From Nocardiopsis mwathae (GTDB taxonomy: Bacteria > Actinomycetota > Actinomycetes > Streptosporangiales > Streptosporangiaceae): a stretch of DNA of 64,000 bases. The stretch is taken from positions 1,178,001-1,242,000 of the forward strand of contig NZ_JACHDS010000001.1 of NCBI RefSeq assembly GCF_014201195.1, given 5' to 3'. Under the pieces are notes generated by a model that was given only the letters and a program-made list of their open reading frames with translations, ran no database searches and was not told the DNA's origin. Numbering within the stretch: position 1 is the first letter of the stretch; every line of letters begins with the position of its first letter. Shown here piece after piece: positions 1-64,000 of this stretch. The position numbers and the translations under genes were made by a program.

Positions 1-1036
1 CACCACGGTCGCGGGCCTGGACGCCAAGCGCGCGGCCGCCGACGGCCAGGTGGCCGTCGACGTCGGATTCTGGGGCGGCGCCGTCCCCGAGAACACCGGC
101 CCGGACACCTCCGCGGAGCTGCGTGCCCTCCACGAACAGGGCGTCTACGGATTCAAGTCCTTCCTGTCGCCCTCCGGCGTGGAGGAGTTCGGCCACCTGA
201 GCCCCGAGGAGTACCGCAGCGCCGTCGCCGCGATCGGCGCGCTCGGGGGGACGATCATCGTGCACGCCGAGGACCCCGGCGTGCTCGACGCCGCCCCGCA
301 GGCCCGGGGCCGGGAGTACGCCTCCTTCCTCGCCTCCCGCCCCGACGAGGCCGAGCACGCGGCGATCCGGCTGGTCATCGACACGGCGCGGGCCACCGGC
401 ACCCGCTCGCACATCCTGCACCTGTCCACCGCGACGGCGCTGCCGCTGATCCGGGAGGCCAGGGAGGACGGGGTCCCGCTGACCGTCGAGACCTGCCCGC
501 ACTACCTCACCATCGCCGCCGAGGAGGTGCCGGCCGGGGCGACCCAGTTCAAGTGCTGTCCGCCCATCCGCGGCGCCGCCAACCGCGACGCCCTGTGGCG
601 GGCGCTGGCCGACGGCCTGATCGACTGCGTGGTCAGCGACCACTCGCCGAGCACGCCCGACCTCAAGCACCTGGGCACCGGCGACTTCGGCACGGCGTGG
701 GGCGGGGTGTCGGGCCTGCAGGTGGGGTTCGCGGCCGTGTGGACCGAGGCGTCGGCGCGCGGCTTCTCCCTGGCCGACGTGGTGCGGTGGATGGCGCGGA
801 GCCCCGCCGAGATCGCGGGTGTGGCCGGGAAGGGCCGCTTGGCGGTGGGGTACGACGCCGACTTCGCCGTGGTCGCCCCCGAGGAGCTCACCCGCATCGA
901 CGCGGCGACCCTGCAGCACCGGAACCCGATCAGCGCCTATGACGGCCGCGAGCTCAAGGGCGTGGTCCGCCGGACGTGGCTGCGCGGCGCACCTGTCGAC
1001 CCGGACGCGCCGCGCGGGCGGCTGCTGCGCCGTTAG
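1..1036 (+). CDS. allB: Allantoinase, 5'-truncated by window edge
   Basis: Hydrolyses the allantoin ring to allantoate in purine catabolism (cytosolic, dinuclear-metal amidohydrolase). The frame is open from base 2, so the start lies outside the window and the GTG at 50 is an internal valine. Visible family features are the segment around YGFKSFLSPSG with the lysine that is carbamylated in this family, HAEDPG, ETCPHYL, FKCCPPIR, and the late metal aspartate in VVSDHSPS followed by the C-terminal amidohydrolase strand GYDADFAVV. It ends at a hairpin shared with the convergent carboxypeptidase. Its product feeds the glyoxylate genes at 6666-10453, so it belongs to the same pathway although it lies on the other side of an unrelated peptidase. 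The assignment to allantoinase rather than dihydropyrimidinase rests on these motifs and on the neighbours. Confidence 0.9.
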   Translation, partial: TTVAGLDAKRAAADGQVAVDVGFWGGAVPENTGPDTSAELRALHEQGVYGFKSFLSPSGVEEFGHLSPEEYRSAVAAIGALGGTIIVHAEDPGVLDAAPQARGREYASFLASRPDEAEHAAIRLVIDTARATGTRSHILHLSTATALPLIREAREDGVPLTVETCPHYLTIAAEEVPAGATQFKCCPPIRGAANRDALWRALADGLIDCVVSDHSPSTPDLKHLGTGDFGTAWGGVSGLQVGFAAVWTEASARGFSLADVVRWMARSPAEIAGVAGKGRLAVGYDADFAVVAPEELTRIDAATLQHRNPISAYDGRELKGVVRRTWLRGAPVDPDAPRGRLLRR

Positions 1037-1062
1037 CCGGCGCAGCCGTCGGGCACGGCACA

Positions 1063-1090
1063 CGGCCCCGGACGCTCGCGTCCGGGGCCG
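1063..1090. terminator. Bidirectional hairpin terminator between allB and M14 peptidase
   Basis: A perfect 12-bp stem (CGGCCCCGGACG and its complement) with a 4-base loop lies between the two convergent stop codons. There is no U tract, as is usual for actinobacterial terminators. Confidence 0.7.
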
Positions 1091-1122
1091 CAGAGTGATC
1101 ATGGGGTTATCGGGTCAGGGTG

Positions 1123-2412
1123 TCAGCCGCAGTACTCCGCCTCCTTGCCGATGACGCGCTGCGGGCAGTCGGCGTACTCCAGGAACTGCAGGACCGCCTC
1201 GCGGTTGCGGGCGGTCTCCCGGGGGATCACCGAGGCCGGCGGGTAGAAGCCGCCCCCGGCCGCGCTGCGCGGGTACATCTCGAAGGTGTAGTTGAAGATC
1301 CGCTGCTCACCCCAGAGCCAGTCGTTGATGGTCCCGTCGGTGATGTAGAGGTCGCTGGACTGCTGCGGGGTGTAGCCGTTGGTCCGGGCCATGAGGCGGC
1401 CGAGCTCGGCGTGGGTGTCGTACTCGTCCCGGGACATGCCGGGCTCGACCTCGTTGTAGGTGTAGCCGTAGGGCCACAGGATCAGTTCGCCGTAGGTGTG
1501 CCAGTCGATGGCGGTCGTGATCCGCTGCTCGCCGTCGACCACCCGGCTGCGCACGAAGTCGGCGACGGCCTTGACCTCGGGCGCCGACTCCGGGGCGGAG
1601 CCGCGGTAGACGATGGAGGAGGGCAAGCCCGACGAGCCGCGGCAGCAGCCCCAGTTGTAGTCCCAGTTGCGGTTCATGTCGGTGCCGATGGCGGTGGTGC
1701 GCGGGTTGGGCTGGCGGTTCTTGCGCCAGTGCCGGTAGCTGCCCGTGGCGATGTCGTACTCGCTGCCGTCGGGGTTGACGTTGGGCAGGATCCAGATCAC
1801 CCGGCTGTCGAGGAGCCCGGTGATGCGCGGGTCGCTGCCGTAGCCCTCGGTGAACAGGTCGAGGAGGTAGACCGCCATCTCGACGGTGAGATGCTCCCGG
1901 GCGTGCTGGGAGTGGGTGAACAGGACCTCGGGCTTGTCCTCGTCGGCCTTGACGTCGGAGCTGATCCTGACGGCCATGAGGTCGCGGCCGCGGTAGGAGG
2001 AGCCGATCACGGACTTCGTCGCGATGTCGGGGTGCTCGGCGACCGTCCGGTCGACGACCTCGGTCAGCTCGGTGAAGTTGTGGTAGTCGGAGTCCTCCGG
2101 CGGGAAGTCCTGGAGGCCCGGGGCGTCCGAGGGGCTCGGGTCGGGGAGCTCGACGAGGTCGTAGCCGAGGTCCGAGACGGCGTCGGCCCCGGCCGGGTCG
2201 GCGGTGATGTGTACCGAGTCCGCGCCGACCTGGTCGATGGCGACCCCGGTCGCGGCGACCTCGGTGCGCTCCTGCGGGGTCGAGGGGCCGTGGACCGCGT
2301 AGCGCTGGGGCGGGCCGTCCGCGGCGGACTCGGCGGCGCCGACGGTGGGAACGGCGGTGCTGATCACGAGGGGGATGAGAGCGGCGGGGATGAACAGTTT
2401 GCTCCGTCGCAC
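1123..2412 (-). CDS. Secreted zinc carboxypeptidase, M14 family
   Basis: Exported metallocarboxypeptidase predicted to trim C-terminal residues from extracellular peptides. The GTG start at 2412 is preceded six bases away by a full AGGAGG. It gives 429 residues with a signal peptide (RRSK, then a hydrophobic stretch ending near VGAAES). A pro-region of about 90 residues precedes the catalytic domain. The zinc motif HAREH is near residues 170-174, the third ligand lies in DWHTYGE, and the catalytic glutamate is in FEMYP. Asn-Arg substrate-binding residues are visible in [10 protein letters not shown]. It converges on allB and shows no functional link with purine catabolism. A longer open frame upstream of 2412 is not supported because the ribosome-binding site fits only this start. 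Confidence 0.9.
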
Positions 2413-2658
2413 AGTGCCTCCTGTGGGGGAAGAGGGGGAGGTGAGGCGCTGAACTGCACTGCCCATTGGAGGGAGGCGGGAGGGAATCGTCAATACGTGG
2501 ACAAGTCGGATGTGCCGGGGGTGGGTGCGGTCACATCCGGCCTTCGGCAGGTAGGACCTGTCACGGCGGGCGACGGCGCGACCACACCGTGGCCACATCC
2601 GGCCAGATCGGCGGTGAGGGGTTGCCAACCCGCCCACCGCCGACGCGGTCTCCTGCGG

Positions 2659-4138
2659 CTATGCCGTCCTGGACGGCTGAGCGGCTGTGCCGTCCCTTGC
2701 CTCGTCCCCTGGCGGCCGAGTGGCGCGGCGCCGCCCGCCGATGATGTGGAAGCACAGGTTCAGCACGATCGCGCTGAGTGCGGCGGCGACGATGCCCGAG
2801 TGCAGGACCAGCGCGATGGTGGGCGGGAACCCCTCGTAGAAGCCCGGCGCCGCGAGGGGGATGAGCCCGAAGCCCAGCGATGTGGCCACGATGATCAGGT
2901 TGAGGCTGTCGGAGTAGTCGACCCGGCCCAGAGCCCGGATCCCGCTGGCCGCCACGGTGCCGAACAGCACCAGCCCGGCGCCGCCCAGCACCGGCATCGG
3001 GATGGCCGCCACCACCCGGCCGAGGACCGGGAACAGCCCGAGCGTCAGCAGGATGCCGCCGCCCGCGGCGACGACGTAGCGGCTCCTGATCCCGGTGAGC
3101 GCGAGCAGCCCGATGTTCTGCGTGAACGAGCTGCCCGGGGTCGCGTTGAAGATCGGGCCGATCAGCGAGGCGCTGACGTCGGCCCGCAGCCCGGCCGCGA
3201 TGCGCTTCGCGTCGAGCCTGATGCCGGTGACCTCGCCGGCGGCGATGAGGTCGGAGACGCCCTCGGTGAGCACCACCAGCATGATGACGCACATGGTGAG
3301 GATGGCCGCCATCTGGAACTCCGGCGGCCCGAAGTGGAACGGCGACCCCGGCGAGAACACGGTGCCCTCGCCGACCCGGCTGAAGTCCACCCGTCCGAGG
3401 GCCGCCGCGACGAGCGTCCCGCCGAGGATACCCAGCAGCACGGCGGTCCGGCCGAAGATGCCCGGCAGCACCCGGGAGAACAGCAGCACCAGGGCGAGCG
3501 TCACCGCGGCCAGGGCGAGGTCGCCCATGGCGGGGACGGGCGTCTCCTCCCCGCTGACGATCGCGGTGTTGCCGTCGATGATCCAGCCCACCGCGACGGG
3601 CATCAGGGACAGCCCGATGACGGTGATGATGGTGCCGGTCACCACGGGCGGGAAGAACCGGACCAGCTGCCCGAAGAACGGGGTGAGGCAGAGCGCGAAG
3701 ACGCCCCCGGCCAGCGAGGCGCCGAACACCGCGGGCAGACCCGCGTCGGCGGCGATGCCGGTCATCGCGCCCACCGGAACGAAGGAGGCGGCGACCACGA
3801 TCGGCATCTGCGCGCCGATGGTCCGGTGGCCCAGCGTCTGGATGAGGGTGGCGATGCCCGCCATGATCAGCGCGCCGCTGACCAGGACGCCCATGCCGAC
3901 GGTATCGACTCCGGCGGCGCCGCCGAGGATCAGCGCGGGGGCGACCGCTCCCGCGTACATGGTGATGATGTGCTGCAGCCCGTAGACGAGCGTCTGCCGG
4001 GCGGGCAGCTTCTCGTCCTCGGGTCGGGGGGGGCGCGGGTCCGTCCGCGGACGGGTGATCGGGTGACCCGGGCTCCGGGTCGTTCGCGGTGGCGATTGTT
4101 TCGGCCGAGTCGTCCTTGCCGGACTTCGAGAATCTCAT
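2659..4138 (-). CDS. Nucleobase:cation symporter (xanthine/uric acid permease family), apparent frameshift near the N-terminus
   Basis: Membrane permease of the NCS2/UraA family, expected to import xanthine or urate for the adjoining urate pathway. The uninterrupted part starts at an internal ATG at 3960, but the family N-terminus (PEDEKLPARQ then YGLQHIITMYAGAVAPALI) is encoded upstream of it without a start codon in that frame. The only ATG with suitable spacing, at 4138, is in another frame. Both frames join if the run of eight G at 4026-4033 had seven, giving about 492 residues, the normal size. About 12-14 hydrophobic segments follow, with the typical acidic helix near ATPGSSFTQN. This is either a sequencing error in a homopolymer or a genuine frameshift that would inactivate the gene. 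Confidence 0.75.
4026..4033 (+). other. Eight-G homopolymer at the permease frameshift
   Basis: A run of eight G, read as C on the coding strand, separates the ATG-bearing frame (4138) from the permease frame. Removing one base restores continuity into the conserved N-terminal motif. Confidence 0.7.
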
Positions 4139-4467
4139 GCCGGTTTCCAGCCCCTTGCGCTCGGTGCTGCCCGGTCCCGATCACCGGTGGGGGACCTCGG
4201 CCGGTGGGGGATCGGGCCGTTCGGTTGGTCGGGCACTGCGGGGGCACCGAGGCGGAAGTACCGGTGGGAGCCGGCGCTCGGCGCCCGTCGTCGCGAGCGT
4301 GCGAACTCACGGGAGGTGGACGTGCGGGATCGGAGACGCCGGGTGACGTCTGCGGGGGTGGGGGAGAAGGGAGTCGGAGGCGGGTGCGACGGCGGACGGC
4401 AGGGGCCGGGGCGAGGCCTGCCCCTGCTGAAGGGGGCCCGGGCCGGGGCCGCCGTCCGCCGCGGCGG
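4139..4467. other. Intergenic region between urate oxidase and permease
   Basis: About 330 bases without a credible gene. It contains the hairpin at 4390-4461 next to the urate oxidase stop. I see no convincing promoter for the permease in the remaining part. Confidence 0.5.
4390..4461 (-). terminator. Hairpin downstream of urate oxidase
   Basis: Perfect 11-bp arms (CGGCGGACGGC and its complement at 4451-4461) enclose a second small GC-rich hairpin. It lies just after the uricase stop, so it may terminate or attenuate transcription into the permease gene. Confidence 0.5.
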
Positions 4468-5364
4468 CTACACGAAGCCGGGGACCGTTTCCCAGGCGCG
4501 GCCGGCGTCGGGGGCGTCGTCGCGCTCGACGGCGGCCTCGATCTTTCCGTAGGGGCGGTCGGCCGCGTAGAACACCTCGTTCGGGTTGTCCAGCCCGAAG
4601 GGGGAGAGGTCGACGAGGAAGTGGTGGTTGTTCGGCATCGAGAACCGGATCTCGGCGATCTCCGGGTGTGCCTCCAGCACCGCCTTGCCCATCTCGTACA
4701 GCGTCTGCTGCAGGGCGAGGCTGTGCGTGGTCGCGAACGCCTCCAGCAGGATCGCCCGGACCGACGCGTAGGTCGTGTCCCAGTCGACGGCGGTGCCGAT
4801 GTAGCGCCAGCGGGCGGTGACGTCGGTGGCCAGGATCCGGTCGGTGGTCTCCCGCAGTGTCGTGTACTTCGTCTTGGGGTAGCCGTGGAACTCCGAGCCG
4901 GTGGACTTCAGCACGGTCAGGCCGTGCAGGCCGGAGACGACCCACTCCTCGGCGCCGTCCTTGGTGACGACCGTCGTGCGGGTTTCGCCCCCGGAACGGA
5001 CGAAGGAGTGGTCGTGCGGGCCGTCGGCGGTGTCGATGCGGTCCCAGCCGTACTCCTCGATCTCCTCGCGGGCGCCGCGGACGCAGTCGTGTTCGTCGAC
5101 GAAGTGCCGGGCGAGCAGGAGGGCGAAGTCCTCGATGGCGCCGACGCCGCCGTTCTCCTTGGCGAAGGCGTAGACGGTGTTCTTCTGCGTGTCGGTGGGC
5201 AGGCAGTTGGCGTTGTCGCCCTCGACGTGCACGGCCTCGAAGTCGCCGCGCAGCTGTGAGGTGACGCTGATGTCCTTGACGCGGTGGACGTCGGTGCCGC
5301 GGTCGATGTGGACCAGGCGTACCTCGGCCTTGCCGTACTGGTTGTCTCCGAGTCGGATTCCCAC
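4468..5364 (-). CDS. uox: Urate oxidase (factor-independent urate hydroxylase)
   Basis: Oxidises urate with O2 to 5-hydroxyisourate and H2O2 without cofactor (EC 1.7.3.3). The 298-residue protein has the usual two T-fold halves. It carries the uricase signature around PTDTQKNTVYAFAKE, with the catalytic threonine, and an N-terminal lysine in YGKAEVRLVHI that would form the Lys-Thr relay. The GTG start at 5364 has GGAG nine bases upstream. It is the third gene of the minus-strand run that starts with OHCU decarboxylase at 6365, separated from hydroxyisourate hydrolase by 123 bases. The three enzymes convert urate to S-allantoin in consecutive steps. The gene is presumably controlled from the divergent promoter at 6366-6665 unless the 123-base gap carries its own promoter. 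Confidence 0.96.
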   Translation of the reverse strand: MGIRLGDNQYGKAEVRLVHIDRGTDVHRVKDISVTSQLRGDFEAVHVEGDNANCLPTDTQKNTVYAFAKENGGVGAIEDFALLLARHFVDEHDCVRGAREEIEEYGWDRIDTADGPHDHSFVRSGGETRTTVVTKDGAEEWVVSGLHGLTVLKSTGSEFHGYPKTKYTTLRETTDRILATDVTARWRYIGTAVDWDTTYASVRAILLEAFATTHSLALQQTLYEMGKAVLEAHPEIAEIRFSMPNNHHFLVDLSPFGLDNPNEVFYAADRPYGKIEAAVERDDAPDAGRAWETVPGFV

Positions 5365-5487
5365 GTGGGGTCAGCTCCATTCGGTGTGAGTGAAGTCAGT
5401 ACCTGGTGCGCCCGAGGGAGGACCGCTGGTCATGCGGAAGGACCTGTCACGCACTCGAAGAGGAAGAGGGCCGGGGCCGTGGGTCGT

Positions 5488-5832
5488 CTAGCTCCCCCTG
5501 TAGGTCGAGAAGGCGAACGGGCTCAGCAGCAGCGGCACGTGGTAGTGCGCGCCGGCGTCGCTGAGGTCGAAGACCACGCTGACCTCGGGGTAGAACCCGC
5601 GCTGCCCGGTGCGGTCGAAGTAGTTCGCGGTGTCGAAGGTGACCCGGTAGATCCCGGCGGGCAGCTGCTCGGGGCCGAAGTCGGGGATGCGGCCGTCGTC
5701 ATCGGTCGCGCCGGTGGCGACGGGTGTCCAGGAGGTGCGCTCCGCGTCGGCGGCCGCCTCCAGCCGTACCGGCACCCCGGCCGCGGGGCGGCCCAGCGCG
5801 GCGTCCAGGACGTGTGTGGTCACGTGGCTCAT
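5488..5832 (-). CDS. hiuH: 5-hydroxyisourate hydrolase (transthyretin-like)
   Basis: Hydrolyses 5-hydroxyisourate to OHCU, the second urate-degradation step (EC 3.5.2.17). The 114-residue protein begins MSHVTTHVLDAALGRPA, with the conserved N-terminal histidine. It ends with the family signature STYRGS preceded by the HYHVPLLLSP strand. This tetrapeptide distinguishes the enzyme from vertebrate transthyretin. The ATG at 5832 overlaps the upstream OHCU decarboxylase stop as ATGA, which indicates translational coupling and rejects the longer open frame that continues upstream. The length is normal for the family. Confidence 0.96.
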   Translation of the reverse strand: MSHVTTHVLDAALGRPAAGVPVRLEAAADAERTSWTPVATGATDDDGRIPDFGPEQLPAGIYRVTFDTANYFDRTGQRGFYPEVSVVFDLSDAGAHYHVPLLLSPFAFSTYRGS

Positions 5833-6365
5833 GATCCGTCCACTACCTTTCCGACGCGCACGAGCGCGATCTTGCGGAACTCGTCGGCGACGACGCGGGT
5901 CTCGGCGGCCGGGTCGTTGTCCATGCGGCGCTTGAGGTCGTCGAGCAGCTCCTGGCTGGAGCGGCCGCTGGCGCAGACGAGGTAGATGTGGCCGAACCGG
6001 GCCTCGTACGCGGCGTTGGCGGCCCGGAACGCGGCCTCGGCGTCGGCGCCGGCCGCGGTGACGGCGGACTGCTCGCCGCGCGACCACCGCGACTCGGTGT
6101 CGGTCCCCTGGGCGCGCTCGCCGATGCGGGGGTGCCGGGCGATCGCGGTGCGGACCTCGTCGTCGGTCATGCCCCGGGCGTGGGTGTCGGCGGCGGCGAG
6201 CAGCGCCTCGCGCGAGGCGAAGGGGCGCTCGGCCGCCAGGGCGCGAACCCAGCGGTCGACGTCGAGGCAGCGCGCGAACTCGGTGTGGAACTCCGCGGGG
6301 GGCAGCGCGTTGACGCGCGCCAGTCCGGGGTCGCTCACCGCCTCTCCGGGGGTGCTGTCAGGCAT
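5829..6365 (-). CDS. uraD: OHCU decarboxylase (2-oxo-4-hydroxy-4-carboxy-5-ureidoimidazoline decarboxylase)
   Basis: Decarboxylates OHCU stereospecifically to S-allantoin, the last step of urate degradation (EC 4.1.1.97). The 178-residue helical protein has the family hallmarks. These are the catalytic histidine in ARHPRIGER, the segment NAAYEARFGHIYLV, and the FE-type N-terminus LPPAEFHTEFARCL. The ATG at 6365 has GGAG seven bases upstream. It is the promoter-proximal gene of the minus-strand urate operon and overlaps hiuH by four bases. A TTGACA/TACAGT promoter and an 18-bp palindrome lie directly upstream. Confidence 0.95.
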   Translation of the reverse strand: MPDSTPGEAVSDPGLARVNALPPAEFHTEFARCLDVDRWVRALAAERPFASREALLAAADTHARGMTDDEVRTAIARHPRIGERAQGTDTESRWSRGEQSAVTAAGADAEAAFRAANAAYEARFGHIYLVCASGRSSQELLDDLKRRMDNDPAAETRVVADEFRKIALVRVGKVVDGS

Positions 6366-6414
6366 GTACGTCTCCAGTGGGAGGTGGCGGCGGCCACCTC
6401 CGTGTTTCGGTCAG

Positions 6415-6432
6415 ATTTCGTAGTGCAGAAAC
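6415..6432. promoter_or_regulatory. Putative operator, copy 1 (urate operon side)
   Basis: ATTTC-N8-GAAAC, an 18-bp dyad just downstream of the predicted uraD transcription start. Fourteen of 18 bases equal the reverse complement of the site at 6599-6616, which argues for one regulator, plausibly an IclR-type allantoin or purine repressor. The regulator is not in the window. Confidence 0.6.
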
Positions 6433-6598
6433 TTCCTTCTACATGTCGGACTGTAGCTCTGATCACAGTGCTGTTGTCAAGATTCCGCCGCGTCCGATTC
6501 CGGCGCCGCCCGCCCGCCGCCGACGGGGAGCCGGGCGGGTGGTTGACAAAGCCCGCGGCGGCGGCGCACACTCAAATCATTCCTTCAAGTGAAAACTA

Positions 6599-6616
6599 GT
6601 TTCCGCATAATGAAAT
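6599..6616. promoter_or_regulatory. Putative operator, copy 2 (glyoxylate operon side)
   Basis: GTTTC-N8-GAAAT on the plus strand, that is ATTTC-N8-GAAAC on the minus strand. It lies about 50 bases before the hyi start and downstream of the TTGACA/CACACT promoter, mirroring copy 1. Confidence 0.6.
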
Positions 6617-6665
6617 AAACGATCTGGTTCGCATCTGATCCCAGCCCCCGTCAAGGAGACGACAC

Positions 6666-7502
6666 ATGAGCCACGCACGGCGCCCCGCACCGGGCGGCGC
6701 ACCGGGGCACACGCTGCGCTACACCGTGAACTGCTCGCTGCTGTTCACCGAGCTGCCGCTGCTGGAGCGCCCGGCCGCGGCGCGCGCGGCGGGGTTCGAC
6801 GCCGTCGAGTTCTGGTGGCCGTTCGAGAGCGCGGTGCCCGCGGACAAGGACGTCGAGGCCTTCATCGCGGCCCTCGACGACGCCGGCGTCCACCTCACCG
6901 GCCTCAACTTCTTCGCCGGGGCGCTGCCCGGCCCCGACCGCGGGGTCCTCTCCCGACCCGACCGGGTCGGCGAGTTCCGCGACAACATCGACGTCGTCCT
7001 CGGCATCGCCGAACGCACCGGAACCCGGGCCTTCAACGCGCTCTACGGCCTGCGCCAGGAGGGCGTCGACCCGGCCGAGCAGGACCGCCTCGCCCTGGAG
7101 AGCGTGCTCGCCGCCGCCGCGGCCGTCGCGGCCGTCGACGGGACCGTCCTCATCGAGCCGATCAGCGGCGCACCGGACTACCCGCTCACGACCGCCGCGG
7201 ACGGGCTGGCCTTCGTGGCCAGGGCACGCGCCGCCGGTGCGCGCAACGTCGCCCTCCTCGCCGACTTCTTCCACCTCGCGGTCAACGGCGACGACGTCGC
7301 CTCGGTCGTCCGCGACCACGCCGCGGATTTCGGGCACATCCAGATCGCCGACGCCCCCGGCCGCGGCGAACCCGGTACCGGAGAGCTTCCGATCCACGCC
7401 CTCCTGGCCGCGGCCCAGGCCGGCGGCTACGGCGGCCACGTCGGCCTGGAGTACAAGCCGACCGTCCCCAGCTCCGACAGCTTCGGCTGGCTGCGCGCCT
7501 GA
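6666..7502 (+). CDS. hyi: Hydroxypyruvate isomerase
   Basis: Interconverts hydroxypyruvate and tartronate semialdehyde in glyoxylate assimilation (EC 5.3.1.22). The 278-residue xylose-isomerase-like TIM barrel has N-terminal LRYTVNCSLLFTELPLLERP, the GFDAVEFWWPF strand, LTGLNFFAG, the metal-binding glutamate in VLIEPIS, the LADFFHL strand, HIQIADAPGRGEPGTG and the final VGLEYKP. These are typical of Hyi rather than of inositol-pathway isomerases. The ATG has AAGGAG eight bases upstream. It is first in the plus-strand set hyi-glxR-gcl and lies divergent from the urate operon with shared regulatory sites. Confidence 0.92.
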   Translation: MSHARRPAPGGAPGHTLRYTVNCSLLFTELPLLERPAAARAAGFDAVEFWWPFESAVPADKDVEAFIAALDDAGVHLTGLNFFAGALPGPDRGVLSRPDRVGEFRDNIDVVLGIAERTGTRAFNALYGLRQEGVDPAEQDRLALESVLAAAAAVAAVDGTVLIEPISGAPDYPLTTAADGLAFVARARAAGARNVALLADFFHLAVNGDDVASVVRDHAADFGHIQIADAPGRGEPGTGELPIHALLAAAQAGGYGGHVGLEYKPTVPSSDSFGWLRA

Positions 7503-7568
7503 CCGGCCGACCGACCCGCGCCGCACCGGCCACGCCCCCACATCCCCAGCGAAAGGACACCGCACGAC

Positions 7569-8513
7569 ATGTCCGCGACACACGACCCGTCCCAGGGCGG
7601 CGACGTCCTCGCCCCCGACAGCGGCACCGGCGACCGCATCGCGTTCATCGGCCTGGGCATCATGGGCCTGCCCATGGCGCTCAACCTCGTCAATGCCGGG
7701 TACCGCGTCACCGGCTACAACCTCGACCCGGCCAAGACCGAGAAGCTCGCCGGACAGGGCGGCCACGCCGCGCTGTCCATCGCCGAGGCGGTCGCCGACG
7801 CCGACACCGTCATCACGATGGTCCCCGACTCCCCGGACGTCGAGTCCGTCCTCCGCGGCGAGGACGGCGTGTTCGCCAACGCGGCGCCCGGGGCCCTCCT
7901 CATCGACATGAGCACCATCCGCCCCGACGTCTCCCGCGCGCTGGCGGCCGAGGGCACCGAGCGCGGCTTCCGCGTCCTGGACGCCCCCGTCAGCGGCGGC
8001 GAGGCCGGCGCCATCGAGGCCCAGCTCTCCATCATGGTCGGCGGCGCCCAGGCCGACTTCGACGCCGCCCGGCCGGTGTTCGACGTGCTCGGCACCACCC
8101 CCGTGCTGGTCGGGCCCTCGGGCGCCGGGCAGACGGTCAAGGCCGCCAACCAGCTCATCGTCGCCGGCAACATCCAGCTCGTGGCCGAGGCCCTGGTCTT
8201 CCTGGAGGCACACGGCGTCGACACCGACGCCGGGCTGCGCGTGCTCAACGGCGGACTCGCCGGTAGCACGGTGATGACCCGCAAGGGCGCCCAGATGCGC
8301 GACCGCGACTTCGACCCGGGCTTCCGGATCGCCCTGCACGACAAGGACATGAAGATCGTGACGACCGCCGCCCGCGAGGCCGGCGTGGCGATCCCGCTCG
8401 GCGCCCTCGTGGCGCAGTTCGTGGGCGCCCTCAAGGCACAGGGGCACGGCGGGCTGGACCACTCCGCCCTGCTCAAGATCGTCGAGCAGCTGTCCGCGCC
8501 GACCGAGGCGTGA
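7569..8513 (+). CDS. glxR: 2-hydroxy-3-oxopropionate (tartronate semialdehyde) reductase
   Basis: Reduces tartronate semialdehyde to glycerate with NAD(P)H (EC 1.1.1.60). The 314-residue beta-hydroxyacid dehydrogenase has a Rossmann motif in IAFIGLGIMGLPMALNLVNA near residue 18. It also has the substrate loop DAPVSGGEAGA and the catalytic lysine in GAGQTVKAANQL. The C-terminal helical domain includes the DFDPGFRIALHDKDM segment. The N-terminal 17 residues before the fold are an extension of no known role. It starts 66 bases after hyi and lies 221 bases before gcl, so the three are probably co-transcribed. Confidence 0.93.
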   Translation: MSATHDPSQGGDVLAPDSGTGDRIAFIGLGIMGLPMALNLVNAGYRVTGYNLDPAKTEKLAGQGGHAALSIAEAVADADTVITMVPDSPDVESVLRGEDGVFANAAPGALLIDMSTIRPDVSRALAAEGTERGFRVLDAPVSGGEAGAIEAQLSIMVGGAQADFDAARPVFDVLGTTPVLVGPSGAGQTVKAANQLIVAGNIQLVAEALVFLEAHGVDTDAGLRVLNGGLAGSTVMTRKGAQMRDRDFDPGFRIALHDKDMKIVTTAAREAGVAIPLGALVAQFVGALKAQGHGGLDHSALLKIVEQLSAPTEA

Positions 8514-8734
8514 CCGGTCCGTCCGGAGCCGGGTCGGCCCCACGCACGCGGGTGCCGCGGCTGGGACGGACGGCCCGGCCGGGCGACCGGAAAGACGGGC
8601 TCCGCCGGCGGTTCTGGCCGTCCGGACTCGCGACTTATATCTGTGCTCCGCGCGAGAACCGGCAGCCGGGGTGTTGGCCGCACCCCAGGGACCGCCGGCG
8701 GACCCCCTAAAACCCCCTAGCACGTGAAGGGTTC

Positions 8735-10453
8735 ATGAAGATGGTACAGATGCCCGCGATGAACGCCGTCGTCGAGGTCCTGAAATCCGAAGGCGTCGAC
8801 ACGGCCTTCGGCTGCCCCGGGGCCGCGATCCTCCCCCTGTACAAGGCGCTGGAGGAGGTCGGCGGGATCGAACACCTGGTCGTTCGCCACGAGGAGGGCG
8901 CGACCCACATGGCCGACGGCTGGGCCCGGACCAACGGCAAGGTCGGCGTGGCCATCGGCACGTCCGGCCCCGCCGGAACCAACATGATCACCGGCCTCTA
9001 CACCGCACTCGCGGACTCGATTCCCATCGTGTGCATCACCGGCCAGGCGGTCTCCACCCGACTGCACCAGGAAGCCTTCCAGGCGGTGGAGATCGTCGAC
9101 ATCGCCAAGCCCGTCACCAAGTGGGCGGTGCAGATCAAGGAGGCCGGCCAGGCGCCGTGGATCTTCCGCGAGGCGTTCCGGATCGCCCGCGAGGGGCGGC
9201 CCGGCCCCGTTCTCATCGACATTCCGCTCGACATCGCCCAGCAGGTCATCTCCTATGACCCGGAGATCGACGCACCGCTGGCCGTAAGCACCGTGGCCCC
9301 GCACCTGCCGCGCGTGGAGCGGGCACTGGACATGCTGCTGGCCGCCGAGCGTCCGCTGATCCTCGCCGGGGGCGGGGTCATCATCGCGGAGGCGGCGGAC
9401 GAGCTGCGCCGCGTCGCCGAGTACCTGAACATCCCCGTGCAGGTCACCCTCATGGGCAAGGGCGCCGTCGATGAGGACGGCCCGCTGTACGCCGGGATGA
9501 CCGGTGTGCAGACCTCCCAGCGCTACGGCAACGCCTCCTTCCTGGAGTCCGACCTGGTGCTGGCGGTCGGCGCCCGCTTCGGCGACCGGCACACCGGACA
9601 GCTGGACGTCTACCGGGGCGGGCGCAGGTTCATCCACGTCGACATCGAGCCCACTCAGATCGGCAAGGTCTTCGAGCCGGACCTGGGCGTCGTCTCCGAC
9701 GCACGGCTGTTCCTCCGCGCGCTGCTGGACGCCGCGCGGCGGCGCGGCGCCGCGCGCGATCCGGGGGCCTGGGTGGAGCGGGTCGGCGAGCTCAAGCGCA
9801 CGCTGCGCCGCCGGGAGGACTTCGACGCCGCACCGATCAAGGCGCCGCGCGTCTACAAGGAGATCAACGACGTCTTCGACGCCGACACCTACTTCGTCAC
9901 CGCCATCGGCCTCTACCAGATCTGGGGCGGCCAGCACCAGAAGGCCTACAAGCCCCGGCACTACCAGATCTGCGGCCAGGCCGGTCCGCTCGGCTGGGAG
10001 ATCCCGGCGGCCATCGGCGTCAAGAAGGCGCTGGCGGCCACCGAGCCCGATGCCGAGGTCGTCGGCATCGTCGGCGACTACGGCTTCCAGTACATGGTGG
10101 AGGAACTGGCCGTCGGCGCCCAGTACGACGTCCCGTTCGTGCTCATCATGATCAACAACGAGTACCTGGGGCTGATCCGCCAGGCGGAGATCCCCTACGA
10201 CATGAACTACCAGGTCGACATCCACTACGACGAGTACGGCACGGACAACGTCAAGATCATGGAGGCCTACGGCTGCTCCGGGCGGCGGGTCCTGGAGCCG
10301 GGGGAGATCCGCGACTCCCTGGAATGGGCCCGCAAGGAGGCGCGCCGCACCTCCCGGCCGGTGCTGGTGGAGGTCATGATCGAGCGCGAGGCCAACACTC
10401 CGCACGGCCCGTCCATCGACGCCGTCAAGGAGTTCGAGCCGGAACCCGCCTGA
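8735..10453 (+). CDS. gcl: Glyoxylate carboligase
   Basis: Thiamine-diphosphate enzyme that condenses two glyoxylates to tartronate semialdehyde and CO2 (EC 4.1.1.47). The 572-residue protein has the three domains of the acetolactate-synthase superfamily. Gcl-specific blocks are TSGPAGTNMITGLYTALADS, QEAFQAVEIVDIAKPVTKW, AYKPRHYQICGQAGPLGWE, VGDYGFQYMVEELAVGAQYD and NNEYLGLIRQAEIPYDMNY. The ThDP/Mg motif is GDYGFQ with a downstream Asn-Asn. It carries glutamate at residue 53 (VRHEEGATHMADG), where the E. coli enzyme has Val51, so the canonical ThDP-activating glutamate is present here. The ATG at 8735 follows GAAGGG. The enzyme disposes of glyoxylate released from allantoin. Confidence 0.9.
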   Translation: MKMVQMPAMNAVVEVLKSEGVDTAFGCPGAAILPLYKALEEVGGIEHLVVRHEEGATHMADGWARTNGKVGVAIGTSGPAGTNMITGLYTALADSIPIVCITGQAVSTRLHQEAFQAVEIVDIAKPVTKWAVQIKEAGQAPWIFREAFRIAREGRPGPVLIDIPLDIAQQVISYDPEIDAPLAVSTVAPHLPRVERALDMLLAAERPLILAGGGVIIAEAADELRRVAEYLNIPVQVTLMGKGAVDEDGPLYAGMTGVQTSQRYGNASFLESDLVLAVGARFGDRHTGQLDVYRGGRRFIHVDIEPTQIGKVFEPDLGVVSDARLFLRALLDAARRRGAARDPGAWVERVGELKRTLRRREDFDAAPIKAPRVYKEINDVFDADTYFVTAIGLYQIWGGQHQKAYKPRHYQICGQAGPLGWEIPAAIGVKKALAATEPDAEVVGIVGDYGFQYMVEELAVGAQYDVPFVLIMINNEYLGLIRQAEIPYDMNYQVDIHYDEYGTDNVKIMEAYGCSGRRVLEPGEIRDSLEWARKEARRTSRPVLVEVMIEREANTPHGPSIDAVKEFEPEPA

Positions 10454-10475
10454 CCGGAACCGGCCGTTCGAACCA

Positions 10476-10516
10476 GGGCGCCACGGTGGCCACTCGGCCG
10501 GGTCACCGCGGCGCCC
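10476..10516 (+). terminator. Hairpin terminator after gcl
   Basis: Arms GGGCGCCACGGTG (10476-10488) and CACCGCGGCGCCC (10504-10516) pair with one G-U, followed by TTC. It separates gcl from the leuA leader. Confidence 0.65.
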
Positions 10517-10622
10517 TTCACCGTCGCCCCTGCCCGGTGGCGCGGCGGTGGGCGGCGGTTCCGTGCGGGGCGTGCCGCCGCTCGCCGTGACCTTTGCGGG
10601 GTCTGGTACTGTGATCAGCGTT

Positions 10623-12499
<1,877 letters not shown>

Positions 12500-12664
12500 G
12501 GCGTGTTCGGCGGGTCGTTCCCGGATCGCGGCCACCGGGATGACGCTCGCGGTGCCGCTCCACTCGCCGAGCCGACCTGGATCGACTTCGCGAAGCGGCT
12601 TGTGAGCGCCGCCACGCACGGCCGCTCGCTCACCGGAAGGAATCCGCCCTAGAGCGAGAGTGAC

Positions 12665-12697
12665 GGTGGCCGGTGCCCTCGGAGGGCACCGGCCACC
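12665..12697. terminator. Bidirectional terminator between leuA and CAP-domain gene
   Basis: Perfect 14-bp stem GGTGGCCGGTGCCC with a 5-base loop between convergent stop codons. Confidence 0.75.
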
Positions 12698-12715
12698 GGT
12701 GTGCGCGGGGGCGGG

Positions 12716-13597
12716 CTACTCCCAGCCGAAGTTCTGCGTCCAGCGGCCGTCGGCCTCGCCGACGCCGATCGCCTTGAAGTCGCAGTTGAGGATGTTCGCG
12801 CGGTGGCCGTCGCTGTTCATCCAGGCGTCCATCACCTCGTCGGCCGACCGCTGGCCCGCGGCGACGTTCTCGCCGGACCAGGCGTCGTAGCCGGCCTCCG
12901 TGGCGCGCTGGGCCGGGGTCGTGCCCTCGGGGGTGTCGTGCGCCATGTAGTCGCGGGCGGCCATGTCCTCGCTGTGCTTCTGGGAGGCGGTGGTGAGCCG
13001 CTCGTCGACCCGCAGCGGTTCGCAGCCTGCGGCTGCGCGCTCGGAGTTGGCGAGCGTGACCACATCGGCCGTCCGACCGGATCCGCCGCCGGAGGAGCCG
13101 CCGGGCGAGCCCGAGCCCCCTGAGGAGCCCGCGTTCGCCGAGCCGCCTGAGGAACCCGAGCCGCCCGGAGCGGAGGCGTCACCGCCCGCGGAGGAGCCGG
13201 AGCCGCCCTCCGGGGACTCGGAGGCCTTCACCTCGCCCTCGGCGGTCGCGGCGGCCTCACGCCGCCCCTCGCCGTCGGCGGAGTCGGACGATCCGCCGTC
13301 CGCGTCGCCGGAGTCCGGGAAGAAGTCGTCGTCGGAGACGGCCGGCGGCAGGCCGTCGTCGGGGAATGCGTTGCTCACGTCCGATCCGGCCTGAGCCGGG
13401 CCGTGCCCCTGGGGCAGTTGGGCGAGGACGAGGCCGGCGGCCACTCCGAGGCCGACGGGAACGGCGACCAATGCCCCGATAAGCGGCCGTTTCCACCGGT
13501 CGCGCGCCGTGGACGACCTGGTGGACGGCTTGGGTCTCTGCCGGGCCCCGGGCGACTCGTCCCGGTTCCTCGACACTCGGCGGCGTCCGCGTGCCAT
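12716..13597 (-). CDS. Membrane-anchored CAP/SCP-domain protein
   Basis: Extracytoplasmic protein of the CAP (cysteine-rich secretory, YkwD-like) superfamily, biochemical role unknown. The 293-residue protein has a basic cytosolic tail, a transmembrane segment near residues 40-62 (LIGALVAVPVGLGVAAGLVL) and a long linker of Asp, Gly and Ser (about 70-170). The C-terminal CAP domain has the motifs HSEDMAARDYMAHDTPEG, SGENVAAGQ and WMNSDGHRANIL. Cys residues in GCEPLR and LNCDFK may form a disulfide. The ATG at 13597 gives the shortest start consistent with the tail. Further upstream the frame runs into the opposite recO promoter, so a longer start is unlikely. Confidence 0.85.
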   Translation of the reverse strand: MARGRRRVSRNRDESPGARQRPKPSTRSSTARDRWKRPLIGALVAVPVGLGVAAGLVLAQLPQGHGPAQAGSDVSNAFPDDGLPPAVSDDDFFPDSGDADGGSSDSADGEGRREAAATAEGEVKASESPEGGSGSSAGGDASAPGGSGSSGGSANAGSSGGSGSPGGSSGGGSGRTADVVTLANSERAAAGCEPLRVDERLTTASQKHSEDMAARDYMAHDTPEGTTPAQRATEAGYDAWSGENVAAGQRSADEVMDAWMNSDGHRANILNCDFKAIGVGEADGRWTQNFGWE

Positions 13598-13783
13598 GAA
13601 AGCCAGCCCCCGTTCGGTAGGGAATGTCGGTGCTCGCGCGATCGTAGACCACATCAGGCTCTTAAGGGACCTTGGGGACGAATGTGGAGGGAAGCCGCAG
13701 GTCTGCGGGCCGAGGCGGGCCGCGCGGTGCGGTGGGCGCCGCTCGTGCGCACGTCCGCCCTGCGCATCCGCGACAATGGAGGT

Positions 13784-14515
13784 GTGAGCCTTTACCGTGA
13801 CGAGGGGGTCGTCCTCCGCACCCAGAAGCTGGGGGAGGCCGACCGCATCGTGACGCTGCTGACCCGGCGGACCGGCCTGGTCCGGGCCGTCGGCAAGGGG
13901 GTGCGGCGCACCAAGTCGCGCTTCGGCGCCCGGCTGGAGCCGTTCAGCCACATCGACGTGCAGCTGTACACCGGCCGCACGCTCGACGTCATCACCCAGG
14001 CCGAATCGGTGCGGGCCTACGGCGAGTCCATCGTGTCCGACTACCCGTGCTACACGGCCGCCACCGCCATGCTGGAGACGGCCGAGAAGATCGTGGCCGT
14101 CGAGAAGGACCCGGCCCTGCGCCAGTTCCTGCTGCTCATCGGCGCGCTGCGGACGCTCGGCGAGGGGGCGCACGACCCCCGCCTGGTGCTCGACGCCTAC
14201 CTACTGCGCTCTCTCGCGGTCGCCGGCTACTCGCCCGCGCTGGAGGAGTGCGCGCGGTGCGGAACGCGCGGGGAGCACCGCGCCTTCGCGGTCCACGCCG
14301 GCGGGACGGTGTGCACACCCTGTCGGCCGCACGGCAGCACCCATCCCGCGCCGGAGTCGACCCGCCTGATGTCGGCGCTGCTCAGCGGTGACTGGCCGAA
14401 GGCCGACGCCAGCCAGGAGCGGCACCGCAACGAGTGCAGTGGACTCGTCGCCGCCTACCTGCAGTGGCACCTCGAAAACGGAATCCGATCTCTGCGCCTT
14501 GTGGAGCGTTCTTGA
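13784..14515 (+). CDS. recO: DNA repair protein RecO
   Basis: Recombination mediator of the RecFOR pathway that anneals ssDNA and loads RecA. The 243-residue protein has the N-terminal OB fold ([20 protein letters not shown], then [20 protein letters not shown]). A helical domain follows ([12 protein letters not shown]), and a four-cysteine zinc site CARCG...CTPC lies near residues 151-183. The GTG start matches the conserved N-terminus of actinobacterial RecO. GGAGG is only one base upstream, so leaderless initiation or a non-canonical spacing is possible. The stop overlaps the TTG start of uppS, an arrangement common in actinobacteria. Confidence 0.95.
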
Positions 14516-15354
14516 GCCTGTTCAACTCCTCACCATCGAAGACCCCCGCCCAGGGGTACACGCCGCCCTCCCCGCACCCCAGCGGGGCGCGCCCGCCCGG
14601 CCTGCCCAAGGAGCTGGTCCCGCGGCACGTCGCCATCGTCATGGACGGCAACGGCCGGTGGGCCAAGGAGCGGGGCCTGGCCCGCACCGAGGGGCACAAG
14701 GCCGGAGAGGGCTCGCTGTTCGACGTCATCGAGGGCGCACTGGAGCTCGGCATCCCCGCCCTGTCCGCCTACGCCTTCTCGACCGAGAACTGGAAGCGAT
14801 CGCCGGAGGAGGTGCGCTTCCTCATGGGCTTCAACCGGGACGTGATCCGGCGGCGCCGTGACGAGCTGCACGCCATGGGGGTGCGGGTGCGCTGGGCCGG
14901 CCGCCGGGGGCGGCTGTGGAAGAGCGTCATCTCCGAGCTGGAGGAAGCAGAGGAGATGACCCGGCACAACACCGCGCTCACCCTGCAGTTCTGCGTGAAC
15001 TACGGGGGTCGTGCCGAGATCACCGACGCGGCCAAGGCCATCGCACGCGCGGCGGCCGAGGGACGGCTCGACCCGGACAAGATCACCGAGTCCTCCTTCG
15101 CCCGCTACCTGGACGAGCCCGACATCCCCGATGTCGACCTGTTCCTCCGCTCCTCGGGCGAGCAGCGCACCTCCAACTTCCTGCTCTGGCAGTCGGCCTA
15201 CGCCGAGTTCGTCTTCCTCGACACGCTGTGGCCCGACTTCGACCGCCGCCACCTGTGGCACGCCTGCGAGATCTTCGCCAGCCGGGACCGCCGCTACGGC
15301 GGCGCGGTGCCCAACCCGGTCCCGGAGGCGCCCGCCGCCGGGCCGTCCGCCTGA
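14512..15354 (+). CDS. uppS: Isoprenyl (di-trans,poly-cis-undecaprenyl/decaprenyl) diphosphate synthase
   Basis: Elongates prenyl diphosphates with IPP to the polyprenyl carrier for peptidoglycan and wall polymers. The 280-residue cis-prenyltransferase has the catalytic block [17 protein letters not shown] near residue 40, with the essential aspartate, then [21 protein letters not shown] and [20 protein letters not shown] proline-rich N-terminal tail of about 35 residues precedes the fold. The TTG start overlaps the recO stop (TTGA) and has GGAG five bases upstream, supporting coupled translation. The product probably supplies the lipid carrier used by wall enzymes such as the 19441 protein, which is inference. 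Confidence 0.95.
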
Positions 15355-15500
15355 GGCCGAGCGCGTGCCAGCGGGGTGGGTGCGGCCTGGTCGGCCTCCA
15401 CCCCGCCCCGCCGCCCCGTGCGGAGCGCGACCGCGGGCCGGTCCTGCTGATACCGGAAGTGCGGACAGATGGTGAAACCCGTTACAAAGCGCCGCAATTC

Positions 15501-15522
15501 AGTAACCTACTATCGCGTAACC
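15501..15522. promoter_or_regulatory. Putative operator upstream of SGNH hydrolase
   Basis: AGTAACCTAC-TA-TCGCGTAACC shares 17 of its first 19 bases with the palindromic element upstream of the TrhA-like gene (30835-30853). It is an imperfect version of ACCTACG-N4-CGTAGGT, about 30 bases before the start codon, so it probably overlaps the promoter. Confidence 0.45.
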
Positions 15523-15550
15523 CTGGTGTCACGAGGCATCATCGATTACT

Positions 15551-16363
15551 ATGCGCGGCTTTGAGTTGGACCCGGACCTGGGTCAGAACGGCATCATCTC
15601 CTACGTCGCCCTGGGTGACAGCTTCACCGAGGGACTGGACGACCCCTACCCGGACAGCGGCGACACGCCGAACGGCCGGTACCGGGGCTGGGCCGACCGC
15701 CTGGCCGAACACCTCGCCGACAACGTCGCCGAGGTCCGCTACGCCAACCTCGCCGTCCGGGGCAAGCTCATCCGGCAGATCGCGGCCGACCAGGTGCCGC
15801 GGGCCATCGAGCTGCGGCCGGACCTGATCACCATCTGCGCCGGCGGCAACGACATCATCCGCCCCGGCACCGACCCCGACGAGATCGCGGAGATCTTCCG
15901 CCGCACCATCGCCGCGCTCAGCGAGACCGGCGCGACGATCGTGATCTTCACCGGCATGGATACCGGCTTCCAACCGGTCATGCGCCATCTGCGGGGGAAG
16001 GTCGCCACCTACAACATGCACCTGCGCGCCATCGCCGACGAGTACGGCTGCCCGGTCGTGGACCTGTGGAGTATGAAGCCGTTGCAGGACCACCGTGCCT
16101 GGAGCTGGGACCGGCTGCACCTGTCCCCGGAGGGCCATCGCCGCCTGGCGCTGCGGGCCTGCGAGGTGCTGGGGCTGCCGGTCGACGCCGACTGGCGCGA
16201 GCCGTGGCCGCCGGAGGCCCCCAAGGACTGGCGCATGGCCCGCCAGGACGACCTGCACTGGGCCAGGGAGTTCCTGGTCCCCTGGATCCACCGCCGCCTG
16301 ACCGGGCGTTCCTCCGGAGACGGCCTGGCCCCCAAGCGGCCCAACCTGGAACGACTGCGCTGA
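15551..16363 (+). CDS. SGNH/GDSL-family hydrolase
   Basis: Predicted serine esterase or lipase of the SGNH fold, cytosolic because no signal peptide is visible. The 270-residue protein has block I YVALGDSFTEGLDD (nucleophile serine), block II glycine in NLAVRGK, block III ICAGGNDII with the asparagine, and block V DRLHLSPEGHR with the Asp-His pair. The C-terminal 60 residues, rich in Trp, Pro and Arg (DWREPWPPEAPKDWR), are typical of actinobacterial homologues. Substrate is unknown. The upstream palindrome shared with a membrane-homeostasis gene hints at a lipid role, which is inference only. Confidence 0.85.
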   Translation: MRGFELDPDLGQNGIISYVALGDSFTEGLDDPYPDSGDTPNGRYRGWADRLAEHLADNVAEVRYANLAVRGKLIRQIAADQVPRAIELRPDLITICAGGNDIIRPGTDPDEIAEIFRRTIAALSETGATIVIFTGMDTGFQPVMRHLRGKVATYNMHLRAIADEYGCPVVDLWSMKPLQDHRAWSWDRLHLSPEGHRRLALRACEVLGLPVDADWREPWPPEAPKDWRMARQDDLHWAREFLVPWIHRRLTGRSSGDGLAPKRPNLERLR

Positions 16364-16387
16364 CCTCGGCGGACACGGCCGACCCAG

Positions 16388-16433
16388 GCGGAAAGGCGCG
16401 CCCCGGTCCGCGGACCGGGGCGCGCCTTTCCGC
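16388..16433. terminator. Strong bidirectional terminator between SGNH hydrolase and zur
   Basis: A perfect 46-base palindrome, 23 bp per arm, beginning GCGGAAAGGCGCGCCCC. It is followed two bases later by copy A of the dispersed inverted-repeat family. Confidence 0.8.
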
Positions 16434-16435
16434 GT

Positions 16436-16509
16436 TCCTCCGTCGATCTCGGAGACGTCGGGGGTGTCACGCGCGATGTTCGCCCGCGATCTCCGAGACC
16501 GACGGAGGA
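16436..16509. repeat. Dispersed inverted repeat, copy A
   Basis: Arms 16436-16455 and 16490-16509 (TCCTCCGTCGATCTCGGAGA and its complement with one mismatch) enclose a 34-base loop. It lies between convergent genes next to a separate terminator. See copies at 25083, 40359, 52818 and 62350. Confidence 0.75.
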
Positions 16510-16534
16510 TGGACAGGCCGCCGGTGAGAGGCCG

Positions 16535-16927
16535 CTAGTTCTCCGACTGCGCCGCCGCGGTGCACGGCGCGCATGTCCCGAACACCTCGACGGTGTGCGT
16601 GACATCGCTGAACCCGTGCTGTGCGCCGATGCTCTCGGCCCATCTCTCCACGGCCGGCCCCTCGACCTCCACGGCCTTGCCGCACTCGCGGCAGACCAGG
16701 TGATGGTGGTGGGTGTCGGTGATGCAGGCGCGGTAGACGGCCTCGCCATCGCTGGTGCGCAGCACGTCGACCTCGCCGGAATCACTCAGCGCCTGCAGCG
16801 CCCGGTAGACGGTCGTGAGCCCGATCTTCGAGCCCTCGGAGCGAAGGTCCGCATACAGGTCCTGGGCGCTGCGAAAACCGCTGCTCTCGCTCAGTGCCTG
16901 CCGGACGGCCTCGCGACGTGTACTCAT
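16535..16927 (-). CDS. zur: Zinc uptake regulator, Fur family
   Basis: DNA-binding repressor that senses Zn(II) and shuts off zinc acquisition genes. The 130-residue protein has a winged-helix N-terminus (REAVRQALSESSGFRSAQDLYADL, GLTTVYRALQAL). The dimer and metal region follows with THHHHLVCRECGKAVEV and a C-terminal CAPC pair that completes the structural zinc site. It overlaps the znuB stop as ATGA and is the last gene of znuC-znuB-zur. Identity as Zur rather than Fur or Nur rests on this operon and on a Zur-type box upstream of znuC, which would give autoregulation. Confidence 0.93.
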   Translation of the reverse strand: MSTRREAVRQALSESSGFRSAQDLYADLRSEGSKIGLTTVYRALQALSDSGEVDVLRTSDGEAVYRACITDTHHHHLVCRECGKAVEVEGPAVERWAESIGAQHGFSDVTHTVEVFGTCAPCTAAAQSEN

Positions 16928-17838
16928 GTGGATACGCTCCCCCGATCGGTCTGGGGCATCGTACCGACCGTAGCGGCCGCATCCTCCTCACGGGGGGTGT
17001 GGGGCACACCACGCCGACCGCGCGTCGCCCGACCGATGACCACTGCCACCGCGAACACCACGAGTGTGAGCAGGACGATCGCCCCGCCCGGTGCCACCTC
17101 CACATAGTAGGTCGTGGACAGACCGCCCACGGCGCAGATCACCCCGATGACCACGGCCAGTGCGACGGTCACCCGGAAACTGCGGGTGAGCTGCTGGGCA
17201 GCGGCGACGGGGACCACCATCAGAGCGCTCACCAGCAGGACACCCACCACCCGCATGGCCAGCACCACGGTCAGCGCGGCGGTGACCGCGATGACCAGGC
17301 TGAGCAGGCGGACCGGCAGTCCGTGCGCGCGGGCGACCTCCTCGTCCTGGCAGAGCACGAACAGCTCGCGGCCGAAGTAGCCGATGACCGCGATCACCAC
17401 GACGGCCAGTGCGGAGATCACCCAGACGTCCTCCTGGCTGACGCTGCTCACCGAGCCGAACAGGAAGGCGGTCAGCGTCGCGGTGTTGGCCCCCGGGGTC
17501 AGGCCGATGAGCAGCAGGCCGCCGGCGATGCCGCCGTAGAAGAGCAGGGCCAGGGCGACGTCGCCGCTCGCGCGGGCGCGCACGCGGATCAGCTCGATGA
17601 GGACGGCGGCGCCCCCGGCCACCAGCAGCGCGACGATGACCGGGGAGTTGCCGGTCAGGTATCCCAGGGCGACGCCGGTGAGCGCGACGTGCCCGATGCC
17701 GTCGCCGAGCAGGGCGAGGCGGCGCTGCACCAGGAAGGTGCCGATGACCGGCGCGATGAGGCCGACGAGTACGGCGACGATGAGCGCCCGCTGCATGAAG
17801 TCGTACTCCAGCAGGTCGAGCAGGGGCAGGTCAGGCAC
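16924..17838 (-). CDS. znuB: Metal (zinc) ABC transporter permease
   Basis: Integral membrane subunit of an ABC-3 family importer, predicted to carry Zn(II). The 304-residue protein has about nine transmembrane helices from residue 12 on. The family signature is around LLGDGIGHVALTGVALGYL, where the His-rich helix lines the pore, and around the coupling segment EEVARAHGLPVRLLSLV. The GTG start at 17838 overlaps the znuC stop by eight bases, and the stop overlaps zur. The long upstream frame belongs to antisense of znuC and is not part of the gene. No periplasmic zinc-binding subunit (ZnuA) is encoded in the window. Confidence 0.92.
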   Translation of the reverse strand: MPDLPLLDLLEYDFMQRALIVAVLVGLIAPVIGTFLVQRRLALLGDGIGHVALTGVALGYLTGNSPVIVALLVAGGAAVLIELIRVRARASGDVALALLFYGGIAGGLLLIGLTPGANTATLTAFLFGSVSSVSQEDVWVISALAVVVIAVIGYFGRELFVLCQDEEVARAHGLPVRLLSLVIAVTAALTVVLAMRVVGVLLVSALMVVPVAAAQQLTRSFRVTVALAVVIGVICAVGGLSTTYYVEVAPGGAIVLLTLVVFAVAVVIGRATRGRRGVPHTPREEDAAATVGTMPQTDRGSVST

Positions 17839-18673
17839 GGCGGGGTACCTCGATGTCGGGCACGGCGGCCGCCGGCGCGGGGGTTTCGCCGACGTGCGGG
17901 TGGACGTGGTCGTGGCCCGGGCGTGCACACGCGCCGGTGGGCCGGGGCGGAAGGCCGTCGTGTGCGATCCGTCCCTCGGACAGCACCAGGCTGCGCTCGA
18001 TGAGCGGTTCCAGCGGGCCGAGCTCGTGCAGCACCACCACGACGGTGGCGCCCCGCTCGGTGACCCGGCGGATGGTGGCGGCAAGTGCCTCCTGGTTGCC
18101 GGAGTCGACCCCGGCCATCGGCTCGTCCATGACGAAGGTGTCCGGCCTGCCCGCCAGAGCGCGCGCGATGAGAACGCGCTGCTGCTGGCCACCGGAGAGC
18201 TCGTGGACGGAGTCGTCGGCGCGGTCGGCGAGGCCGACGGCGTCCAGGGCGTCGGCGACGGCCGCGTGGTCCTCGGCCGAGGCCCGGCGGAACCGGCGAC
18301 GCCGCGCGACCTGCCCGGAGGCCACGACCTCGCGAACGGTCGCGGGGACGCCGCCGCCCGCGGTCAGGCGCTGCGGGACGTAGCCGATCCGGCTCCAGTC
18401 GCGGAAACGGCCCAGCGGGGCGCCGTGCACATCGATGCGGCCGCCGGTGAGCGGCGCGATGCCCAGCATCGCGCGCATGAGCGTGGACTTGCCCGAGCCG
18501 TTGGGGCCGAGGATGGCGAGTGTCTGCCCCACGGGCACGTCGAAGGTGACGCCCCGCAGGACCGGAGTCCGCTCGTAGGCGACGACGGCGTCGGCCACGG
18601 AGAACGCGGGCGGTGCTGGGCGCGGGTCCGGCTCGGCCTGGGCAGGCCGTTCACCGGTGCTTTCGACGGACAC
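17831..18673 (-). CDS. znuC: Metal (zinc) ABC transporter ATP-binding protein
   Basis: Cytoplasmic ATPase energising the ZnuB permease. The 280-residue protein has Walker A GPNGSGKST near residue 55, Q-loop YVPQRL, signature LSGGQQQR, Walker B FVMDEPMAGVD and the H-loop in VVVLHELGPL. A C-terminal tail with His-containing segments (GHDHVHPHVGE) could bind metal. It is first in the operon. The GTG start falls exactly at the expected transcription start of the TTGACA/CACACT promoter, so the mRNA may be leaderless. A Zur box overlaps the -35. Confidence 0.92.
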   Translation of the reverse strand: MSVESTGERPAQAEPDPRPAPPAFSVADAVVAYERTPVLRGVTFDVPVGQTLAILGPNGSGKSTLMRAMLGIAPLTGGRIDVHGAPLGRFRDWSRIGYVPQRLTAGGGVPATVREVVASGQVARRRRFRRASAEDHAAVADALDAVGLADRADDSVHELSGGQQQRVLIARALAGRPDTFVMDEPMAGVDSGNQEALAATIRRVTERGATVVVVLHELGPLEPLIERSLVLSEGRIAHDGLPPRPTGACARPGHDHVHPHVGETPAPAAAVPDIEVPRRA

Positions 18674-18679
18674 GTGTCA

Positions 18680-18708
18680 AGTGTGCCGAAAACGAAAATG
18701 GTTGTCAA
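18680..18708 (-). promoter_or_regulatory. znuC promoter with Zur box
   Basis: On the minus strand, -35 TTGACA (complement of 18703-18708) and CACACT (complement of 18680-18685) are 17 bases apart. A 15-bp 7-1-7 sequence TGACAACCATTTTCG (18693-18707) overlaps the -35. It resembles the actinobacterial Zur box TGAAAATNATTTTCA. Confidence 0.65.
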
Positions 18709-18741
18709 AACATACTGTTGCCAGGCATTCGCCGCAAGTGG

Positions 18742-19131
18742 TCAGAATAGTCCGCTTTGCAGTAGTCCGAGCGCCACCAGGGTGACGACCACGACCACCC
18801 GCATCACCCGCTCCCCCCGCCGCAGCCCCGGCCAGGCCAGGAATGCCAGCCAGGCGAAGAACCCCGCCAGCAGCGCCAGCAGTACCGTGCCCAGCGGCCC
18901 GGCCAGCAGCAGCCCGGCCACGAACACCGCGGCCATCGCCACCGGCAGGATCCACCGAGGCGCGTTGTGCAACCACACCAGCGGCACCGCACTGCGCCGC
19001 TCGATCTCATGGCGCAGCGGCCCCGCGTTCGGGGTGTAGAACGAATCCCCCGGCGGCAGCGGCCGGGACGCCGACCGCCCCCGCTGGTCGGGGCGGTTCT
19101 CGCGCTTCTTCTTGCGCTTGGGGGACAACAC
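18742..19131 (-). CDS. Small membrane protein of unknown function (DUF6703-like)
   Basis: I do not recognise a biochemical role. The 129-residue protein has a highly basic N-terminus (SPKRKKKRENRP), a conserved-looking RPLPPGDSFYTPNAGPLRHE segment, then two or three hydrophobic helices (WILPVAMAAVFVAGLLLAG, VLLALLAGFFAWLAFLAW, VMRVVVVVTLVALGLLQ). Short actinobacterial membrane proteins with a PLPPGD motif of this kind exist, and the family label is from memory. The start is either GTG 19131 or TTG 19128. The latter has the better spacing to AAGGAG. Confidence 0.7.
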   Translation of the reverse strand: MLSPKRKKKRENRPDQRGRSASRPLPPGDSFYTPNAGPLRHEIERRSAVPLVWLHNAPRWILPVAMAAVFVAGLLLAGPLGTVLLALLAGFFAWLAFLAWPGLRRGERVMRVVVVVTLVALGLLQSGLF

Positions 19132-19440
19132 GGCTCCTTGAACTCATCGAACGCCTACGTGGCACCAGGTGGAGCCTACTGAGATATCGATATCGCCAAC
19201 AGGTGGACCACAGCCGACCTCGGTGCGTAAACCCACCCGTCCCTGCGGTTATGTTGGATTATGCGGTGCGGTGTCGCCTGCGGCGCCCGCCGCGCGGCAG
19301 GGGTACGCCGGGTCCTTTACCCGGCACTTATCAGCGTCGGCCTAGCGTGACCGCTTCGCTGAAGCCGGACCCCAGCCCGGTCACGCACCAGTGTGCCCGC
19401 CCCCCATTTCCCACACGTGATAACCGGGAGTAGTCGTTCC
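19132..19440. other. Intergenic region before the wall-polymer transferase
   Basis: No gene supported. It contains the perfect 12-bp palindrome GATATCGATATC at 19183-19194 and a small hairpin GCCGGGT-N5-ACCCGGC at 19307-19325, both possible regulatory sites for the flanking genes. Confidence 0.5.
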
Positions 19441-22400
19441 GTGCCGAAGCTCAGCGTCATCGTGTCGTTCGACGTCACAGAGCCACACCTGCAGCACTGC
19501 CTGGACTCGCTCAGCGGGCGGGCGCGCGGTGACGGCGATGTCGAGGTCGTCCTCGCCCCCGTCGCCCGCCCCGGCGGCCGGACCACCGGGCGCCGCGATC
19601 CCGCGGACGACGCAACCTCCGACGAGACCGCCGGCGGCGCGGACGACGACGGCGACTCCGACGCCACCTCCGAGGACAGCGACACCGAGACCGAACGGGC
19701 CGGCGACGAGGGCGGAGAGGACAGCGAGTCCGCCGACAGCACCGGAGACGACGCCCTTCTTCCCGCCCGAGCCTTCGCCGCCGCACCGCCCCCCGGGTAC
19801 ACCGCCGCCCTGCTCGGCACCCCCGCCCCCTCCCATGCCGCCGCACGCAGGCAGGGCGCCCGCGCGTCCAGCGGCGACTACCTCGTGTTCATCGACGGTG
19901 CCGACGCGCTGACCGGCTACGCCCTGGACTACCTCGCCGACGCCCTCGACGCCTCCGGCTCCGACGTGGCCACCGGCAACGTCCACCGCTTCAACGAACT
20001 GGGCGTGCGCCCCTCGGCCGCGCACCGCAAGGTCTTCGCCAAGAACCGCACCGGCGTGGACGTCCGCGTCACCACCGCACTGCTGGGCGACCGCCAGTTC
20101 GGCAACAAGATGTGGCGCCGCTCCTTCTGGGAGCGCCTTCCCGAGACCGTGGCCGCGTTCGACGACGCCGACGGCGACCTCGCCGTACTGCGTGCGCTGT
20201 TCGCCGCCCAGACCGTCGACGTGCTCACCGCCCCCGTCCTGCTGCTGCGCGACCGCGAGACCGGGGAGAACCTCGCCCGGCCCGACACCATGGCCCGCCG
20301 CCTCGGTGCCATCGCCGAGCTGGCCGACTCGCTGAGCCCCGCCGACCGCGCCCTGTGGGACGACCGGGCGCTGCGCACGCACGTGCGGGCGGTCCTGCTC
20401 CGCATGGACGACGCCGAGCAGGAGACCCGCGAGCGCTTCTACGACCTCGCGGGCGCCTATCTCGCCAAGGCGGGGCCCAAGGTCGTCGACGCGCTGCCCG
20501 CCCTGCACCGCCTCAACTACCACCTCGTGCGCGCCCGGCAGGACGCGCGGGTGCTGGAGGCCATCACCTTCCAGAAGAGCGTCGAGCTGAAGAAGGCCCC
20601 GGTCGTCCGGCGCGGCCTGCACTACTACATCCGCTACCCGTTCTTCGAGGACGAGGCCGCCCAGATCCCCCGCGGCGTCTACCGCCTCGACTCCGAACTG
20701 CGCGTGCGCCAGAAGACCGAGGGCGTGCGGTGGCGGGACGGCAAGCTCGTCGTCAGCGGCCGTGTGGGCATCCTGCACCTGCGGGCCGGGCGCCGCTGGC
20801 AGCAGCAGCTGGTGGCGTTCGCGGTCAACTCCGACACCGGGCGGCGCGTGCCCGTCCCGGTCCGGGTGCGGCGCGCCGCCGAGTACCGGCTGCCCGACGT
20901 GCCCGAGGCGGCGCGGCACGACTTCGGCGGCTTCGAGGTCACCGTCGACCCGTCCCGGCTGCGGCTGTCCGGCCAGTGGCGGCCCACCGAGTGGAAGATC
21001 GAGCTGGTCGTCCTCAACCGCGGCCTGATCCGCCGCCGCATCGTCGGCAACCCGGTCTCCGGCCCGCCGGAGCGCCCCGGCTACGCGCGGGTCCACGGTG
21101 ACGTCTGGGTCCGACCCTGGTGGAACGCCGACGCGCAGCTGACCATCGCGGTCGACCCGGTGCGCGCCAGGATCGCCGAGTACCGCGTCGACCACTCCGG
21201 GGACCGCCCCGAGGTGGAGCTCACCGGAGAATTCGTCTCGGCGCCCGCGGCCGAGGCCCGCGAACTGCGGCTGACCCGCCTGCCCGGCACCGCGCGGCTC
21301 CGCTACCCCCTGCGCTCCACGCCGGCCGACGGGGCCCGCTTCACCGTCCGCGTCCCCGCCGCCGACCTGATCGACAACGCCGTGGACGAGGGCGGCGGCG
21401 TCATCCGCCAGGAGCAGTGGGGGGCCGAACTGGTCACCTCCGACGGCGCCGCCCTGCCGCTGGTCCTGCCGGACGAGGTCGAGGCGGCCGCGCACCCCGC
21501 CGGCGACGGGCACCACGAGGTCGCGGTGCAGCGCACCGCCACCGGCCACCTGCGGCTGCGTGCCGGATGGGCGCGCCCCGCGGTGCACGGGGCCGAGTGG
21601 GACGGCCGCGACCTGGTGCTCCGCGGCGAGTACGCCGCCGACGCCCGGATGGAGCTGGTGTTCAAGGCGCGCGGCCGCGACGAGGAGCACACCGTGGCCG
21701 TCGAGCGCGACGGCACCGCCTTCCGGGCGGTCTTCACCCCCTCCGCCATCCCGACCCTCTCGGGCGAGCTGCCGCTGCCCGCGGGCACCTACCAGCTGTG
21801 GGGCCGCGTCCACCTGGACGACGGCGCGTCCAGCGACGTCGGCGCCGAGTGCGGCGAGGACGTCACCCGCGCGATGCCGCTGGAGCTGGCCACCCCCGAG
21901 CGCACCTACACCTTCGCCCACTCCGGCTCCGACATACCGGTGCTCAAGGTCGGCAGCGACCTGCGGCCCGAAGAGCGCGGCACCTTCGCGCAGCGGCGGC
22001 TGCGCGAGGAGGTCTACCCCGCCCTGCGCCGGGAGAGCGCCGAGGAGCGGATCCTCTTCGACAGCTACACCGGCCGCCAGTTCTCCGACAGTCCGCACAG
22101 CATCTACGCATGCCTGCGGTCCCGGGGCGGGCGGTGGGCCGACTACCCGATGTCGTGGCTGGTCAAGGACGGCCAGGTGAACCTGCCCGGTGACGTGTCG
22201 GCGGTGCGCCACAACGGCCGCGACTTCTACGAGGCGCTCGCCCGCTCCAAGTACCTGGTGACCAACTCCCGCCAGCCGGCCTGGTTCGCCCGGCGCCCCG
22301 ACCAGGTGGTGGTGCAGACCTGGCACGGCTCGATGCTCAAGCGGATCGGCTTCGACATCGAGAACATCCGCGGCAAGTCCCGCGACTACCACGAGAAGCT

Positions 22401-23133
22401 GGCGTGGGAGACCGAGCAGTGGGACTACCTGGTCTCACCGAGCCCCTGGGCCACGCCCATCCTGCGCCGCGCCTTCCGCTTCGACGGGGAGATCCTGGAG
22501 ACCGGCTACCCGCGCAACGACATCTTCTTCTCCGCCGAGCGCGACGCCATCGCCGAGCGCACCCGGCGCCGGCTGGGCCTGCCCGCCGACAAGAAGGTGG
22601 TGCTCTACGCGCCGACCTGGCGCGACGACAAGTACTACACGCGCGGCAAGCACAAGCTCGACCTCCACCTGGACCTGCGGCGGATGTACGAGAAGCTCGG
22701 CGACGACCACGTGCTGCTGGTCCGGCGCCACCCCCGCGTCGTCGACAGCGTGCCCATCGTCGGTGAGGACTTCGTCTACGACGTGTCGCTGTACCCGGAG
22801 ATCATGGAGCTGTTCCTGATCACCGACGTGCTGGTCACCGACTACTCGTCGATGATGTTCGACTTCGCCAACACCGGTCGCCCGATGCTGTTCTTCACCT
22901 ACGACATCGAGGGCTACCGCGACAACCTCCGCGGCTTCTACTTCGATTTCGAGGAGACTGCGCCCGGGCCACTGCTGGTGGAGTCCGACGACGTCATCGC
23001 CTCGCTGCTGGACATCGACGAGGTCGCCGACGACTACAGCGGCAAGTACCGGGACTTCACCGAGAAGTTCTGCCCGCTGGACGACGGCAACGCCGCCGCC
23101 CGCGTGGTGGACCGGGTCTTCGGGGACGCCTGA
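19441..23133 (+). CDS. Bifunctional glycosyltransferase / CDP-glycerol glycerophosphotransferase (TagF-like)
   Basis: Very large (1230 residues) enzyme predicted to build a wall teichoic-type polymer. The N-terminus resembles a GT2 fold (KLSVIVSFDVTEPHLQHCLDSL). It is interrupted at about residues 43-106 by an Asp/Glu/Ser/Thr-rich low-complexity insert and continues with GDYLVFIDGADALT and FGNKMWRRSFW. A middle beta-rich region (about 400-850) follows. The C-terminal 380 residues form the TagF/TagB domain, with QTWHGSMLKRIG, YPRNDIFF, APTWRDDKYYTRGK, LLVRRHPRV, VTDYSSMMFDFANTGRPMLF and PGPLLVE. The GTG start follows GGGAG. Polymer type is unknown. The GT2 DxD site appears relaxed to DGAD. Confidence 0.85.
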   Translation: MPKLSVIVSFDVTEPHLQHCLDSLSGRARGDGDVEVVLAPVARPGGRTTGRRDPADDATSDETAGGADDDGDSDATSEDSDTETERAGDEGGEDSESADSTGDDALLPARAFAAAPPPGYTAALLGTPAPSHAAARRQGARASSGDYLVFIDGADALTGYALDYLADALDASGSDVATGNVHRFNELGVRPSAAHRKVFAKNRTGVDVRVTTALLGDRQFGNKMWRRSFWERLPETVAAFDDADGDLAVLRALFAAQTVDVLTAPVLLLRDRETGENLARPDTMARRLGAIAELADSLSPADRALWDDRALRTHVRAVLLRMDDAEQETRERFYDLAGAYLAKAGPKVVDALPALHRLNYHLVRARQDARVLEAITFQKSVELKKAPVVRRGLHYYIRYPFFEDEAAQIPRGVYRLDSELRVRQKTEGVRWRDGKLVVSGRVGILHLRAGRRWQQQLVAFAVNSDTGRRVPVPVRVRRAAEYRLPDVPEAARHDFGGFEVTVDPSRLRLSGQWRPTEWKIELVVLNRGLIRRRIVGNPVSGPPERPGYARVHGDVWVRPWWNADAQLTIAVDPVRARIAEYRVDHSGDRPEVELTGEFVSAPAAEARELRLTRLPGTARLRYPLRSTPADGARFTVRVPAADLIDNAVDEGGGVIRQEQWGAELVTSDGAALPLVLPDEVEAAAHPAGDGHHEVAVQRTATGHLRLRAGWARPAVHGAEWDGRDLVLRGEYAADARMELVFKARGRDEEHTVAVERDGTAFRAVFTPSAIPTLSGELPLPAGTYQLWGRVHLDDGASSDVGAECGEDVTRAMPLELATPERTYTFAHSGSDIPVLKVGSDLRPEERGTFAQRRLREEVYPALRRESAEERILFDSYTGRQFSDSPHSIYACLRSRGGRWADYPMSWLVKDGQVNLPGDVSAVRHNGRDFYEALARSKYLVTNSRQPAWFARRPDQVVVQTWHGSMLKRIGFDIENIRGKSRDYHEKLAWETEQWDYLVSPSPWATPILRRAFRFDGEILETGYPRNDIFFSAERDAIAERTRRRLGLPADKKVVLYAPTWRDDKYYTRGKHKLDLHLDLRRMYEKLGDDHVLLVRRHPRVVDSVPIVGEDFVYDVSLYPEIMELFLITDVLVTDYSSMMFDFANTGRPMLFFTYDIEGYRDNLRGFYFDFEETAPGPLLVESDDVIASLLDIDEVADDYSGKYRDFTEKFCPLDDGNAAARVVDRVFGDA

Positions 23134-23141
23134 CCCGCCCA

Positions 23142-23176
23142 CCCGGCCTCCCCCGCGTGCGGCGGGGGAGGCCGGG
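23142..23176 (+). terminator. Hairpin terminator after the TagF-like gene
   Basis: Perfect 15-bp stem (CCCGGCCTCCCCCGC) with a 5-base loop, eight bases after the stop. Confidence 0.75.
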
Positions 23177-23192
23177 GTGAGAGGATGGGGGC

Positions 23193-23492
23193 GTGATCGT
23201 CATCACCCGTTACACTGTGCCACTGGAGGAAGCCGACGACTTCGTGGCGCGCGCCTCTGCGGCGCTCTCGGCCCTCGGCGGCCGCCCGGGGTTCAAGGAC
23301 TCCTGGATCGGCCGCGCGGCGGACGAGCCGACGCTGTGGACCGTCGTCACCGAGTGGGAGGGGCCCGGCCACTACCGGCGGGCGCTGTCGGACTACGACG
23401 TGCGGATGGCGGCCGTGCCGCTGCTCTCACTCGCCCACGACGAACCCAGTGCCTATGAGGTGGTGTCCGGGCACACGCCGGGGCCGCGGTAA
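23193..23492 (+). CDS. Antibiotic biosynthesis monooxygenase (ABM) domain protein
   Basis: A 99-residue single-domain protein of the dimeric ferredoxin-like ABM superfamily. It has a first strand MIVITRYTVP, the helix EADDFVARASAALSALGGRPG, a strand with DSWIGRAADEPTLWTVVTEWE and a helix HYRRALSDYDVRMAAVPLLS. Members include small oxygenases and heme-degrading enzymes, but many have no known substrate, and no heme-ligand motif is evident here. The GTG start has AGAGGA eight bases upstream. It is monocistronic between two hairpins. Confidence 0.75.
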   Translation: MIVITRYTVPLEEADDFVARASAALSALGGRPGFKDSWIGRAADEPTLWTVVTEWEGPGHYRRALSDYDVRMAAVPLLSLAHDEPSAYEVVSGHTPGPR

Positions 23493-23500
23493 CGGCGATT

Positions 23501-23527
23501 CGATACGGCGCGCGATCGCGCGTATCG
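23501..23527 (+). terminator. Hairpin after the ABM gene
   Basis: CGATACG and CGTATCG arms flank a self-complementary GCGCGCGATCGCG core nine bases after the stop. Confidence 0.55.
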
Positions 23528-23677
23528 TCGTCGGTGCGATCCTCATCGCCCCCGCGGGGGCGGCTGTTTGGTGCGCGCCAGTGCCCGCAGGCCTTTAAGC
23601 TGGGCGCTTATCGTCAACATCGAGCATCGCGTCGAGCGATCCGCCGACCGCCAGCCGGATGGAGAGTCTGAGTACTT

Positions 23678-25066
23678 ATGGCCGCTAAGTCAGAGGCAAT
23701 GGACGCCCTCGTCAACCTCGCCAAGCGGCGGGGTCTGGTGTACCCCTCCAGCGAGATCTACGGGGGTCTGCGCGCCTCTTGGGACTACGGCCCCCTGGGC
23801 GTCGAGCTGAAGAGCAACATCAAGCGCCAGTGGTGGCGTTCGATGGTGCAGGAGCGCGACGACATCGTCGGGCTGGACTCCAGCGTCATCCTCGCCCGCG
23901 AGGTGTGGGAGGCGTCGGGCCACGTCAAGGCGTTCGTCGACCCGCTCACCGAGTGCATGTCCTGCCACAAGCGCTTCCGCGCCGACCACCTCCTTGAGGC
24001 CTACGAGGACAAGCACGGCAAGGAGCCGGAGAACGGCCTGGCCGGCCTGAACTGCGCCAACTGCGGCGCCAAGGGCTCGTTCACCGAACCGCGCACGTTC
24101 AGCGGCCTGCTGCGCACCTATCTGGGCCCGGTGCAGGACGAGTCCGGCCTGGCCTACCTGCGCCCGGAGACCGCCCAGGGCATCTTCATCAACTACCTCA
24201 ACGTGCAGCAGAGCGCGCGGCGCAAGATCCCCTTCGGTATCGGCCAGCTCGGCAAGTCGTTCCGCAACGAGATCACCCCGGGCAACTTCATCTTCCGCAC
24301 CCGCGAGTTCGAGCAGATGGAGATGGAGTTCTTCGTCAAGCCCGGCACCGACGAGGAATGGCACCAGTACTGGATCGACACCCGCCTGCAGTGGTACGTC
24401 GACCTGGGCGTCTCCAAGGACAACCTGCGGCTGTTCGAGCACCCCCAGGACAAGCTGGCGCACTACGCCAAGCGAACCGTGGACGTCGAGTACCGCTTCG
24501 GCTTCGTCGGCGGCGAGTGGGGCGAGCTGGAGGGCGTGGCCAACCGCACCGACTACGACCTGCGGACGCACGCCGAGGCCTCGGGCACCGACCTCTCCTT
24601 CTTCGACCAGGAGAACAACGAGCGCTACACGCCCTACGTCATCGAGCCGGCGGCCGGTGTCGACCGCGCGATGCTCGCGTTCATGCTCGACGCCTACCGC
24701 GAGGACGAGGCCCCCAACGCCAAGGGCAAGATGGAGAAGCGCGCGGTCATGCGTCTCGACCCGCGACTGTCCCCGGTCAAGGCCGCGGTGCTGCCGCTGT
24801 CCCGCAACGCCGCTCTCTCGCCCAAGGCCCGCGACCTCGCCGCCGCCCTGCGCAAGCGCTGGAACGTGGAGTTCGACGACGCCGGAGCCATCGGCCGCCG
24901 CTACCGTCGCCAGGACGAGATCGGTACCCCGTTCTGCGTCACCGTCGACTTCGACACCCTCGACGACAACGCGGTGACCGTCCGCGAACGCGACACCATG
25001 TCGCAGGAGCGCGTCTCCCTCGACCAGGTCGAGATGTACCTGCTGGAGCGCCTGCCCGGCTGCTGA
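23678..25066 (+). CDS. glyS: Glycyl-tRNA synthetase (alpha2 type)
   Basis: Charges tRNA-Gly with glycine (EC 6.1.1.14). The 462-residue class II synthetase has motif 1 in the [23 protein letters not shown] region. A zinc-type four-cysteine insertion follows (CMSCHKRF...CANCGAKG). Motif 2 is [29 protein letters not shown], motif 3 is [19 protein letters not shown], and a C-terminal anticodon-binding domain closes the protein. The ATG at 23678 gives a canonical N-terminus. I looked for a T-box in the 185-base leader and saw none. Confidence 0.97.
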
Positions 25067-25082
25067 CACCTGTCGCTCCGAT

Positions 25083-25138
25083 GATCTCGGGGGTACCGAC
25101 CTCATTCCGCCCCGGATCCGGTCGGTACCCCCGAGATC
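25083..25138. repeat. Dispersed inverted repeat, copy B (terminator between glyS and dgt)
   Basis: Perfect 19-bp arms GATCTCGGGGGTACCGACC (25083-25101 and complement 25120-25138). It shares the GATCTCGG/CCGAGATC core with the other copies and lies between convergent genes. Confidence 0.75.
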
Positions 25139-25166
25139 GACGCCGGAGGCCGTGCGGGAACGGCCC

Positions 25167-26414
25167 TCAGCGGGTCAGGCGCCGGTGCCAGGCGCGCGCC
25201 GAGGTGTCGGTGAGCGAGGCCACCTGGTCGATGACCACGCGCAGCGCCGCGGCGTCGTCGTCGGCGCGCTCGTAGTCGGCGCGGCAGGACTCGTCGAGCG
25301 TTTCCGGGGCGCCGAGGCGGACGGCGGCGACGAGTTCGGCGATCAGCTCGCGCTCACGGGCCTGGTACTCCTGCGCCTCCGTGCGTGCCATCACGTAGTG
25401 CGCGGCCACCGCCTTGAGCAGCGCGCACTCCAGCAGCGCGCGCCGCGGGACGATGAGGTCGGCCGTGTAGCGGGTGAGCGGGGCCGGGCCGTAGGCGGCG
25501 CGGGTAGCCTGCTCGGCCTCCCTGCAGAAGCGGCCGATGAGCTCGCTGGTCAGGTTCTTCAGCCCGGCGAGCGAGGCCACGTCCCCGGTGAAGTCGCGGG
25601 GCCAGAACGGCTCGGCCACCAGATCGCCGAAGACCTCCTCCAGCTCACCGGGGCCGGCGTCGCAGTAGTGCCGGGCCGCGATCGCGGCGACCTCGCGCCG
25701 CTCGCCCGGGGAGCGCAGGGCGTCCAGCCGCACCCACCCGGCGTACAGGCCGTCCTCCAGGTCATGCACGGAGTAGGCGACGTCGTCGGCCCAGTCCATC
25801 ACATCGGCCTCGAAACAGGTCCGGGTACTCGGCGCCGCCGCGCGGATCCACTCGAAGACCGACGTGTCGTCCGGGTAGCAGTTGAACTTGTGCGTGGCGC
25901 CGCCGCACCCCCGCTGCCACGGGTACTTCAGCGTGGCATCCAGGGTGGCGCGGGTCAGGTTGAGTCCGGCGCTGCGCCCGCCGTCACCGAGGACCTTGCC
26001 CTCCAGACGGGTCAGAAGGCGCAGGCTCTGGGCGTTGCCCTCGAAACCGCCGCAGGCCGCGGCCGCGGCGTCCAGTGCCTTCTCCCCGTTGTGCCCGAAG
26101 GGCGGGTGACCCAGATCGTGGGCGAGGCACGCGGCCTCCACGAGGTCGGGGTCGCAGCCCAGGGCGCGGCCGAGCTCGCGCCCGATCTGCGCGCACTCCA
26201 GCGAGTGGGTGAGGCGGGTGCGGGGAAAATCGCTGGCTCCGGGCTGCACCACCTGCGTCTTGGCGGCCAGCCGCCGCAGCGCGAAACTGTGCAGCACACG
26301 GGCCCGGTCCCGCTCGAACGGCCCGCGCGCCCGGTTCTTCGCGGATTCACCGGCCCACCGCTCCCGGTCATGGGAGCTGTATCCGGCCACGGGTGCTTCG
26401 GGAGTCGGCGACAT
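25167..26414 (-). CDS. dgt: Deoxyguanosinetriphosphate triphosphohydrolase-like HD protein
   Basis: Predicted dNTP triphosphohydrolase that releases tripolyphosphate from dGTP or other dNTPs. The 415-residue protein has the HD-domain residues in [18 protein letters not shown] and in the HD pair [17 protein letters not shown]. Further metal and substrate elements lie in [23 protein letters not shown]-terminal [22 protein letters not shown] is typical for type-2 dGTPases of actinobacteria. The ATG at 26414 starts the protein just after the 103-bp tandem repeat on the far side. In many actinobacteria dgt lies near dnaG, and here dnaG is about 9 kb away. Confidence 0.93.
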
Positions 26415-26470
26415 GCATCCGACTCTACGCAGACCTCATGACGGTTCCGCGAACGGGAGGTGGAGTGAAC

Positions 26471-26676
26471 CTCAGTGGTGTGGTTGGGGCTTCGGGTGTC
26501 TCGCTTGCTGCGGCGGTGTTGCGGTGGGGGCCTTCGGCCGGTCGGCATCGCCGCCTCCGCGCGCTCGATCACCCTCAGTGGTGTGGTTGGGGCTTCGGGT
26601 GTCTCGCTTGCTGCGGCGGTGTTGCGGTGGGGGCCTTCGGCCGGTCGGCATCGCCGCCTCCGCGCGCTCGATCACC
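26471..26676. repeat. Tandem duplication, two 103-bp units
   Basis: Two units of 103 bp, starting with CTCAG at 26471 and 26574, appear identical by eye. A partial third occurrence of the boundary (ACCCTCAGG) includes the stop codon of the YdcF-type gene. Each unit contains a GGCCTTCGGCC mini-hairpin and GC-rich complementary segments. Confidence 0.85.
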
Positions 26677-26677
26677 C

Positions 26678-27604
26678 TCAGGCCGCGTCCACACTGATGT
26701 CGCTGCTGCTTCCGAAGATCCAGTAGTACCAGAGCGACGCCGTCTCCCGGGTGATGTACCACACCTGGGTGCGGCGTTCGATGACGGCGGGGCCGGAGCG
26801 GGCGGGGCTGGTGCTGGCGTCGATGCCGAAGTCCTGGGCCATCTGCCGGGAACGCAGGCTGTGCCAGGGGTCGGTGACGATCACGGCGGTCGCCCACTGT
26901 CGTTCGTCGAACACCCGGCCGACCGCCTCGATGCTCTGCAGGGTGTCGTTGCCGGTGTCGACCGCCACCACCTGCTCGGCGGGCACCCCTACCTGGACCA
27001 GCCAGTCGCGTCCGCTTCCGGCCTCGGTGAAGTTGTCGCCGGGGAGGTTCCCGCCGACGGTGACGATCACCGGGGCGACGCCATCGCGGTAGAGGTCGGC
27101 TGCGTGCCGCAGTCGGGCCTCGAAGATGGGGGAGGGGCGCCCGTTGTACTGGCTGGCGCCGAGCACGATGATGGCGTCGGACTGCGGGCGCTCGTCCTGG
27201 CGGGCGGTGTACCAGACCCAGCCCCACGTCCCCGGGGGCAGGGCCAGCGCGGTGACCAGCAGCAGCGCCACGATCCAGCGGATCCGCACGCGGCGGCGCG
27301 GACGGTCGGGCGCGGCCGGGCGGGAACGCCGTCCGCGCCGCCCGCGCCGTCCGCGTTCCGGCATGTCGCCGCCGAAGCCGTCCTCCGCCGGATCGGGCCC
27401 GCCGCCCGGATCCTCGCGGGTGAACGTACGGGTCCGTTCGACGACGGGTCCCCGGACCGGCTGGGCACCGGGTGCGCCGTAGGGGTCGTCCGCCGTGCCG
27501 GAGCCGCCGCGCGTGAAGACGCGGGTGGCCTCCGGGTCCGGGGCGACGTCGCCCCGGCGGTCGTCGCGCGGTTCCCGGCCGCGCTCGTCCCCCACAGACC
27601 GCAC
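26678..27604 (-). CDS. YdcF-family (DUF218) membrane-anchored protein
   Basis: A 308-residue protein with a long charged, probably disordered cytosolic N-terminus (about 105 residues, rich in Arg, Asp and Gly). One transmembrane helix (IVALLLVTALALPPG) and a periplasm-facing DUF218 domain follow. DUF218 motifs are DAIIVLGASQYNGRPSPIFEARL, PVIVTVGGNLPGDNFTEA, DTLQSIEAV and VIVTDPWHSLRSRQMA. SanA/YdcF/ElyC proteins affect envelope or polyprenyl-carrier processes, but the reaction is not known. The GTG start at 27604 is chosen because it is preceded by GGGGTGATGAG. Confidence 0.8.
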   Translation of the reverse strand: MRSVGDERGREPRDDRRGDVAPDPEATRVFTRGGSGTADDPYGAPGAQPVRGPVVERTRTFTREDPGGGPDPAEDGFGGDMPERGRRGRRGRRSRPAAPDRPRRRVRIRWIVALLLVTALALPPGTWGWVWYTARQDERPQSDAIIVLGASQYNGRPSPIFEARLRHAADLYRDGVAPVIVTVGGNLPGDNFTEAGSGRDWLVQVGVPAEQVVAVDTGNDTLQSIEAVGRVFDERQWATAVIVTDPWHSLRSRQMAQDFGIDASTSPARSGPAVIERRTQVWYITRETASLWYYWIFGSSSDISVDAA

Positions 27605-27782
27605 CTCATCACCCCCAGCTGCGATGTACTTGGATTCGCCTGACGATAGCCGACGCAGCGGCGATGGCGAACGGGACGCCGATCACCGTCGTGTCCGCGA
27701 CCACGGCCAAGTCGACACGCTACCGGTGGCGGTCCGAGATGTCGGACTGGAGCGGGTATTCCAGCACGATGCCGTCCGCGGA

Positions 27783-27818
27783 CGGTGGTGGGGCGACCCG
27801 ACGCGCCTCCCACCACCG
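27783..27818 (-). terminator. Hairpin terminator after ppdK
   Basis: Perfect 10-bp arms CGGTGGTGGG and its complement, 22 bases beyond the ppdK stop. Confidence 0.65.
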
Positions 27819-27839
27819 CAAGCGGCGGCGTCCGTCGCG

Positions 27840-30518
27840 CTAGCCGCGCGCCGCGGCCCGGCCGGCCTCCAGCCGGGCGACCGGTACTCGGAACGGCGAG
27901 CAGGACACGTAGTCCAACCCCAATCGGTGGAAGAAGTGCACGGACGCGGGGTCGCCGCCGTGCTCGCCGCACACGCCGATCTTCATGCCGGGACGTGCCG
28001 CGCGGCCCTCCTCCGTGGCGATCCGGACCAGGCGGCCCACGCCGTCGGTGTCCAGCGACTCGAACGGGGAGACGCCGAAGACGCCCTTCTCCAGGTAGGC
28101 GGAGAAGAACGACGCCTCCACGTCGTCCCGGGAGAAGCCCCACGTCGTCTGCGTGAGGTCGTTGGTGCCGAAGGAGAAGAACTCCGCGGACTGGGCGATC
28201 TGCCCGGCGGTCAGCGCGGCCCGGGGAAGCTCGATCATGGTGCCGATCGGGAAGTCCAGCTCGACGCCCTGCTCCGCGGCGACCTCGTGCACCACCCGGA
28301 GGGACTCCTCGCGGATGATCTCCAGCTCCTGCACGGTGCCGACGAGAGGGATCATGACCTCCGGCCGGGGGTCGCCGCCGGCCTTGATCCGCGCCGCGGC
28401 CGCCTGCGCGATCGCCCGGACCTGCATGGCGAACAGGCCGGGCACGACCAGGCCGAGGCGTACACCGCGCAGGCCCAGCATCGGGTTCTGCTCGTGCAGC
28501 CGCTGCACGGCCTGGAGCAGCCGCAGGTCGTTCTCATCCTGCTCGCCGCGGGCCTCGGCGAGGGCGACGCGGACCGACAGCTCGGTGAGGTCGGGCAGGA
28601 ACTCGTGCAGCGGCGGGTCGAGCAGCCGGACGGTCACCGGCAGGCCGTCCATCGCCTCGAAGATCCCGGCGAAGTCCTCGCGCTGCAGCGGCAGCAGCGC
28701 GGCAAGGGACTTCTCCTGCTCGTCCTCGGTTTCGGAGAGGATGAGCCGTTCGACGAGGAGGCGGCGGTCGCCGAGGAACATGTGCTCGGTGCGGCACAGC
28801 CCGATGCCCTGCGCGCCCATGCGGCGGGCGCGGGCGGCGTCCTCGGGGGTGTCGGCGTTGGCGCGCACGCCCAGTCGGCGGTCGGCGTCCACCTGCTCCA
28901 TGACCCGGTGCACCGCGCGTACCAGGTCGTCGGCCTCGGCGGAGTCGGGGCCGATCTCTCCGTCGAAGTAGCGGACGACGGGGGAGTCGACCACCGGGAC
29001 CTCGCCGAGGAAGACCTCGCCGGAGCCGCCGTCGATGGAGATGGTGTCGCCTTCCTCGACGACCTCGCCGCCCGGTGCGGTCATCCGCCGGTTCTTGACG
29101 TCGATGTCGAGCTCCTCGGCGCCGCAGACGCAGGTGGTGCCCATGCCGCGGGCGACCACGGCGGCGTGCGAGGTCTTGCCGCCGCGGCTGGTGAGGATGC
29201 CCTGGGCGTTGAGCATGCCTTCGAGGTCGTCGGGGTTGGTCTCGCGGCGGCACAGGATGACCTTCTCGCCGGCGCGCGCCCGTGCGACGGCGGTGGCGGA
29301 GTCGAAGACGGCCTTGCCGACGGCGGCGCCGGGGGAGGCGTTCATGCCCCGGCCGATGCGTCGGCGCTCGGCCGACTCGTCGAAGTGGGGGAACATCAGC
29401 TGGGCGAGCTGGTCGCCGTTGACCCGGGAGACGGCCTCGGCGCGGCTGATCATCCCCTGGTCGACGAGCTGGTCGGCGATACGGAACGCCGCGGCGGCGG
29501 TGCGCTTGCCCACCCGGGTCTGCAGCATCCACAGCTTCCCGCGCTCGATGGTGAACTCGATGTCGCACAGGTCCCGGTAGTGGTTTTCGAGCTTCTCCAT
29601 GATCGCCATGAGCTCGTCGTAGCTCGCCTTGTCGAGCTTCTCCAGCTCGCTGAGCGGCACGGTGTTGCGGATCCCGGCGACGACGTCCTCGCCCTGGGCG
29701 TTGGCGAGGTAGTCGCCGTAGACGCCCTGTTGCCCGGAGGCGGGGTCGCGGGTGAAGGCGACGCCGGTTCCGGAGTCCATGCCGAGGTTGCCGAAGACCA
29801 TGGAGCAGATGTTGACGGCGGTGCCGAGGTCGACGGGGATGCGCTCCTGGCGGCGGTAGAGGACGGCGCGGGGGGCGTTCCAGGAGTCGAACACGGCGGC
29901 GATGGCGAGGTCCATCTGCTCGCGGGGGTCGGTCGGGAAGGGGCGCCCGGCCTGCGCGGCGACGATGCCCTTGAAGGCGGCGACGAGGCTGCGGATGTCG
30001 TCGGCGTCGAGGTGGAGGTCGTCGGTGACGCCCTTGGCGCGCTTGGCGTCCTCGATGGCTTCCTCGAAGAGGTCGCCGTCGATGCCCAGCACGGTCTTTC
30101 CGAACATCTGGATGAGGCGGCGGTAGGAGTCCCAGGCGAAGCGCTCGTCCCCCGCCTGGGCTGCGAGCCCTTGGACGGACGTGTCGTTGAGGCCGATGTT
30201 GAGGACGGTCTCCATCATGCCCGGCATGGAGAACTTCGCGCCGGAGCGCACACTGACCAGGAGCGGATCGTCGGGTTGGCCGAGTCTCTTGCCCATCGCG
30301 GCTTCGAGCGCGGCGAGCTTCGCGTCGATTTCGGCGTCGAGTCCATCAGGGTTGCGGCTGTGTTCGAGGTAGTGCCGGCAGGCCTCGGTGGTGATGGTGA
30401 ACCCGGGCGGAACCGGCAGGCCGAGGTTGGTCATCTCGGCGAGGTTCGCACCCTTCCCTCCGAGAAGGTCCTTGAGGTCCTTGTTGCCCTCTGTGAACTC
30501 GTAGACGTACTTGGGCAC
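27840..30518 (-). CDS. ppdK: Pyruvate, phosphate dikinase
   Basis: Reversibly forms PEP, AMP and PPi from pyruvate, ATP and Pi (EC 2.7.9.1). The 892-residue protein begins with the ATP-binding segment DLLGGKGANLAEMTNLGLPVPPGFTIT. It has the swivelling phosphohistidine domain GILTSRGGKTSHAAVVARGMG near residue 450 and the C-terminal PEP/pyruvate TIM barrel, with SFGTNDLTQTTWG and catalytic cysteine in GVCGEHGGDP. The length is normal. Linked roles are gluconeogenesis or PPi-dependent glycolysis. It is monocistronic, and a 424-base divergent gap separates it from the TrhA-like gene. Confidence 0.96.
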   Translation of the reverse strand: MPKYVYEFTEGNKDLKDLLGGKGANLAEMTNLGLPVPPGFTITTEACRHYLEHSRNPDGLDAEIDAKLAALEAAMGKRLGQPDDPLLVSVRSGAKFSMPGMMETVLNIGLNDTSVQGLAAQAGDERFAWDSYRRLIQMFGKTVLGIDGDLFEEAIEDAKRAKGVTDDLHLDADDIRSLVAAFKGIVAAQAGRPFPTDPREQMDLAIAAVFDSWNAPRAVLYRRQERIPVDLGTAVNICSMVFGNLGMDSGTGVAFTRDPASGQQGVYGDYLANAQGEDVVAGIRNTVPLSELEKLDKASYDELMAIMEKLENHYRDLCDIEFTIERGKLWMLQTRVGKRTAAAAFRIADQLVDQGMISRAEAVSRVNGDQLAQLMFPHFDESAERRRIGRGMNASPGAAVGKAVFDSATAVARARAGEKVILCRRETNPDDLEGMLNAQGILTSRGGKTSHAAVVARGMGTTCVCGAEELDIDVKNRRMTAPGGEVVEEGDTISIDGGSGEVFLGEVPVVDSPVVRYFDGEIGPDSAEADDLVRAVHRVMEQVDADRRLGVRANADTPEDAARARRMGAQGIGLCRTEHMFLGDRRLLVERLILSETEDEQEKSLAALLPLQREDFAGIFEAMDGLPVTVRLLDPPLHEFLPDLTELSVRVALAEARGEQDENDLRLLQAVQRLHEQNPMLGLRGVRLGLVVPGLFAMQVRAIAQAAAARIKAGGDPRPEVMIPLVGTVQELEIIREESLRVVHEVAAEQGVELDFPIGTMIELPRAALTAGQIAQSAEFFSFGTNDLTQTTWGFSRDDVEASFFSAYLEKGVFGVSPFESLDTDGVGRLVRIATEEGRAARPGMKIGVCGEHGGDPASVHFFHRLGLDYVSCSPFRVPVARLEAGRAAARG

Positions 30519-30942
30519 GGGATGCTCCTTCTCTTCGGTCGCTCGACCTCGAATTGCGGGGACTGTACCCAGGCCTCCGCCGACTTTTCTTCCACTACGT
30601 CCATGTATCGGTGTTTACCCAGTTCATGGCCGTACGACCGGTGTAGACCAATGGTCCAGGAACGGCGCACGGATGGCCTGGGTCACAGTGGTGTCAAAGG
30701 GGTCGACCCGTGTGGTGATAGGCCAGGTCAGATGCGCTTGAATGCACCGTAGCAGTCCAGCGGTGTGAAACTTTGATCCAATCCGTCAAAACCGACCGAT
30801 CCCGGCTGTGCTGAGCGACACATCTTGACCGACGAGTAACCTACGGTCGCGTAGGTAGGGTGAAGGCGGAGAAACCCGGCGCCGCCCCGGCGCGCCCCCT
30901 AGGTCGGCCTTCCCCGAGGCCTGACACGACGGAGAAGAGCAG
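30519..30942. other. Divergent intergenic region ppdK / trhA-like
   Basis: 424 bases without a gene. It holds TTGACC at 30825-30830 and the palindromic element at 30839-30856, both serving the plus-strand gene. I see no clear ppdK promoter. Confidence 0.5.
30839..30856. promoter_or_regulatory. Perfect palindrome ACCTACG-N4-CGTAGGT upstream of TrhA-like gene
   Basis: A 7-bp inverted repeat with spacer GTCG begins nine bases after a TTGACC -35, so it covers the promoter spacer and -10 region. A related site precedes the SGNH hydrolase at 15501. The size and symmetry suggest a TetR-type repressor. Confidence 0.55.
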
Positions 30943-31647
30943 ATGGCCGCAGAGCAGTCCGGCGGTGCGGCGGCGCACCGCAGCGCCCGCGCCGACGCAG
31001 CCCCGCTGACCGGCCTCAAACCCCGGTTGCGCGGCTGGCTGCACCTCGGCACCGCCCCGGTGGCGGCGCTGGCCGGACTGGTCCTCGTCGCCCTCGCCCC
31101 CACACTGCCGGGCCGCCTCTCCGCCGCCGTCTACGCGGCCAGTTCCATGCTGCTGTTCAGCACGTCGGCCGTGTACCACGTGGGCCGGTGGTCCCAGCGC
31201 GGGGTCGCGGTGCTGCGCCGGATGGACCACGCCAACATCTACCTGATCATCGCCGGGACCTACACGCCGTTCGTCGTGCTCGTCCTCGACGGCACACTGC
31301 GCACCGCCATGCTCGCGCTCATCTGGTGCGGGGCGGTCGCCGGTGTCCTGTTCAAGGTGTTCAAGCCCGACGCCCCGCGCTGGCTGTCCACCGGCCTCTA
31401 CCTGGCCATCGGCTGGGTGGCGGTGCTCTTCTTCCCCCAGCTCATCGGCGGTACCCACCCCGCCACCTGGATCCTGATCATCGTCGGCGGCCTGCTCTAC
31501 AGCGTCGGCGCCGTCGTCTACGCCCTCAAGCGGCCGAACCCCGCGCCGCGCTGGTTCGGCTTCCACGAGGTCTTCCACTCGTTCACGATCGCCGCCTACA
31601 TCTGCCATTACATCGCGGTCTCCTTCGTCGTCTACACCGCGGCCTGA
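30943..31647 (+). CDS. trhA: TrhA/hemolysin III family membrane protein (PAQR-like)
   Basis: Seven-helix membrane protein of the bacterial hemolysin III/PAQR group, implicated in membrane lipid homeostasis. The cytolysin name is historical. The 234-residue sequence has the putative metal-ligand motifs SSMLLFSTSAVYHVGRW, MDHANIYLIIAGTYTPF and HEVFHSFTIAAYICHY. The helices are spaced as in the family, with a short hydrophilic N-terminus of about 30 residues. The ATG at 30943 is preceded by GGAGAAGAG. The upstream palindrome suggests control by a dedicated repressor. Confidence 0.9.
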   Translation: MAAEQSGGAAAHRSARADAAPLTGLKPRLRGWLHLGTAPVAALAGLVLVALAPTLPGRLSAAVYAASSMLLFSTSAVYHVGRWSQRGVAVLRRMDHANIYLIIAGTYTPFVVLVLDGTLRTAMLALIWCGAVAGVLFKVFKPDAPRWLSTGLYLAIGWVAVLFFPQLIGGTHPATWILIIVGGLLYSVGAVVYALKRPNPAPRWFGFHEVFHSFTIAAYICHYIAVSFVVYTAA

Positions 31648-31957
31648 GCCGTGCGGGGCGGGAGTGGCGGCGGGTGGCCGCCGGCCCCGCGATGATCCTC
31701 CGTCCCCGGTGACCGGTTCCGGCCCGGGCATCACGATCCGCTTACGCGATCGGACAGCAGGGCGGAAACGGGGCGATCCGTGCGGGGCGCTGTCGGTAGG
31801 TTGAGAACCGGTTCTCCCGCCCGCCTTTCGGAGCGGGGGATTCGGATGAGGCGGCCGGAGTCCACAATCCCCCCGGGTCCGGTCGCCTCTTCCGTGCCTC
31901 TTCCAGGCCGCTGCCATTTCCATGCCGTCTCCCGCCGGCCGCCGCACCGCGGGGCGC
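31648..31957. other. Intergenic region between trhA-like gene and sugar ABC operon
   Basis: 310 bases between convergent genes with no supported gene. It contains the perfect 14-bp palindrome GAGAACCGGTTCTC at 31803-31816, whose position at the 3' ends of both genes makes an operator role doubtful. Confidence 0.45.
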
Positions 31958-32800
31958 TCACCCCTTCATCGCGCCACCGAGGCCGAACCGGCCGCTCAGC
32001 GCCCGCGACACCGCCAGGTACAGGGCCACCACCGGAAGCGTGTACAGCAGCGAGTAGGCAGCCAGCTCTCCGTAGCGCACCCCGCCGTACTGGTCGAAGA
32101 ACGCGTAGATCTTCACCGCCGCCGGAAGCCGGTCGGCGCTGTTCAGCAGGATGAACGGGACGAAGAAGTTCCCCCAGGTCAGCACCAGGGTGAAAATGCC
32201 CACCACGGCCATCCCCGGCACCGCGAGCGGCAGCACCAGCAGCCGCAGTGACTGCCACACCGACGCCCCGTCGACCCAGGCCGCCTCCTCCAGCTCGATC
32301 GGAATGCCGTCCAGGACGTTCTTCGAGATCCAGATCCCGTACGGCAGGCTGGCGGTGGCCAGGAACAGCGACGTGGACAGCCGTGAGTCCAACAGCCCGG
32401 CCTGTGCGAACAGGCCGTAGACCGGCACCATGATCGCGGTGATCGGCAGCCCGGTCGCGAACAGCACCACGTACATCACCGGCCGCTTGAACCGCAGTGT
32501 GTAGCGCGACAGCGGGTAGGCGGCCAGCAGCGAGGCCGCCACCGTGACCAGCGCCGCACCTCCGCAGATCAGCACACTGTTGGCCACCGGGACCAGAACC
32601 GTCTCGGGCGTCAGCACCGCGGAGAAGTGATCCAGGGTGAGCGACGCCGGAGGCGCGGCGCGCAGCGACGGCTCGGCGTCGAACGCCGCGACCACCATCC
32701 AGACCAGCGGCAGCAGGAACACCGCCGCCAGCACCGCCAGCACCCCGTGCACCAGCACCGACCCCGCCGCGCGCGAGGGCGAGGCGACCGAGCGTCTCAC
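31958..32800 (-). CDS. Sugar ABC transporter permease (MalG type)
   Basis: Inner-membrane subunit of a CUT1-family carbohydrate importer. The 280-residue protein has six predicted helices. The MalG-type EAA loop (IELEEAAWVDGASVWQSLRL, then LPLAVPG) contacts the ATPase, and the C-terminus is a characteristic GGAMKG. The ATG overlaps the MalF-type gene stop as ATGA. Substrate is unknown. With the upstream permease and binding protein it makes a three-gene operon without an ATPase, as is usual in actinobacteria that use a shared MsiK-type ATPase. Confidence 0.92.
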   Translation of the reverse strand: MRRSVASPSRAAGSVLVHGVLAVLAAVFLLPLVWMVVAAFDAEPSLRAAPPASLTLDHFSAVLTPETVLVPVANSVLICGGAALVTVAASLLAAYPLSRYTLRFKRPVMYVVLFATGLPITAIMVPVYGLFAQAGLLDSRLSTSLFLATASLPYGIWISKNVLDGIPIELEEAAWVDGASVWQSLRLLVLPLAVPGMAVVGIFTLVLTWGNFFVPFILLNSADRLPAAVKIYAFFDQYGGVRYGELAAYSLLYTLPVVALYLAVSRALSGRFGLGGAMKG

Positions 32801-33780
32801 CGCACCTCCTCCGGCCGCAGCGCCCGCACGTACAGCGCGGAGAGCGACCCGGCGATCACCAGCAGCGCCAGTGCCACCGTGGTGCCGTACCCCAACTCGC
32901 CGAACCGCAGGGCCTCCCGGTACATCAGCAGCGGAAGCGTCATACTGCGATCACCCGGGCCTCCGGCCGTCATCACGTAGATGAGCGTGAACACCTGCAC
33001 CGTCTGCAGCGTCACCAGCAGCAGCGTGGTGGCCACGGTCCGCCGCAGCAGCGGCAGCACCACGTGCCACACCACCTGCACCGGCCCGGCGCCGTCCGCC
33101 CGCGCCGCCTCCTTCAGATCGGTGGGGATTTCGGCCAGCCCGGCGGAGTAGGACATCATCGAGAACGCGGTGCCCTTCCAGACGTTGGCCAGGACCACCG
33201 CCAGCAGAGGCGCCGTGTACAGCCAGTTCTGCGTCGGCGCCCCCACCGCCTCAAGCAGGCCGTTGAGCGTGCCCTCCCGCTCCAGGAACGCCACCCACAC
33301 GAACCCCGCGACGACCTCGGGGACGACCCAGGCCCCGACCACCACCCCGCCCACCGCCATCCGTACGGCGGCGCCGCGGTTCTGCATGAGCAGCGCCAGC
33401 ACCAGCCCGAGCACGGTCTGGCCGACGACCCCCGAGGCGACCAGGAAGACCACCGTCAGCAGGGCCGAGTTGAAGAACGCGGGGTCGGCGAGCAGCCGCT
33501 GGAAGTTGGCCGTGCCGACGAACTCGGTGTGCGCCGCGGCCGACCCGGTCAGCGCCGCGTTCGTGAGGGACGCCCACACCGTCCACAGGATCGGGCCGGC
33601 GAAGAAGGACAGCAGGAGGAGCAGCGCGGGTACGAGGGGTAACAGGCGGCGCGCGGCCGCGCGCCGCGCACCCCGGCGCCGCCCGGCCCCGCCACCCGGC
33701 GGCGCCCGCCTCCCCGTCCTGTACGGCGGCTCGGTGAGAGTCGCCGCCGGTACCGTTCCCCCCGGTGCCGCCTCACCCAC
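32797..33780 (-). CDS. Sugar ABC transporter permease (MalF type)
   Basis: Partner permease of the CUT1 importer. The chosen GTG start at 33780 overlaps the binding-protein stop by eight bases and gives 327 residues. These comprise an Arg/Pro-rich N-terminal tail of about 45 residues, six helices starting at LLPLVPALLLLLSFFAGPIL, and the EAA loop TDLKEAARADGAGPVQVVWHV followed by VLPLLR. An ATG at 33858 in the same frame would overlap the upstream gene by 86 bases and is less likely. No strong ribosome-binding site precedes the GTG, so translation is probably coupled. Confidence 0.88.
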   Translation of the reverse strand: MGEAAPGGTVPAATLTEPPYRTGRRAPPGGGAGRRRGARRAAARRLLPLVPALLLLLSFFAGPILWTVWASLTNAALTGSAAAHTEFVGTANFQRLLADPAFFNSALLTVVFLVASGVVGQTVLGLVLALLMQNRGAAVRMAVGGVVVGAWVVPEVVAGFVWVAFLEREGTLNGLLEAVGAPTQNWLYTAPLLAVVLANVWKGTAFSMMSYSAGLAEIPTDLKEAARADGAGPVQVVWHVVLPLLRRTVATTLLLVTLQTVQVFTLIYVMTAGGPGDRSMTLPLLMYREALRFGELGYGTTVALALLVIAGSLSALYVRALRPEEVR

Positions 33781-35152
33781 CGGAGGTGATGTTGTCGGAA
33801 CCGACGAGGTGTTCGACCCGGTCGTCGTACGCGCGTGCCGCCTGCCCGGGGGTGGCATCGCCCAGCATGACCGCCTCCATGGCCTCCTGGATCGCCAGCG
33901 AGATCCGCGGGTACTCGCTGTAGGCGGGACGGAAGTGGGTGACCTCCACCAGCGCCGCCGCCTCCTCGGCGATGGGGTTGACCTGCAGGTACTCCGCGGA
34001 TTCCGCGACGTCGACGCGGACCGGGATCTGGGCCCCCTCGATCGCGAACTGCGTCGCGTTCTCCTTGCTCAGGGTGTGCTTCATGACCTCCCAGGCGAGG
34101 TCGGGGTTGACGCTCTTGGAGCCCAGCGCCAGCGTCCATCCGCCGGACATGCTGGTGGTGCCCGGAGCCTGGCCGTGCTGGGTGGGCATGGGGGCGAACC
34201 CCATGGTCCGGGGCCACTCAGGCCACGGCTTACCCGCCGTCGCGATCCAGCTCTGGGTGATCCAGGACCCGTCGAGGCTGATCGCGATCTCCCCGGCGGG
34301 GATCCGCTCCTCGTTGTTGATCGTGCCGACGTTCGCGTTGAGCGCGTCCTGGGGGTCCAGGGCCAGGCCCTCGGAGTAGATGGTGTCGATGAACCGCAGG
34401 GAGTCCGCGAACCCCGCGGAGCCGACCACCCACCTGCGCGACTCCTCGTCGAAGAGCCCGTCGCCGGTGCCGCTCAGCAGCATCTGGAAGCCCTGCATGG
34501 ACGCGGCCTCGCCCATGGGCGTTCCGGAGTAGACGTTGAGCGGGGTGACGTCGTCGCCGATCTCGCGCTTGAGCTCCCGGGCGGTGCCCAACACCTCGTC
34601 CCAGGATTCCGGCTCCCAGGGCAGCTCGATTCCGGCCTGCTCGAACAGCCGGGTGTTGTACCAGAGCCCGCGCGTGTCGGTCCCGACCATGACCCCGTAG
34701 CGCTTGCCGTCAAGGGCGATCACCGCCGCGTCGGCCTGCTCCTGGTAGTACTTCGCCTCATCCCACTCCTCCCAGTAGTGGTCGATCGGGGCCAGGTACC
34801 CGGCGTCGACGTTCTGGTTGATGGTGAAGCTGTCCTCGTAGATGATGTCCGGGGCCTCGTCGTCCGACTGGTTCATCAGGTTGACCTGCGCCTGGTAGTC
34901 CTCGGGCGGGGCCTCGATCGGCCGCAGCTCGACGGTGACGCCCCGGTTCTCCGCCTCGAACTCCTCCTTGACCTTGCGCATCAGGGTGTCGGCCGCGCGG
35001 AAGGTGCCGTAGTGGGAGTAGACGACGGTGACCGTGTCGGGGTCGTGACCGGGCCGCAGGCTGCACCCCGTCGCGGTCGGCCCCAGCAGGGCCGCGGCCG
35101 CGGCGACGGCGGCGACGCGGAGCGGCGCCCGGGTCATCGGCCATCTGTTCAT
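33773..35152 (-). CDS. Sugar ABC transporter substrate-binding lipoprotein
   Basis: Extracellular solute-binding protein (family 1) that captures an unidentified carbohydrate. The 459-residue protein starts MNRWPMTRAPLR. A signal peptide ends in a lipobox-like LLGPTATGC, with the lipidated cysteine near residue 30. Typical SBP features follow, such as VTVVYSHYGTF, PDIIYEDSFTINQ, YGVMVGTDTRGLWYNTRLFEQAG and GEIAISLDGSW. The 5'-proximal position makes it the lead gene of SBP-MalF-MalG. No LacI-type regulator lies next to it in the window. Confidence 0.9.
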   Translation of the reverse strand: MNRWPMTRAPLRVAAVAAAAALLGPTATGCSLRPGHDPDTVTVVYSHYGTFRAADTLMRKVKEEFEAENRGVTVELRPIEAPPEDYQAQVNLMNQSDDEAPDIIYEDSFTINQNVDAGYLAPIDHYWEEWDEAKYYQEQADAAVIALDGKRYGVMVGTDTRGLWYNTRLFEQAGIELPWEPESWDEVLGTARELKREIGDDVTPLNVYSGTPMGEAASMQGFQMLLSGTGDGLFDEESRRWVVGSAGFADSLRFIDTIYSEGLALDPQDALNANVGTINNEERIPAGEIAISLDGSWITQSWIATAGKPWPEWPRTMGFAPMPTQHGQAPGTTSMSGGWTLALGSKSVNPDLAWEVMKHTLSKENATQFAIEGAQIPVRVDVAESAEYLQVNPIAEEAAALVEVTHFRPAYSEYPRISLAIQEAMEAVMLGDATPGQAARAYDDRVEHLVGSDNITSGG

Positions 35153-35288
35153 CTCATCGGCTCTCCATCGGACATGGGAGTGATGCTCACCACCTGACTC
35201 TCGCATGCGGGCCGTCCGTAATCCACTTTCCCGCACAGGTGAGAGAAGCACGGTGAAACTGGGGGCGGGGGGACATACGCTCTAGTCT

Positions 35289-37172
35289 GTGGCCGGCCGA
35301 ATCAGAGACGAAGACATCGCGCTCGTGCGCGAGCGCTCCCCCATCGCCGACGTCATCGGCGAGTACCTTCAGCTCCGCAACGCCGGAGGCGGCTCGCTGA
35401 AGGGCCTGTGCCCCTTCCACGACGAGAAGTCGCCCTCCTTCAACGTCACGCCCGCCCGCGGCCTCTACCACTGCTTCGGCTGCGGCGAGGGCGGCGACGT
35501 CATCCGCTTCATCCAGGAGATCGAACAGCTCAGCTTCGTCGACGCCGTCGAGCACCTCGCCCAGCAGGCCGGGGTCCAGCTGCGCTACGAGCACGGCGGC
35601 AGGTCCGCTCGGGCCGATCAGGGCCAGCGGCAGCGGCTCATCGAGGCGCACCGGGAGGCCGCGGCGTTCTACGTCGAGCAGCTGCTGAGCCCGGGGGCGC
35701 AGGAGGGGCGACGGTTCCTGAGCGAGCGCGGGTTCACCCGCGCCGACGCCGAGAAGTTCGGCATCGGATTCGCCCCGCCCGGCTGGGAGACCCTCACCAC
35801 CCACCTGCGCAAGAAGGGGTTCTCCGACCGGGAGATCATCACCGCCGGACTGGCCAGCCAGGGGCGGCGCGGCGCCTACGACAAGTTCCGCAACCGGCTC
35901 GTGTGGCCGGTCCGCGAGGTCACCGGCGATGTCGTCGGCTTCGGCGCGCGCAAGCTCGACCCCGAGGACGACGGCCCCAAGTACCTCAATACCCCCGAGA
36001 CCCCGATCTTCAAGAAGGGACACCTCCTCTACGGGCTCGACCTCGCCAAGCGGGAGATCGCCCGGCAGCGCCAGGCCGTCATCGTCGAGGGTTACACCGA
36101 CGTCATGGCCTGCCACCTCGCCGGGGTCCCCACCGCCGTGGCCACGTGCGGCACCTCCTTCGGCGAGGAGCACGCCAAGATCCTGCGGCGGATGCTGCTC
36201 GGCCGCTCCAACCAGGGCGGCGAGGTGATCTTCACCTTCGACGGCGACGCCGCGGGGCAGAAGGCGGCGCTGCGCGCCTTCGACGAGAGCCACGGTTTCA
36301 GCTCCGACAGCTTCGTTGCCGTCCAATCCGACGGGCTGGACCCCTGCGACCTGCGTATCCAGCGGGGGGACGGGGCACTGCGCGACCTGGTCGCCGGCCG
36401 CAAACCCCTCGTCGAGTTCGTCATCCGCAGCCGCATCGTGGAGCACAACCTCGACACCAACGAGGGCCGCCTCGCCGCCATCGACGCCGCGGCGCCCATC
36501 ATCGCCACCATCCGCGACGCCGGGCTCCGCAAGGAGTACGCCAAGGACCTGGACAAGTGGACCGGGTTCATGGACGAGCGCCAGGTGCTGCGCCGGGTCG
36601 CCCAGCACATGGGCCGCCCCGAGGGCGAACGCCGCCCGGGTCGCGGCCGCCCCGCCCCTGCGCCCCCGCCCGGTGCGGCCGAGACCGCCCCCTACGACCT
36701 GCGCGACCCCTCGCTGCAGCGCGAGCGCCAGGCGCTGAAGATCGCGGTGCAGTACCCGGCCCTGGCCGCGGAGTTCGACACGCTGGACGCGGAGACGTTC
36801 ACGGTGCCCCAGCACCGCGCCATGGCGGAGCTCATCCGGGGCAACGGGGGAGTGGCCGCGGTGGGCGACCCCGCACAGTGGGCCACGCGGCTGCGCGACT
36901 CCGCGCCCAACGAGGCGCAGCGCACCTTCGTCACCCAGCTGGCGGTGGAACCGATCGAGGTCTATGGAGAACTCGACGAACATTACGCCAAGGAAATCCT
37001 CGGCACGATCAGGATTCATTCCATCAATCGCCAGGTGGCAAACCTGAAGTCGCGGCTCGGACGGCTGGACCCGACTGCCGATGCCGAGGAATACCAACGC
37101 GTTTTCACCGAACTCATGGGCGTTGAGCAGCAGAGACGCTTGATACGCGAGCGGGGTTCCGGGGCCACGTAG
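35289..37172 (+). CDS. dnaG: DNA primase
   Basis: Synthesises RNA primers for lagging-strand replication. The 627-residue protein has the CHC2 zinc domain (GLCPFHDEKSPSF, LYHCFGCGEGGD). The catalytic core follows with RNRLVWPVREVTGDVVGFGAR and the TOPRIM segment VIVEGYTDVMACHLAG and FTFDGDAAGQKAALRA. A Pro-rich linker (about 440-470) precedes the C-terminal DnaB-interacting domain. The GTG start lies seven bases after a TACGCT -10-like hexamer, and no ribosome-binding site is seen, so the mRNA may be leaderless. The next gene is a sigma-70 factor, a partial echo of the dnaG-rpoD macromolecular operon. Confidence 0.96.
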   Translation: MAGRIRDEDIALVRERSPIADVIGEYLQLRNAGGGSLKGLCPFHDEKSPSFNVTPARGLYHCFGCGEGGDVIRFIQEIEQLSFVDAVEHLAQQAGVQLRYEHGGRSARADQGQRQRLIEAHREAAAFYVEQLLSPGAQEGRRFLSERGFTRADAEKFGIGFAPPGWETLTTHLRKKGFSDREIITAGLASQGRRGAYDKFRNRLVWPVREVTGDVVGFGARKLDPEDDGPKYLNTPETPIFKKGHLLYGLDLAKREIARQRQAVIVEGYTDVMACHLAGVPTAVATCGTSFGEEHAKILRRMLLGRSNQGGEVIFTFDGDAAGQKAALRAFDESHGFSSDSFVAVQSDGLDPCDLRIQRGDGALRDLVAGRKPLVEFVIRSRIVEHNLDTNEGRLAAIDAAAPIIATIRDAGLRKEYAKDLDKWTGFMDERQVLRRVAQHMGRPEGERRPGRGRPAPAPPPGAAETAPYDLRDPSLQRERQALKIAVQYPALAAEFDTLDAETFTVPQHRAMAELIRGNGGVAAVGDPAQWATRLRDSAPNEAQRTFVTQLAVEPIEVYGELDEHYAKEILGTIRIHSINRQVANLKSRLGRLDPTADAEEYQRVFTELMGVEQQRRLIRERGSGAT

Positions 37173-37231
37173 CAGCGTGGTGACAAAAATAGTTCTCTCT
37201 ATGCCGGGGCGGAACCGGGCACACTGTAAGC

Positions 37232-38398
37232 GTGGCTCTATCGGTGCTGCCCAGCGAAATGCCGCCGATCCGGCAGGTGGCGCAACTCGTCGCGGATTCA
37301 CGATCCGGGGAGGCGGTGACCGTCGCCGACGTCGCCTCCGCCCTGGACCGGTTGGACGCCCCACCCGAGTCTCTGGACCCGGTGGTGCGCGGTCTCGCCC
37401 AGCGGGGGGTCGACGTCGTCGACCCGGTCGCGGACGAACCGCCGCCGTCGGTCTCCGACTTCGGGCGGCGCACCTCCACCAGCGACCTGGTGCGCATCTA
37501 CCTGCGCGAGATCGGCCGTGTTCCGCTGCTCACGGCAGAAGAAGAAGTGGAACTCGCCAAATCGATCGAGGTCGGACTCTACGCCGGGCAGAAACTTCGG
37601 GACGGCCGCCGCTCCGCCGTCCCCGGACAGATCTCCCGCCAGGACGTCGACGACCTCGAACATCTCGTCCAGGAAGGTGAGCGCGCCAAGCGCCGCCTGA
37701 TCGAGTCGAACCTCCGACTGGTCGTGTCCATCGCCAAGCGCTACATCGGCCGCGGCCTGCTCTTCCTGGACCTGATCCAGGAGGGCAACCTGGGGCTGAT
37801 CCGGGCGGTGGAGAAGTTCGACTACGCCAAGGGGTTCAAGTTCTCCACCTACGCGACCTGGTGGATCCGTCAGGCCATCACCCGGGCCATCGCCGACCAG
37901 GCGCGCACCATCCGCATCCCGGTGCACATGGTGGAGACCATCAACAAGCTGATGCGGGTGCAGCGCCAACTGCACCAGGAACTCGGCCGCGAGCCGACCC
38001 CCGCCGAGATCTCCCGCGAACTGGGTTTCGGCGACGACCGTGTGCAGGAGATCCAGCGCATCGCCCAGGAACCGGTGTCCCTGCATGCGCCCATCGGTGA
38101 GGAGGACTCCGACTTCGGGGACTTCATCGAGGACTCCGACGCCGTCGTCCCCGTCGAGGCGGCGGCGTTCATCATGCTGCAGGACCAGCTGCTGGTCATG
38201 CTCAGCGGGCTGTCCGAGCGCGAGCAGCGCATCATCCAGCTGCGCTTCGGCCTGGCCGACGGACACCCCCGCACGCTGGAGGAGGTGGGACGGGAGTTCG
38301 GGGTGACGCGGGAGCGCATCCGCCAGATCGAGTCCAAGACCCTGGCGAAGCTGCGCCACCCGTCACGTGCCCAGATGCTCCGCGACTTCCTGGACTGA
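37232..38398 (+). CDS. RNA polymerase sigma factor, RpoD/SigA family (group 1 or 2)
   Basis: Sigma-70 factor directing RNA polymerase to TTGACA/TANNNT promoters. The 388-residue protein has region 1.2 ([24 protein letters not shown]), region 2 ([48 protein letters not shown]), region 3 ([23 protein letters not shown]) and the region 4 helix-turn-helix ([20 protein letters not shown]). It lacks the long N-terminal extension of HrdB-type principal sigmas, so it may be an alternative group 2 factor. The GTG start lacks a clear ribosome-binding site. It follows dnaG by 60 bases. Confidence 0.92.
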
Positions 38399-38640
38399 CC
38401 GCGGCACGACCACGGGCGTGACCGCGGCCCGGAGGCGGCCCGGGCACGGAGTGGCCTGCGGCCTCGGCGCCGTGTGGTGCGCGGTCGTGGACCGGTGCGC
38501 CGACCACCCGACCTCGACCTGGGCATATCCAACGGGCGGAGCGACACCCGAGTTCCCCGGGCGCGCGCAACGGCCTGATGTGGCCGATCGGACGCGACTC
38601 CTGTACGCAGCAGGGGCGGCAAAGGCTACCGTCAAGTGTG

Positions 38641-39987
38641 ATGTCGGCTCAAAAACCGCCCTCGAAAGCACGGCGAAGGACCGCCCTGATCGGAGTCATC
38701 ACGGCGGTGGCCCTCGGCGCCCTGTTCTTCAGCGCGTTCAGCGTGATCACCGACGCCGGCCGCGGGGACGGCCCCGCGCGGCTGGAACGCATGGCCTACT
38801 TCGCCGAATGGAACACGGCCAACCGCGACTACCTGCTCAAGGATGTCGCCGACAGCGGGGCGGCCGAGCGGCTCACCCGCATCATCTGGGCGTTCGGCGA
38901 CGTCGACTCCGACGGCCGGTGCTCGATCCCCGAGGACTCCGACCAGCCGTGGGAGCTGTACCAGCGCCGCTACGACGCCGACGAGAGCGTCGACGGGCAG
39001 GCCGACAGCTACGAGCAGCCGATCGCCGGCAGCCTCCACCAGCTCCTCCTGCTCCGCGAGGAGTACCCCGACCTGCGCGTGGGCCTGAGCCTGGGCGGGT
39101 GGAACTGGTCCACCTACTTCTCCGACGCGGTGAAGGACGAGGAGTCCCGGCGCGAGTTCGTGTCCTCGTGCATCGACCTGTGGCTGCGCGGCGACCTGCC
39201 CCGCCTCGGCGACGAACCCCAGGGCGGCGAAGGCGTCGCCGAGGGGGCCTTCGACGGCATCGACATCGACTGGGAGTGGCCGGTGTCCGGCGGCAAGGAG
39301 GGCAACGTCGAGCGGCCGGAGGACCGCCGCAACCTCACCCTCGTCGTGGAGGAGTTCCGCCGCCAGATGGACGAGCTGGGGGCGGAGACGGGCGAGCGCT
39401 ACGACCTGTCGGTCTCGGTGGCCAACGGCGAGGAGCAGATCCCGGCCAGCTACGAGCCGGAGATGTTCGCCAAGGTCGACTTCGTCACCGTCCAGGGCTA
39501 CGACTTCACGGGTGCCTGGAGCGACGTCACCGACCACCATTCCCAGCTGTACGCGCCCCCGGGGGCGCCCGACGACGCCAGCACCGACCGAACGGTGCGC
39601 CAGTACCTCGACTACGGCCTTCCGGCCGACAAGCTGGTCCTGGGCTTTCCCGCCTTCGGCCGAGGCTGGACCGGGGTGGGGCCGGACGACTTCGGCCGCT
39701 ACAGCCAGGCGGAGGCGGGTGCGGAGGGCTCCTACGGCGAGTCCACGGACCCGTACGGCGAACTCAAGTACCGCAGCGGCCAGCGCTTCTTCGACCCGGT
39801 CAACGGCGCCTACTGGCTGTACGACGGCAACGAGTGGTGGACGTACGACACCCCCGAGATCGTCCGCATGAAGGGCGCCTACGTCCGCGAACTGAACCTC
39901 GGCGGCCTGATGATGTGGAACCTCGACATGGACCCCGAGGGCGACCTGGTCACCGCGATGGACGAGTCCCTGCGCAGGGACGGGTAG
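38641..39987 (+). CDS. Glycoside hydrolase family 18 protein (chitinase-like), membrane-anchored or secreted
   Basis: Predicted endo-chitinase hydrolysing beta-1,4-GlcNAc polymers outside the cell. The 448-residue protein has a basic N-terminus and one hydrophobic segment (LIGVITAVALGALFFSAF), acting as signal peptide or anchor. The GH18 barrel follows with MAYFAEWNTANRDYL, GLSLGGWNWSTYF, the catalytic DxxDxDxE in FDGIDIDWEWP, VQGYDFTGAW and GLMMWNLDMD. The acid/base glutamate is present. There is no carbohydrate-binding module, which separates it from multi-domain chitinases. The ATG at 38641 is chosen, with GTG 38638 as alternative. Confidence 0.9.
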   Translation: MSAQKPPSKARRRTALIGVITAVALGALFFSAFSVITDAGRGDGPARLERMAYFAEWNTANRDYLLKDVADSGAAERLTRIIWAFGDVDSDGRCSIPEDSDQPWELYQRRYDADESVDGQADSYEQPIAGSLHQLLLLREEYPDLRVGLSLGGWNWSTYFSDAVKDEESRREFVSSCIDLWLRGDLPRLGDEPQGGEGVAEGAFDGIDIDWEWPVSGGKEGNVERPEDRRNLTLVVEEFRRQMDELGAETGERYDLSVSVANGEEQIPASYEPEMFAKVDFVTVQGYDFTGAWSDVTDHHSQLYAPPGAPDDASTDRTVRQYLDYGLPADKLVLGFPAFGRGWTGVGPDDFGRYSQAEAGAEGSYGESTDPYGELKYRSGQRFFDPVNGAYWLYDGNEWWTYDTPEIVRMKGAYVRELNLGGLMMWNLDMDPEGDLVTAMDESLRRDG

Positions 39988-40358
39988 GGCGGGGCCGTCG
40001 GGCGCCCGGGGCGGTCTGAGGTGCGGGCAGGAGCTCTCCCGCGGGGCCATTTCGGGAACAGATCATCGGGGGAGGGGTGGGAAAGCGTTGTCCGGTGGCT
40101 TTTCGGGTGCGGTGGATGGTTGGGGCGGGCGGATCGGCGGCTTCGGCCCGGCCGGAATCCGGGGTTTCCGCTTCGCGTGCAGCGGTTTCCGCGATCCGGG
40201 AGCCCCGGGCCCTCCTCGAAGATGATCATGGGCTCGCATCTCATCGCGCCCGTTTCGCCGGATTTTTTCCCATGCTCATCGCGGAAACCCATTCCGGCCA
40301 CCCTTCACCCGCACACACCCGGCCGTCGCCCAGGGATAGCGTTTTCCCTCCCTCTCGT

Positions 40359-40425
40359 CCGTTGGTCTCGGGGATATTGGGGTGAAAAATGGCCGGTGAG
40401 ACCCCGATATCTCCGAGATCAACGG
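40359..40425. repeat. Dispersed inverted repeat, copy C
   Basis: 25-base arms 40359-40383 and 40401-40425, with all three mismatches being G-U pairs in the plus-strand RNA. The loop GAAAAATGGCCGGTGAG resembles that of copy D. Confidence 0.75.
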
Positions 40426-40430
40426 AGGCA

Positions 40431-40462
40431 GGGGCGTGGGGCGACCGGCCGCCCCACGCCCC
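40431..40462. terminator. Hairpin beside copy C
   Basis: Perfect 13-bp stem GGGGCGTGGGGCG with a 6-base loop. Copy D also has an adjacent GGGTGGG/CCCACCC pair at the same side. Confidence 0.55.
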
Positions 40463-40563
40463 CACCCTCCCTCGTCGCTGCTGCTCGTCTCCACCGCAAG
40501 GCTCTGCGGGAGATCGCGGGCAAGGCCCCCGGCAAGCCCGATTCCCCCCACTGCCCCACCGGA

Positions 40564-41043
40564 TCAGGCCCGGCTGAGCTCCTTCACCGCGTGGCCGGGC
40601 CGCCACAGGCGGATGGCCAGGCGGTCGTTCTCCACCGCGGTCAGCACCGCATCCGTCAGATCCAGCCGGAACAAGTGGAACGGCCCGGGCGGAACGCCCC
40701 GTTCGCGGAACGCCTCGATCTCCTCCGGGTCGGTGACCTCGACCGCGACACCGGCGATCTTGGCGTCGCCGCCGTCCATCGACCCGTCGCCGGGGTTGGC
40801 GTGGAGCGCGAAACGGCCGTCGCGCTGCAGGTCGCGGGCCTTGACCGAGCCGGGCATCGAGCCGAGGACGATGTCGGGGCCGTGGAAGGCCACCTCCGTC
40901 CCGCTGACCCGGGGCGATCCGTCCGCCCGCAGGGTGGCCAGGACATGGTGCTCGGTGGCCTCGAACCGGGCCCGCATGGCTGCTGCCAGCTCGGGTGCCT
41001 CATCGCTGAACGTCTGCCAGGTCGTCGTCATCGTCGTCGTCAT
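40564..41043 (-). CDS. Pyridoxamine 5'-phosphate oxidase-like split-barrel flavoprotein
   Basis: A 159-residue single-domain protein of the PPOX/FDOR split-barrel superfamily, probably binding FMN, F420 or heme. Visible family features are the opening helix PELAAAMRARFEATEHHVLATLRADGSPRVS, then GTEVAFHGPDIVLGSM, the strand KARDLQRDGRFALHANP, and AKIAGVAVEVTDPEEIEAFRE. The start is ATG 41043 or the in-frame ATG at 41073, and the shorter is preferred because it begins at the repetitive MTTTMTTTW. The substrate is unknown. Confidence 0.82.
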   Translation of the reverse strand: MTTTMTTTWQTFSDEAPELAAAMRARFEATEHHVLATLRADGSPRVSGTEVAFHGPDIVLGSMPGSVKARDLQRDGRFALHANPGDGSMDGGDAKIAGVAVEVTDPEEIEAFRERGVPPGPFHLFRLDLTDAVLTAVENDRLAIRLWRPGHAVKELSRA

Positions 41044-41222
41044 GACGTCCAGTATCGGCACCGAGACTGACAACCGGTGTCAGGAAGTGGCAGGGGTTCC
41101 GGTGGACACCCGGTGGCGGCGGCCACACGCGATCCGCGGCGCGGGCGTGTCGGGTGCGGGTGTATCGCGTGCGGTCGTGACGGGCGCGGTGGTGTTGTCA
41201 GCGGCCGCCCGGCGGCGCCAGG

Positions 41223-44200
41223 GTGGGAGGCGTGGACAACACAGCCGAATCCCGCGCCACCGCAGCCCACTCCGCCACAGCCCGTGCCGCCGCGGCACCG
41301 GCCGCGGCACAGCACGACATCGATGTGGAGGGGTTCCGGCGTGCGCTGAGCGCCGACCTGTCCGGCACGGTGTCCTTCGGGGCGGGTGCCCGCGCCCTCT
41401 ACACCGCCGACGCCTCCAACTACCGTCACGTCCCGCTCGCCGTCGCCGTCCCCAGGACCACCGACGACATCATCGCCGCCGTGGCCGCCTGCCGAACCTA
41501 CGGGGTCCCGATCACCCCGCGGGGTGGAGGCACCAGCATCGCCGGCAACTCCATCGGCCCCGGGCTCGTCATCGACGCCTCGCGGCACCTGACCGGGATC
41601 GACCACCTCGACCCCGCCGCTCGCACCGCCCGCGTGCAGCCCGGCGTCATACTCGACGACCTGCGGGCCGCCGCTGCGCCCCACGGGCTGACCTTCGGTC
41701 CCGACCCCTCCACCCACAGCCGCTGCACCCTCGGCGGGATGATCGGCAACAACGCCTGCGGGGCGCACTCCGTGGCGTGGGGGACCACTGCGGACAACGT
41801 GGAATCCCTCGACGTCCTGCTGTACGACGGCACCCGCATGACCGTCGGCGCCACCTCCGCCGAGGAGTTCGACCGCCTCGCAGCCCTGCCCACCCCCGAG
41901 GGGCGGATCCACGCGGCGCTGCGCGACCTCACCGCCACCTACATGGCCGACCTGCGCACCGGCATGCCCGACTTCTCCCGCCGGGTCTCCGGGTACGCGC
42001 TCGACCGGCTCCTCCCGGAGCACGGCGGGCACATCGCCCGAGCCCTCACCGGGACCGAGGGCAGCTGCGTCACCGTGCTGGGAGCCACCGTGCGCCTCGT
42101 CGACGCCCCGCCCGCCCGCGCCCTGGTGGTGCTCGGCTACCCCGATGCCCCGCAGGCCGCCGACGCCGTGCCCGAACTCCTCGGCCACGGCCCTCTCACC
42201 GTCGAGGGCCTCAACGACCGGCTCGTCGCGGCCCTCGACCGCCCCGGGGCGCGCTCCGGAGTCGCCCTGCCGCAGGGCGACGCCTGGCTGATGGTGGAGA
42301 TGGGCGGCGCCGACCCAGAGGAGGCGGCCGCGGCCGGCCGCACCCTGCTACGTGGGCTGAGCGGTGCCGCCCGGCCGTTGGAGGCCGCCGTCGTCACCGA
42401 CCCCGCGCACATGCGGGCGCTGTGGCGCATCCGCGAGGAGGGGGCCGGGCTGACCTCGCGCACCCCCGCCGGCACCGAGGCCTGGTCGGGGTTCGAGGAC
42501 GCGGCGGTCCCGCCCGACCGCCTCGGAGCCTACCTGCGCGAGTTCGACGCGCTGATGCGGCGGCACGGCCGGGACGGCGTGGCCTACGGGCACTTCGGCG
42601 AGGGCTGCATCCACATCCGCATCGACTTCGAGTTCGGCGACCCGGCCGGGCGCCGCGGCTTCCGCGCCTTCATGGAGGAGGCCGCCGACCTCGTCGCCGC
42701 GCACGGCGGCTCCGTCTCCGGCGAGCACGGCGACGGGCAGGCCCGCTCCGAGCTGCTGCCGCGCATGTACGGCGAGCGGCTGTGCCGCGCGTTCGGCGAG
42801 TTCAAGGCGATCTGGGACCCGGAGAACCGGATGAACCCGGGAACCATCGTCGACCCCCGGCCGCTCGACGCCGACCTGCGCGTCCCCGCCGCCCTCAGCG
42901 CACCGCTCACAGTGCTCGCCTACCCGGAGGACCGCGGCGACTTCGCCCGCGCACTGCGCCGCTGCTCCGGTGTGGGCAAGTGCCGCCGGAGCGAAGGCCC
43001 GGGCGTGATGTGCCCCAGCTACATGGTCACCCGCGAGGAGAAGGACTCCACGCGCGGGCGGGCGCGGATGCTCTTCGAGATGGTCAACGGTGAGGTGATC
43101 ACCGACGGCTGGCGCTCCGAAGAGGTCCGCGACAGCCTCGACCTGTGCCTGTCGTGCAAGGGGTGCCGCAGCGACTGCCCGGTCAACGTGGACATGGCCG
43201 CCTACAAGGCCGAGTTCCTGCACCACCACTACAGGGGGCGGATCCGCCCGGCCTCGCACTACTCGATGGGGTGGCTGCCGCTGTGGGCGCGGCTGGCCGC
43301 GCTGGCGCCCGCCGAGGCCAACCGGCTCGGCGGGGCACGGTACCTCGGCGACGCGCTGAAGCGGCTCGGCGGGGTCGCGCCGCAGCGCGCCATCCCGGAG
43401 TTCTCCCGGACCACCTTCACCCGCTGGTTCCGGCGCCGTGCCCGGGCCTCGCCGGGGAACACCGTTCCCGGACTCGCACCGGTCGGCACGGACGGGGTGC
43501 GCCGAGGGGCCGTCGTCCTGTGGCCGGATACCTTCGGCGACCACCTTACGCCGGAGGTACCGGTGGCCGCGGTGCGGGTGCTGGAGGCGGCGGGGTTCCG
43601 CGTCGTGCTGCCGCGCGGGCCGGTGTGCTGCGGACTCACGTGGGTGTCCACCGGCCAGCTGGGGGTGGCGCGGACCGTCATGCGCCGCACACTGCGTGCC
43701 CTCGCCTCCGCCGTCGCCGCGGGGGTGCCCGTCGTCGGGCTGGAACCGAGCTGTACGGCGGCGCTCCGCACCGACCTGGTGGAGCTGGTGCCCGGCGAGC
43801 AGAGCGAACGGGTCGCGGCGTCGGTGCACACCCTGGCCGGGTTCCTGCGGGCCTACGCCCCCGACTGGGAGCCGCCGCACGTCGAGGCGGCGGCGATCGG
43901 CCAGGTCCACTGCCACCAGCACGCGGTCATCGGCTTCGACGCCGACCGCGAGCTGATGCGGCGCGCGGGCATCGACGGCGAGGTGCTGGACTCCGGCTGC
44001 TGCGGCCTGGCGGGCAACTTCGGTTTCGAGGCCGAGCACTACGACGTCTCCACGGCGGTCGGCGAACGCGTCCTGCTCCCTGCGGTGCGCGCCGCGGCCC
44101 CGGACACGCTCGTGCTCGCCGACGGATTCAGCTGCCGCACCCAGATCGAGCACCACACCGGCCGTCCGACACTGCACCTGGCCCAGGTCCTGGCCGGGGG

Positions 44201-44237
44201 GTTGGATCGGAAAAGGGAGGGGCGGCCTCGGCCTTAG
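41223..44237 (+). CDS. FAD- and Fe-S-dependent 2-hydroxyacid dehydrogenase (D-lactate/glycolate type fusion)
   Basis: Respiratory-type oxidoreductase combining GlcD-like and GlcF-like parts in one 1004-residue chain. The FAD-binding PCMH domain has VPRTTDDIIAAV, ITPRGGGTSIAGNSIG, and PSTHSRCTLGGMIGNNACG. The FAD C-terminal domain ends with VSGEHGDGQARSELL. A ferredoxin-type segment carries DLCLSCKGCRSDCPVNVD. Two CCG domains follow (GPVCCGLTW and DSGCCGLAGNFGFE). The domains match actinobacterial D-lactate dehydrogenase or glycolate oxidase fusions, and the substrate cannot be told. The start is GTG 41223 or GTG 41232. Four bases of its 3' end overlap the convergent neighbour. Confidence 0.9.
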   Translation: MGGVDNTAESRATAAHSATARAAAAPAAAQHDIDVEGFRRALSADLSGTVSFGAGARALYTADASNYRHVPLAVAVPRTTDDIIAAVAACRTYGVPITPRGGGTSIAGNSIGPGLVIDASRHLTGIDHLDPAARTARVQPGVILDDLRAAAAPHGLTFGPDPSTHSRCTLGGMIGNNACGAHSVAWGTTADNVESLDVLLYDGTRMTVGATSAEEFDRLAALPTPEGRIHAALRDLTATYMADLRTGMPDFSRRVSGYALDRLLPEHGGHIARALTGTEGSCVTVLGATVRLVDAPPARALVVLGYPDAPQAADAVPELLGHGPLTVEGLNDRLVAALDRPGARSGVALPQGDAWLMVEMGGADPEEAAAAGRTLLRGLSGAARPLEAAVVTDPAHMRALWRIREEGAGLTSRTPAGTEAWSGFEDAAVPPDRLGAYLREFDALMRRHGRDGVAYGHFGEGCIHIRIDFEFGDPAGRRGFRAFMEEAADLVAAHGGSVSGEHGDGQARSELLPRMYGERLCRAFGEFKAIWDPENRMNPGTIVDPRPLDADLRVPAALSAPLTVLAYPEDRGDFARALRRCSGVGKCRRSEGPGVMCPSYMVTREEKDSTRGRARMLFEMVNGEVITDGWRSEEVRDSLDLCLSCKGCRSDCPVNVDMAAYKAEFLHHHYRGRIRPASHYSMGWLPLWARLAALAPAEANRLGGARYLGDALKRLGGVAPQRAIPEFSRTTFTRWFRRRARASPGNTVPGLAPVGTDGVRRGAVVLWPDTFGDHLTPEVPVAAVRVLEAAGFRVVLPRGPVCCGLTWVSTGQLGVARTVMRRTLRALASAVAAGVPVVGLEPSCTAALRTDLVELVPGEQSERVAASVHTLAGFLRAYAPDWEPPHVEAAAIGQVHCHQHAVIGFDADRELMRRAGIDGEVLDSGCCGLAGNFGFEAEHYDVSTAVGERVLLPAVRAAAPDTLVLADGFSCRTQIEHHTGRPTLHLAQVLAGGLDRKREGRPRP

Positions 44238-44722
44238 ACCCCGGTCCGTGCCCGGAGCACGGCCAGCGCCTGTGGGACGAGGTCGGTGAGCCGTGGGTCG
44301 TCGGGGTGGACGCCCTCGTCGAGGTGGACCTGCCAGGCGATGTCGGACCCGCCCGGGGGCCTGCGCGCGACGAGGGTGAAGCCGAGCCCGTCGGGGTCAC
44401 CGGTGACGGAGTAGTGGTGGCTGACCAGGATGGTGGCGGTGACCCGCTCGTGCACGGTCTCGGCCAGCCGTCCCGGCCGGTCGAGCGTGTAGGTGCGCTC
44501 GCCCGCGCCCTCCTCGGTGAAGCGGAGGCCGTTCTCGTCCCAGCGGGCGCGGTCGATGACCTCCCAGCGCGCGGCATGGCCGTCGGGCAGGTGCAGCGCA
44601 CGTGTCGTCGCCACGAGCGTGCCCTCGGCCGCCTCGGCATGCGCGAGGATGCGTTCGCCCCGGGCGAGGTCCAGCCGGGCACGGACCTCGCGGGGCAGAC
44701 CATGCGGGCGCAGTGGGTTCAT
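44234..44722 (-). CDS. Conserved hypothetical protein
   Basis: A 162-residue soluble protein of unknown function. The sequence alternates short beta-strands and turns (RGERILAHAEAAEGTLVATTRALHL, ARWEVIDRARWDENGL, ERTYTLDRPGRLAETVHERVTATILV) in a pattern like PH-like actinobacterial proteins. A C-terminal helix follows (PRLTDLVPQALAVLRAR). No catalytic motif or membrane segment is seen. The ATG at 44722 is the natural start, and codon use matches neighbours. It is convergent with and overlaps the FAD/Fe-S gene by four bases. Confidence 0.72.
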   Translation of the reverse strand: MNPLRPHGLPREVRARLDLARGERILAHAEAAEGTLVATTRALHLPDGHAARWEVIDRARWDENGLRFTEEGAGERTYTLDRPGRLAETVHERVTATILVSHHYSVTGDPDGLGFTLVARRPPGGSDIAWQVHLDEGVHPDDPRLTDLVPQALAVLRARTGV

Positions 44723-44762
44723 GCCTCCAACCTATGCCCCTGAGGGATGCGGCCCGCAGCCA

Positions 44763-45062
44763 CTACAGAACACCGTAGCTCCGTGCCGGGAACCGGCTCT
44801 CGCGCTTCGGGGCCAGGAAGTCGGATGGCCCGTGGCAGCGCGTGTCCTCGTGCAGGATGACTCCCCTCCGGCTCTCATTGCGGAACAGGACGGTGGCAGC
44901 GGAGTTCTGGCCGGCGATCGTGTAGCAGCCGGACGCCGGGTCGGCGTGGACGTGCCACTTTTCCTGGTCGAAGGTCCAGGTGAGATTACCTGACGTGGCC
45001 GCGGCCGGAAGGGCGGTGGCGGCGATGAGGAGGGCTGCCGCAATGACCGGAAAGCTCCGCAT
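44763..45062 (-). CDS. Small secreted protein of unknown function
   Basis: A 99-residue protein with a clear signal peptide (MRSFPVIAAALLIAATALPAAA) and a mature part of about 77 residues. The mature part contains two cysteines (GCYTIAG and DTRCHGP), likely disulfide-linked, and a beta-rich pattern (LTWTFDQEKWHVHAD, ATVLFRNESRRGVILHED). I do not recognise the family. Small beta-sandwich proteins of this type are common in the actinobacterial secretome. Confidence 0.65.
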   Translation of the reverse strand: MRSFPVIAAALLIAATALPAAATSGNLTWTFDQEKWHVHADPASGCYTIAGQNSAATVLFRNESRRGVILHEDTRCHGPSDFLAPKRESRFPARSYGVL

Positions 45063-45532
45063 CAGCAGTTCCTATCGTGCGTGGTGACGGACCGTTTCTC
45101 ATCTTGTCCGGCCACGACGTCGCGAAACGCGCTCCGCCTGCACGAATTCCGCGCGTGGTGGGGGAGGGCCGCGTCCGATCCGCCCCAGGCCCGAAGTTTT
45201 GCCCGCGCCTGACGGGCGCCGACCCGGAAGCGAACGCTACTGCCGCGATTTCGGTCGCCCATAACAGCCGCGGCAGCCTGTCCTGCGGCAGCCCCGGCGC
45301 TCGTAACGCAGACCGGGATCCCCCTTCGGCCGCGCCCTCTCCGGCGAGCACCGCCATGATCCCGCGCGCCACCGGCCAGGACCCGCACGACGCGGAGGCC
45401 GACGCCGACGACTACTGCCACGCCCGCCTGCACCTGTGCCGCCCCGCGTCGGCCGTGGCCGCCCGGCCGCCGCCGGCGCTTCTCGGGACACCGTGACCAC
45501 CAGGCTCGCCGTCGGCCCCGCGGATGCGATGG
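45063..45532. other. Intergenic region without supported gene
   Basis: 470 bases between divergent and tandem small genes. Open frames of 80-140 codons occur on both strands but have compositions typical of high-GC shadow frames and lack ribosome-binding sites. No repeat or RNA structure stood out. Confidence 0.4.
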
Positions 45533-45844
45533 TCAGCGCGCGGCTTCGTCGGGGGCCGAGCCGTTGAGGTTGCCGGTGTGCAGCTCGGAGTTCTCCTCGT
45601 CGGTGGGGCGGGCGAGGAAGTCCTTGACCGACTCCACCGGGAACTTCTCGTTGACCTTCGCGTACACGGCCTTGCCGGCGTTACCGACCTGGGCGCCCAC
45701 GAGCCCTGCGGTCTCCTGGACGGCGGGGCTCTCCGCGATGCGGCGGGCTGTGCGCGCGATCTGGTCGTAGCGCTCCTTGCCTGCCTTTGCCCCAAGGACG
45801 TACCCGATGGCCAGGCCTGCGACGAACGTGATCCGGTAGCGCAT
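45533..45844 (-). CDS. YtxH-like small membrane-associated protein
   Basis: A 103-residue protein beginning MRYRITFVAGLAIGYVLGAKAGKERYD. It has a glycine-rich transmembrane helix followed by an amphipathic region (IARTARRIAESPAVQETAG), like YtxH-domain proteins of general stress response. The function is not known. The ATG start is preceded by GAGAGGGACCC. The C-terminal part is rich in Glu, Asp and Ala. Confidence 0.75.
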   Translation of the reverse strand: MRYRITFVAGLAIGYVLGAKAGKERYDQIARTARRIAESPAVQETAGLVGAQVGNAGKAVYAKVNEKFPVESVKDFLARPTDEENSELHTGNLNGSAPDEAAR

Positions 45845-46143
45845 GGGTCCCTCTCGGCGTCACTCGTGCTGCTTCGACGGTGCTGATGCCTACGACGTTA
45901 CCGCGCATGTCGGCGCATACCGGGGATGCCACCGCCCGGGACGCCCCCGGTGTGAGGCGGAACGTGCGGGGCGGAGCCGGTCGGCCGACGCTCGCCCCCG
46001 GCCGACGCCACATGAGGGCGGGGTCCCCGGCCCCGCGGGCGGTGCCGGGCGGAAAGCCTGTCACGAGCACGCCGGGAAGTGCGCTAACCTATTCCATGTC
46101 GTTCGGCGGAAGCGCAGGCTTCCGAGGGCGGCAGGGAGAACGA

Positions 46144-46216
46144 TCCCGCGTAGCTCAATTGGCAGAGCAGCCGGCTGTTAACCGGCAGGTTACTGGTTCG
46201 AGTCCAGTCGCGGGAG
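46144..46216 (+). tRNA. tRNA-Asn (GTT), copy 1, CCA encoded
   Basis: 73 bases with acceptor stem TCCCGCG/CGCGGGA, discriminator G, D-arm GCTCAATTGGCAGAGC, anticodon loop CTGTTAA (anticodon GTT) and T-arm CTGGTTCGAGTCCAG. CCA follows directly in the genome. A hairpin terminator follows. Confidence 0.97.
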
Positions 46217-46227
46217 CCACACATGAA

Positions 46228-46246
46228 GCCAGGCCCGAGGCCTGGC
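46228..46246 (+). terminator. Terminator after tRNA-Asn copy 1
   Basis: Perfect 8-bp stem GCCAGGCC with a 3-base loop, followed by TTTC. Confidence 0.7.
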
Positions 46247-46487
46247 TTTCGCCGTTCCCGGGCCATCGTCCGCTCGGACGGCCCCGCCGCGGCCGGGCGG
46301 TGCCCCGGTGGAGGACGACGCTTCGGTGGCGGAACGCACGCTACGGGGGATGCGCCTGCCCGTCCGGGAGCCGGGCAGGGAGCCGAAAGGGAGCCGAAAA
46401 CGTGTCACGAGCACGGCTGAAGGTGCGTTAGTGTATTCCATGTCGTTCGGCGGAAGCGCAGGCTTCCGGGGGCGGCAGGGAGAACGA

Positions 46488-46560
46488 TCCCGCGTAGCTC
46501 AATTGGCAGAGCAGCCGGCTGTTAACCGGCAGGTTACTGGTTCGAGTCCAGTCGCGGGAG
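46488..46560 (+). tRNA. tRNA-Asn (GTT), copy 2, no encoded CCA
   Basis: Same 73-base sequence as copy 1, but followed by CTTCC instead of CCA, so the 3' end must be added by nucleotidyltransferase. Confidence 0.97.
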
Positions 46561-46570
46561 CTTCCATGAA

Positions 46571-46603
46571 CAGTGGCCCACCGTCATCGACGGTGGGCCA
46601 CTG
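46571..46603 (+). terminator. Terminator after tRNA-Asn copy 2
   Basis: Perfect 15-bp stem CAGTGGCCCACCGTC with loop ATC. Confidence 0.8.
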
Positions 46604-46713
46604 TCGTCACCGGGCCGCCCGTCTCCAGACCCGCTGTCGCGCGCCGGTCGTGCGGGGGCGCCGGGTCCTCATCGGGGTGGTGGCGGCGGGGCCGCAGCCC
46701 CGGTGTGGGTACC

Positions 46714-47322
46714 TCAGTTATTCCACACGACCACGTCGAACGTGATCGAGTCGGCCGCAGGGTCGCGGCTCGTGAAGGTGATGCGGCCGAACCTGCCCTC
46801 ACTCGTCTTGACGCACATCACCGTGTCGCTCGGTAGGTCGCTCTGCATGATGCTGCTCGAATACCCGGTCCCGAGGCACGATTCGGGGTCGGGAGCCGAG
46901 GGGACGATTTTGTGTTCCACGGAGACGACACCGACGACCCAGCGAAAGTCGTGGTCGAAGGTTCCGGCACCATAGCGCCAGTCGTGGGAGTCCTCCTCGG
47001 AGGCGTCGAGGTCGATGCCGTAGCCGTGAAACACGGTGACCCCTTCCTCGCTGCGCCGGATCGTGCCCGTTTCCGGCGGCGAAGGGGCGGCCGACTCACT
47101 GGGCGAAGGGTCAGCGGAGGGCGACGGCGTCATGCCCGTCGGCGAGGGTGATGTCTCGGCGCCGCCGTTCCCGCCCTGTGCGTTCTCCGGCGCCCCCTGA
47201 ATCCGCGACAGCATGTCGGGAATCGAGACGATTCCCGTGGTGAACACGAATATCGCGATGATCGACGCGAGGACGGAGACGATGATGAAGCCCCGTTTCC
47301 TGGGCCAGTCCCGTATACCCAT
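46714..47322 (-). CDS. Membrane-anchored extracytoplasmic protein of unknown function
   Basis: A 202-residue protein with a short basic N-terminus (MGIRDWPRKRG), one transmembrane helix (FIIVSVLASIIAIFVFTTGIV) and a Ser/Pro/Thr linker (about residues 50-85). A C-terminal domain of about 110 residues follows (GVTVFHGYGIDLDAS, HDFRWVVGVVSVEHKIVPS). Two cysteines (ESCLGTG and VMCVKTS) may form a disulfide. No family recognised. It lies beside the tRNA pair and has the same orientation as the methyltransferase upstream. Confidence 0.7.
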   Translation of the reverse strand: MGIRDWPRKRGFIIVSVLASIIAIFVFTTGIVSIPDMLSRIQGAPENAQGGNGGAETSPSPTGMTPSPSADPSPSESAAPSPPETGTIRRSEEGVTVFHGYGIDLDASEEDSHDWRYGAGTFDHDFRWVVGVVSVEHKIVPSAPDPESCLGTGYSSSIMQSDLPSDTVMCVKTSEGRFGRITFTSRDPAADSITFDVVVWNN

Positions 47323-47658
47323 TGCCTCTCCTCTGCGGGGAGGGGGCCACCGTCCTGAATCGCGCGGTGAGCCGCCCGGACGCGGTTCACCGCCTGTCCG
47401 CTGCCACCCTCGTCGCTGAACAGTGGGTTACAGCTTGGCCGATCCGAGGGGGGTTCGCGGCAGAATGGCCGAATTCGGTCTGACTCTGGCGCAGCCTGTC
47501 GGGGAGGGCACGGAGTGTGTCCAGCACAGGGGCGGTGGATGACGGCGGAGCCCGTCCCGAACACGGCCTCCAGGCGACACGATTAGCCGACTGCCGACTG
47601 CCGACTGCCGACTGCCGCCGCTGCCGACGCCTGATGGGGCCCGTGCCCGGAGACCGGG
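47323..47658. other. Intergenic region with short tandem repeat
   Basis: 336 bases without a gene. It contains four exact copies of GCCGACT at 47586-47613, followed by a decayed GCCG unit, about 45 bases beyond the methyltransferase stop. Confidence 0.5.
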
Positions 47659-48540
47659 TCAGGGCTTCTTGGCCACGCCGCCGAAGATGAGCAGGCGGGT
47701 GGTCGGCGACATCCGGTACGTGCCCGCGACCCGGGCGGCGTCCGGCAGCGGCCGCCAGTCTTGGAGCGGCACCATTCCCGGTTCGACCGGCTTCCAGCCG
47801 CAGAAGTAGGCCAGGATCTCCTCGGGCGTGCGCCACCGCCCCGTGCCCAGCTTCTTCAGGAAGGCCGCCTCCAGGTTCAGGGCGCGGTCGTGTTCCTCGG
47901 GGTGGCTCCGGTGGTCGGGCCGCGCGAAGTGGCTGATGGCCAGGAAGCTGCCCGGCGCGAGGGCGTCGGCGAGTTCCCGGGTGAGGCGCTCCGGGTCGTC
48001 CTCGTCGGCCAGGTGGTGCAGGATTCCGCCGAGGATCAGCCCCACGGGCTGGTTGAAATCGAGCAGGTCGCGGGTTTCGGGCGCTGTGAGGATCTCCTGG
48101 GGCCGCCGCAGGTCGGCGTTGATGACGCCGGTCCTCGCGTCGCCGGCGAGCAGCGCGCGGGCGTGCGCGAGCACGATGGGGTCGTTGTCGACGTACAGGA
48201 CGCGGGCGTCGTCGGTGGCCTCGTGGGCGACCTCGTGCACGTTGGCCTCGGTCGGCAGTCCCGAGCCGACGTCCAGGAACTGCCGGACCCCCCGCTCCAT
48301 GGCGAGGTAGCGGACCGCGCGCTGGATGAATGCGCGGTTGCCCATCGCGAGCTCATTGACGCCGGGAACGATCTCGGCGGCGTAGTTCGCCATCTCCCGG
48401 TCGACCTCGAAATGGTCCTTTCCCCCCAGGTAATAGGAGTAGACCCGGGCGATGTTGGGCTTGTTCATGTCGACCTGTTCGGGCGGGGTGTACGTGGTGC
48501 CCAGGTTTTTCAGGAAACGGGGGGTCTCGTAGCGGGGCAT
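47659..48540 (-). CDS. SAM-dependent methyltransferase, Methyltransf_19 family
   Basis: A 293-residue class I methyltransferase of the family common in actinobacteria (SAV2177-like, DUF574). The N-terminal PNIARVYSYYLGGKDHFEVDRE is the family hallmark. It is followed by motif I QFLDVGSGLPTEANVHEVA, motif II DARVLYVDNDPIVL, the motif around NADLRRP, and GLILGGILHHLADEDDPERLTREL. The substrate is unknown. The ATG start at 48540 follows the in-frame upstream extension, which lacks family similarity. Confidence 0.9.
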   Translation of the reverse strand: MPRYETPRFLKNLGTTYTPPEQVDMNKPNIARVYSYYLGGKDHFEVDREMANYAAEIVPGVNELAMGNRAFIQRAVRYLAMERGVRQFLDVGSGLPTEANVHEVAHEATDDARVLYVDNDPIVLAHARALLAGDARTGVINADLRRPQEILTAPETRDLLDFNQPVGLILGGILHHLADEDDPERLTRELADALAPGSFLAISHFARPDHRSHPEEHDRALNLEAAFLKKLGTGRWRTPEEILAYFCGWKPVEPGMVPLQDWRPLPDAARVAGTYRMSPTTRLLIFGGVAKKP

Positions 48541-48741
48541 GGCCGTCCTCGACGGGGAGGTAGGGGAGTCGGCGTTGACTCTCCGGATTGTATTCCTCAC
48601 CCCCGATTCGGGTCACCGTTTTCGGGTCCTTCGTCCAAGAAAATACGGGACTGAATCCCCTTACCCCATCCTGACGTGCATGATAATAGGCGACTTCGCC
48701 GGAAAAGGGGGATTCGGTCGGAGTCGGGCGGCCCGTGAACC

Positions 48742-48799
48742 GGCCCGGGCCGCTCCGCACCGCCACCCGGCGATCGGCGACGCGGAGCGACCCGGGGCC
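48742..48799 (-). terminator. Stem-loop after pobA
   Basis: Nested arms CGCTCCGC (48751-48758) with GCGGAGCG (48782-48789), and an outer GC pair 48742-48750 with 48791-48799, ten bases beyond the pobA stop. Confidence 0.55.
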
Positions 48800-48808
48800 C
48801 ATGGTGCG

Positions 48809-49984
48809 TCAGATGCGCGGAATGCCGGTGTAGTTCTCGGCGAGGTGGGTGGCCGCGGCCGGCGAGGCCGCGATGTGCTCCAGGTGGGACAGGCGCAGCC
48901 GCTGGTCGAACGCGTCGTCCTCCGGCAGGGTGTGCAGCAGGGTGGTCATCCAGAAGGAGAAGTGCATGGCCCGCCAGATGCGGCGCAGCGCCGTGTCCGA
49001 GTAGGCGTCCAGCAGTTCGGTGGTGCCCCGGCGGTCCTCGGCGACCAGTGCCTCGGCCAGCAGCATGACGTCGTTCATCGCCAGGTTGAGGCCCTTGGCT
49101 CCGGTGGGCGGGACGATGTGCGCGGAGTCCCCGGCCAAGAAGAGCCGCCCGTGCCGCATCGGCTCGGTGACGAAACTGCGCATCGGCGTCACGCTCTTGT
49201 CGGTGATCGGGCCGCGCTTGAGCTCCCAGCCACCGCTCCGCAGCGCGAACCGGGCCGACAGCTCGTCCCAGATCTGCTCGTCGGACCAGTCGGCCGCGTC
49301 CGTCCCGTTGGGGACCTGCAGGTAGAGGCGGCTGACCGACTCCGAGCGCATGCTGTGCAGTGCGAAACCGCGCGGGTGGTGCGCGTAGATCAGCTCGTCG
49401 CACGACGGCGGCACGTCGGCCAGGATGCCCAGCCACCCGAAGGGGTAGACCTTCTCGAAGGTGCGGACCACGTCGGAGGGCAGCGACGCCCGGCCGATGC
49501 CGTGGAAGCCGTCGCAGGCCACCACGTAGTCGCACTCCAGCACCTGCTCCGTGCCGTCGTGCGTGAAGTGGATGCGCGGACGGTCGGTCTCGGCGCCCTC
49601 GATCGCACTCGCCTCGGCTTCGAAGAGCAGCCGACCGTCGTCGGCGATCCGCCGCGCGATGAGGTCGCGCACGATTTCGGTCTGCGGGTAGAGGCGTACG
49701 CTGCGGCCGGTGAGGGCCGTGAAGTCGATGCGGCGGGCCTGCCCGCCGAAGCGCAGCTCGATGCCCTCGTGCCGGAACCCCTCGCGCTCCATGCGCGTGC
49801 CCACACCGGCCGCGATCAGCGCCTCGGCGACGCCGTGCTCGACGATCCCCGCGCGCTGCCGCCGCTCGCAGTAGTCGCGGTCGCGGCGCTCCAGCACCAC
49901 GGACTCGATGCCGGAGCGGTGCAGCAGGTGGGAGAGGTAGAGGCCGGCAGGTCCGGCCCCGATGATGCCGACGCGGGTGCGCAT
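48809..49984 (-). CDS. pobA: 4-hydroxybenzoate 3-monooxygenase
   Basis: FAD enzyme that hydroxylates 4-hydroxybenzoate to protocatechuate with NAD(P)H and O2 (EC 1.14.13.2). The 391-residue protein has the FAD motif VGIIGAGPAGLYLSHLLHRSG at the start. The PobA-type RDYCERRQRAGIVEHGV follows, with the conserved YVVACDGFHGIGRASLP (GD motif variant) and GRLFLAGDSAHIVPPTGAKG. The ATG at 49984 is preceded by GAGGA. It is the last gene of the minus-strand pca cluster, separated from pcaC by 104 bases, and feeds its product into PcaGH. Confidence 0.95.
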   Translation of the reverse strand: MRTRVGIIGAGPAGLYLSHLLHRSGIESVVLERRDRDYCERRQRAGIVEHGVAEALIAAGVGTRMEREGFRHEGIELRFGGQARRIDFTALTGRSVRLYPQTEIVRDLIARRIADDGRLLFEAEASAIEGAETDRPRIHFTHDGTEQVLECDYVVACDGFHGIGRASLPSDVVRTFEKVYPFGWLGILADVPPSCDELIYAHHPRGFALHSMRSESVSRLYLQVPNGTDAADWSDEQIWDELSARFALRSGGWELKRGPITDKSVTPMRSFVTEPMRHGRLFLAGDSAHIVPPTGAKGLNLAMNDVMLLAEALVAEDRRGTTELLDAYSDTALRRIWRAMHFSFWMTTLLHTLPEDDAFDQRLRLSHLEHIAASPAAATHLAENYTGIPRI

Positions 49985-50088
49985 GGGAGTCCTCGGTCTT
50001 TCTGAATTCATCCGGAGGTGGGGTGTATTCGCATCGATCATCCCGGATGATCGACACGGGGAACGGTGGGGGTGGGCGGCCGTCAGCG

Positions 50089-50517
50089 TCAGCCGTCGAC
50101 CTCGGCGAGCACCCGCTGCGCGATCCCGAACGCCTTGTTCGCCGCGGGGACACCGCAGTAGATCGCGGCCTGCAGGAACACCTCGCCGATCTCGTCCGCG
50201 GTCAGCCCGTTGCGCACGGCGGCGCGCACGTGCATCGCCAGCTCGTCCCAGTGCCCCTTGGCGACGAGCGCCGTCAGCACCATGCAGCTGCGCGTCCTGC
50301 GGTCCAGACCCGGCCGCGTCCAGATCTCGCCCCACGCGTAGCGGGTGATCATGTCCTGGAACTGCGCGGTGAACTCCGTCTTCCTCGCCTCGGCACGGTC
50401 GACGTGGTCATCGCCGAGCACGGCGCGGCGCACCGCCATACCGGCGGCGTGCCGCCCGGCATCGTCTTGAGGGGTGGTGTCCCGCAGGACACCGTTCTGT
50501 GCGTCGTCGCTGTTCAT
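50089..50517 (-). CDS. pcaC: 4-carboxymuconolactone decarboxylase
   Basis: Decarboxylates 4-carboxymuconolactone to 3-oxoadipate enol-lactone (EC 4.1.1.44). The 142-residue alpha-helical protein has the family core TRYAWGEIWTRPGLDRRTRS, CMVLTALVAKGHWDELAMH, and NGLTADEIGEVFLQAAIYCGVPAANKAF. The ATG start at 50517 has GGAG upstream, and the in-frame ATG at 50568 would overlap pcaD by 20 bases. In several actinobacteria this enzyme is fused to PcaD as PcaL. Here it is a separate gene 31 bases downstream of pcaD. Confidence 0.95.
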   Translation of the reverse strand: MNSDDAQNGVLRDTTPQDDAGRHAAGMAVRRAVLGDDHVDRAEARKTEFTAQFQDMITRYAWGEIWTRPGLDRRTRSCMVLTALVAKGHWDELAMHVRAAVRNGLTADEIGEVFLQAAIYCGVPAANKAFGIAQRVLAEVDG

Positions 50518-50548
50518 CGGGTCGGTCTCCAGCTCGGTCGCGCATGGC

Positions 50549-51352
50549 TCAGGTGGTCGGTCGGGCATCGGCCGCCGGGTCGGCGCCGACGGGAGCGAAG
50601 TGGCCGAGCAGCAGCCCGTTCACCTCGTCGGCCTGCTCCCAACTGGCCAGGTGGGCGGCGTCGGCCAGCACGCGCAGCCGCGCACCGGTGATCCCGGCGG
50701 CGATGCGCTCGGCGTGCTCCGGAGGCGTCGCGGGGTCGTCGGCGCCGGCCACCACCAGGGTCGGCGCGGTGATCGCGGCCAGGTCGGCGCGCAGGTCCAT
50801 CCGCCCGATGGCCGTGCAGCAGCCCGCGTAGCCCTCGGCCGGGGTCGACGCCACCATGGCACGCATCCGCTCCGCGACACCGGGCTCCCGCCGCGCGAAG
50901 CCGGGGGTGAACCACCGCCCGACCACCGCCTCGGCCACCGCCCCCGCGCCCCGCTCCCGCACGGTCGCCGCCCGCTGCGCCCAGGAGTCCGCCGGGCCGA
51001 GCAGCGCCGATGTGCACAGCACGGCGAGCCGGTCGACCCGCTCGGGCGCGTGCGCGGCGAGCCACAGCCCGGTCATCCCGCCGATCGACAGCCCCGCGAA
51101 GCAGGCCCGGTCCGCCCCGAGGCGGTCCAGCAGCCGCAGCACGTCGCCGCCGAGGTCGGCCATGGAGTAGGGCCCGTCGGGAACCGGCGAGCGGCCGTGC
51201 CCCCGGATGTCGTACCGGACCACTCGGAAACGCTCCGCCAACGCCGCGACCTGCGGCTCCCACATTTCCAGGGTGCTGCCCAGCGACCCCGACAGCACCA
51301 CCACGGGCGCGTCGGCCGGGCCGTCGGCGGTCGCATGCACATCGACACTCAT
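50549..51352 (-). CDS. pcaD: 3-oxoadipate enol-lactonase
   Basis: Alpha/beta hydrolase opening 3-oxoadipate enol-lactone to 3-oxoadipate (EC 3.1.1.24). The 267-residue protein has the oxyanion region VVLSGSLGSTLEMWEPQ, RYDIRGHGRSPVPDGPYSM, the nucleophile elbow FAGLSIGGMTGLWLA, the catalytic aspartate near GADDPATPPEHA and the histidine in DAAHLASWEQ. The ATG at 51352 overlaps the pcaB stop (ATGA) with GGA upstream. The long frame extending further upstream is antisense to pcaB and not part of the gene. Motifs agree with PcaD rather than general esterases. Confidence 0.95.
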   Translation of the reverse strand: MSVDVHATADGPADAPVVVLSGSLGSTLEMWEPQVAALAERFRVVRYDIRGHGRSPVPDGPYSMADLGGDVLRLLDRLGADRACFAGLSIGGMTGLWLAAHAPERVDRLAVLCTSALLGPADSWAQRAATVRERGAGAVAEAVVGRWFTPGFARREPGVAERMRAMVASTPAEGYAGCCTAIGRMDLRADLAAITAPTLVVAGADDPATPPEHAERIAAGITGARLRVLADAAHLASWEQADEVNGLLLGHFAPVGADPAADARPTT

Positions 51353-52743
51353 CGGCGTTCCTCCGTTACCGTTCTCGCTCGGGACCGGTGGGCGGACAGC
51401 GCCCGGTCGACGAAGGCGTCCGCGGCGCCGAGGTACCCCGCCGGATCGAGGAGCGCCGCGAGCTGCGCGGCGGTCCGGCGCCCCGCAAGGCGCTCGGCCA
51501 GTACGTCGACCAGTCGGCGCCCGGAGTCCACGGACTCCGCACACGCCGCCTTCACCAGGTCGTGGGCGGCCAGGCGGCCCAGTTCCGGGGCGAGGTCGGT
51601 GGTGACGCGCTCGGCCAGCGGCAGCCCGCCGGTCAGGCCGAGGTTGGCGCGCATGCGCTCGGGACGCGCCTCCAGCCGCTCCACCGACGCGCGCAGCCAG
51701 GCCACCGCCGACCCGGTGACGCGCAGCAGCTGCGTCAGCGGGACCCATTCCGACTGCCACGCCCCGGCCGCGCGCTGGTGCTCCTGTACCTGGGCGGCGA
51801 ACAGCGTCGCGGCGAGCCCCGGCGCCTGCGCGGCACCGGCCCGCGCGGACACCGCGGCCACCGGGTTGCGTTTGTGCGGCAGCGTGGACGAGCCGCCGAC
51901 ACCGGAGCCGCCCGCCTCGACGACTTCGCCGACCTCCGTCTGCGCCAGCAGCACGATGTCACCGGCTGCCTTGCCCACGGCCCCGCACAGCCGCGCCAGG
52001 GCGCCGGCGAGCTCGGCGACGCGACCGCGGTCGGTGTGCCAGGGCAGCGCGGGCTCGGCCAGCCCGAGCTCGTCGGCGAACGCCGCGGCCACGCGCGGCC
52101 CGGCCTCGCCGAGGGACGCCAGTGTCCCGGCGGCCCCGCCGAGCTGGGCGGGGAGCTCCGCCGACGCGCCCAGGCGCGCCGAGGCGCCACCCACCGCCTC
52201 CAGCCAGCCCGCCGCCACCAGCCCGAAGGTGGTCGGCAGCGCCTGCTGGAGCAGGGTGCGGCCGGGCATGAGAGTGGACCGGTGCCGCTCGGTGAGCACG
52301 GCCAGAACCTCGCACAGGGCGTCGGCGTCGGAGCGGATCACCGCGGCGGCGCGCCGACTCACCAGAACGGCCGCGGTGTCCATGATGTCCTGGCTGGTGG
52401 CGCCGTAGTGCACGTGCCGCGCGGCGTCGCCGCCCACGGCCCGGGTCAGCTCCCGTACCAGGGGGACCACCGGGTTGCCCGACGCGGCCGCGGCCCTGCC
52501 GATCGCACCGGCGTCGAAGCGCTCCGGAACGCAGACCGCCGCGATCGCCTCGGCGTCGGCCGCGCCCATCACCCCGCCCCGTGCGCAGGCCCGTGCGAGC
52601 GCGGCCTCGGCGTCGAGCAGCGCCCGCAGCCACGCCTCGTCGCCGACCTGGTCCTCGACGCGGCCGTGCGCGAACATGCCGCCGAACAGCCCGCCGCCCG
52701 GACCACCGGGCGCGTCGTCGGGCGCCTCCGCCACCCCCGTCAC
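51349..52743 (-). CDS. pcaB: 3-carboxy-cis,cis-muconate cycloisomerase
   Basis: Lactonises 3-carboxymuconate to 4-carboxymuconolactone (EC 5.5.1.2). The 464-residue protein belongs to the fumarase/aspartase superfamily, with HYGATSQDIMDTAAVL, LMPGRTLLQQALPTTFGL and the superfamily signature GGSSTLPHKRNPVAAV. The GTG start at 52743 has AGGAG four bases upstream. A TTG at 52785 in frame has no comparable signal. A 196-base gap to pcaG contains copy D of the inverted-repeat family, so expression may be partly separated from pcaHG. Confidence 0.94.
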   Translation of the reverse strand: MTGVAEAPDDAPGGPGGGLFGGMFAHGRVEDQVGDEAWLRALLDAEAALARACARGGVMGAADAEAIAAVCVPERFDAGAIGRAAAASGNPVVPLVRELTRAVGGDAARHVHYGATSQDIMDTAAVLVSRRAAAVIRSDADALCEVLAVLTERHRSTLMPGRTLLQQALPTTFGLVAAGWLEAVGGASARLGASAELPAQLGGAAGTLASLGEAGPRVAAAFADELGLAEPALPWHTDRGRVAELAGALARLCGAVGKAAGDIVLLAQTEVGEVVEAGGSGVGGSSTLPHKRNPVAAVSARAGAAQAPGLAATLFAAQVQEHQRAAGAWQSEWVPLTQLLRVTGSAVAWLRASVERLEARPERMRANLGLTGGLPLAERVTTDLAPELGRLAAHDLVKAACAESVDSGRRLVDVLAERLAGRRTAAQLAALLDPAGYLGAADAFVDRALSAHRSRARTVTEERR

Positions 52744-52817
52744 CTCACTCCTCGCGTTGTGCGTCTGCTGCTTCTCTGTATTCAACGGACCGATTCCACG
52801 ATCCCGCGGTGCCCTGT

Positions 52818-52887
52818 CTCCGTTGATCTCGGAGATATCGGGGTAAAAATCGCCGCTGAGGCCCCACTATCTCCGAGATCAACGGAG
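52818..52887. repeat. Dispersed inverted repeat, copy D (inside the pca cluster)
   Basis: 26-base arms 52818-52843 and 52862-52887, differing at two adjacent positions. The loop TAAAAATCGCCGCTGAGG resembles that of copy C. It separates pcaG from pcaB, which are transcribed in the same direction. Confidence 0.75.
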
Positions 52888-52939
52888 GAGGGGGTGGGTA
52901 AGCGCTTTCCGGGCCGACCCGACCCCACCCATCCTCCAC

Positions 52940-53536
52940 CTAGATGTCGAAGAACACGGTCTCGTCCTCCCCCTGCAGCCGGATGTCGAAGCGGTAGCCG
53001 CCGCTATCAGGGTCCGGTCGGGCGATGAGGGTGGCGCGGGCGGCCGGGTCGTCGATGCCGCCGAGCACCGGGTCGGCCGCGTTGGCCTGTGCCTCGTCGG
53101 GGAAGTAGATGCGGGTCACCGTGCGGTGCAGCATGCCGCGCGCGAACACCGACACGTCGATGTGCGGGGCCTGCGGGCCGTCCGGCCCCGGCACCGGGCC
53201 GGGCTTGAGGGTGAAGATGCCGTACTCCCCGCCGCCGTCGGTCGGGCACCGGCCGAAGCCGCGGAAGCCCGGGCGGGACACCGCCCCGCGTGGGTCGTCC
53301 GGGTGGTCGAAGCGGCCGTCGGGATCGGCCTGCCAGGTCTCGACGAGCCCGTCGGTGATGGGCTGCCCGGCGCCGTCGTACAGCGTCCCGCGGATCCAGA
53401 CCCCCTCCGGAGTCCCCTCCTCGACCGCGAACGGGCCGTCCGGCCAGGGCAGGCCGATGTGCAGGTAGGGGCCGACCGTCTGGGAGGGGGTGGTGCCGAT
53501 GTCGGTGCCGGTGGCGGGTGTGCTCTGCTTCGTCAC
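52940..53536 (-). CDS. pcaG: Protocatechuate 3,4-dioxygenase, alpha subunit
   Basis: Smaller subunit of the intradiol ring-cleaving dioxygenase. The 198-residue chain has PSQTVGPYLHIGLPW, VETWQADPDGRFDHPDD, FRGFGRCPTDGGGEYGIFTLKPG, HIDVSVFARGML and a C-terminal RFDIRLQGEDETVFFDI, typical of PcaG. The GTG start overlaps the pcaH stop as GTGA, and GAGGAGG lies upstream within pcaH. The open frame further upstream is pcaH sequence in another frame. It forms an alpha-beta complex with PcaH, which supplies the iron site. Confidence 0.95.
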   Translation of the reverse strand: MTKQSTPATGTDIGTTPSQTVGPYLHIGLPWPDGPFAVEEGTPEGVWIRGTLYDGAGQPITDGLVETWQADPDGRFDHPDDPRGAVSRPGFRGFGRCPTDGGGEYGIFTLKPGPVPGPDGPQAPHIDVSVFARGMLHRTVTRIYFPDEAQANAADPVLGGIDDPAARATLIARPDPDSGGYRFDIRLQGEDETVFFDI

Positions 53537-54363
53537 TCGTCGTCCTCCTCCGACTCGAAGACGGTGGCCTCGCGGCCGCGCAGGACGATGTCCCACTCGT
53601 AGGCCAGCGCCCACTCCGGCACGGTGTCGGCGTAGTCGAACCGCGCCACCAGCCGCTCGCGCGCCTTCTCGTCCGGGATCGAGTTCCACATCGGGTCCTG
53701 GAAGAACAGCGGGTCGCCCGGGAAGTACATCTGCGTGACCAGGCGCTGGGTGAACGCCTGGCCGAACAGCGAGAAGTGGATGTGCGCGGGGCGCCAGGCG
53801 TTGTCGTGGTTCTTCCACGGGTAGGCGCCCGGCTGGATGGTGACGAAGCGGTAGCGGCCCTCGGCGTCGGTCAGCGTGCGGCCGACCCCGGTGAAGTTCG
53901 GGTCGAGCGGGCAGGGCCAGTTGTCCATCACGTGCCGGTACCGGCCGCCGGCGTTGGCCTGCCAGATCTCGACCAGGGTGTGCGGTACCGGACGGCCGTC
54001 GCTGTCGCGCACCTGCCCGTGCACGACGATCCGCTGGCCCTGAGGCTCGCCGTCGTGCTGGCGGGTCAGGTCGTGGTCGAGCTCGCCGATCCGGTCCTCG
54101 CCCAGGACAGGCCCGGTCACCTCGGTCAGCAGGTGCGGCAGGAGCTTCAGGGCGCGGCCGGGGTGCCGCAGCGCGGTGCTCCGGTAGCCGGGGTAGTCCA
54201 TCGGAGGATGGACGTCGTGGTCGCGGACGTAGCCCGGGACCTCCAGACGGCCTGTCTTCGCCGAGCCCGACGTCGCCGAGTCCGGCTCAGCCCGGCCCGC
54301 GCCGCCCGACTCGGCCGCCGCCTCCGGGCGGTCGCCGGAGGATGCGGCTGCGTGGGATGTCAT
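53533..54363 (-). CDS. pcaH: Protocatechuate 3,4-dioxygenase, beta subunit
   Basis: Iron-bearing subunit that cleaves protocatechuate to 3-carboxy-cis,cis-muconate (EC 1.13.11.3). The 276-residue protein has LVEIWQANAGGRYRHVMDNW, with the first Fe-ligand tyrosine. PGAYPWKNH and AWRPAHIHFSLFG supply the second tyrosine and both histidines, and QMYFPGDPLFFQDPMW follows. The N-terminal 35 residues are a low-complexity extension. It lies 12 bases after pcaF. Confidence 0.96.
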   Translation of the reverse strand: MTSHAAASSGDRPEAAAESGGAGRAEPDSATSGSAKTGRLEVPGYVRDHDVHPPMDYPGYRSTALRHPGRALKLLPHLLTEVTGPVLGEDRIGELDHDLTRQHDGEPQGQRIVVHGQVRDSDGRPVPHTLVEIWQANAGGRYRHVMDNWPCPLDPNFTGVGRTLTDAEGRYRFVTIQPGAYPWKNHDNAWRPAHIHFSLFGQAFTQRLVTQMYFPGDPLFFQDPMWNSIPDEKARERLVARFDYADTVPEWALAYEWDIVLRGREATVFESEEDDE

Positions 54364-54375
54364 CCTCTTCTCTCC

Positions 54376-55554
54376 TTACTCTGCGTGCAGCACGACGGCG
54401 AGCCCCTGCCCGACGCCGATGCAGATCGCGGCGAGCCCCCAGCCGCCGCCCCGCCGGCGCAGCTCGTGGGCGAGTGTGCCCAGGATGCGCGCGCCGGAGG
54501 CACCCAGCGGGTGGCCGATGGCGATCGCGCCGCCGTTGGGGTTGACGATCGCGGGGTCCAGCTCGGGCCAGAGCTTCAGGCAGGCCAGCGCCTGGGCGGC
54601 GAACGCCTCGTTGAGTTCCACGGCCGAAAGGTCGCCCCACCCGATCCCGGCGCGGCGCAGCGCGGTCTCGGCGGCCTCCACCGGGCCGATCCCGAACCGG
54701 TTCGGGTCGACCCCGGCCACGCCCCGGGAGACGATGCGCGCCAGCGGCGTGATGCCGGTGGCCTCGGCCGCGGCCGCGTCCCCGATCAGCAGTGCGGCCG
54801 CGCCGTCGTTCAGGGGTGAGGCGTTGCCCGCGGTGATGGTGCCGTCGGGCCGGAAGGCCGGCTTGAGCCCGGCGAGCTTCTCCTCCGAGGTCTCCCGGAT
54901 GCTCTCGTCGCGGGCGAGCTCCACCCCGGGCACCGGCACCACCTCGGCGTCGAAGACGCCCTTGGCCCAGGCCTCCGCCGCCGCGGTGTGGCTGCGCAGC
55001 GCGAACGCGTCCTGTTCCGCGCGGCCGATGCCGTGCTCCGCGGCGACCTGCTCGGTGCACTCGCCGAGCGAGGCCGTCCACTCCCCGGGCATGCGCGGGT
55101 TGACCATCCGCCAGCCCAGGGTGGTCGAGTGCAGCGTCTCGTGACCTGCCGGGAAGCCCTTGGCGGGTTTGGGCAGCACCCACGGGGCACGGCTCATCGA
55201 CTCCACGCCACCGGCGATGACCAGCGACGCGTCGCCGACGGCCACCGCGCGGTTGGCGGCGATGACGGCCTCCAGCCCGGACCCGCACAGCCGGTTCAGG
55301 GTCGCGCCCGGTACCGAGGTGGGGAGCCCGGCGAGCAGCGCGGCCATACGCGCCACGTTCCGGTTGTCCTCCCCGGCGCCGTTGGCGTCGCCGAAGTAGA
55401 CGTCCTCGACGGCGGCCGAGTCCAGGGCGGGCGCACGCCGCAGCAGCCCGGTGACGGCGTGGGCGGCCAGGTCGTCGGGTCGGGTCGTGGCGAGGGCACC
55501 GCCGTACCTGCCGAACGGGGTGCGCACCGCGTCGAGGACGAACGCGTCGGTCAT
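54376..55554 (-). CDS. pcaF: 3-oxoadipyl-CoA thiolase
   Basis: Cleaves 3-oxoadipyl-CoA to succinyl-CoA and acetyl-CoA (EC 2.3.1.174). The 392-residue thiolase has the acyl-binding cysteine in TLNRLCGSGLEAVIAANRAV, GGVESMSRAPWVL, NGGAIAIGHPLGASGARI with the catalytic histidine, and the second cysteine in AAICIGVGQGLAVVL. It is called PcaF rather than a generic acetyltransferase because it sits between pcaJ and pcaH in the operon. The ATG at 55554 starts 82 bases after pcaJ. Confidence 0.94.
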   Translation of the reverse strand: MTDAFVLDAVRTPFGRYGGALATTRPDDLAAHAVTGLLRRAPALDSAAVEDVYFGDANGAGEDNRNVARMAALLAGLPTSVPGATLNRLCGSGLEAVIAANRAVAVGDASLVIAGGVESMSRAPWVLPKPAKGFPAGHETLHSTTLGWRMVNPRMPGEWTASLGECTEQVAAEHGIGRAEQDAFALRSHTAAAEAWAKGVFDAEVVPVPGVELARDESIRETSEEKLAGLKPAFRPDGTITAGNASPLNDGAAALLIGDAAAAEATGITPLARIVSRGVAGVDPNRFGIGPVEAAETALRRAGIGWGDLSAVELNEAFAAQALACLKLWPELDPAIVNPNGGAIAIGHPLGASGARILGTLAHELRRRGGGWGLAAICIGVGQGLAVVLHAE

Positions 55555-55635
55555 CAGGTCTCCATCCTCCGCGAGGGGTGAGGTGTGGGCCGGTTCGGGG
55601 CGGGTGGGGCGGGAGTGATCCGCCTCACCCGTTCT

Positions 55636-56424
55636 CTAGGATCGCGTGAGGTCGCGCAGGGCCGCCAGTTCCGCAGGCCGGGGCTCGGGTGTGACGGTGA
55701 GGTCGGGGGCGGTGGCGAGGTCCCAGCCGGTGGCGGCGCGCACGTCGTCGAGCGTGACGCCGGGGTGGACACTGGCCAGGGTGAGCTCGCGGCTGTCCGG
55801 GGCGGGTTCGAGGACGCCCAGGTCGGTGATGACGCGGGTGGGTCCGGCGCCGCGCAGGCCGAGGCGGTCCCGGTCGCCGGGGCCGCGGCCGTGACCGACG
55901 GAGGTGACGAAGTCGACGGATTCGACGAAGGTGCGCCTGCTCTGCCGCACGATCACCACGACTTCACGGCAGGACGCCGCGATCTCAGGGGCGCCTCCGG
56001 CGCCCGGCAGCCGGACCTTGGGGTCGTCGTAGGCGCCGATGACGGTGGTGTTGATGTTGCCGTGGCGGTCGATCTGCGCGGCGCCGAGGAAGCCGACGTC
56101 GATGCGTCCGGGCTGCAACCAGTAGTTGAAGATCTCCGGGACGGACACGACGCTGTCGGCGGTCTCGGCGAGGATGCCGTCGCCGATGGACAGCGGGAGC
56201 GTGTCCGGTTCGGCGCCGAGCGTGCCGGACTCGTAGATCATCCACAGGCCGGGCGCGTGCGTGCGCCGGGCGAGGTTGGCGGCGGTGCTCGGCAGGCCGA
56301 TGCCGACGAAGCAGGCCATGGCGGACGTCAGGGCGCGTGCCGCGGTCACCGTCATGATCTCGTCGGCGGTGTAGGCGGGGGACGCCGCTGCCGGCGGAGC
56401 GGTCGGCCGCTGGTCGCGGGTCAC
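55636..56424 (-). CDS. pcaJ: 3-oxoadipate CoA-transferase, beta subunit
   Basis: Second subunit of the enzyme that transfers CoA from succinyl-CoA to 3-oxoadipate (EC 2.8.3.6). The 262-residue protein has IGLPSTAANLA, the catalytic-glutamate region LWMIYESGTLGAEP, and FLGAAQIDRHGNINTTVIGAY. The GTG start overlaps the pcaI stop as GTGA, and the N-terminal 20 residues are a Pro/Ala tail. The large open frame upstream is pcaI read in another frame. Confidence 0.93.
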   Translation of the reverse strand: MTRDQRPTAPPAAASPAYTADEIMTVTAARALTSAMACFVGIGLPSTAANLARRTHAPGLWMIYESGTLGAEPDTLPLSIGDGILAETADSVVSVPEIFNYWLQPGRIDVGFLGAAQIDRHGNINTTVIGAYDDPKVRLPGAGGAPEIAASCREVVVIVRQSRRTFVESVDFVTSVGHGRGPGDRDRLGLRGAGPTRVITDLGVLEPAPDSRELTLASVHPGVTLDDVRAATGWDLATAPDLTVTPEPRPAELAALRDLTRS

Positions 56425-57254
56425 GGTCTCACCTGTTCCTCGCTGTCGGCCGCGCCGACGGGCGCGATCTGGGTGTCGAGCCACTGGGCGAAGCGGTCGC
56501 GGTCCCGGCTGACGTCGTCCCATGCCTGGTAGGCGGCGTTGTCGCGGGCGTAGTAGCCGTGGGCGTAGGAGGGGGCGGCCCCGCCGGGGACCTCGGCGAC
56601 GGCGGTGACCACGCGCGCGGGGAGCAGCACCTGTCCGGGGACCGGGGCCAGCTCGTCGACGACCTCCTCCACGGTGACCAGCGAGCGCCGGGCGGCGAGC
56701 ACGGCCTCCTTCTGCACCCCGGTGATGCCCCACAGCTGGACGTTGCCCGCCCGGTCGGCGCGCTGGGCGTGCACCACGGTGACGTCGGGGTTGAGCGCGG
56801 GGACGGCGGTGAGGAGTTCGCCGGTGAAGGGGCACTCGACGGTGGCGATCCCGTCGGTCCGGCCGACCAGGTCGGTGCCGTTGTAGCCGCGCAGCACGGC
56901 GAAGGGCAGGCCGGAGGCTCCGGCCACGTAGCGGTTGGCCATACCGGCGTGGCTGTGCTCCTCGATCTCCAGCGGGACCGGCCACCCGTTCTGCACGGCG
57001 TCGCGGAACCGGTGCAGGGAGCCGACGCCGGGGTTGCCGCCCCAGGAGAACACCAGCTTGCGCGCGCACCCGGCGCCGATCATCCGGTCGTAGACGATGT
57101 CGGGGGTCATCCGCACGAGCGTGAGGTCGCGTCGGCCCTGGCGGATGATCTCGTGGCCGGCCGCGACCGGGATCAGGTGGGTGAAGCCCTCCAGAGCGAC
57201 GGTGTCCCCGTCGTGGACGAGTTCACCGACCGCCTCCTCCAGCGGGAGGATCAT
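56421..57254 (-). CDS. pcaI: 3-oxoadipate CoA-transferase, alpha subunit
   Basis: First subunit of the CoA-transferase and first structural gene of the pca operon. The 277-residue protein has VHDGDTVALEGFTHLIP, the glycine-rich SWGGNPGVGSLHRF, and PLEIEEHSHAGMANRYVAGASG. I use ATG 57254, which has AGGAGG 11 bases upstream. The in-frame ATG at 57296 lies inside the operator at 57290-57306 and would leave a very short leader after the predicted transcription start near 57311. Confidence 0.9.
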   Translation of the reverse strand: MILPLEEAVGELVHDGDTVALEGFTHLIPVAAGHEIIRQGRRDLTLVRMTPDIVYDRMIGAGCARKLVFSWGGNPGVGSLHRFRDAVQNGWPVPLEIEEHSHAGMANRYVAGASGLPFAVLRGYNGTDLVGRTDGIATVECPFTGELLTAVPALNPDVTVVHAQRADRAGNVQLWGITGVQKEAVLAARRSLVTVEEVVDELAPVPGQVLLPARVVTAVAEVPGGAAPSYAHGYYARDNAAYQAWDDVSRDRDRFAQWLDTQIAPVGAADSEEQVRP

Positions 57255-57289
57255 GTGCCGCCCCACCTCCTGTTCGTATCGCGTATGGA

Positions 57290-57306
57290 TGTTCATAGTG
57301 CGAACA
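57290..57306. promoter_or_regulatory. PcaR-type operator before pcaI
   Basis: Palindrome TGTTC-N7-GAACA just downstream of the pcaI promoter. The identical arms occur at 58319-58335 upstream of pcaR, with a different 7-base spacer. Confidence 0.6.
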
Positions 57307-57317
57307 CCGTTGGGCAG

Positions 57318-57346
57318 ACGTTAGCGCCGCGTGCACGCCCGGTCAA
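57318..57346 (-). promoter_or_regulatory. pcaI operon promoter
   Basis: Minus strand TTGACC (complement of 57341-57346) and TAACGT (complement of 57318-57323) are separated by 17 bases. The predicted start near 57311 lies just upstream of the operator, and no terminator was seen between pcaR and pcaI. Confidence 0.65.
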
Positions 57347-57446
57347 CCGAGCGTGCGGGTGCCCGGGCGCGGAAACCGGGGTCGGCGCGGCGACGGCCGG
57401 ATGGGAGGTGAGGGTGAAGGGGGGAGGGCGCGGGGGCGTGCCGGGG

Positions 57447-58250
57447 TCATCCCCGGGAGGCGATCTCCAGGTCCGCCTCGATGCGGGAGGCCGTGGCCAG
57501 CAGCGGCGGCAGCAGGTCGCGCCGCACGTCCTCGGCCGACCGGCGGCTGGCGTGCGCCGAGATGTTGGTGGCCGCGATCACGTTGCCCTGGTGGTCGCGG
57601 ATGGGCACGGCCACCGCGCGCAGCCCTTCCTCCAGCTCCTGGTCGACCACGGCCCAGCCCTGGTTGCGGATCTTCTCCAGCTCGGCGCGCAGCCGCTCGA
57701 CGGAGGCGATCGTGTGCGAGGTGAGCGGGTCCAGCCGCACCCGCTCCAGGTAGGCGTCGAGCTGCGCGGGCGGGCGCCCGGCCAGAAGGACGCGCCCCAT
57801 GGAGGTGGCGTAGGCGGGGAAGCGGGTGCCGACGTTGATCGACACGGTCATGATCCGCGTGGTGGCGGCCCGCGCGATGTAGACCACGTCGTCGCCGTCG
57901 AGGATCGACAGCGAGGACGACTCGTTGACCTCGGAGGCCAGCCGCTCCAGGTGCGGCTGGGCCACCTCGGGGAGGTCGGCCGAGGAGAGGTAGGCGTAGC
58001 CGAGCTCCAGCACCCGCGGGGTCAGCCGGAACATCCGGCCGTCGGTGCGGATGTAGCCGAGGTCGGACAGCGTGAGCAGGAAGCGGCGGGCCGCGGCCCG
58101 CGTCAGTCCGGTGGTCCGGGCGACTTCACTCAGCGTCATCGCCGGGGTCTGCTCGGAGAACGCCCGGATGACGGCCAGGCCCCGATCCAGCGACTGCACG
58201 AAGTGCGCGCCGCGGGCCTTCGGCTCTTCCGGGGTCGCTCCGGTGGTCAT
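57447..58250 (-). CDS. pcaR: IclR-family regulator of protocatechuate catabolism
   Basis: Winged-helix transcription factor, probably responding to protocatechuate or 3-oxoadipate. The 267-residue protein has the N-terminal HTH (FVQSLDRGLAVIRAFSE, LSEVARTTGLTRAAARRFLLTLSDLGYI). The IclR effector domain follows with SSLSILDGDDVVYIARAATTRIM, PAYATSMGRVLLA and the C-terminal VVDQELEEGLRAVAVPIRD. These match the PcaR/PcaU/PobR subgroup. AGGAG lies ten bases before the ATG. It is transcribed in the same direction as pcaI, 193 bases upstream, and an operator-like palindrome lies 69 bases upstream. Confidence 0.93.
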   Translation of the reverse strand: MTTGATPEEPKARGAHFVQSLDRGLAVIRAFSEQTPAMTLSEVARTTGLTRAAARRFLLTLSDLGYIRTDGRMFRLTPRVLELGYAYLSSADLPEVAQPHLERLASEVNESSSLSILDGDDVVYIARAATTRIMTVSINVGTRFPAYATSMGRVLLAGRPPAQLDAYLERVRLDPLTSHTIASVERLRAELEKIRNQGWAVVDQELEEGLRAVAVPIRDHQGNVIAATNISAHASRRSAEDVRRDLLPPLLATASRIEADLEIASRG

Positions 58251-58318
58251 GGTCAGACTGCTCCTGGTTCAGGGGTGATCGGCGTGCGGCAGCGTTTACG
58301 GCACAGGGTGTTCAGCGA

Positions 58319-58335
58319 TGTTCTCATAACGAACA
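58319..58335. promoter_or_regulatory. PcaR-type operator upstream of pcaR
   Basis: TGTTC-N7-GAACA, arms identical to the pcaI site. It is consistent with autoregulation. Confidence 0.55.
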
Positions 58336-58628
58336 GGGTGTCCGCGCGGGTTCGCTGTGCGTGGCACGGTGCGCCACCCGCAGGTCGGACAACGGCCGGC
58401 GGGAGCGGCGAGGCGGCCGTCACAGTGTTGGCCACGTCTCATCGGATCGCGGTCGATTTCGCCTCCCGGGGGCGGTGGCCACCCCCGCGGATGTGCGACG
58501 ATCGGGGAGGTCGCGCCGGTCAGAGCCGTCGTGGCGGGCGGGTCATCCTGCCATCCCATACGCCGGCCCCCGGGGCGCGGCGGATTCGCGGCAGTGCCGG
58601 GTGCGCGTTCTCAACCCCAAGTGTTGGG

Positions 58629-58657
58629 TTGACGACAGAATGGCAGTGCCGTACGTT
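58629..58657 (+). promoter_or_regulatory. Promoter of the NitT/TauT-type ABC importer
   Basis: TTGACG at 58629-58634 and TACGTT at 58652-58657 are separated by 17 bases, giving a leader of about 170 bases before the binding-protein gene. Confidence 0.55.
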
Positions 58658-58834
58658 CGCGACAAGCACGCTAGTTCGCAAGGCGCACATGACCTCCGTC
58701 TCCGGGTCCTCGGACCTCCGGATGCTGCGAACGCTTCGGTCCAGGCCCACCGGGAGCCGGACCGAGGGGCGAAGTCCCGCCGATCGTCTCGATCCCGGCC
58801 CATCCCCACGTTCCCTTATCTCAGGAGACCCCCG

Positions 58835-59785
58835 ATGCGTCGAAAGATCCTCGCGTTGACCGGAGTCGTGGCGCTGCTCACGACCGCGGCCTGCGGAGGC
58901 GGTGATGCCGCGGAGAAGGACGGGCTCACCACACTGAAGATCGGCTCCATGCCGGTCGTCGACACCGCCGCCCTCCACCTCGGGGTGGACCAGGGATACT
59001 TCGAGGACCTCGGGATCGAGCTGGACATCACCAACGTCCAGGGCGGCGCCGAGGCGATCCCGGGCGTCGTCAGCGGCGACTTCGACATCGCCTTCAGCAA
59101 CGTGACGTCCCTGATCGTCGCCAGGGAGAAGGACCTCCCGCTGAAGATCATCAACAACGCCGTGGCCAGCACCGGCAAAGAGGGCAAGGACTTCGGCGGC
59201 GTCGTCGTCCCCGAAGGCAGCTCCATCACCGGCGCCAAGGACCTCGCCGGCAAGAAGGTCGCGGTGAACACGCTGCAGAACATCGGCGACACCACCGTGC
59301 GCAACTCGGTCCGCAAGGCCGGCGGCGACCCCGAGGACATCGAGTTCGTCGAGATGGCGTTCCCCGACATGCCGGCCGCCGTCGAGAAGAAGCAGGTCGA
59401 CGCCGCCTGGGTGGTCGAGCCGTTCCTCACCATGGCGCTCAACGACGGGGCCACCGAGGTCGCCTCCAACTTCGTCGACACCCACGAGTCGCTCTCCGTC
59501 GCCGTCTACTTCACCTCGGAGAAGTTCCTCGCCGAGAACCCCGAGCTGGCCAAGTCCTTCACCACCGCGATGTCGGAGTCGCAGGCCTACGCCCAGAGCC
59601 ACCCCGAAGAGGTGCGCCGCATCCTCACCACCTACACCAAGATGGACGAGAACCTCATCGAGCAGATCCGCCTGCCCAACTACCCCTCCCAGAAGGACAC
59701 CGAGTCCGCCCAGGTGCTCGGTGAGCTGATGAAGGAGGACGGCCTGATCGACTCCGAGCCGAACCTGGACGAGCTCTACCAGTGA
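58835..59785 (+). CDS. ABC transporter substrate-binding protein (NMT1/TauA-like)
   Basis: Lipoprotein-type binding protein of the NitT/TauT family. The 316-residue protein starts MRRKILALTGVVALLTTAACGGG, where the lipidated cysteine follows TAA. The family fold shows IGSMPVVDTAALHLGVDQGY, GVVSGDFDIAFSNVTSL and VDAAWVVEPFLTMAL. AGGAG lies seven bases before the ATG. The lead position in an SBP-permease-permease-ATPase operon, divergent from pcaR, suggests it binds an aromatic acid such as 4-hydroxybenzoate or protocatechuate. The family also binds sulfonates, nitrate and thiamine precursors, so the ligand is inference. Confidence 0.9.
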   Translation: MRRKILALTGVVALLTTAACGGGDAAEKDGLTTLKIGSMPVVDTAALHLGVDQGYFEDLGIELDITNVQGGAEAIPGVVSGDFDIAFSNVTSLIVAREKDLPLKIINNAVASTGKEGKDFGGVVVPEGSSITGAKDLAGKKVAVNTLQNIGDTTVRNSVRKAGGDPEDIEFVEMAFPDMPAAVEKKQVDAAWVVEPFLTMALNDGATEVASNFVDTHESLSVAVYFTSEKFLAENPELAKSFTTAMSESQAYAQSHPEEVRRILTTYTKMDENLIEQIRLPNYPSQKDTESAQVLGELMKEDGLIDSEPNLDELYQ

Positions 59786-60594
59786 CCCGAACCGCGAACA
59801 CCTCACCCGACGCCGCCGTCGGCGCGGGCGCGAACCGGGCCCTGCTGGGCGCGGCCGGTGTCGCCGGACTGCTGGTGCTGTGGGAGGCGCTGCCCCGCAT
59901 CGGGGCGGCCGACCCGCGGTACCTGCCGCCGGCCTCGGAGGTCGCGATCACGCTGGGCGGCCGGCTCGGCGGCGCGACCTTCTGGGCCGCGGTCGGCGAC
60001 ACCGTCGCGGCCTGGGCGCTGGGGCTGGCGATCGCCTTCGCGGCCGCCGTCGTCCTGGGCTTCCTCATCGGGTCCGCACCGCGCGTCCGCGCCTTCACCA
60101 CCTCCACGGTGGAGTTCCTCCGCCCGATCCCGTCCGTGGCGCTGATCCCGCTGGCGATCCTGCTGTACGGCACGGACATCCGCTCGACCCTGCTGCTCGT
60201 GGTCTACGCCGCGTTCTGGCAGATCTACATCCAGGTGCTCTACGGTGTCGCCGACGTCGACCCGGTCGCCGACCAGACCGCCCGCTGCTACGGGCTGGGC
60301 CGCATGGCGCGGATCCGCTATGTCGTGTGGCCCTCCGCGCTGCCCTACCTGATGACCGGGCTGCGGCTCGGCGCCGCCGTCGCGCTGGTCCTCACGGTGA
60401 CCGCGCAGCTGGTCATCGGCAGCCCCGGCCTGGGACAGGAGATCGCCGTGGCGCGCTCCAGCGGGGCCTTGGACGAGGTCTACGCGCTGATCGTCGCCAC
60501 CGGTGCGCTCGGCGTCCTCGTCAACACGGGCATCCGCGCCTTGGAGCGGCGCGCCCTGCGCTGGCACTCGTCCGTCCGGGGGGAGGCCCTGTGA
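59782..60594 (+). CDS. ABC transporter permease (SsuC/TauC type), first
   Basis: Integral membrane subunit of the same importer. The 270-residue protein has six helices and the binding-protein-dependent permease EAA-type loop DPVADQTARCYGLGRMARIR followed by VVWPSALPYLMTGLR. The GTG start overlaps the binding-protein stop (GTGA). The next gene overlaps in the same way, so all are co-translated. The N-terminal 20 residues are hydrophilic. Confidence 0.92.
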   Translation: MTRTANTSPDAAVGAGANRALLGAAGVAGLLVLWEALPRIGAADPRYLPPASEVAITLGGRLGGATFWAAVGDTVAAWALGLAIAFAAAVVLGFLIGSAPRVRAFTTSTVEFLRPIPSVALIPLAILLYGTDIRSTLLLVVYAAFWQIYIQVLYGVADVDPVADQTARCYGLGRMARIRYVVWPSALPYLMTGLRLGAAVALVLTVTAQLVIGSPGLGQEIAVARSSGALDEVYALIVATGALGVLVNTGIRALERRALRWHSSVRGEAL

Positions 60595-61397
60595 CCGCCA
60601 TGAGAACAACGGCCGCACGCCCCCGCGGCGTGCTGACGCGCCTGCTGGAGCTGTTCCTGCTGCCGGTGCTGCTCATCGCCCTGTGGTGGGCGGGCAGCGC
60701 CTCCTCCGGCAACTACTACATGCCTACGCCCGACGTCATCGCCGAGAAGTTCCGCGAGGTCTGGATCTCCGAGCGCTTCTTCGTCGACGTGCTGCCCAGT
60801 GTCGGCCTGCTGCTCAGCGGGTTCGCGCTGGCGGCGGTGGTGGGTGTGGCCCTGGGGGTGGCCCTGGGTCTGTCGCCCCGCGCCCGCGCGGTCGGCGAGC
60901 CGGTGCTGGAGTTCTTCCGCGCCGTCCCGCCGCCCGTGCTGGTCCCGCTGCTGATGCTGCTGGTCGGCGTGAACACGCCGATGAAGCTCGCGGTCATCGT
61001 CTCCGGGTGCGTGTGGCCGATCCTGCTCAACACCATCGAGGGCGTGCGCGCGGTCGACCCGGTGCTGGCGGACACCTGCCGCTGCTACGGCATCCGCGGT
61101 CGGCGCTGGCTGACCACGCTGGTGCTGCGCTCGGCCAGCCCGCAGATCATGGCGGGACTCCGCCAGGGGCTGTCCATCGCGATCATCCTCATGGTCATCA
61201 GCGAGATGTTCGCCAGCTCCAGTGGCCTGGGCTTCAGCATCGTGCAGTTCCAGCGCAGCTTCGCCATCCCCGAGATGTGGAGCGGCATCGTCCTGCTGGG
61301 CCTGATCGGGTTCCTCCTGTCGGTGCTGTTCGGCGTGGCGGAGCGCTACGTCCTGGGCTGGTACCGCGGCGTGCGCGCCGCGAGCCGCGGGGAGTGA
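60591..61397 (+). CDS. ABC transporter permease (SsuC/TauC type), second
   Basis: Second permease, so the channel is probably a heterodimer. The 268-residue protein has the helices typical of the family and the loop DPVLADTCRCYGIRGRRWLTT followed by LVLRSASPQIMAGLRQGLS. The GTG start at 60591 has GGAGG four bases upstream and overlaps the preceding stop (GTGA). The alternative ATG at 60600 lies too far from that site. A 67-base gap follows before the ATPase gene. Confidence 0.92.
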   Translation: MTAMRTTAARPRGVLTRLLELFLLPVLLIALWWAGSASSGNYYMPTPDVIAEKFREVWISERFFVDVLPSVGLLLSGFALAAVVGVALGVALGLSPRARAVGEPVLEFFRAVPPPVLVPLLMLLVGVNTPMKLAVIVSGCVWPILLNTIEGVRAVDPVLADTCRCYGIRGRRWLTTLVLRSASPQIMAGLRQGLSIAIILMVISEMFASSSGLGFSIVQFQRSFAIPEMWSGIVLLGLIGFLLSVLFGVAERYVLGWYRGVRAASRGE

Positions 61398-61464
61398 CGG
61401 CCATGCGCACCCCACCGAATCCCCGCACCCCCAACCCCAACGGCTTTGTCAAGGAGAGGTCGCA

Positions 61465-62280
61465 ATGCTTGAGGTGACCCGGCTGCAGAAGATCTACCGG
61501 GGGGAGGGCCGCGAGGTCGAGGCCGTCCGCGACCTCACCTTCCGGCTCGGCGAGGGCGAGCTGGCCTGCCTCGTCGGCCCCTCGGGCTGCGGCAAGACCA
61601 CCCTGCTCAAGTGCATCTCGGGGCTGATGGCCCCGACCTCGGGCAGCGTCGAGCTGGCCGGGAACCGGGTCACCGGCCCGCCTCGGGACATGGCCGTGGT
61701 CTTCCAGGAGTACGGCCGCAGCCTGTTCCCGTGGATGAGCGTGCGCGACAACGTCGAGCTGCCGCTCAAGGAGAAGAAGCTGTCGGCGTCGCGGCGGCGC
61801 AAGCTGGTCCGCGAGTCGCTGGAGGCGGTGGGACTGGCCGACTTCGCGGCGTCCTACCCCTGGCAGCTGTCCGGGGGCATGCAGCAGCGCGTCGCCATCG
61901 CCCGCGCCATCGCCTATGAGCCGCGGGTGCTGCTCATGGACGAGCCGTTCGCGGCCGTGGACGCCCAGACCCGGGCCGACCTGGAGGACCTGATCCGCGA
62001 GCTGTGGCGGAAGTTCTCCATCACCGTCCTGTTCGTCACCCACGACATCGACGAGGCGGTCTACCTCGGCCAGCGCGTGCTGGTCCTGTCGTCCTCGCCG
62101 ACGGTCGTCCAGGACGACGTGGCGATCGACCTGCCCGACCGGCGCGACCAGCTCACGACACGCGCCCTGCCGCGTTTCGCCGAGCTGCGGGCGCGGGTCT
62201 ACAACCAGATCCAGAACGCCAAGCGCGGGTCGGCCGACGGCCACCGCTCCGCGCCGAGCGCGGCCGCGGCCGACGCCTGA
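61465..62280 (+). CDS. ABC transporter ATP-binding protein (SsuB/TauB type)
   Basis: ATPase of the importer. The 271-residue protein has Walker A VGPSGCGKTT, Q-loop VVFQEYGRSLFPWMSV, signature LSGGMQQRVAIARAIA, Walker B VLLMDEPFAAVD and H-loop VTHDIDEAVYL. The ATG has AAGGAGA nine bases upstream. The C-terminus ends in a short Ala/Ser tail with no regulatory domain. Convergent repeat copy E lies 70 bases beyond. Confidence 0.94.
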   Translation: MLEVTRLQKIYRGEGREVEAVRDLTFRLGEGELACLVGPSGCGKTTLLKCISGLMAPTSGSVELAGNRVTGPPRDMAVVFQEYGRSLFPWMSVRDNVELPLKEKKLSASRRRKLVRESLEAVGLADFAASYPWQLSGGMQQRVAIARAIAYEPRVLLMDEPFAAVDAQTRADLEDLIRELWRKFSITVLFVTHDIDEAVYLGQRVLVLSSSPTVVQDDVAIDLPDRRDQLTTRALPRFAELRARVYNQIQNAKRGSADGHRSAPSAAAADA

Positions 62281-62349
62281 GGCGTCGGCCGCGGCCGTCC
62301 CACCGGTCGGCGCCCCTTTTCACCTGGCACGGGCGCCGACCGGTCCCCT

Positions 62350-62413
62350 CGTTGGTCTCGGCGAAGCGCACCGAATCCCGGCGACTTTTCGGTGCGCTTC
62401 GCCGAGACCAACG
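62350..62413. repeat. Dispersed inverted repeat, copy E
   Basis: Perfect 26-bp arms (62350-62375 and 62388-62413) with a 12-base loop, starting CGTTGGTCTCGGCGAAGCGC, between convergent genes. Confidence 0.8.
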
Positions 62414-62428
62414 GAGGAGGAGGCAGGT

Positions 62429-63391
62429 TCAGCCCTTCTCCGCGCCGGCGGTGAGTCCCGAGACCAGCAGGCGCTGGGCGAGCAGGAAGCCCGCCACCAC
62501 CGGGACGGTGATCGCGATCGACCCGGCCATGAGCACGGGCGCGGGCACGGCGAAGTCGGCGAGCCGCGCGATGCCCAGCGACACCGTCCACCGCTGCCGG
62601 TCGTCGACCAGGAAGAGCAGCGCGAACAGGAACTCGTTCCAGGCGATCATGAACACGTACAGCCCTGTCGCGGCGACCCCGGGCAGCGCCATCGGCAGCA
62701 CCACCCGGGTGATCACCTGCACCCGGTTGCAGCCGTCGACCTCCGCCGCCTCCTCCACACCGGCCGGGACCGCCTGGAAGTAGCCGCGCAGCATGTACAG
62801 CGACACCGGGATCGTCTGGGCCATGTAGATGATGACCAGGCCCACCAGCGAACCCGTCAGGCCGATCCGGCTGAACAGCACGAACAGCGGTACCGCGAGC
62901 ACGATCCCGGGGAACAGGTACACCGCCAGGAAGAATCCGTTGACGGTGTCGCGGCCGAAGAAGCGCAGCCGCACCGCCGCGTAGGCCCCCAGCACGCTGC
63001 ACGCCACCGCCAGCACCGTGGTCCACACCGCCACCGTGACCGACGTCCGCATGAACCGGGCCAGCCCGAACCCGCCCGCCGCCTCGTCGGCCATCGCCCT
63101 GGCATAGGCGCTCAGATCCACCTCGCCGAGAGCGGGCAGTGCCAGCGGGTCGGCGACGACATCACCGAAGGGGCGCACCGACAGGACCGCGCCGTACAGC
63201 AGCGGCCCGGCCGACGCGGCGACGGCCGCGGCGATCACGGCGATCCGCAGCACCCCCAGAATCCCGACCTCAAGCGTGTGCCGGTCCAGCGGCCGACGCC
63301 GCGTCCCGCTCCGGTGCCCGCGGCGCCCCGCGCTCGCGTCGAGTTCCCCGGGCCGCCCGCGGGCCCCGGCCGCCGCGTGCCGGTCGGCCAT
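62429..63391 (-). CDS. Sugar ABC transporter permease (MalG type)
   Basis: CUT1-family permease subunit of a second importer, unrelated in sequence to the 31958 gene except by family. The 320-residue protein has an N-terminal basic tail of about 45 residues, six helices and the EAA loop GVEEAAEVDGCNRVQVITRV. It closes with LLVSGLTAGAEKG. The ATG at 63391 overlaps the upstream permease stop as TGATG, with GTG 63394 possible too. No ATPase gene is visible. Confidence 0.9.
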   Translation of the reverse strand: MADRHAAAGARGRPGELDASAGRRGHRSGTRRRPLDRHTLEVGILGVLRIAVIAAAVAASAGPLLYGAVLSVRPFGDVVADPLALPALGEVDLSAYARAMADEAAGGFGLARFMRTSVTVAVWTTVLAVACSVLGAYAAVRLRFFGRDTVNGFFLAVYLFPGIVLAVPLFVLFSRIGLTGSLVGLVIIYMAQTIPVSLYMLRGYFQAVPAGVEEAAEVDGCNRVQVITRVVLPMALPGVAATGLYVFMIAWNEFLFALLFLVDDRQRWTVSLGIARLADFAVPAPVLMAGSIAITVPVVAGFLLAQRLLVSGLTAGAEKG

Positions 63392-64000
63392 CACACCCGC
63401 CCCTTTCGGACCATCCGCAGGTAGAGCACGAGCAGCCCGGCCAGCGCGAGCGTCATCAGCACGCCCAGCGCCGAGGCCGTGCCGATGTTCGCCCGGGTCA
63501 CCAGCTCCTCGTACACCCGGACCGCCACCACCTCGGTTCCGCCGGCACCGCCGGTCAGGAGCCAGATATCGGTGAAGTTCTGAAAGGACCAGATGAACCG
63601 GAGCAGCGCCAGCAGTGCGAGAACGCCCGCGAGCTGCGGCAGCAGAACGTGGCGGAACACCTGGGTGGGGGAGGCGCCGTCCACCACCGCGGCCTCCTCC
63701 AGGTCGCGCGGCACCGCCTGCAACCGCGCGGTGATGAACAGGAACGCCAGCGGGAACGACTTCCAGATCTCGAAGAGGATGACGACGCTGAGCGCGACGG
63801 GCACCGGGATCCCGGCGATGTCGATGCCGTGCGTGGTGAGGAAGTTGATCGGCGCGCTCCAGCCGAGGAAGCGTTGCCCGATCTCGTTGACCGCCCCGTA
63901 CTGGGGGTTGAGCAGGGTCGACCAGATCGTCGTGGCCGCCACCACCGGCAGCACGTAGGGCACCAGCAGCAGCCCGCGCACCGCGCCGCGGCCCGCGAAC
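63391..64000 (-). CDS. Sugar ABC transporter permease (MalF type), 5' end beyond window
   Basis: The frame is open to the right edge, so the N-terminus lies outside. The visible 202 codons have FAGRGAVRGLLLVPYVLPVV, a MalF-type pattern, then ATTIWSTLLNPQYG, the EAA loop RDLEEAAVVDGASPTQVFRHV followed by LLPQLAGV, and C-terminal ALAGLLVLYLRMVRKGRV. The downstream neighbour is its MalG-type partner. The binding protein is presumably further right. Confidence 0.88.
   Translation of the reverse strand, partial: FAGRGAVRGLLLVPYVLPVVAATTIWSTLLNPQYGAVNEIGQRFLGWSAPINFLTTHGIDIAGIPVPVALSVVILFEIWKSFPLAFLFITARLQAVPRDLEEAAVVDGASPTQVFRHVLLPQLAGVLALLALLRFIWSFQNFTDIWLLTGGAGGTEVVAVRVYEELVTRANIGTASALGVLMTLALAGLLVLYLRMVRKGRV

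Follow-up and report, generated by a model that had tools for sequence, protein, structure and literature searches.

Small hairpin elements are familiar chiefly from Proteobacteria, and REPINs go together with RAYTs. The described systems closest to the elements treated here are REPINs (Bertels and Rainey, PMC3116915), CGTC-tagged REPs (PMC3733652), the SPRITE repeat of Streptococcus pneumoniae (PMC3049150), and MITEs and Rickettsia palindromic elements (PMC10969869). REPINs are described as REP doublets that form extragenically dispersed hairpin units with two conserved inverted ends at a fixed spacing and a middle that keeps its length and pairing by compensatory changes; 71 bp separate the first residues of the two 16-mers of the GI REPIN. 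CGTC-tagged REPs, for which no dedicated transposase is known, combine stems of 8-9 bp with loops of 4-5 nt and CCA-like tails, lie at convergent and 3' positions and are reported from five phyla; the text of PMC3733652 available to us does not contain the word 'actinobacteria', but untagged REP-like sequences of M. tuberculosis are mentioned there. SPRITE is a dispersed, terminator-like, AT-rich repeat near gene 3' ends with an 18-bp stem and a U-rich tract, present in 30 copies in one genome and almost absent from streptococci except S. mitis. MITEs are small, non-autonomous and have inverted ends, and Rickettsia palindromic elements are inserted in frame into genes (20-30 residues).

We analysed a window of Nocardiopsis mwathae DNA, i.e. 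the whole 64-kb stretch, for which a preliminary description had proposed a dispersed repeat family of the REP/BIME or MITE kind. Direct reading confirms inverted repeats at all five places, each containing a 64-65-nt palindrome (CG-TTGATC...GATCAA-CG) with a 24-bp stem and a loop of ~16 nt. Their gene context, based on our own gene calls and Pfam domains, is as follows.

Copy A, 16441..16504: 64-nt palindrome within a full inverted repeat at 16436-16509, between a GDSL-lipase-domain gene (+ strand) and a FUR-domain gene (- strand).
Copy B, 25079..25142: 64-nt palindrome of the ...CGACC inner-arm type, between a tRNA-synthetase class II gene (+ strand) and an HD-domain gene (- strand).
Copy C, 40360..40424: 65-nt palindrome of the ...TTGGGG type, between a Glyco_hydro_18 gene (+ strand) and a PNPOx_N gene (- strand).
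Copy D, 52821..52884: 64-nt palindrome of the ...TCGGGG type, between two - strand genes, with a Dioxygenase domain upstream and Lyase_1/ADSL_C downstream.
Copy E, 62350..62413: 64-nt palindrome of the ...GCGCACC type, between an ABC_tran gene (+ strand) and a BPD_transp_1 gene (- strand).

The gene calls bear out that A, B, C and E separate convergent genes, and the domains flanking D fit pca genes, in line with its earlier assignment to a pca operon. Four copies are among the output of the inverted-repeat finder, which listed 25 of 44 pairs: A at 16436-16509, B at 25083-25138, D at 52818-52887 and E at 62350-62413. Copy C is not among these 25 and was read directly, and it is also a model match at 40354-40430. 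Both arms of D and the right arm of C carry a 13-nt core without any mismatch, and the other seven arms depart from it by 1-2 bases. At no more than one mismatch, a degenerate 12-mer has 50 matches in the window against 17.3 expected, a number reached by 0 of 100 shuffles. An Rfam search of the window at gathering thresholds returned two tRNAs only.

The exact-core pattern GATCTCGGN{24,54}CCGAGATC matches 130 places in the host genome and 156 in the one congener compared (G021), with 0 in the reversed control. The proposal of a dispersed family is hereby upheld: more than 100 further copies join the original five, and the reservation that a genome scan might add none falls away. Matches occur in 36 of 296 genomes of a class draw and in 19 of 61 of a family draw. 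Among family-draw genomes with one or two matches, several look like chance on reading (L112, L114-L119). The phylum draw (2 of 296 genomes, i.e. the host itself and one 29-nt match) also contained class members without matches, and it therefore shows patchiness and is no proof of absence elsewhere. Phage and plasmid collections, each searched with one 82-nt query, gave no match. In IMG/VR, four stretches matched a first pattern, and a second pattern had no match. None of these four stretches has a paired interior or resembles the element, and three of them fall within called genes. Our literature search on bacterial repeats and the arm 12-mer found no description of this palindrome family; an arm 12-mer occurs in 25 papers, and among the 24 titles listed none deals with repeats of bacteria.

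The unit is sharply defined. Exactly 58 nt separate the TGATC ends in 128 of 136 scanner-accepted host copies, and the same unit length is found in other genera. The bounding CG is retained in at least 126 of 129 copies, and the next base outward in 96-97 of 129. (Host hits scoring below 13 were excluded from the length, edge, wobble, loop-orientation, neighbour, stop, target-site and flank-motif counts, and G021 hits scoring below 18 from the last four of these.) The ends are nearly invariant (CGTTGATCTCGG in Nocardiopsis), the inner stem covaries, and most copies carry GCG or CGC near the loop centre. Copies fall into discrete inner-arm types, with inner arms and loops common to their members. 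Ends so constant across genera could also mark protein-binding, chromosome-organising or DNA-uptake sites kept at many loci by selection. We give this little credence, because the arm 12-mer CGTTGATCTCGG hardly occurs outside palindromes (17 of 21 occurrences in 460 kb lie in elements, and at two of the remaining four the scan had overlooked an element), and because copies turn over rapidly and occur in frame within genes.

On the + strand, each of the five copies gives a more stable fold than any of 200 dinucleotide shuffles (z -4.8 to -9.2). In 20 members from nine genera, 95.2% of cells are paired and 17 of 24 pairs have changed on both sides, with a covariation score of 0.609 vs 0.188 for shuffled and at most 0.17 for slid alignments. 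Across these aligned members, the stem sequence varies while the predicted pairing persists. Copy C folds at -49.4 kcal/mol on the + strand vs -34.4 on the - strand, and its arm mismatches are G-U on the + strand only, with A-C at the same positions on the - strand. The earlier remark that these mismatches are all G-U is correct for the + strand, but it fails as an argument for an RNA hairpin because a lone transition anywhere in a palindrome produces a G-U pair on one strand and an A-C mismatch on the opposite one. RNA-level wobble selection is rejected, since 54 copies between tandem genes have no strand-specific bias (sense-strand G-U 29 vs A-C 24, P 0.58). Loop orientation relative to transcription is the same in 17 cases and opposite in 14.

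The unit is thus an extragenic inverted doublet with fixed spacing that folds into a hairpin, and its conserved ends and compensatory changes match the REPIN anatomy (PMC3116915). This fit, and the Y1 transposase matches in the host (one) and the congener (two), would be expected of REPINs moved by a RAYT, an IS200-like Y1 transposase, but we consider that account very unlikely to be correct. Fourteen of the 18 element-carrying genomes tested have no Y1 match, and that of G008 is a 30-position fragment. No element lies in the 7 kb read around the host match, which adjoins an OrfB_IS605 gene, or in the 7-8 kb read around each of the two congener matches. We therefore reject the RAYT linkage that the preliminary description had suggested looking for. 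The arms also fail as REPs: an arm alone folds at -3.5 vs -3.3 kcal/mol for shuffled arms and is not a tagged short stem-loop, and neither a GTAG nor a CGTC tag was found at the element ends, most of which read CGTT. The 64-nt unit further differs from the 71-bp spacing of the GI REPIN, as does its one long stem from the short stems of CGTC REPs (PMC3733652). The REP-like reading of the family is right by analogy, while REP membership itself fails. We regard it as probable that these are RAYT-independent, REPIN-like non-autonomous elements that settle mainly 3' of stop codons. On the same reading, and just as probably, the five window copies belong to a family of short palindromic elements interspersed in the genomes of many Actinomycetes. 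These elements would be a counterpart of REPINs spread over many Actinomycetes, also in genomes that lack a Y1 match.

Placement relative to genes is strongly biased. Within 460 kb around the window (after removal of weak places with E above 1e-4, four in the host and two in G008), 15 of 21 copies lie between convergent genes and none between divergent genes or inside genes (P 8e-8 by junction), in keeping with the intergenic bias that the preliminary description had proposed to test; without the window's own five, the convergent share is 11 of 16 (P 8e-6). The nearest upstream stop codon is at most 50 nt away in 81 of 125 host and 39 of 45 congener copies. Divergent placement does occur (3 of 136 in the host set, 4 of 11 in G008). 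The convergent and 3' placement recalls CGTC REPs and SPRITE, and elements supply stop codons here as they do, as TAG from GTAG REPs, in the CGTC REP and Rickettsia literature (PMC3733652, PMC10969869).

A hairpin just 3' of genes, stable on both strands, is also what ordinary bidirectional terminators would provide, their shared arms then reflecting selection for one favourite hairpin sequence and no dispersal. Ordinary hairpins are somewhat rarer at host convergent junctions with an element (2 of 15 vs 16 of 39, P 0.06), as this account would expect, but the congener has no such deficit (3 of 7 vs 19 of 50). The pooled difference (5 of 22 vs 35 of 89, P 0.21) is not significant, and replacement of ordinary hairpins by elements is rejected. 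Moreover, the arms of the other intergenic hairpins listed for the 460 kb are unrelated to those of the elements, and their loops are mostly short, which disposes of the earlier caveat that the core might be a generic terminator sequence. A terminator scan of 16000-26000 found six terminator-like sites, neither copy A nor copy B among them. No U-tract was found after the stem, where the right flank is G/A-rich, in contrast to SPRITE (PMC3049150), whose range is also much narrower. Discrete inner-arm types and loops, fixed length, turnover between congeners and the in-frame copies described below are likewise hard to reconcile with ordinary terminators, an explanation that we judge improbable. 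The palindromes are not simply terminators. They may act as two-way 3'-end hairpins, and might terminate transcription.

Some copies lie in frame inside unrelated protein genes, as do Rickettsia palindromic elements (PMC10969869), although in two gene families only. They occupy acyltransferase (AT) loops of polyketide synthases (PKS) in six host and four congener AT modules (seven modules read have no copy), and a flippase gene. The PKS and flippase copies share one reading frame of the element and hold only the palindrome unit. At 63 nt net (21 codons), the insertion in the PKS genes falls one nucleotide short of the 64-nt unit. The PKS copies may derive from one insertion, spread via module duplication or conversion. 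Two candidate in-gene copies (C1:1027394 and G021:1068848) were discarded as chance, and a G021 gene call across the element at 1672136 was not counted because the coding score drops there.

Palindromes also bound a composite repeat, mostly of ~270 or 444 bp, with interiors ~80% alike and end palindromes that can differ in type. It occurs in 25 host regions, with palindromes at both ends in 11; 6 of 31 rows (five short or duplicate host rows and one G021 row) were removed before alignment. The preliminary description had missed that copy C forms the right-hand end of one of these composites and that copy D carries the subterminal motif of the composite.

40060..40425: composite repeat (~366 bp), right end = copy C; left palindrome reduced to the half-arm AGATCATCG at 40060-40068.
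40221..40280: a second palindrome, GATGATCATGGG...CCCATGCTCATC, in the interior of the composite, identified by eye in the alignment.
40333..40348: GGGAAAGCGCTTTCCC-like subterminal motif with 2 mismatches, adjoining copy C.
52896..52911: subterminal GGGAAAGCGCTTTCCC-like motif beside copy D, 2 mismatches.

This composite is 82% identical over 402 columns to one at C1:about 3,154,900, and no match to the rest of it was found beside copy D. Stand-alone palindromes similar to the internal one occur in G021. Small size, many copies and inverted terminal repeats are MITE features (PMC10969869), and the 64-bp palindromes could be what remains, as solo ends, of a larger MITE-like transposon, namely the composite itself. 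The inverted palindromes of the composite point this way, as do the motifs at C and D and the motif flanking one side of 46 of 129 host elements (36 at one offset) vs 5 of 258 shuffled flanks. However, the motif is missing from 83 of 129 host and 40 of 45 congener elements, the unit length is identical in other genera, the PKS and flippase copies consist of the unit only, and the G021 DNA examined comes close to having many units and no composite. We find solo ends an unlikely origin. Compared with MITEs, no target-site duplication was found beyond a possible CG, nor a parent transposon in a search limited to Y1 transposases.

Copies turn over between genomes. At 261 conserved junctions between the congeners, 4 copies are shared and 8 and 6 are unique, and nearest neighbours are more alike within genomes than between them (P ~1e-7). 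Target-site duplication, proposed earlier as a check, was not seen beyond the invariant palindromic CG (on both sides in 163 of 174 copies, judged by the make-up of the ends): direct repeats are no longer than in shuffles, and no clean empty site with a duplication was found among congener junctions, which are too diverged for exact boundaries. Duplication could not be established for SPRITE either (PMC3049150). The sequences themselves establish the unit with its length and covariation, its placement and turnover, the copies in frame within genes and the composite; active movement, a hairpin intermediate and termination are what we infer.

On the favoured, REPIN-like explanation, the 64-bp palindrome would be non-autonomous and spread as a whole unit, plausibly as a single-stranded hairpin by analogy to the REPIN proposal, moved by an enzyme that would be something other than a Y1/RAYT transposase. 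Most surviving insertions would be those directly 3' of stop codons, and convergent gene pairs would be their foremost setting. Each of the two transcripts could form a long hairpin there, and the element probably works as a two-way terminator or 3'-end block, or is tolerated in that capacity. Two copies can also enclose other DNA and make up a composite repeat, as at copy C.

A more speculative idea, which we hold only tentatively, is that Actinomycetes might hold a pool of exchangeable hairpin cassettes, in which the 64-nt palindrome at a given gene end or end of a composite would be replaced in place by another type. This exchange would run through the 12-nt arms that the types share and need no RAYT, with template switching at the hairpin as a conceivable mechanism; hairpins at the 3' ends of many genes would then form one concertedly renewed population. 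It is raised because composite interiors are alike while end palindromes differ, and because congener junctions B and D carry different palindrome types (for B, a different inner-arm type in G021). Among five long composites, interiors are 80-84% alike, left-end palindromes 57-97%, and the inner 40 nt of right-end palindromes 33-47% in 7 of 10 pairs and 78-90% in the other three.

REPIN-like elements in genomes that lack a Y1 match raise the question of what moves them, which can be tested by comparing strains. Should the elements terminate transcription, the 3' ends of many genes in a group known for antibiotic producers would come from mobile DNA. The in-frame PKS acyltransferase copies suggest that elements also reshape biosynthetic enzymes, and PKS modules sharing such copies may mark module duplication or conversion.

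The five inverted repeats (copies A–E) of the preliminary description are borne out by reading their sequences and, for A, B, D and E, by an inverted-repeat search, and on the plus strand each folds better than 200 of 200 shuffles. Their common unit runs from CG to CG (CGTTGATCTCGG, ∼40 nt and CCGAGATCAACG) and totals 64 nt (65 in copy C), shorter than most of the spans first described. In the 129 host copies that lie clear of called genes, the terminal CG is retained in at least 126 per side and the base next outward in just 96–97; past the unit, pyrimidines abound on the left and purines on the right. Complementary runs outside the unit average 2.5 in the host (1.3 with shuffled partners) and 2.4 in the congener genome G021 (1.2). 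TGATC-to-TGATC spacing is exactly 58 nt in 128 of 136 scanner-accepted host copies. Simple motif rules assign the host inner arms to GGGG (95), GACC (25), GCACC (8), GGTTCG (5) and other (2) types, and GCG or CGC lies at the loop centre in 108/129 host and 33/45 G021 copies, as raw counts with no chance control. Lone arms did not fold independently in a single-arm test. The window also holds, on the plus strand, two tRNA genes of equal score (46144–46216 and 46488–46560) with starts 344 bp apart.

A nearly gap-free alignment (one gap) of 20 members from nine genera has 95.2% paired cells, changes on both sides in 17 of 24 stem pairs and a covariation score of 0.609, compared with 0.188 when shuffled and at most 0.17 when slid. 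Covariation alone cannot separate RNA from DNA selection because any palindrome is a hairpin on both strands. G–U mismatches in copy C had been taken as a sign of selection on an RNA hairpin; this argument fails because a strand test of 54 tandem-gene copies reveals no RNA-level bias (sense-strand G–U 29 versus A–C 24, P = 0.58).

The host genome (5.94 Mb, two contigs; the window spans C1:1178001-1242000) contains 130 exact-core places in a genome-wide pattern search, with none in the reversed control, which confirms a dispersed family well beyond five copies; at least one listed place, of 49 nt, resembles a chance match. A covariance model built on 20 copies gave at least 150 strand-matches among the host candidates scored, and G021, the one other genome of the genus examined by exact-core search, has 156 places. 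The host itself may be related to Nocardiopsis: a comparison of one gene of the pca region with named contigs brought up a Nocardiopsis contig (best segment 70%) along with other Actinomycetes. At least one match occurs in 19 of 61 genomes drawn from the family: the host, G021 and, from another genus, G008 have at least 79 strand-matches each, and the remaining matching genomes have 1–12, part of which are chance. A class-wide search (second model from 20 diverse members, E 1e-5, strict filters, no more than 17 matches scored in any one genome) found matches in 36/296 genomes and 22/114 genera, host and G021 included. Most of the 30 best-match loci read there have CG..GATC[T/A][T/C]G arms and are 61–64 or 72–77 nt long; with a host-trained gene caller, 10 fall at convergent, 11 at tandem and 1 at divergent junctions, 5 are edge-cut and 3 lie within gene calls (two of these being cut loci whose match was missed in the read-out). 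The phylum draw matched 2 of 296 genomes, namely the host and one with a 29-nt match. A contig of the MAG Actinomycetota bacterium BP_184 has a GATGATCATGGGG palindrome close to the element in length (L057:112–184). We found no description of the family in the open-access papers searched; earlier mention in subscription papers is possible.

Placement relative to genes was scored with our own, non-standard gene caller, leaving weak places (E above 1e-4; four host, two G008) out of the context counts. The 21 model matches in 460 contiguous kb around the window comprise 15 convergent, 6 tandem and no divergent cases, and none lies in a gene. The convergent excess is strong (P = 8e-8; background 64/367 junctions), and persists (11/16, P = 8e-6) when the window's five copies are removed because the window had been chosen for them. 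The 15 matches in 480 kb of G021 comprise 8 convergent, 6 tandem and 1 edge case, with none divergent; of 11 matches in 320 kb of G008, 5 are convergent, 2 tandem and 4 divergent. A larger, site-chosen set of 136 host copies has 64 convergent, 54 tandem, 3 divergent, 8 edge-cut and 7 in called genes (one a chance match). An upstream stop lies within 50 nt of 81/125 host and 39/45 G021 copies, and the element's own TGA is the stop codon for 11/189 (host) and 7/74 (G021) facing gene ends. Placement and hairpin strength together suggest that the element likely acts as a putative two-way terminator. Among convergent junctions with gaps of at least 30 nt, those bearing an element show no significant deficit of ordinary hairpins (5/22 versus 35/89 without an element, P = 0.21). 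Ordinary GC-rich hairpins directly adjoin copies A and E, towards the plus-strand gene (window 16388–16433 and 62261–62344), and similar ones are present at G021 junctions that lack the element.

Some copies lie in frame inside genes:

G000 (host) C1:410772-475942 (L212-L214): modular PKS genes, six modules, with an in-frame palindrome in acyltransferase domains; homologous set in G021.
G021 C1:1359424-1361028 (L315:7421-9028), minus strand: flippase-like membrane protein gene (Polysacc_synt_3) with an in-frame insertion.

The six host PKS copies, in long ORFs, sit in the acyltransferase domain (Pfam Acyl_transf_1) between SNVTG and SAEYWVRHVR. A module search gave 24 host and 18 G021 hits, part of which were read. 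The stretch at this site has 45 residues in filled host modules and 45, 45, 50 and 50 in four filled G021 hits; without the element it has 24 residues in six and 21 in one of seven host and G021 modules read, so that the net gain over the usual 24 residues is 21 codons (63 nt). The G021 flippase-like gene, unrelated to PKS, reads the element in that same frame and encodes a peptide very like the PKS one; in its host orthologue (C1:4099636-4101204) this insertion survives in decayed form, and the G008 orthologue has a shorter loop. A transcription terminator would serve no purpose at such sites, so the in-gene copies favour the view that a mobile unit was inserted. The PKS copies may represent one event, since module duplication or conversion probably spread them.

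Palindromes also delimit a longer composite repeat, one example of which reaches copy C:

Window 40060-40425: composite ending in copy C; 82% identity over 402 columns, left palindrome reduced to a half-arm.

Twelve host palindrome pairs are spaced 176–571 bp apart; 11 enclose homologous DNA and the twelfth a gene-like stretch. Composites total 240–508 bp, mostly near 270 or 444, and their interior begins with a GGGAAAGCGCTTTCCC-like motif, which we take to resemble LacI-family operators. This motif (at most 5 mismatches) lies on one side of 46/129 host elements (shuffled flanks 5/258), 36 of the 46 matches being 10–12 nt outside the 64-nt unit; in G021 it matches in 5/45 elements at scattered positions. 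There were 31 interior matches, and the 25 host regions examined have palindromes at both ends (11) or one end (14). Five long composites have interiors 80–84% alike and left-end palindromes 57–97% alike, while the inner 40 nt of the right-end palindrome are 33–47% alike in seven of ten pairs and 78–90% in three. Given such like interiors and unlike right ends, it appears that one palindrome can replace another at a fixed site, at one end at least. The long form also contains an internal TGATCATGG-type palindrome; a second palindrome type of similar length, with TGATCACGG / TGATCATGG arms, stands alone at G021:C1:1092006, 1366526 and 4612021.

Across 291 reciprocal best hits (median protein identity 87%), the host and G021 share 261 conserved junctions in the compared region, 18 with the element: 4 of these have it in both genomes, 8 in the host alone and 6 in G021 alone. 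Junctions B and D have it in both species with different inner-arm types, and a third shared pair resembles a single ancestral copy whose host version has decayed. Sharing exceeds chance at tandem (P = 0.006) but not convergent junctions (P = 0.20), and copies are more alike within than between the two genomes (P about 1e-7). This turnover and within-genome likeness fit a history of lineage-specific spread and loss. None of the compared junctions yielded a clean empty site with exact boundaries. The host also has apparent deletion remnants: a palindrome without its interior (G000:C1:973107-973139) and two lone arms seemingly inside small hairpins (G000:C1:954671 and 1084238).

The element was initially proposed to be a REP/BIME or MITE-like family, possibly with a linked RAYT. 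Its anatomy is indeed REPIN-like: PMC3116915 describes conserved ends, compensatory changes and a spacer in which both length and pairing are important, all matched here. In lying at gene 3′ ends, supplying stop codons and inserting in frame, it also resembles the CGTC REPs and Rickettsia elements of PMC3733652, which gives CGTC REPs no dedicated transposase. The RAYT linkage did not hold. Our transposase search, which covered Y1 transposases, matched Y1_Tnp in 4 of 18 element-carrying genomes (G000, G021, G296 and, with a fragment, G008), and no element lies in the 7 kb read at the host Y1 gene. We therefore reject a RAYT-moved REPIN, given that most of the 18 genomes have no Y1_Tnp match and that the host Y1 gene adjoins an OrfB_IS605 gene. 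The distribution of the element suggests that it moves, and we conclude that it is a RAYT-independent, REPIN-like family.
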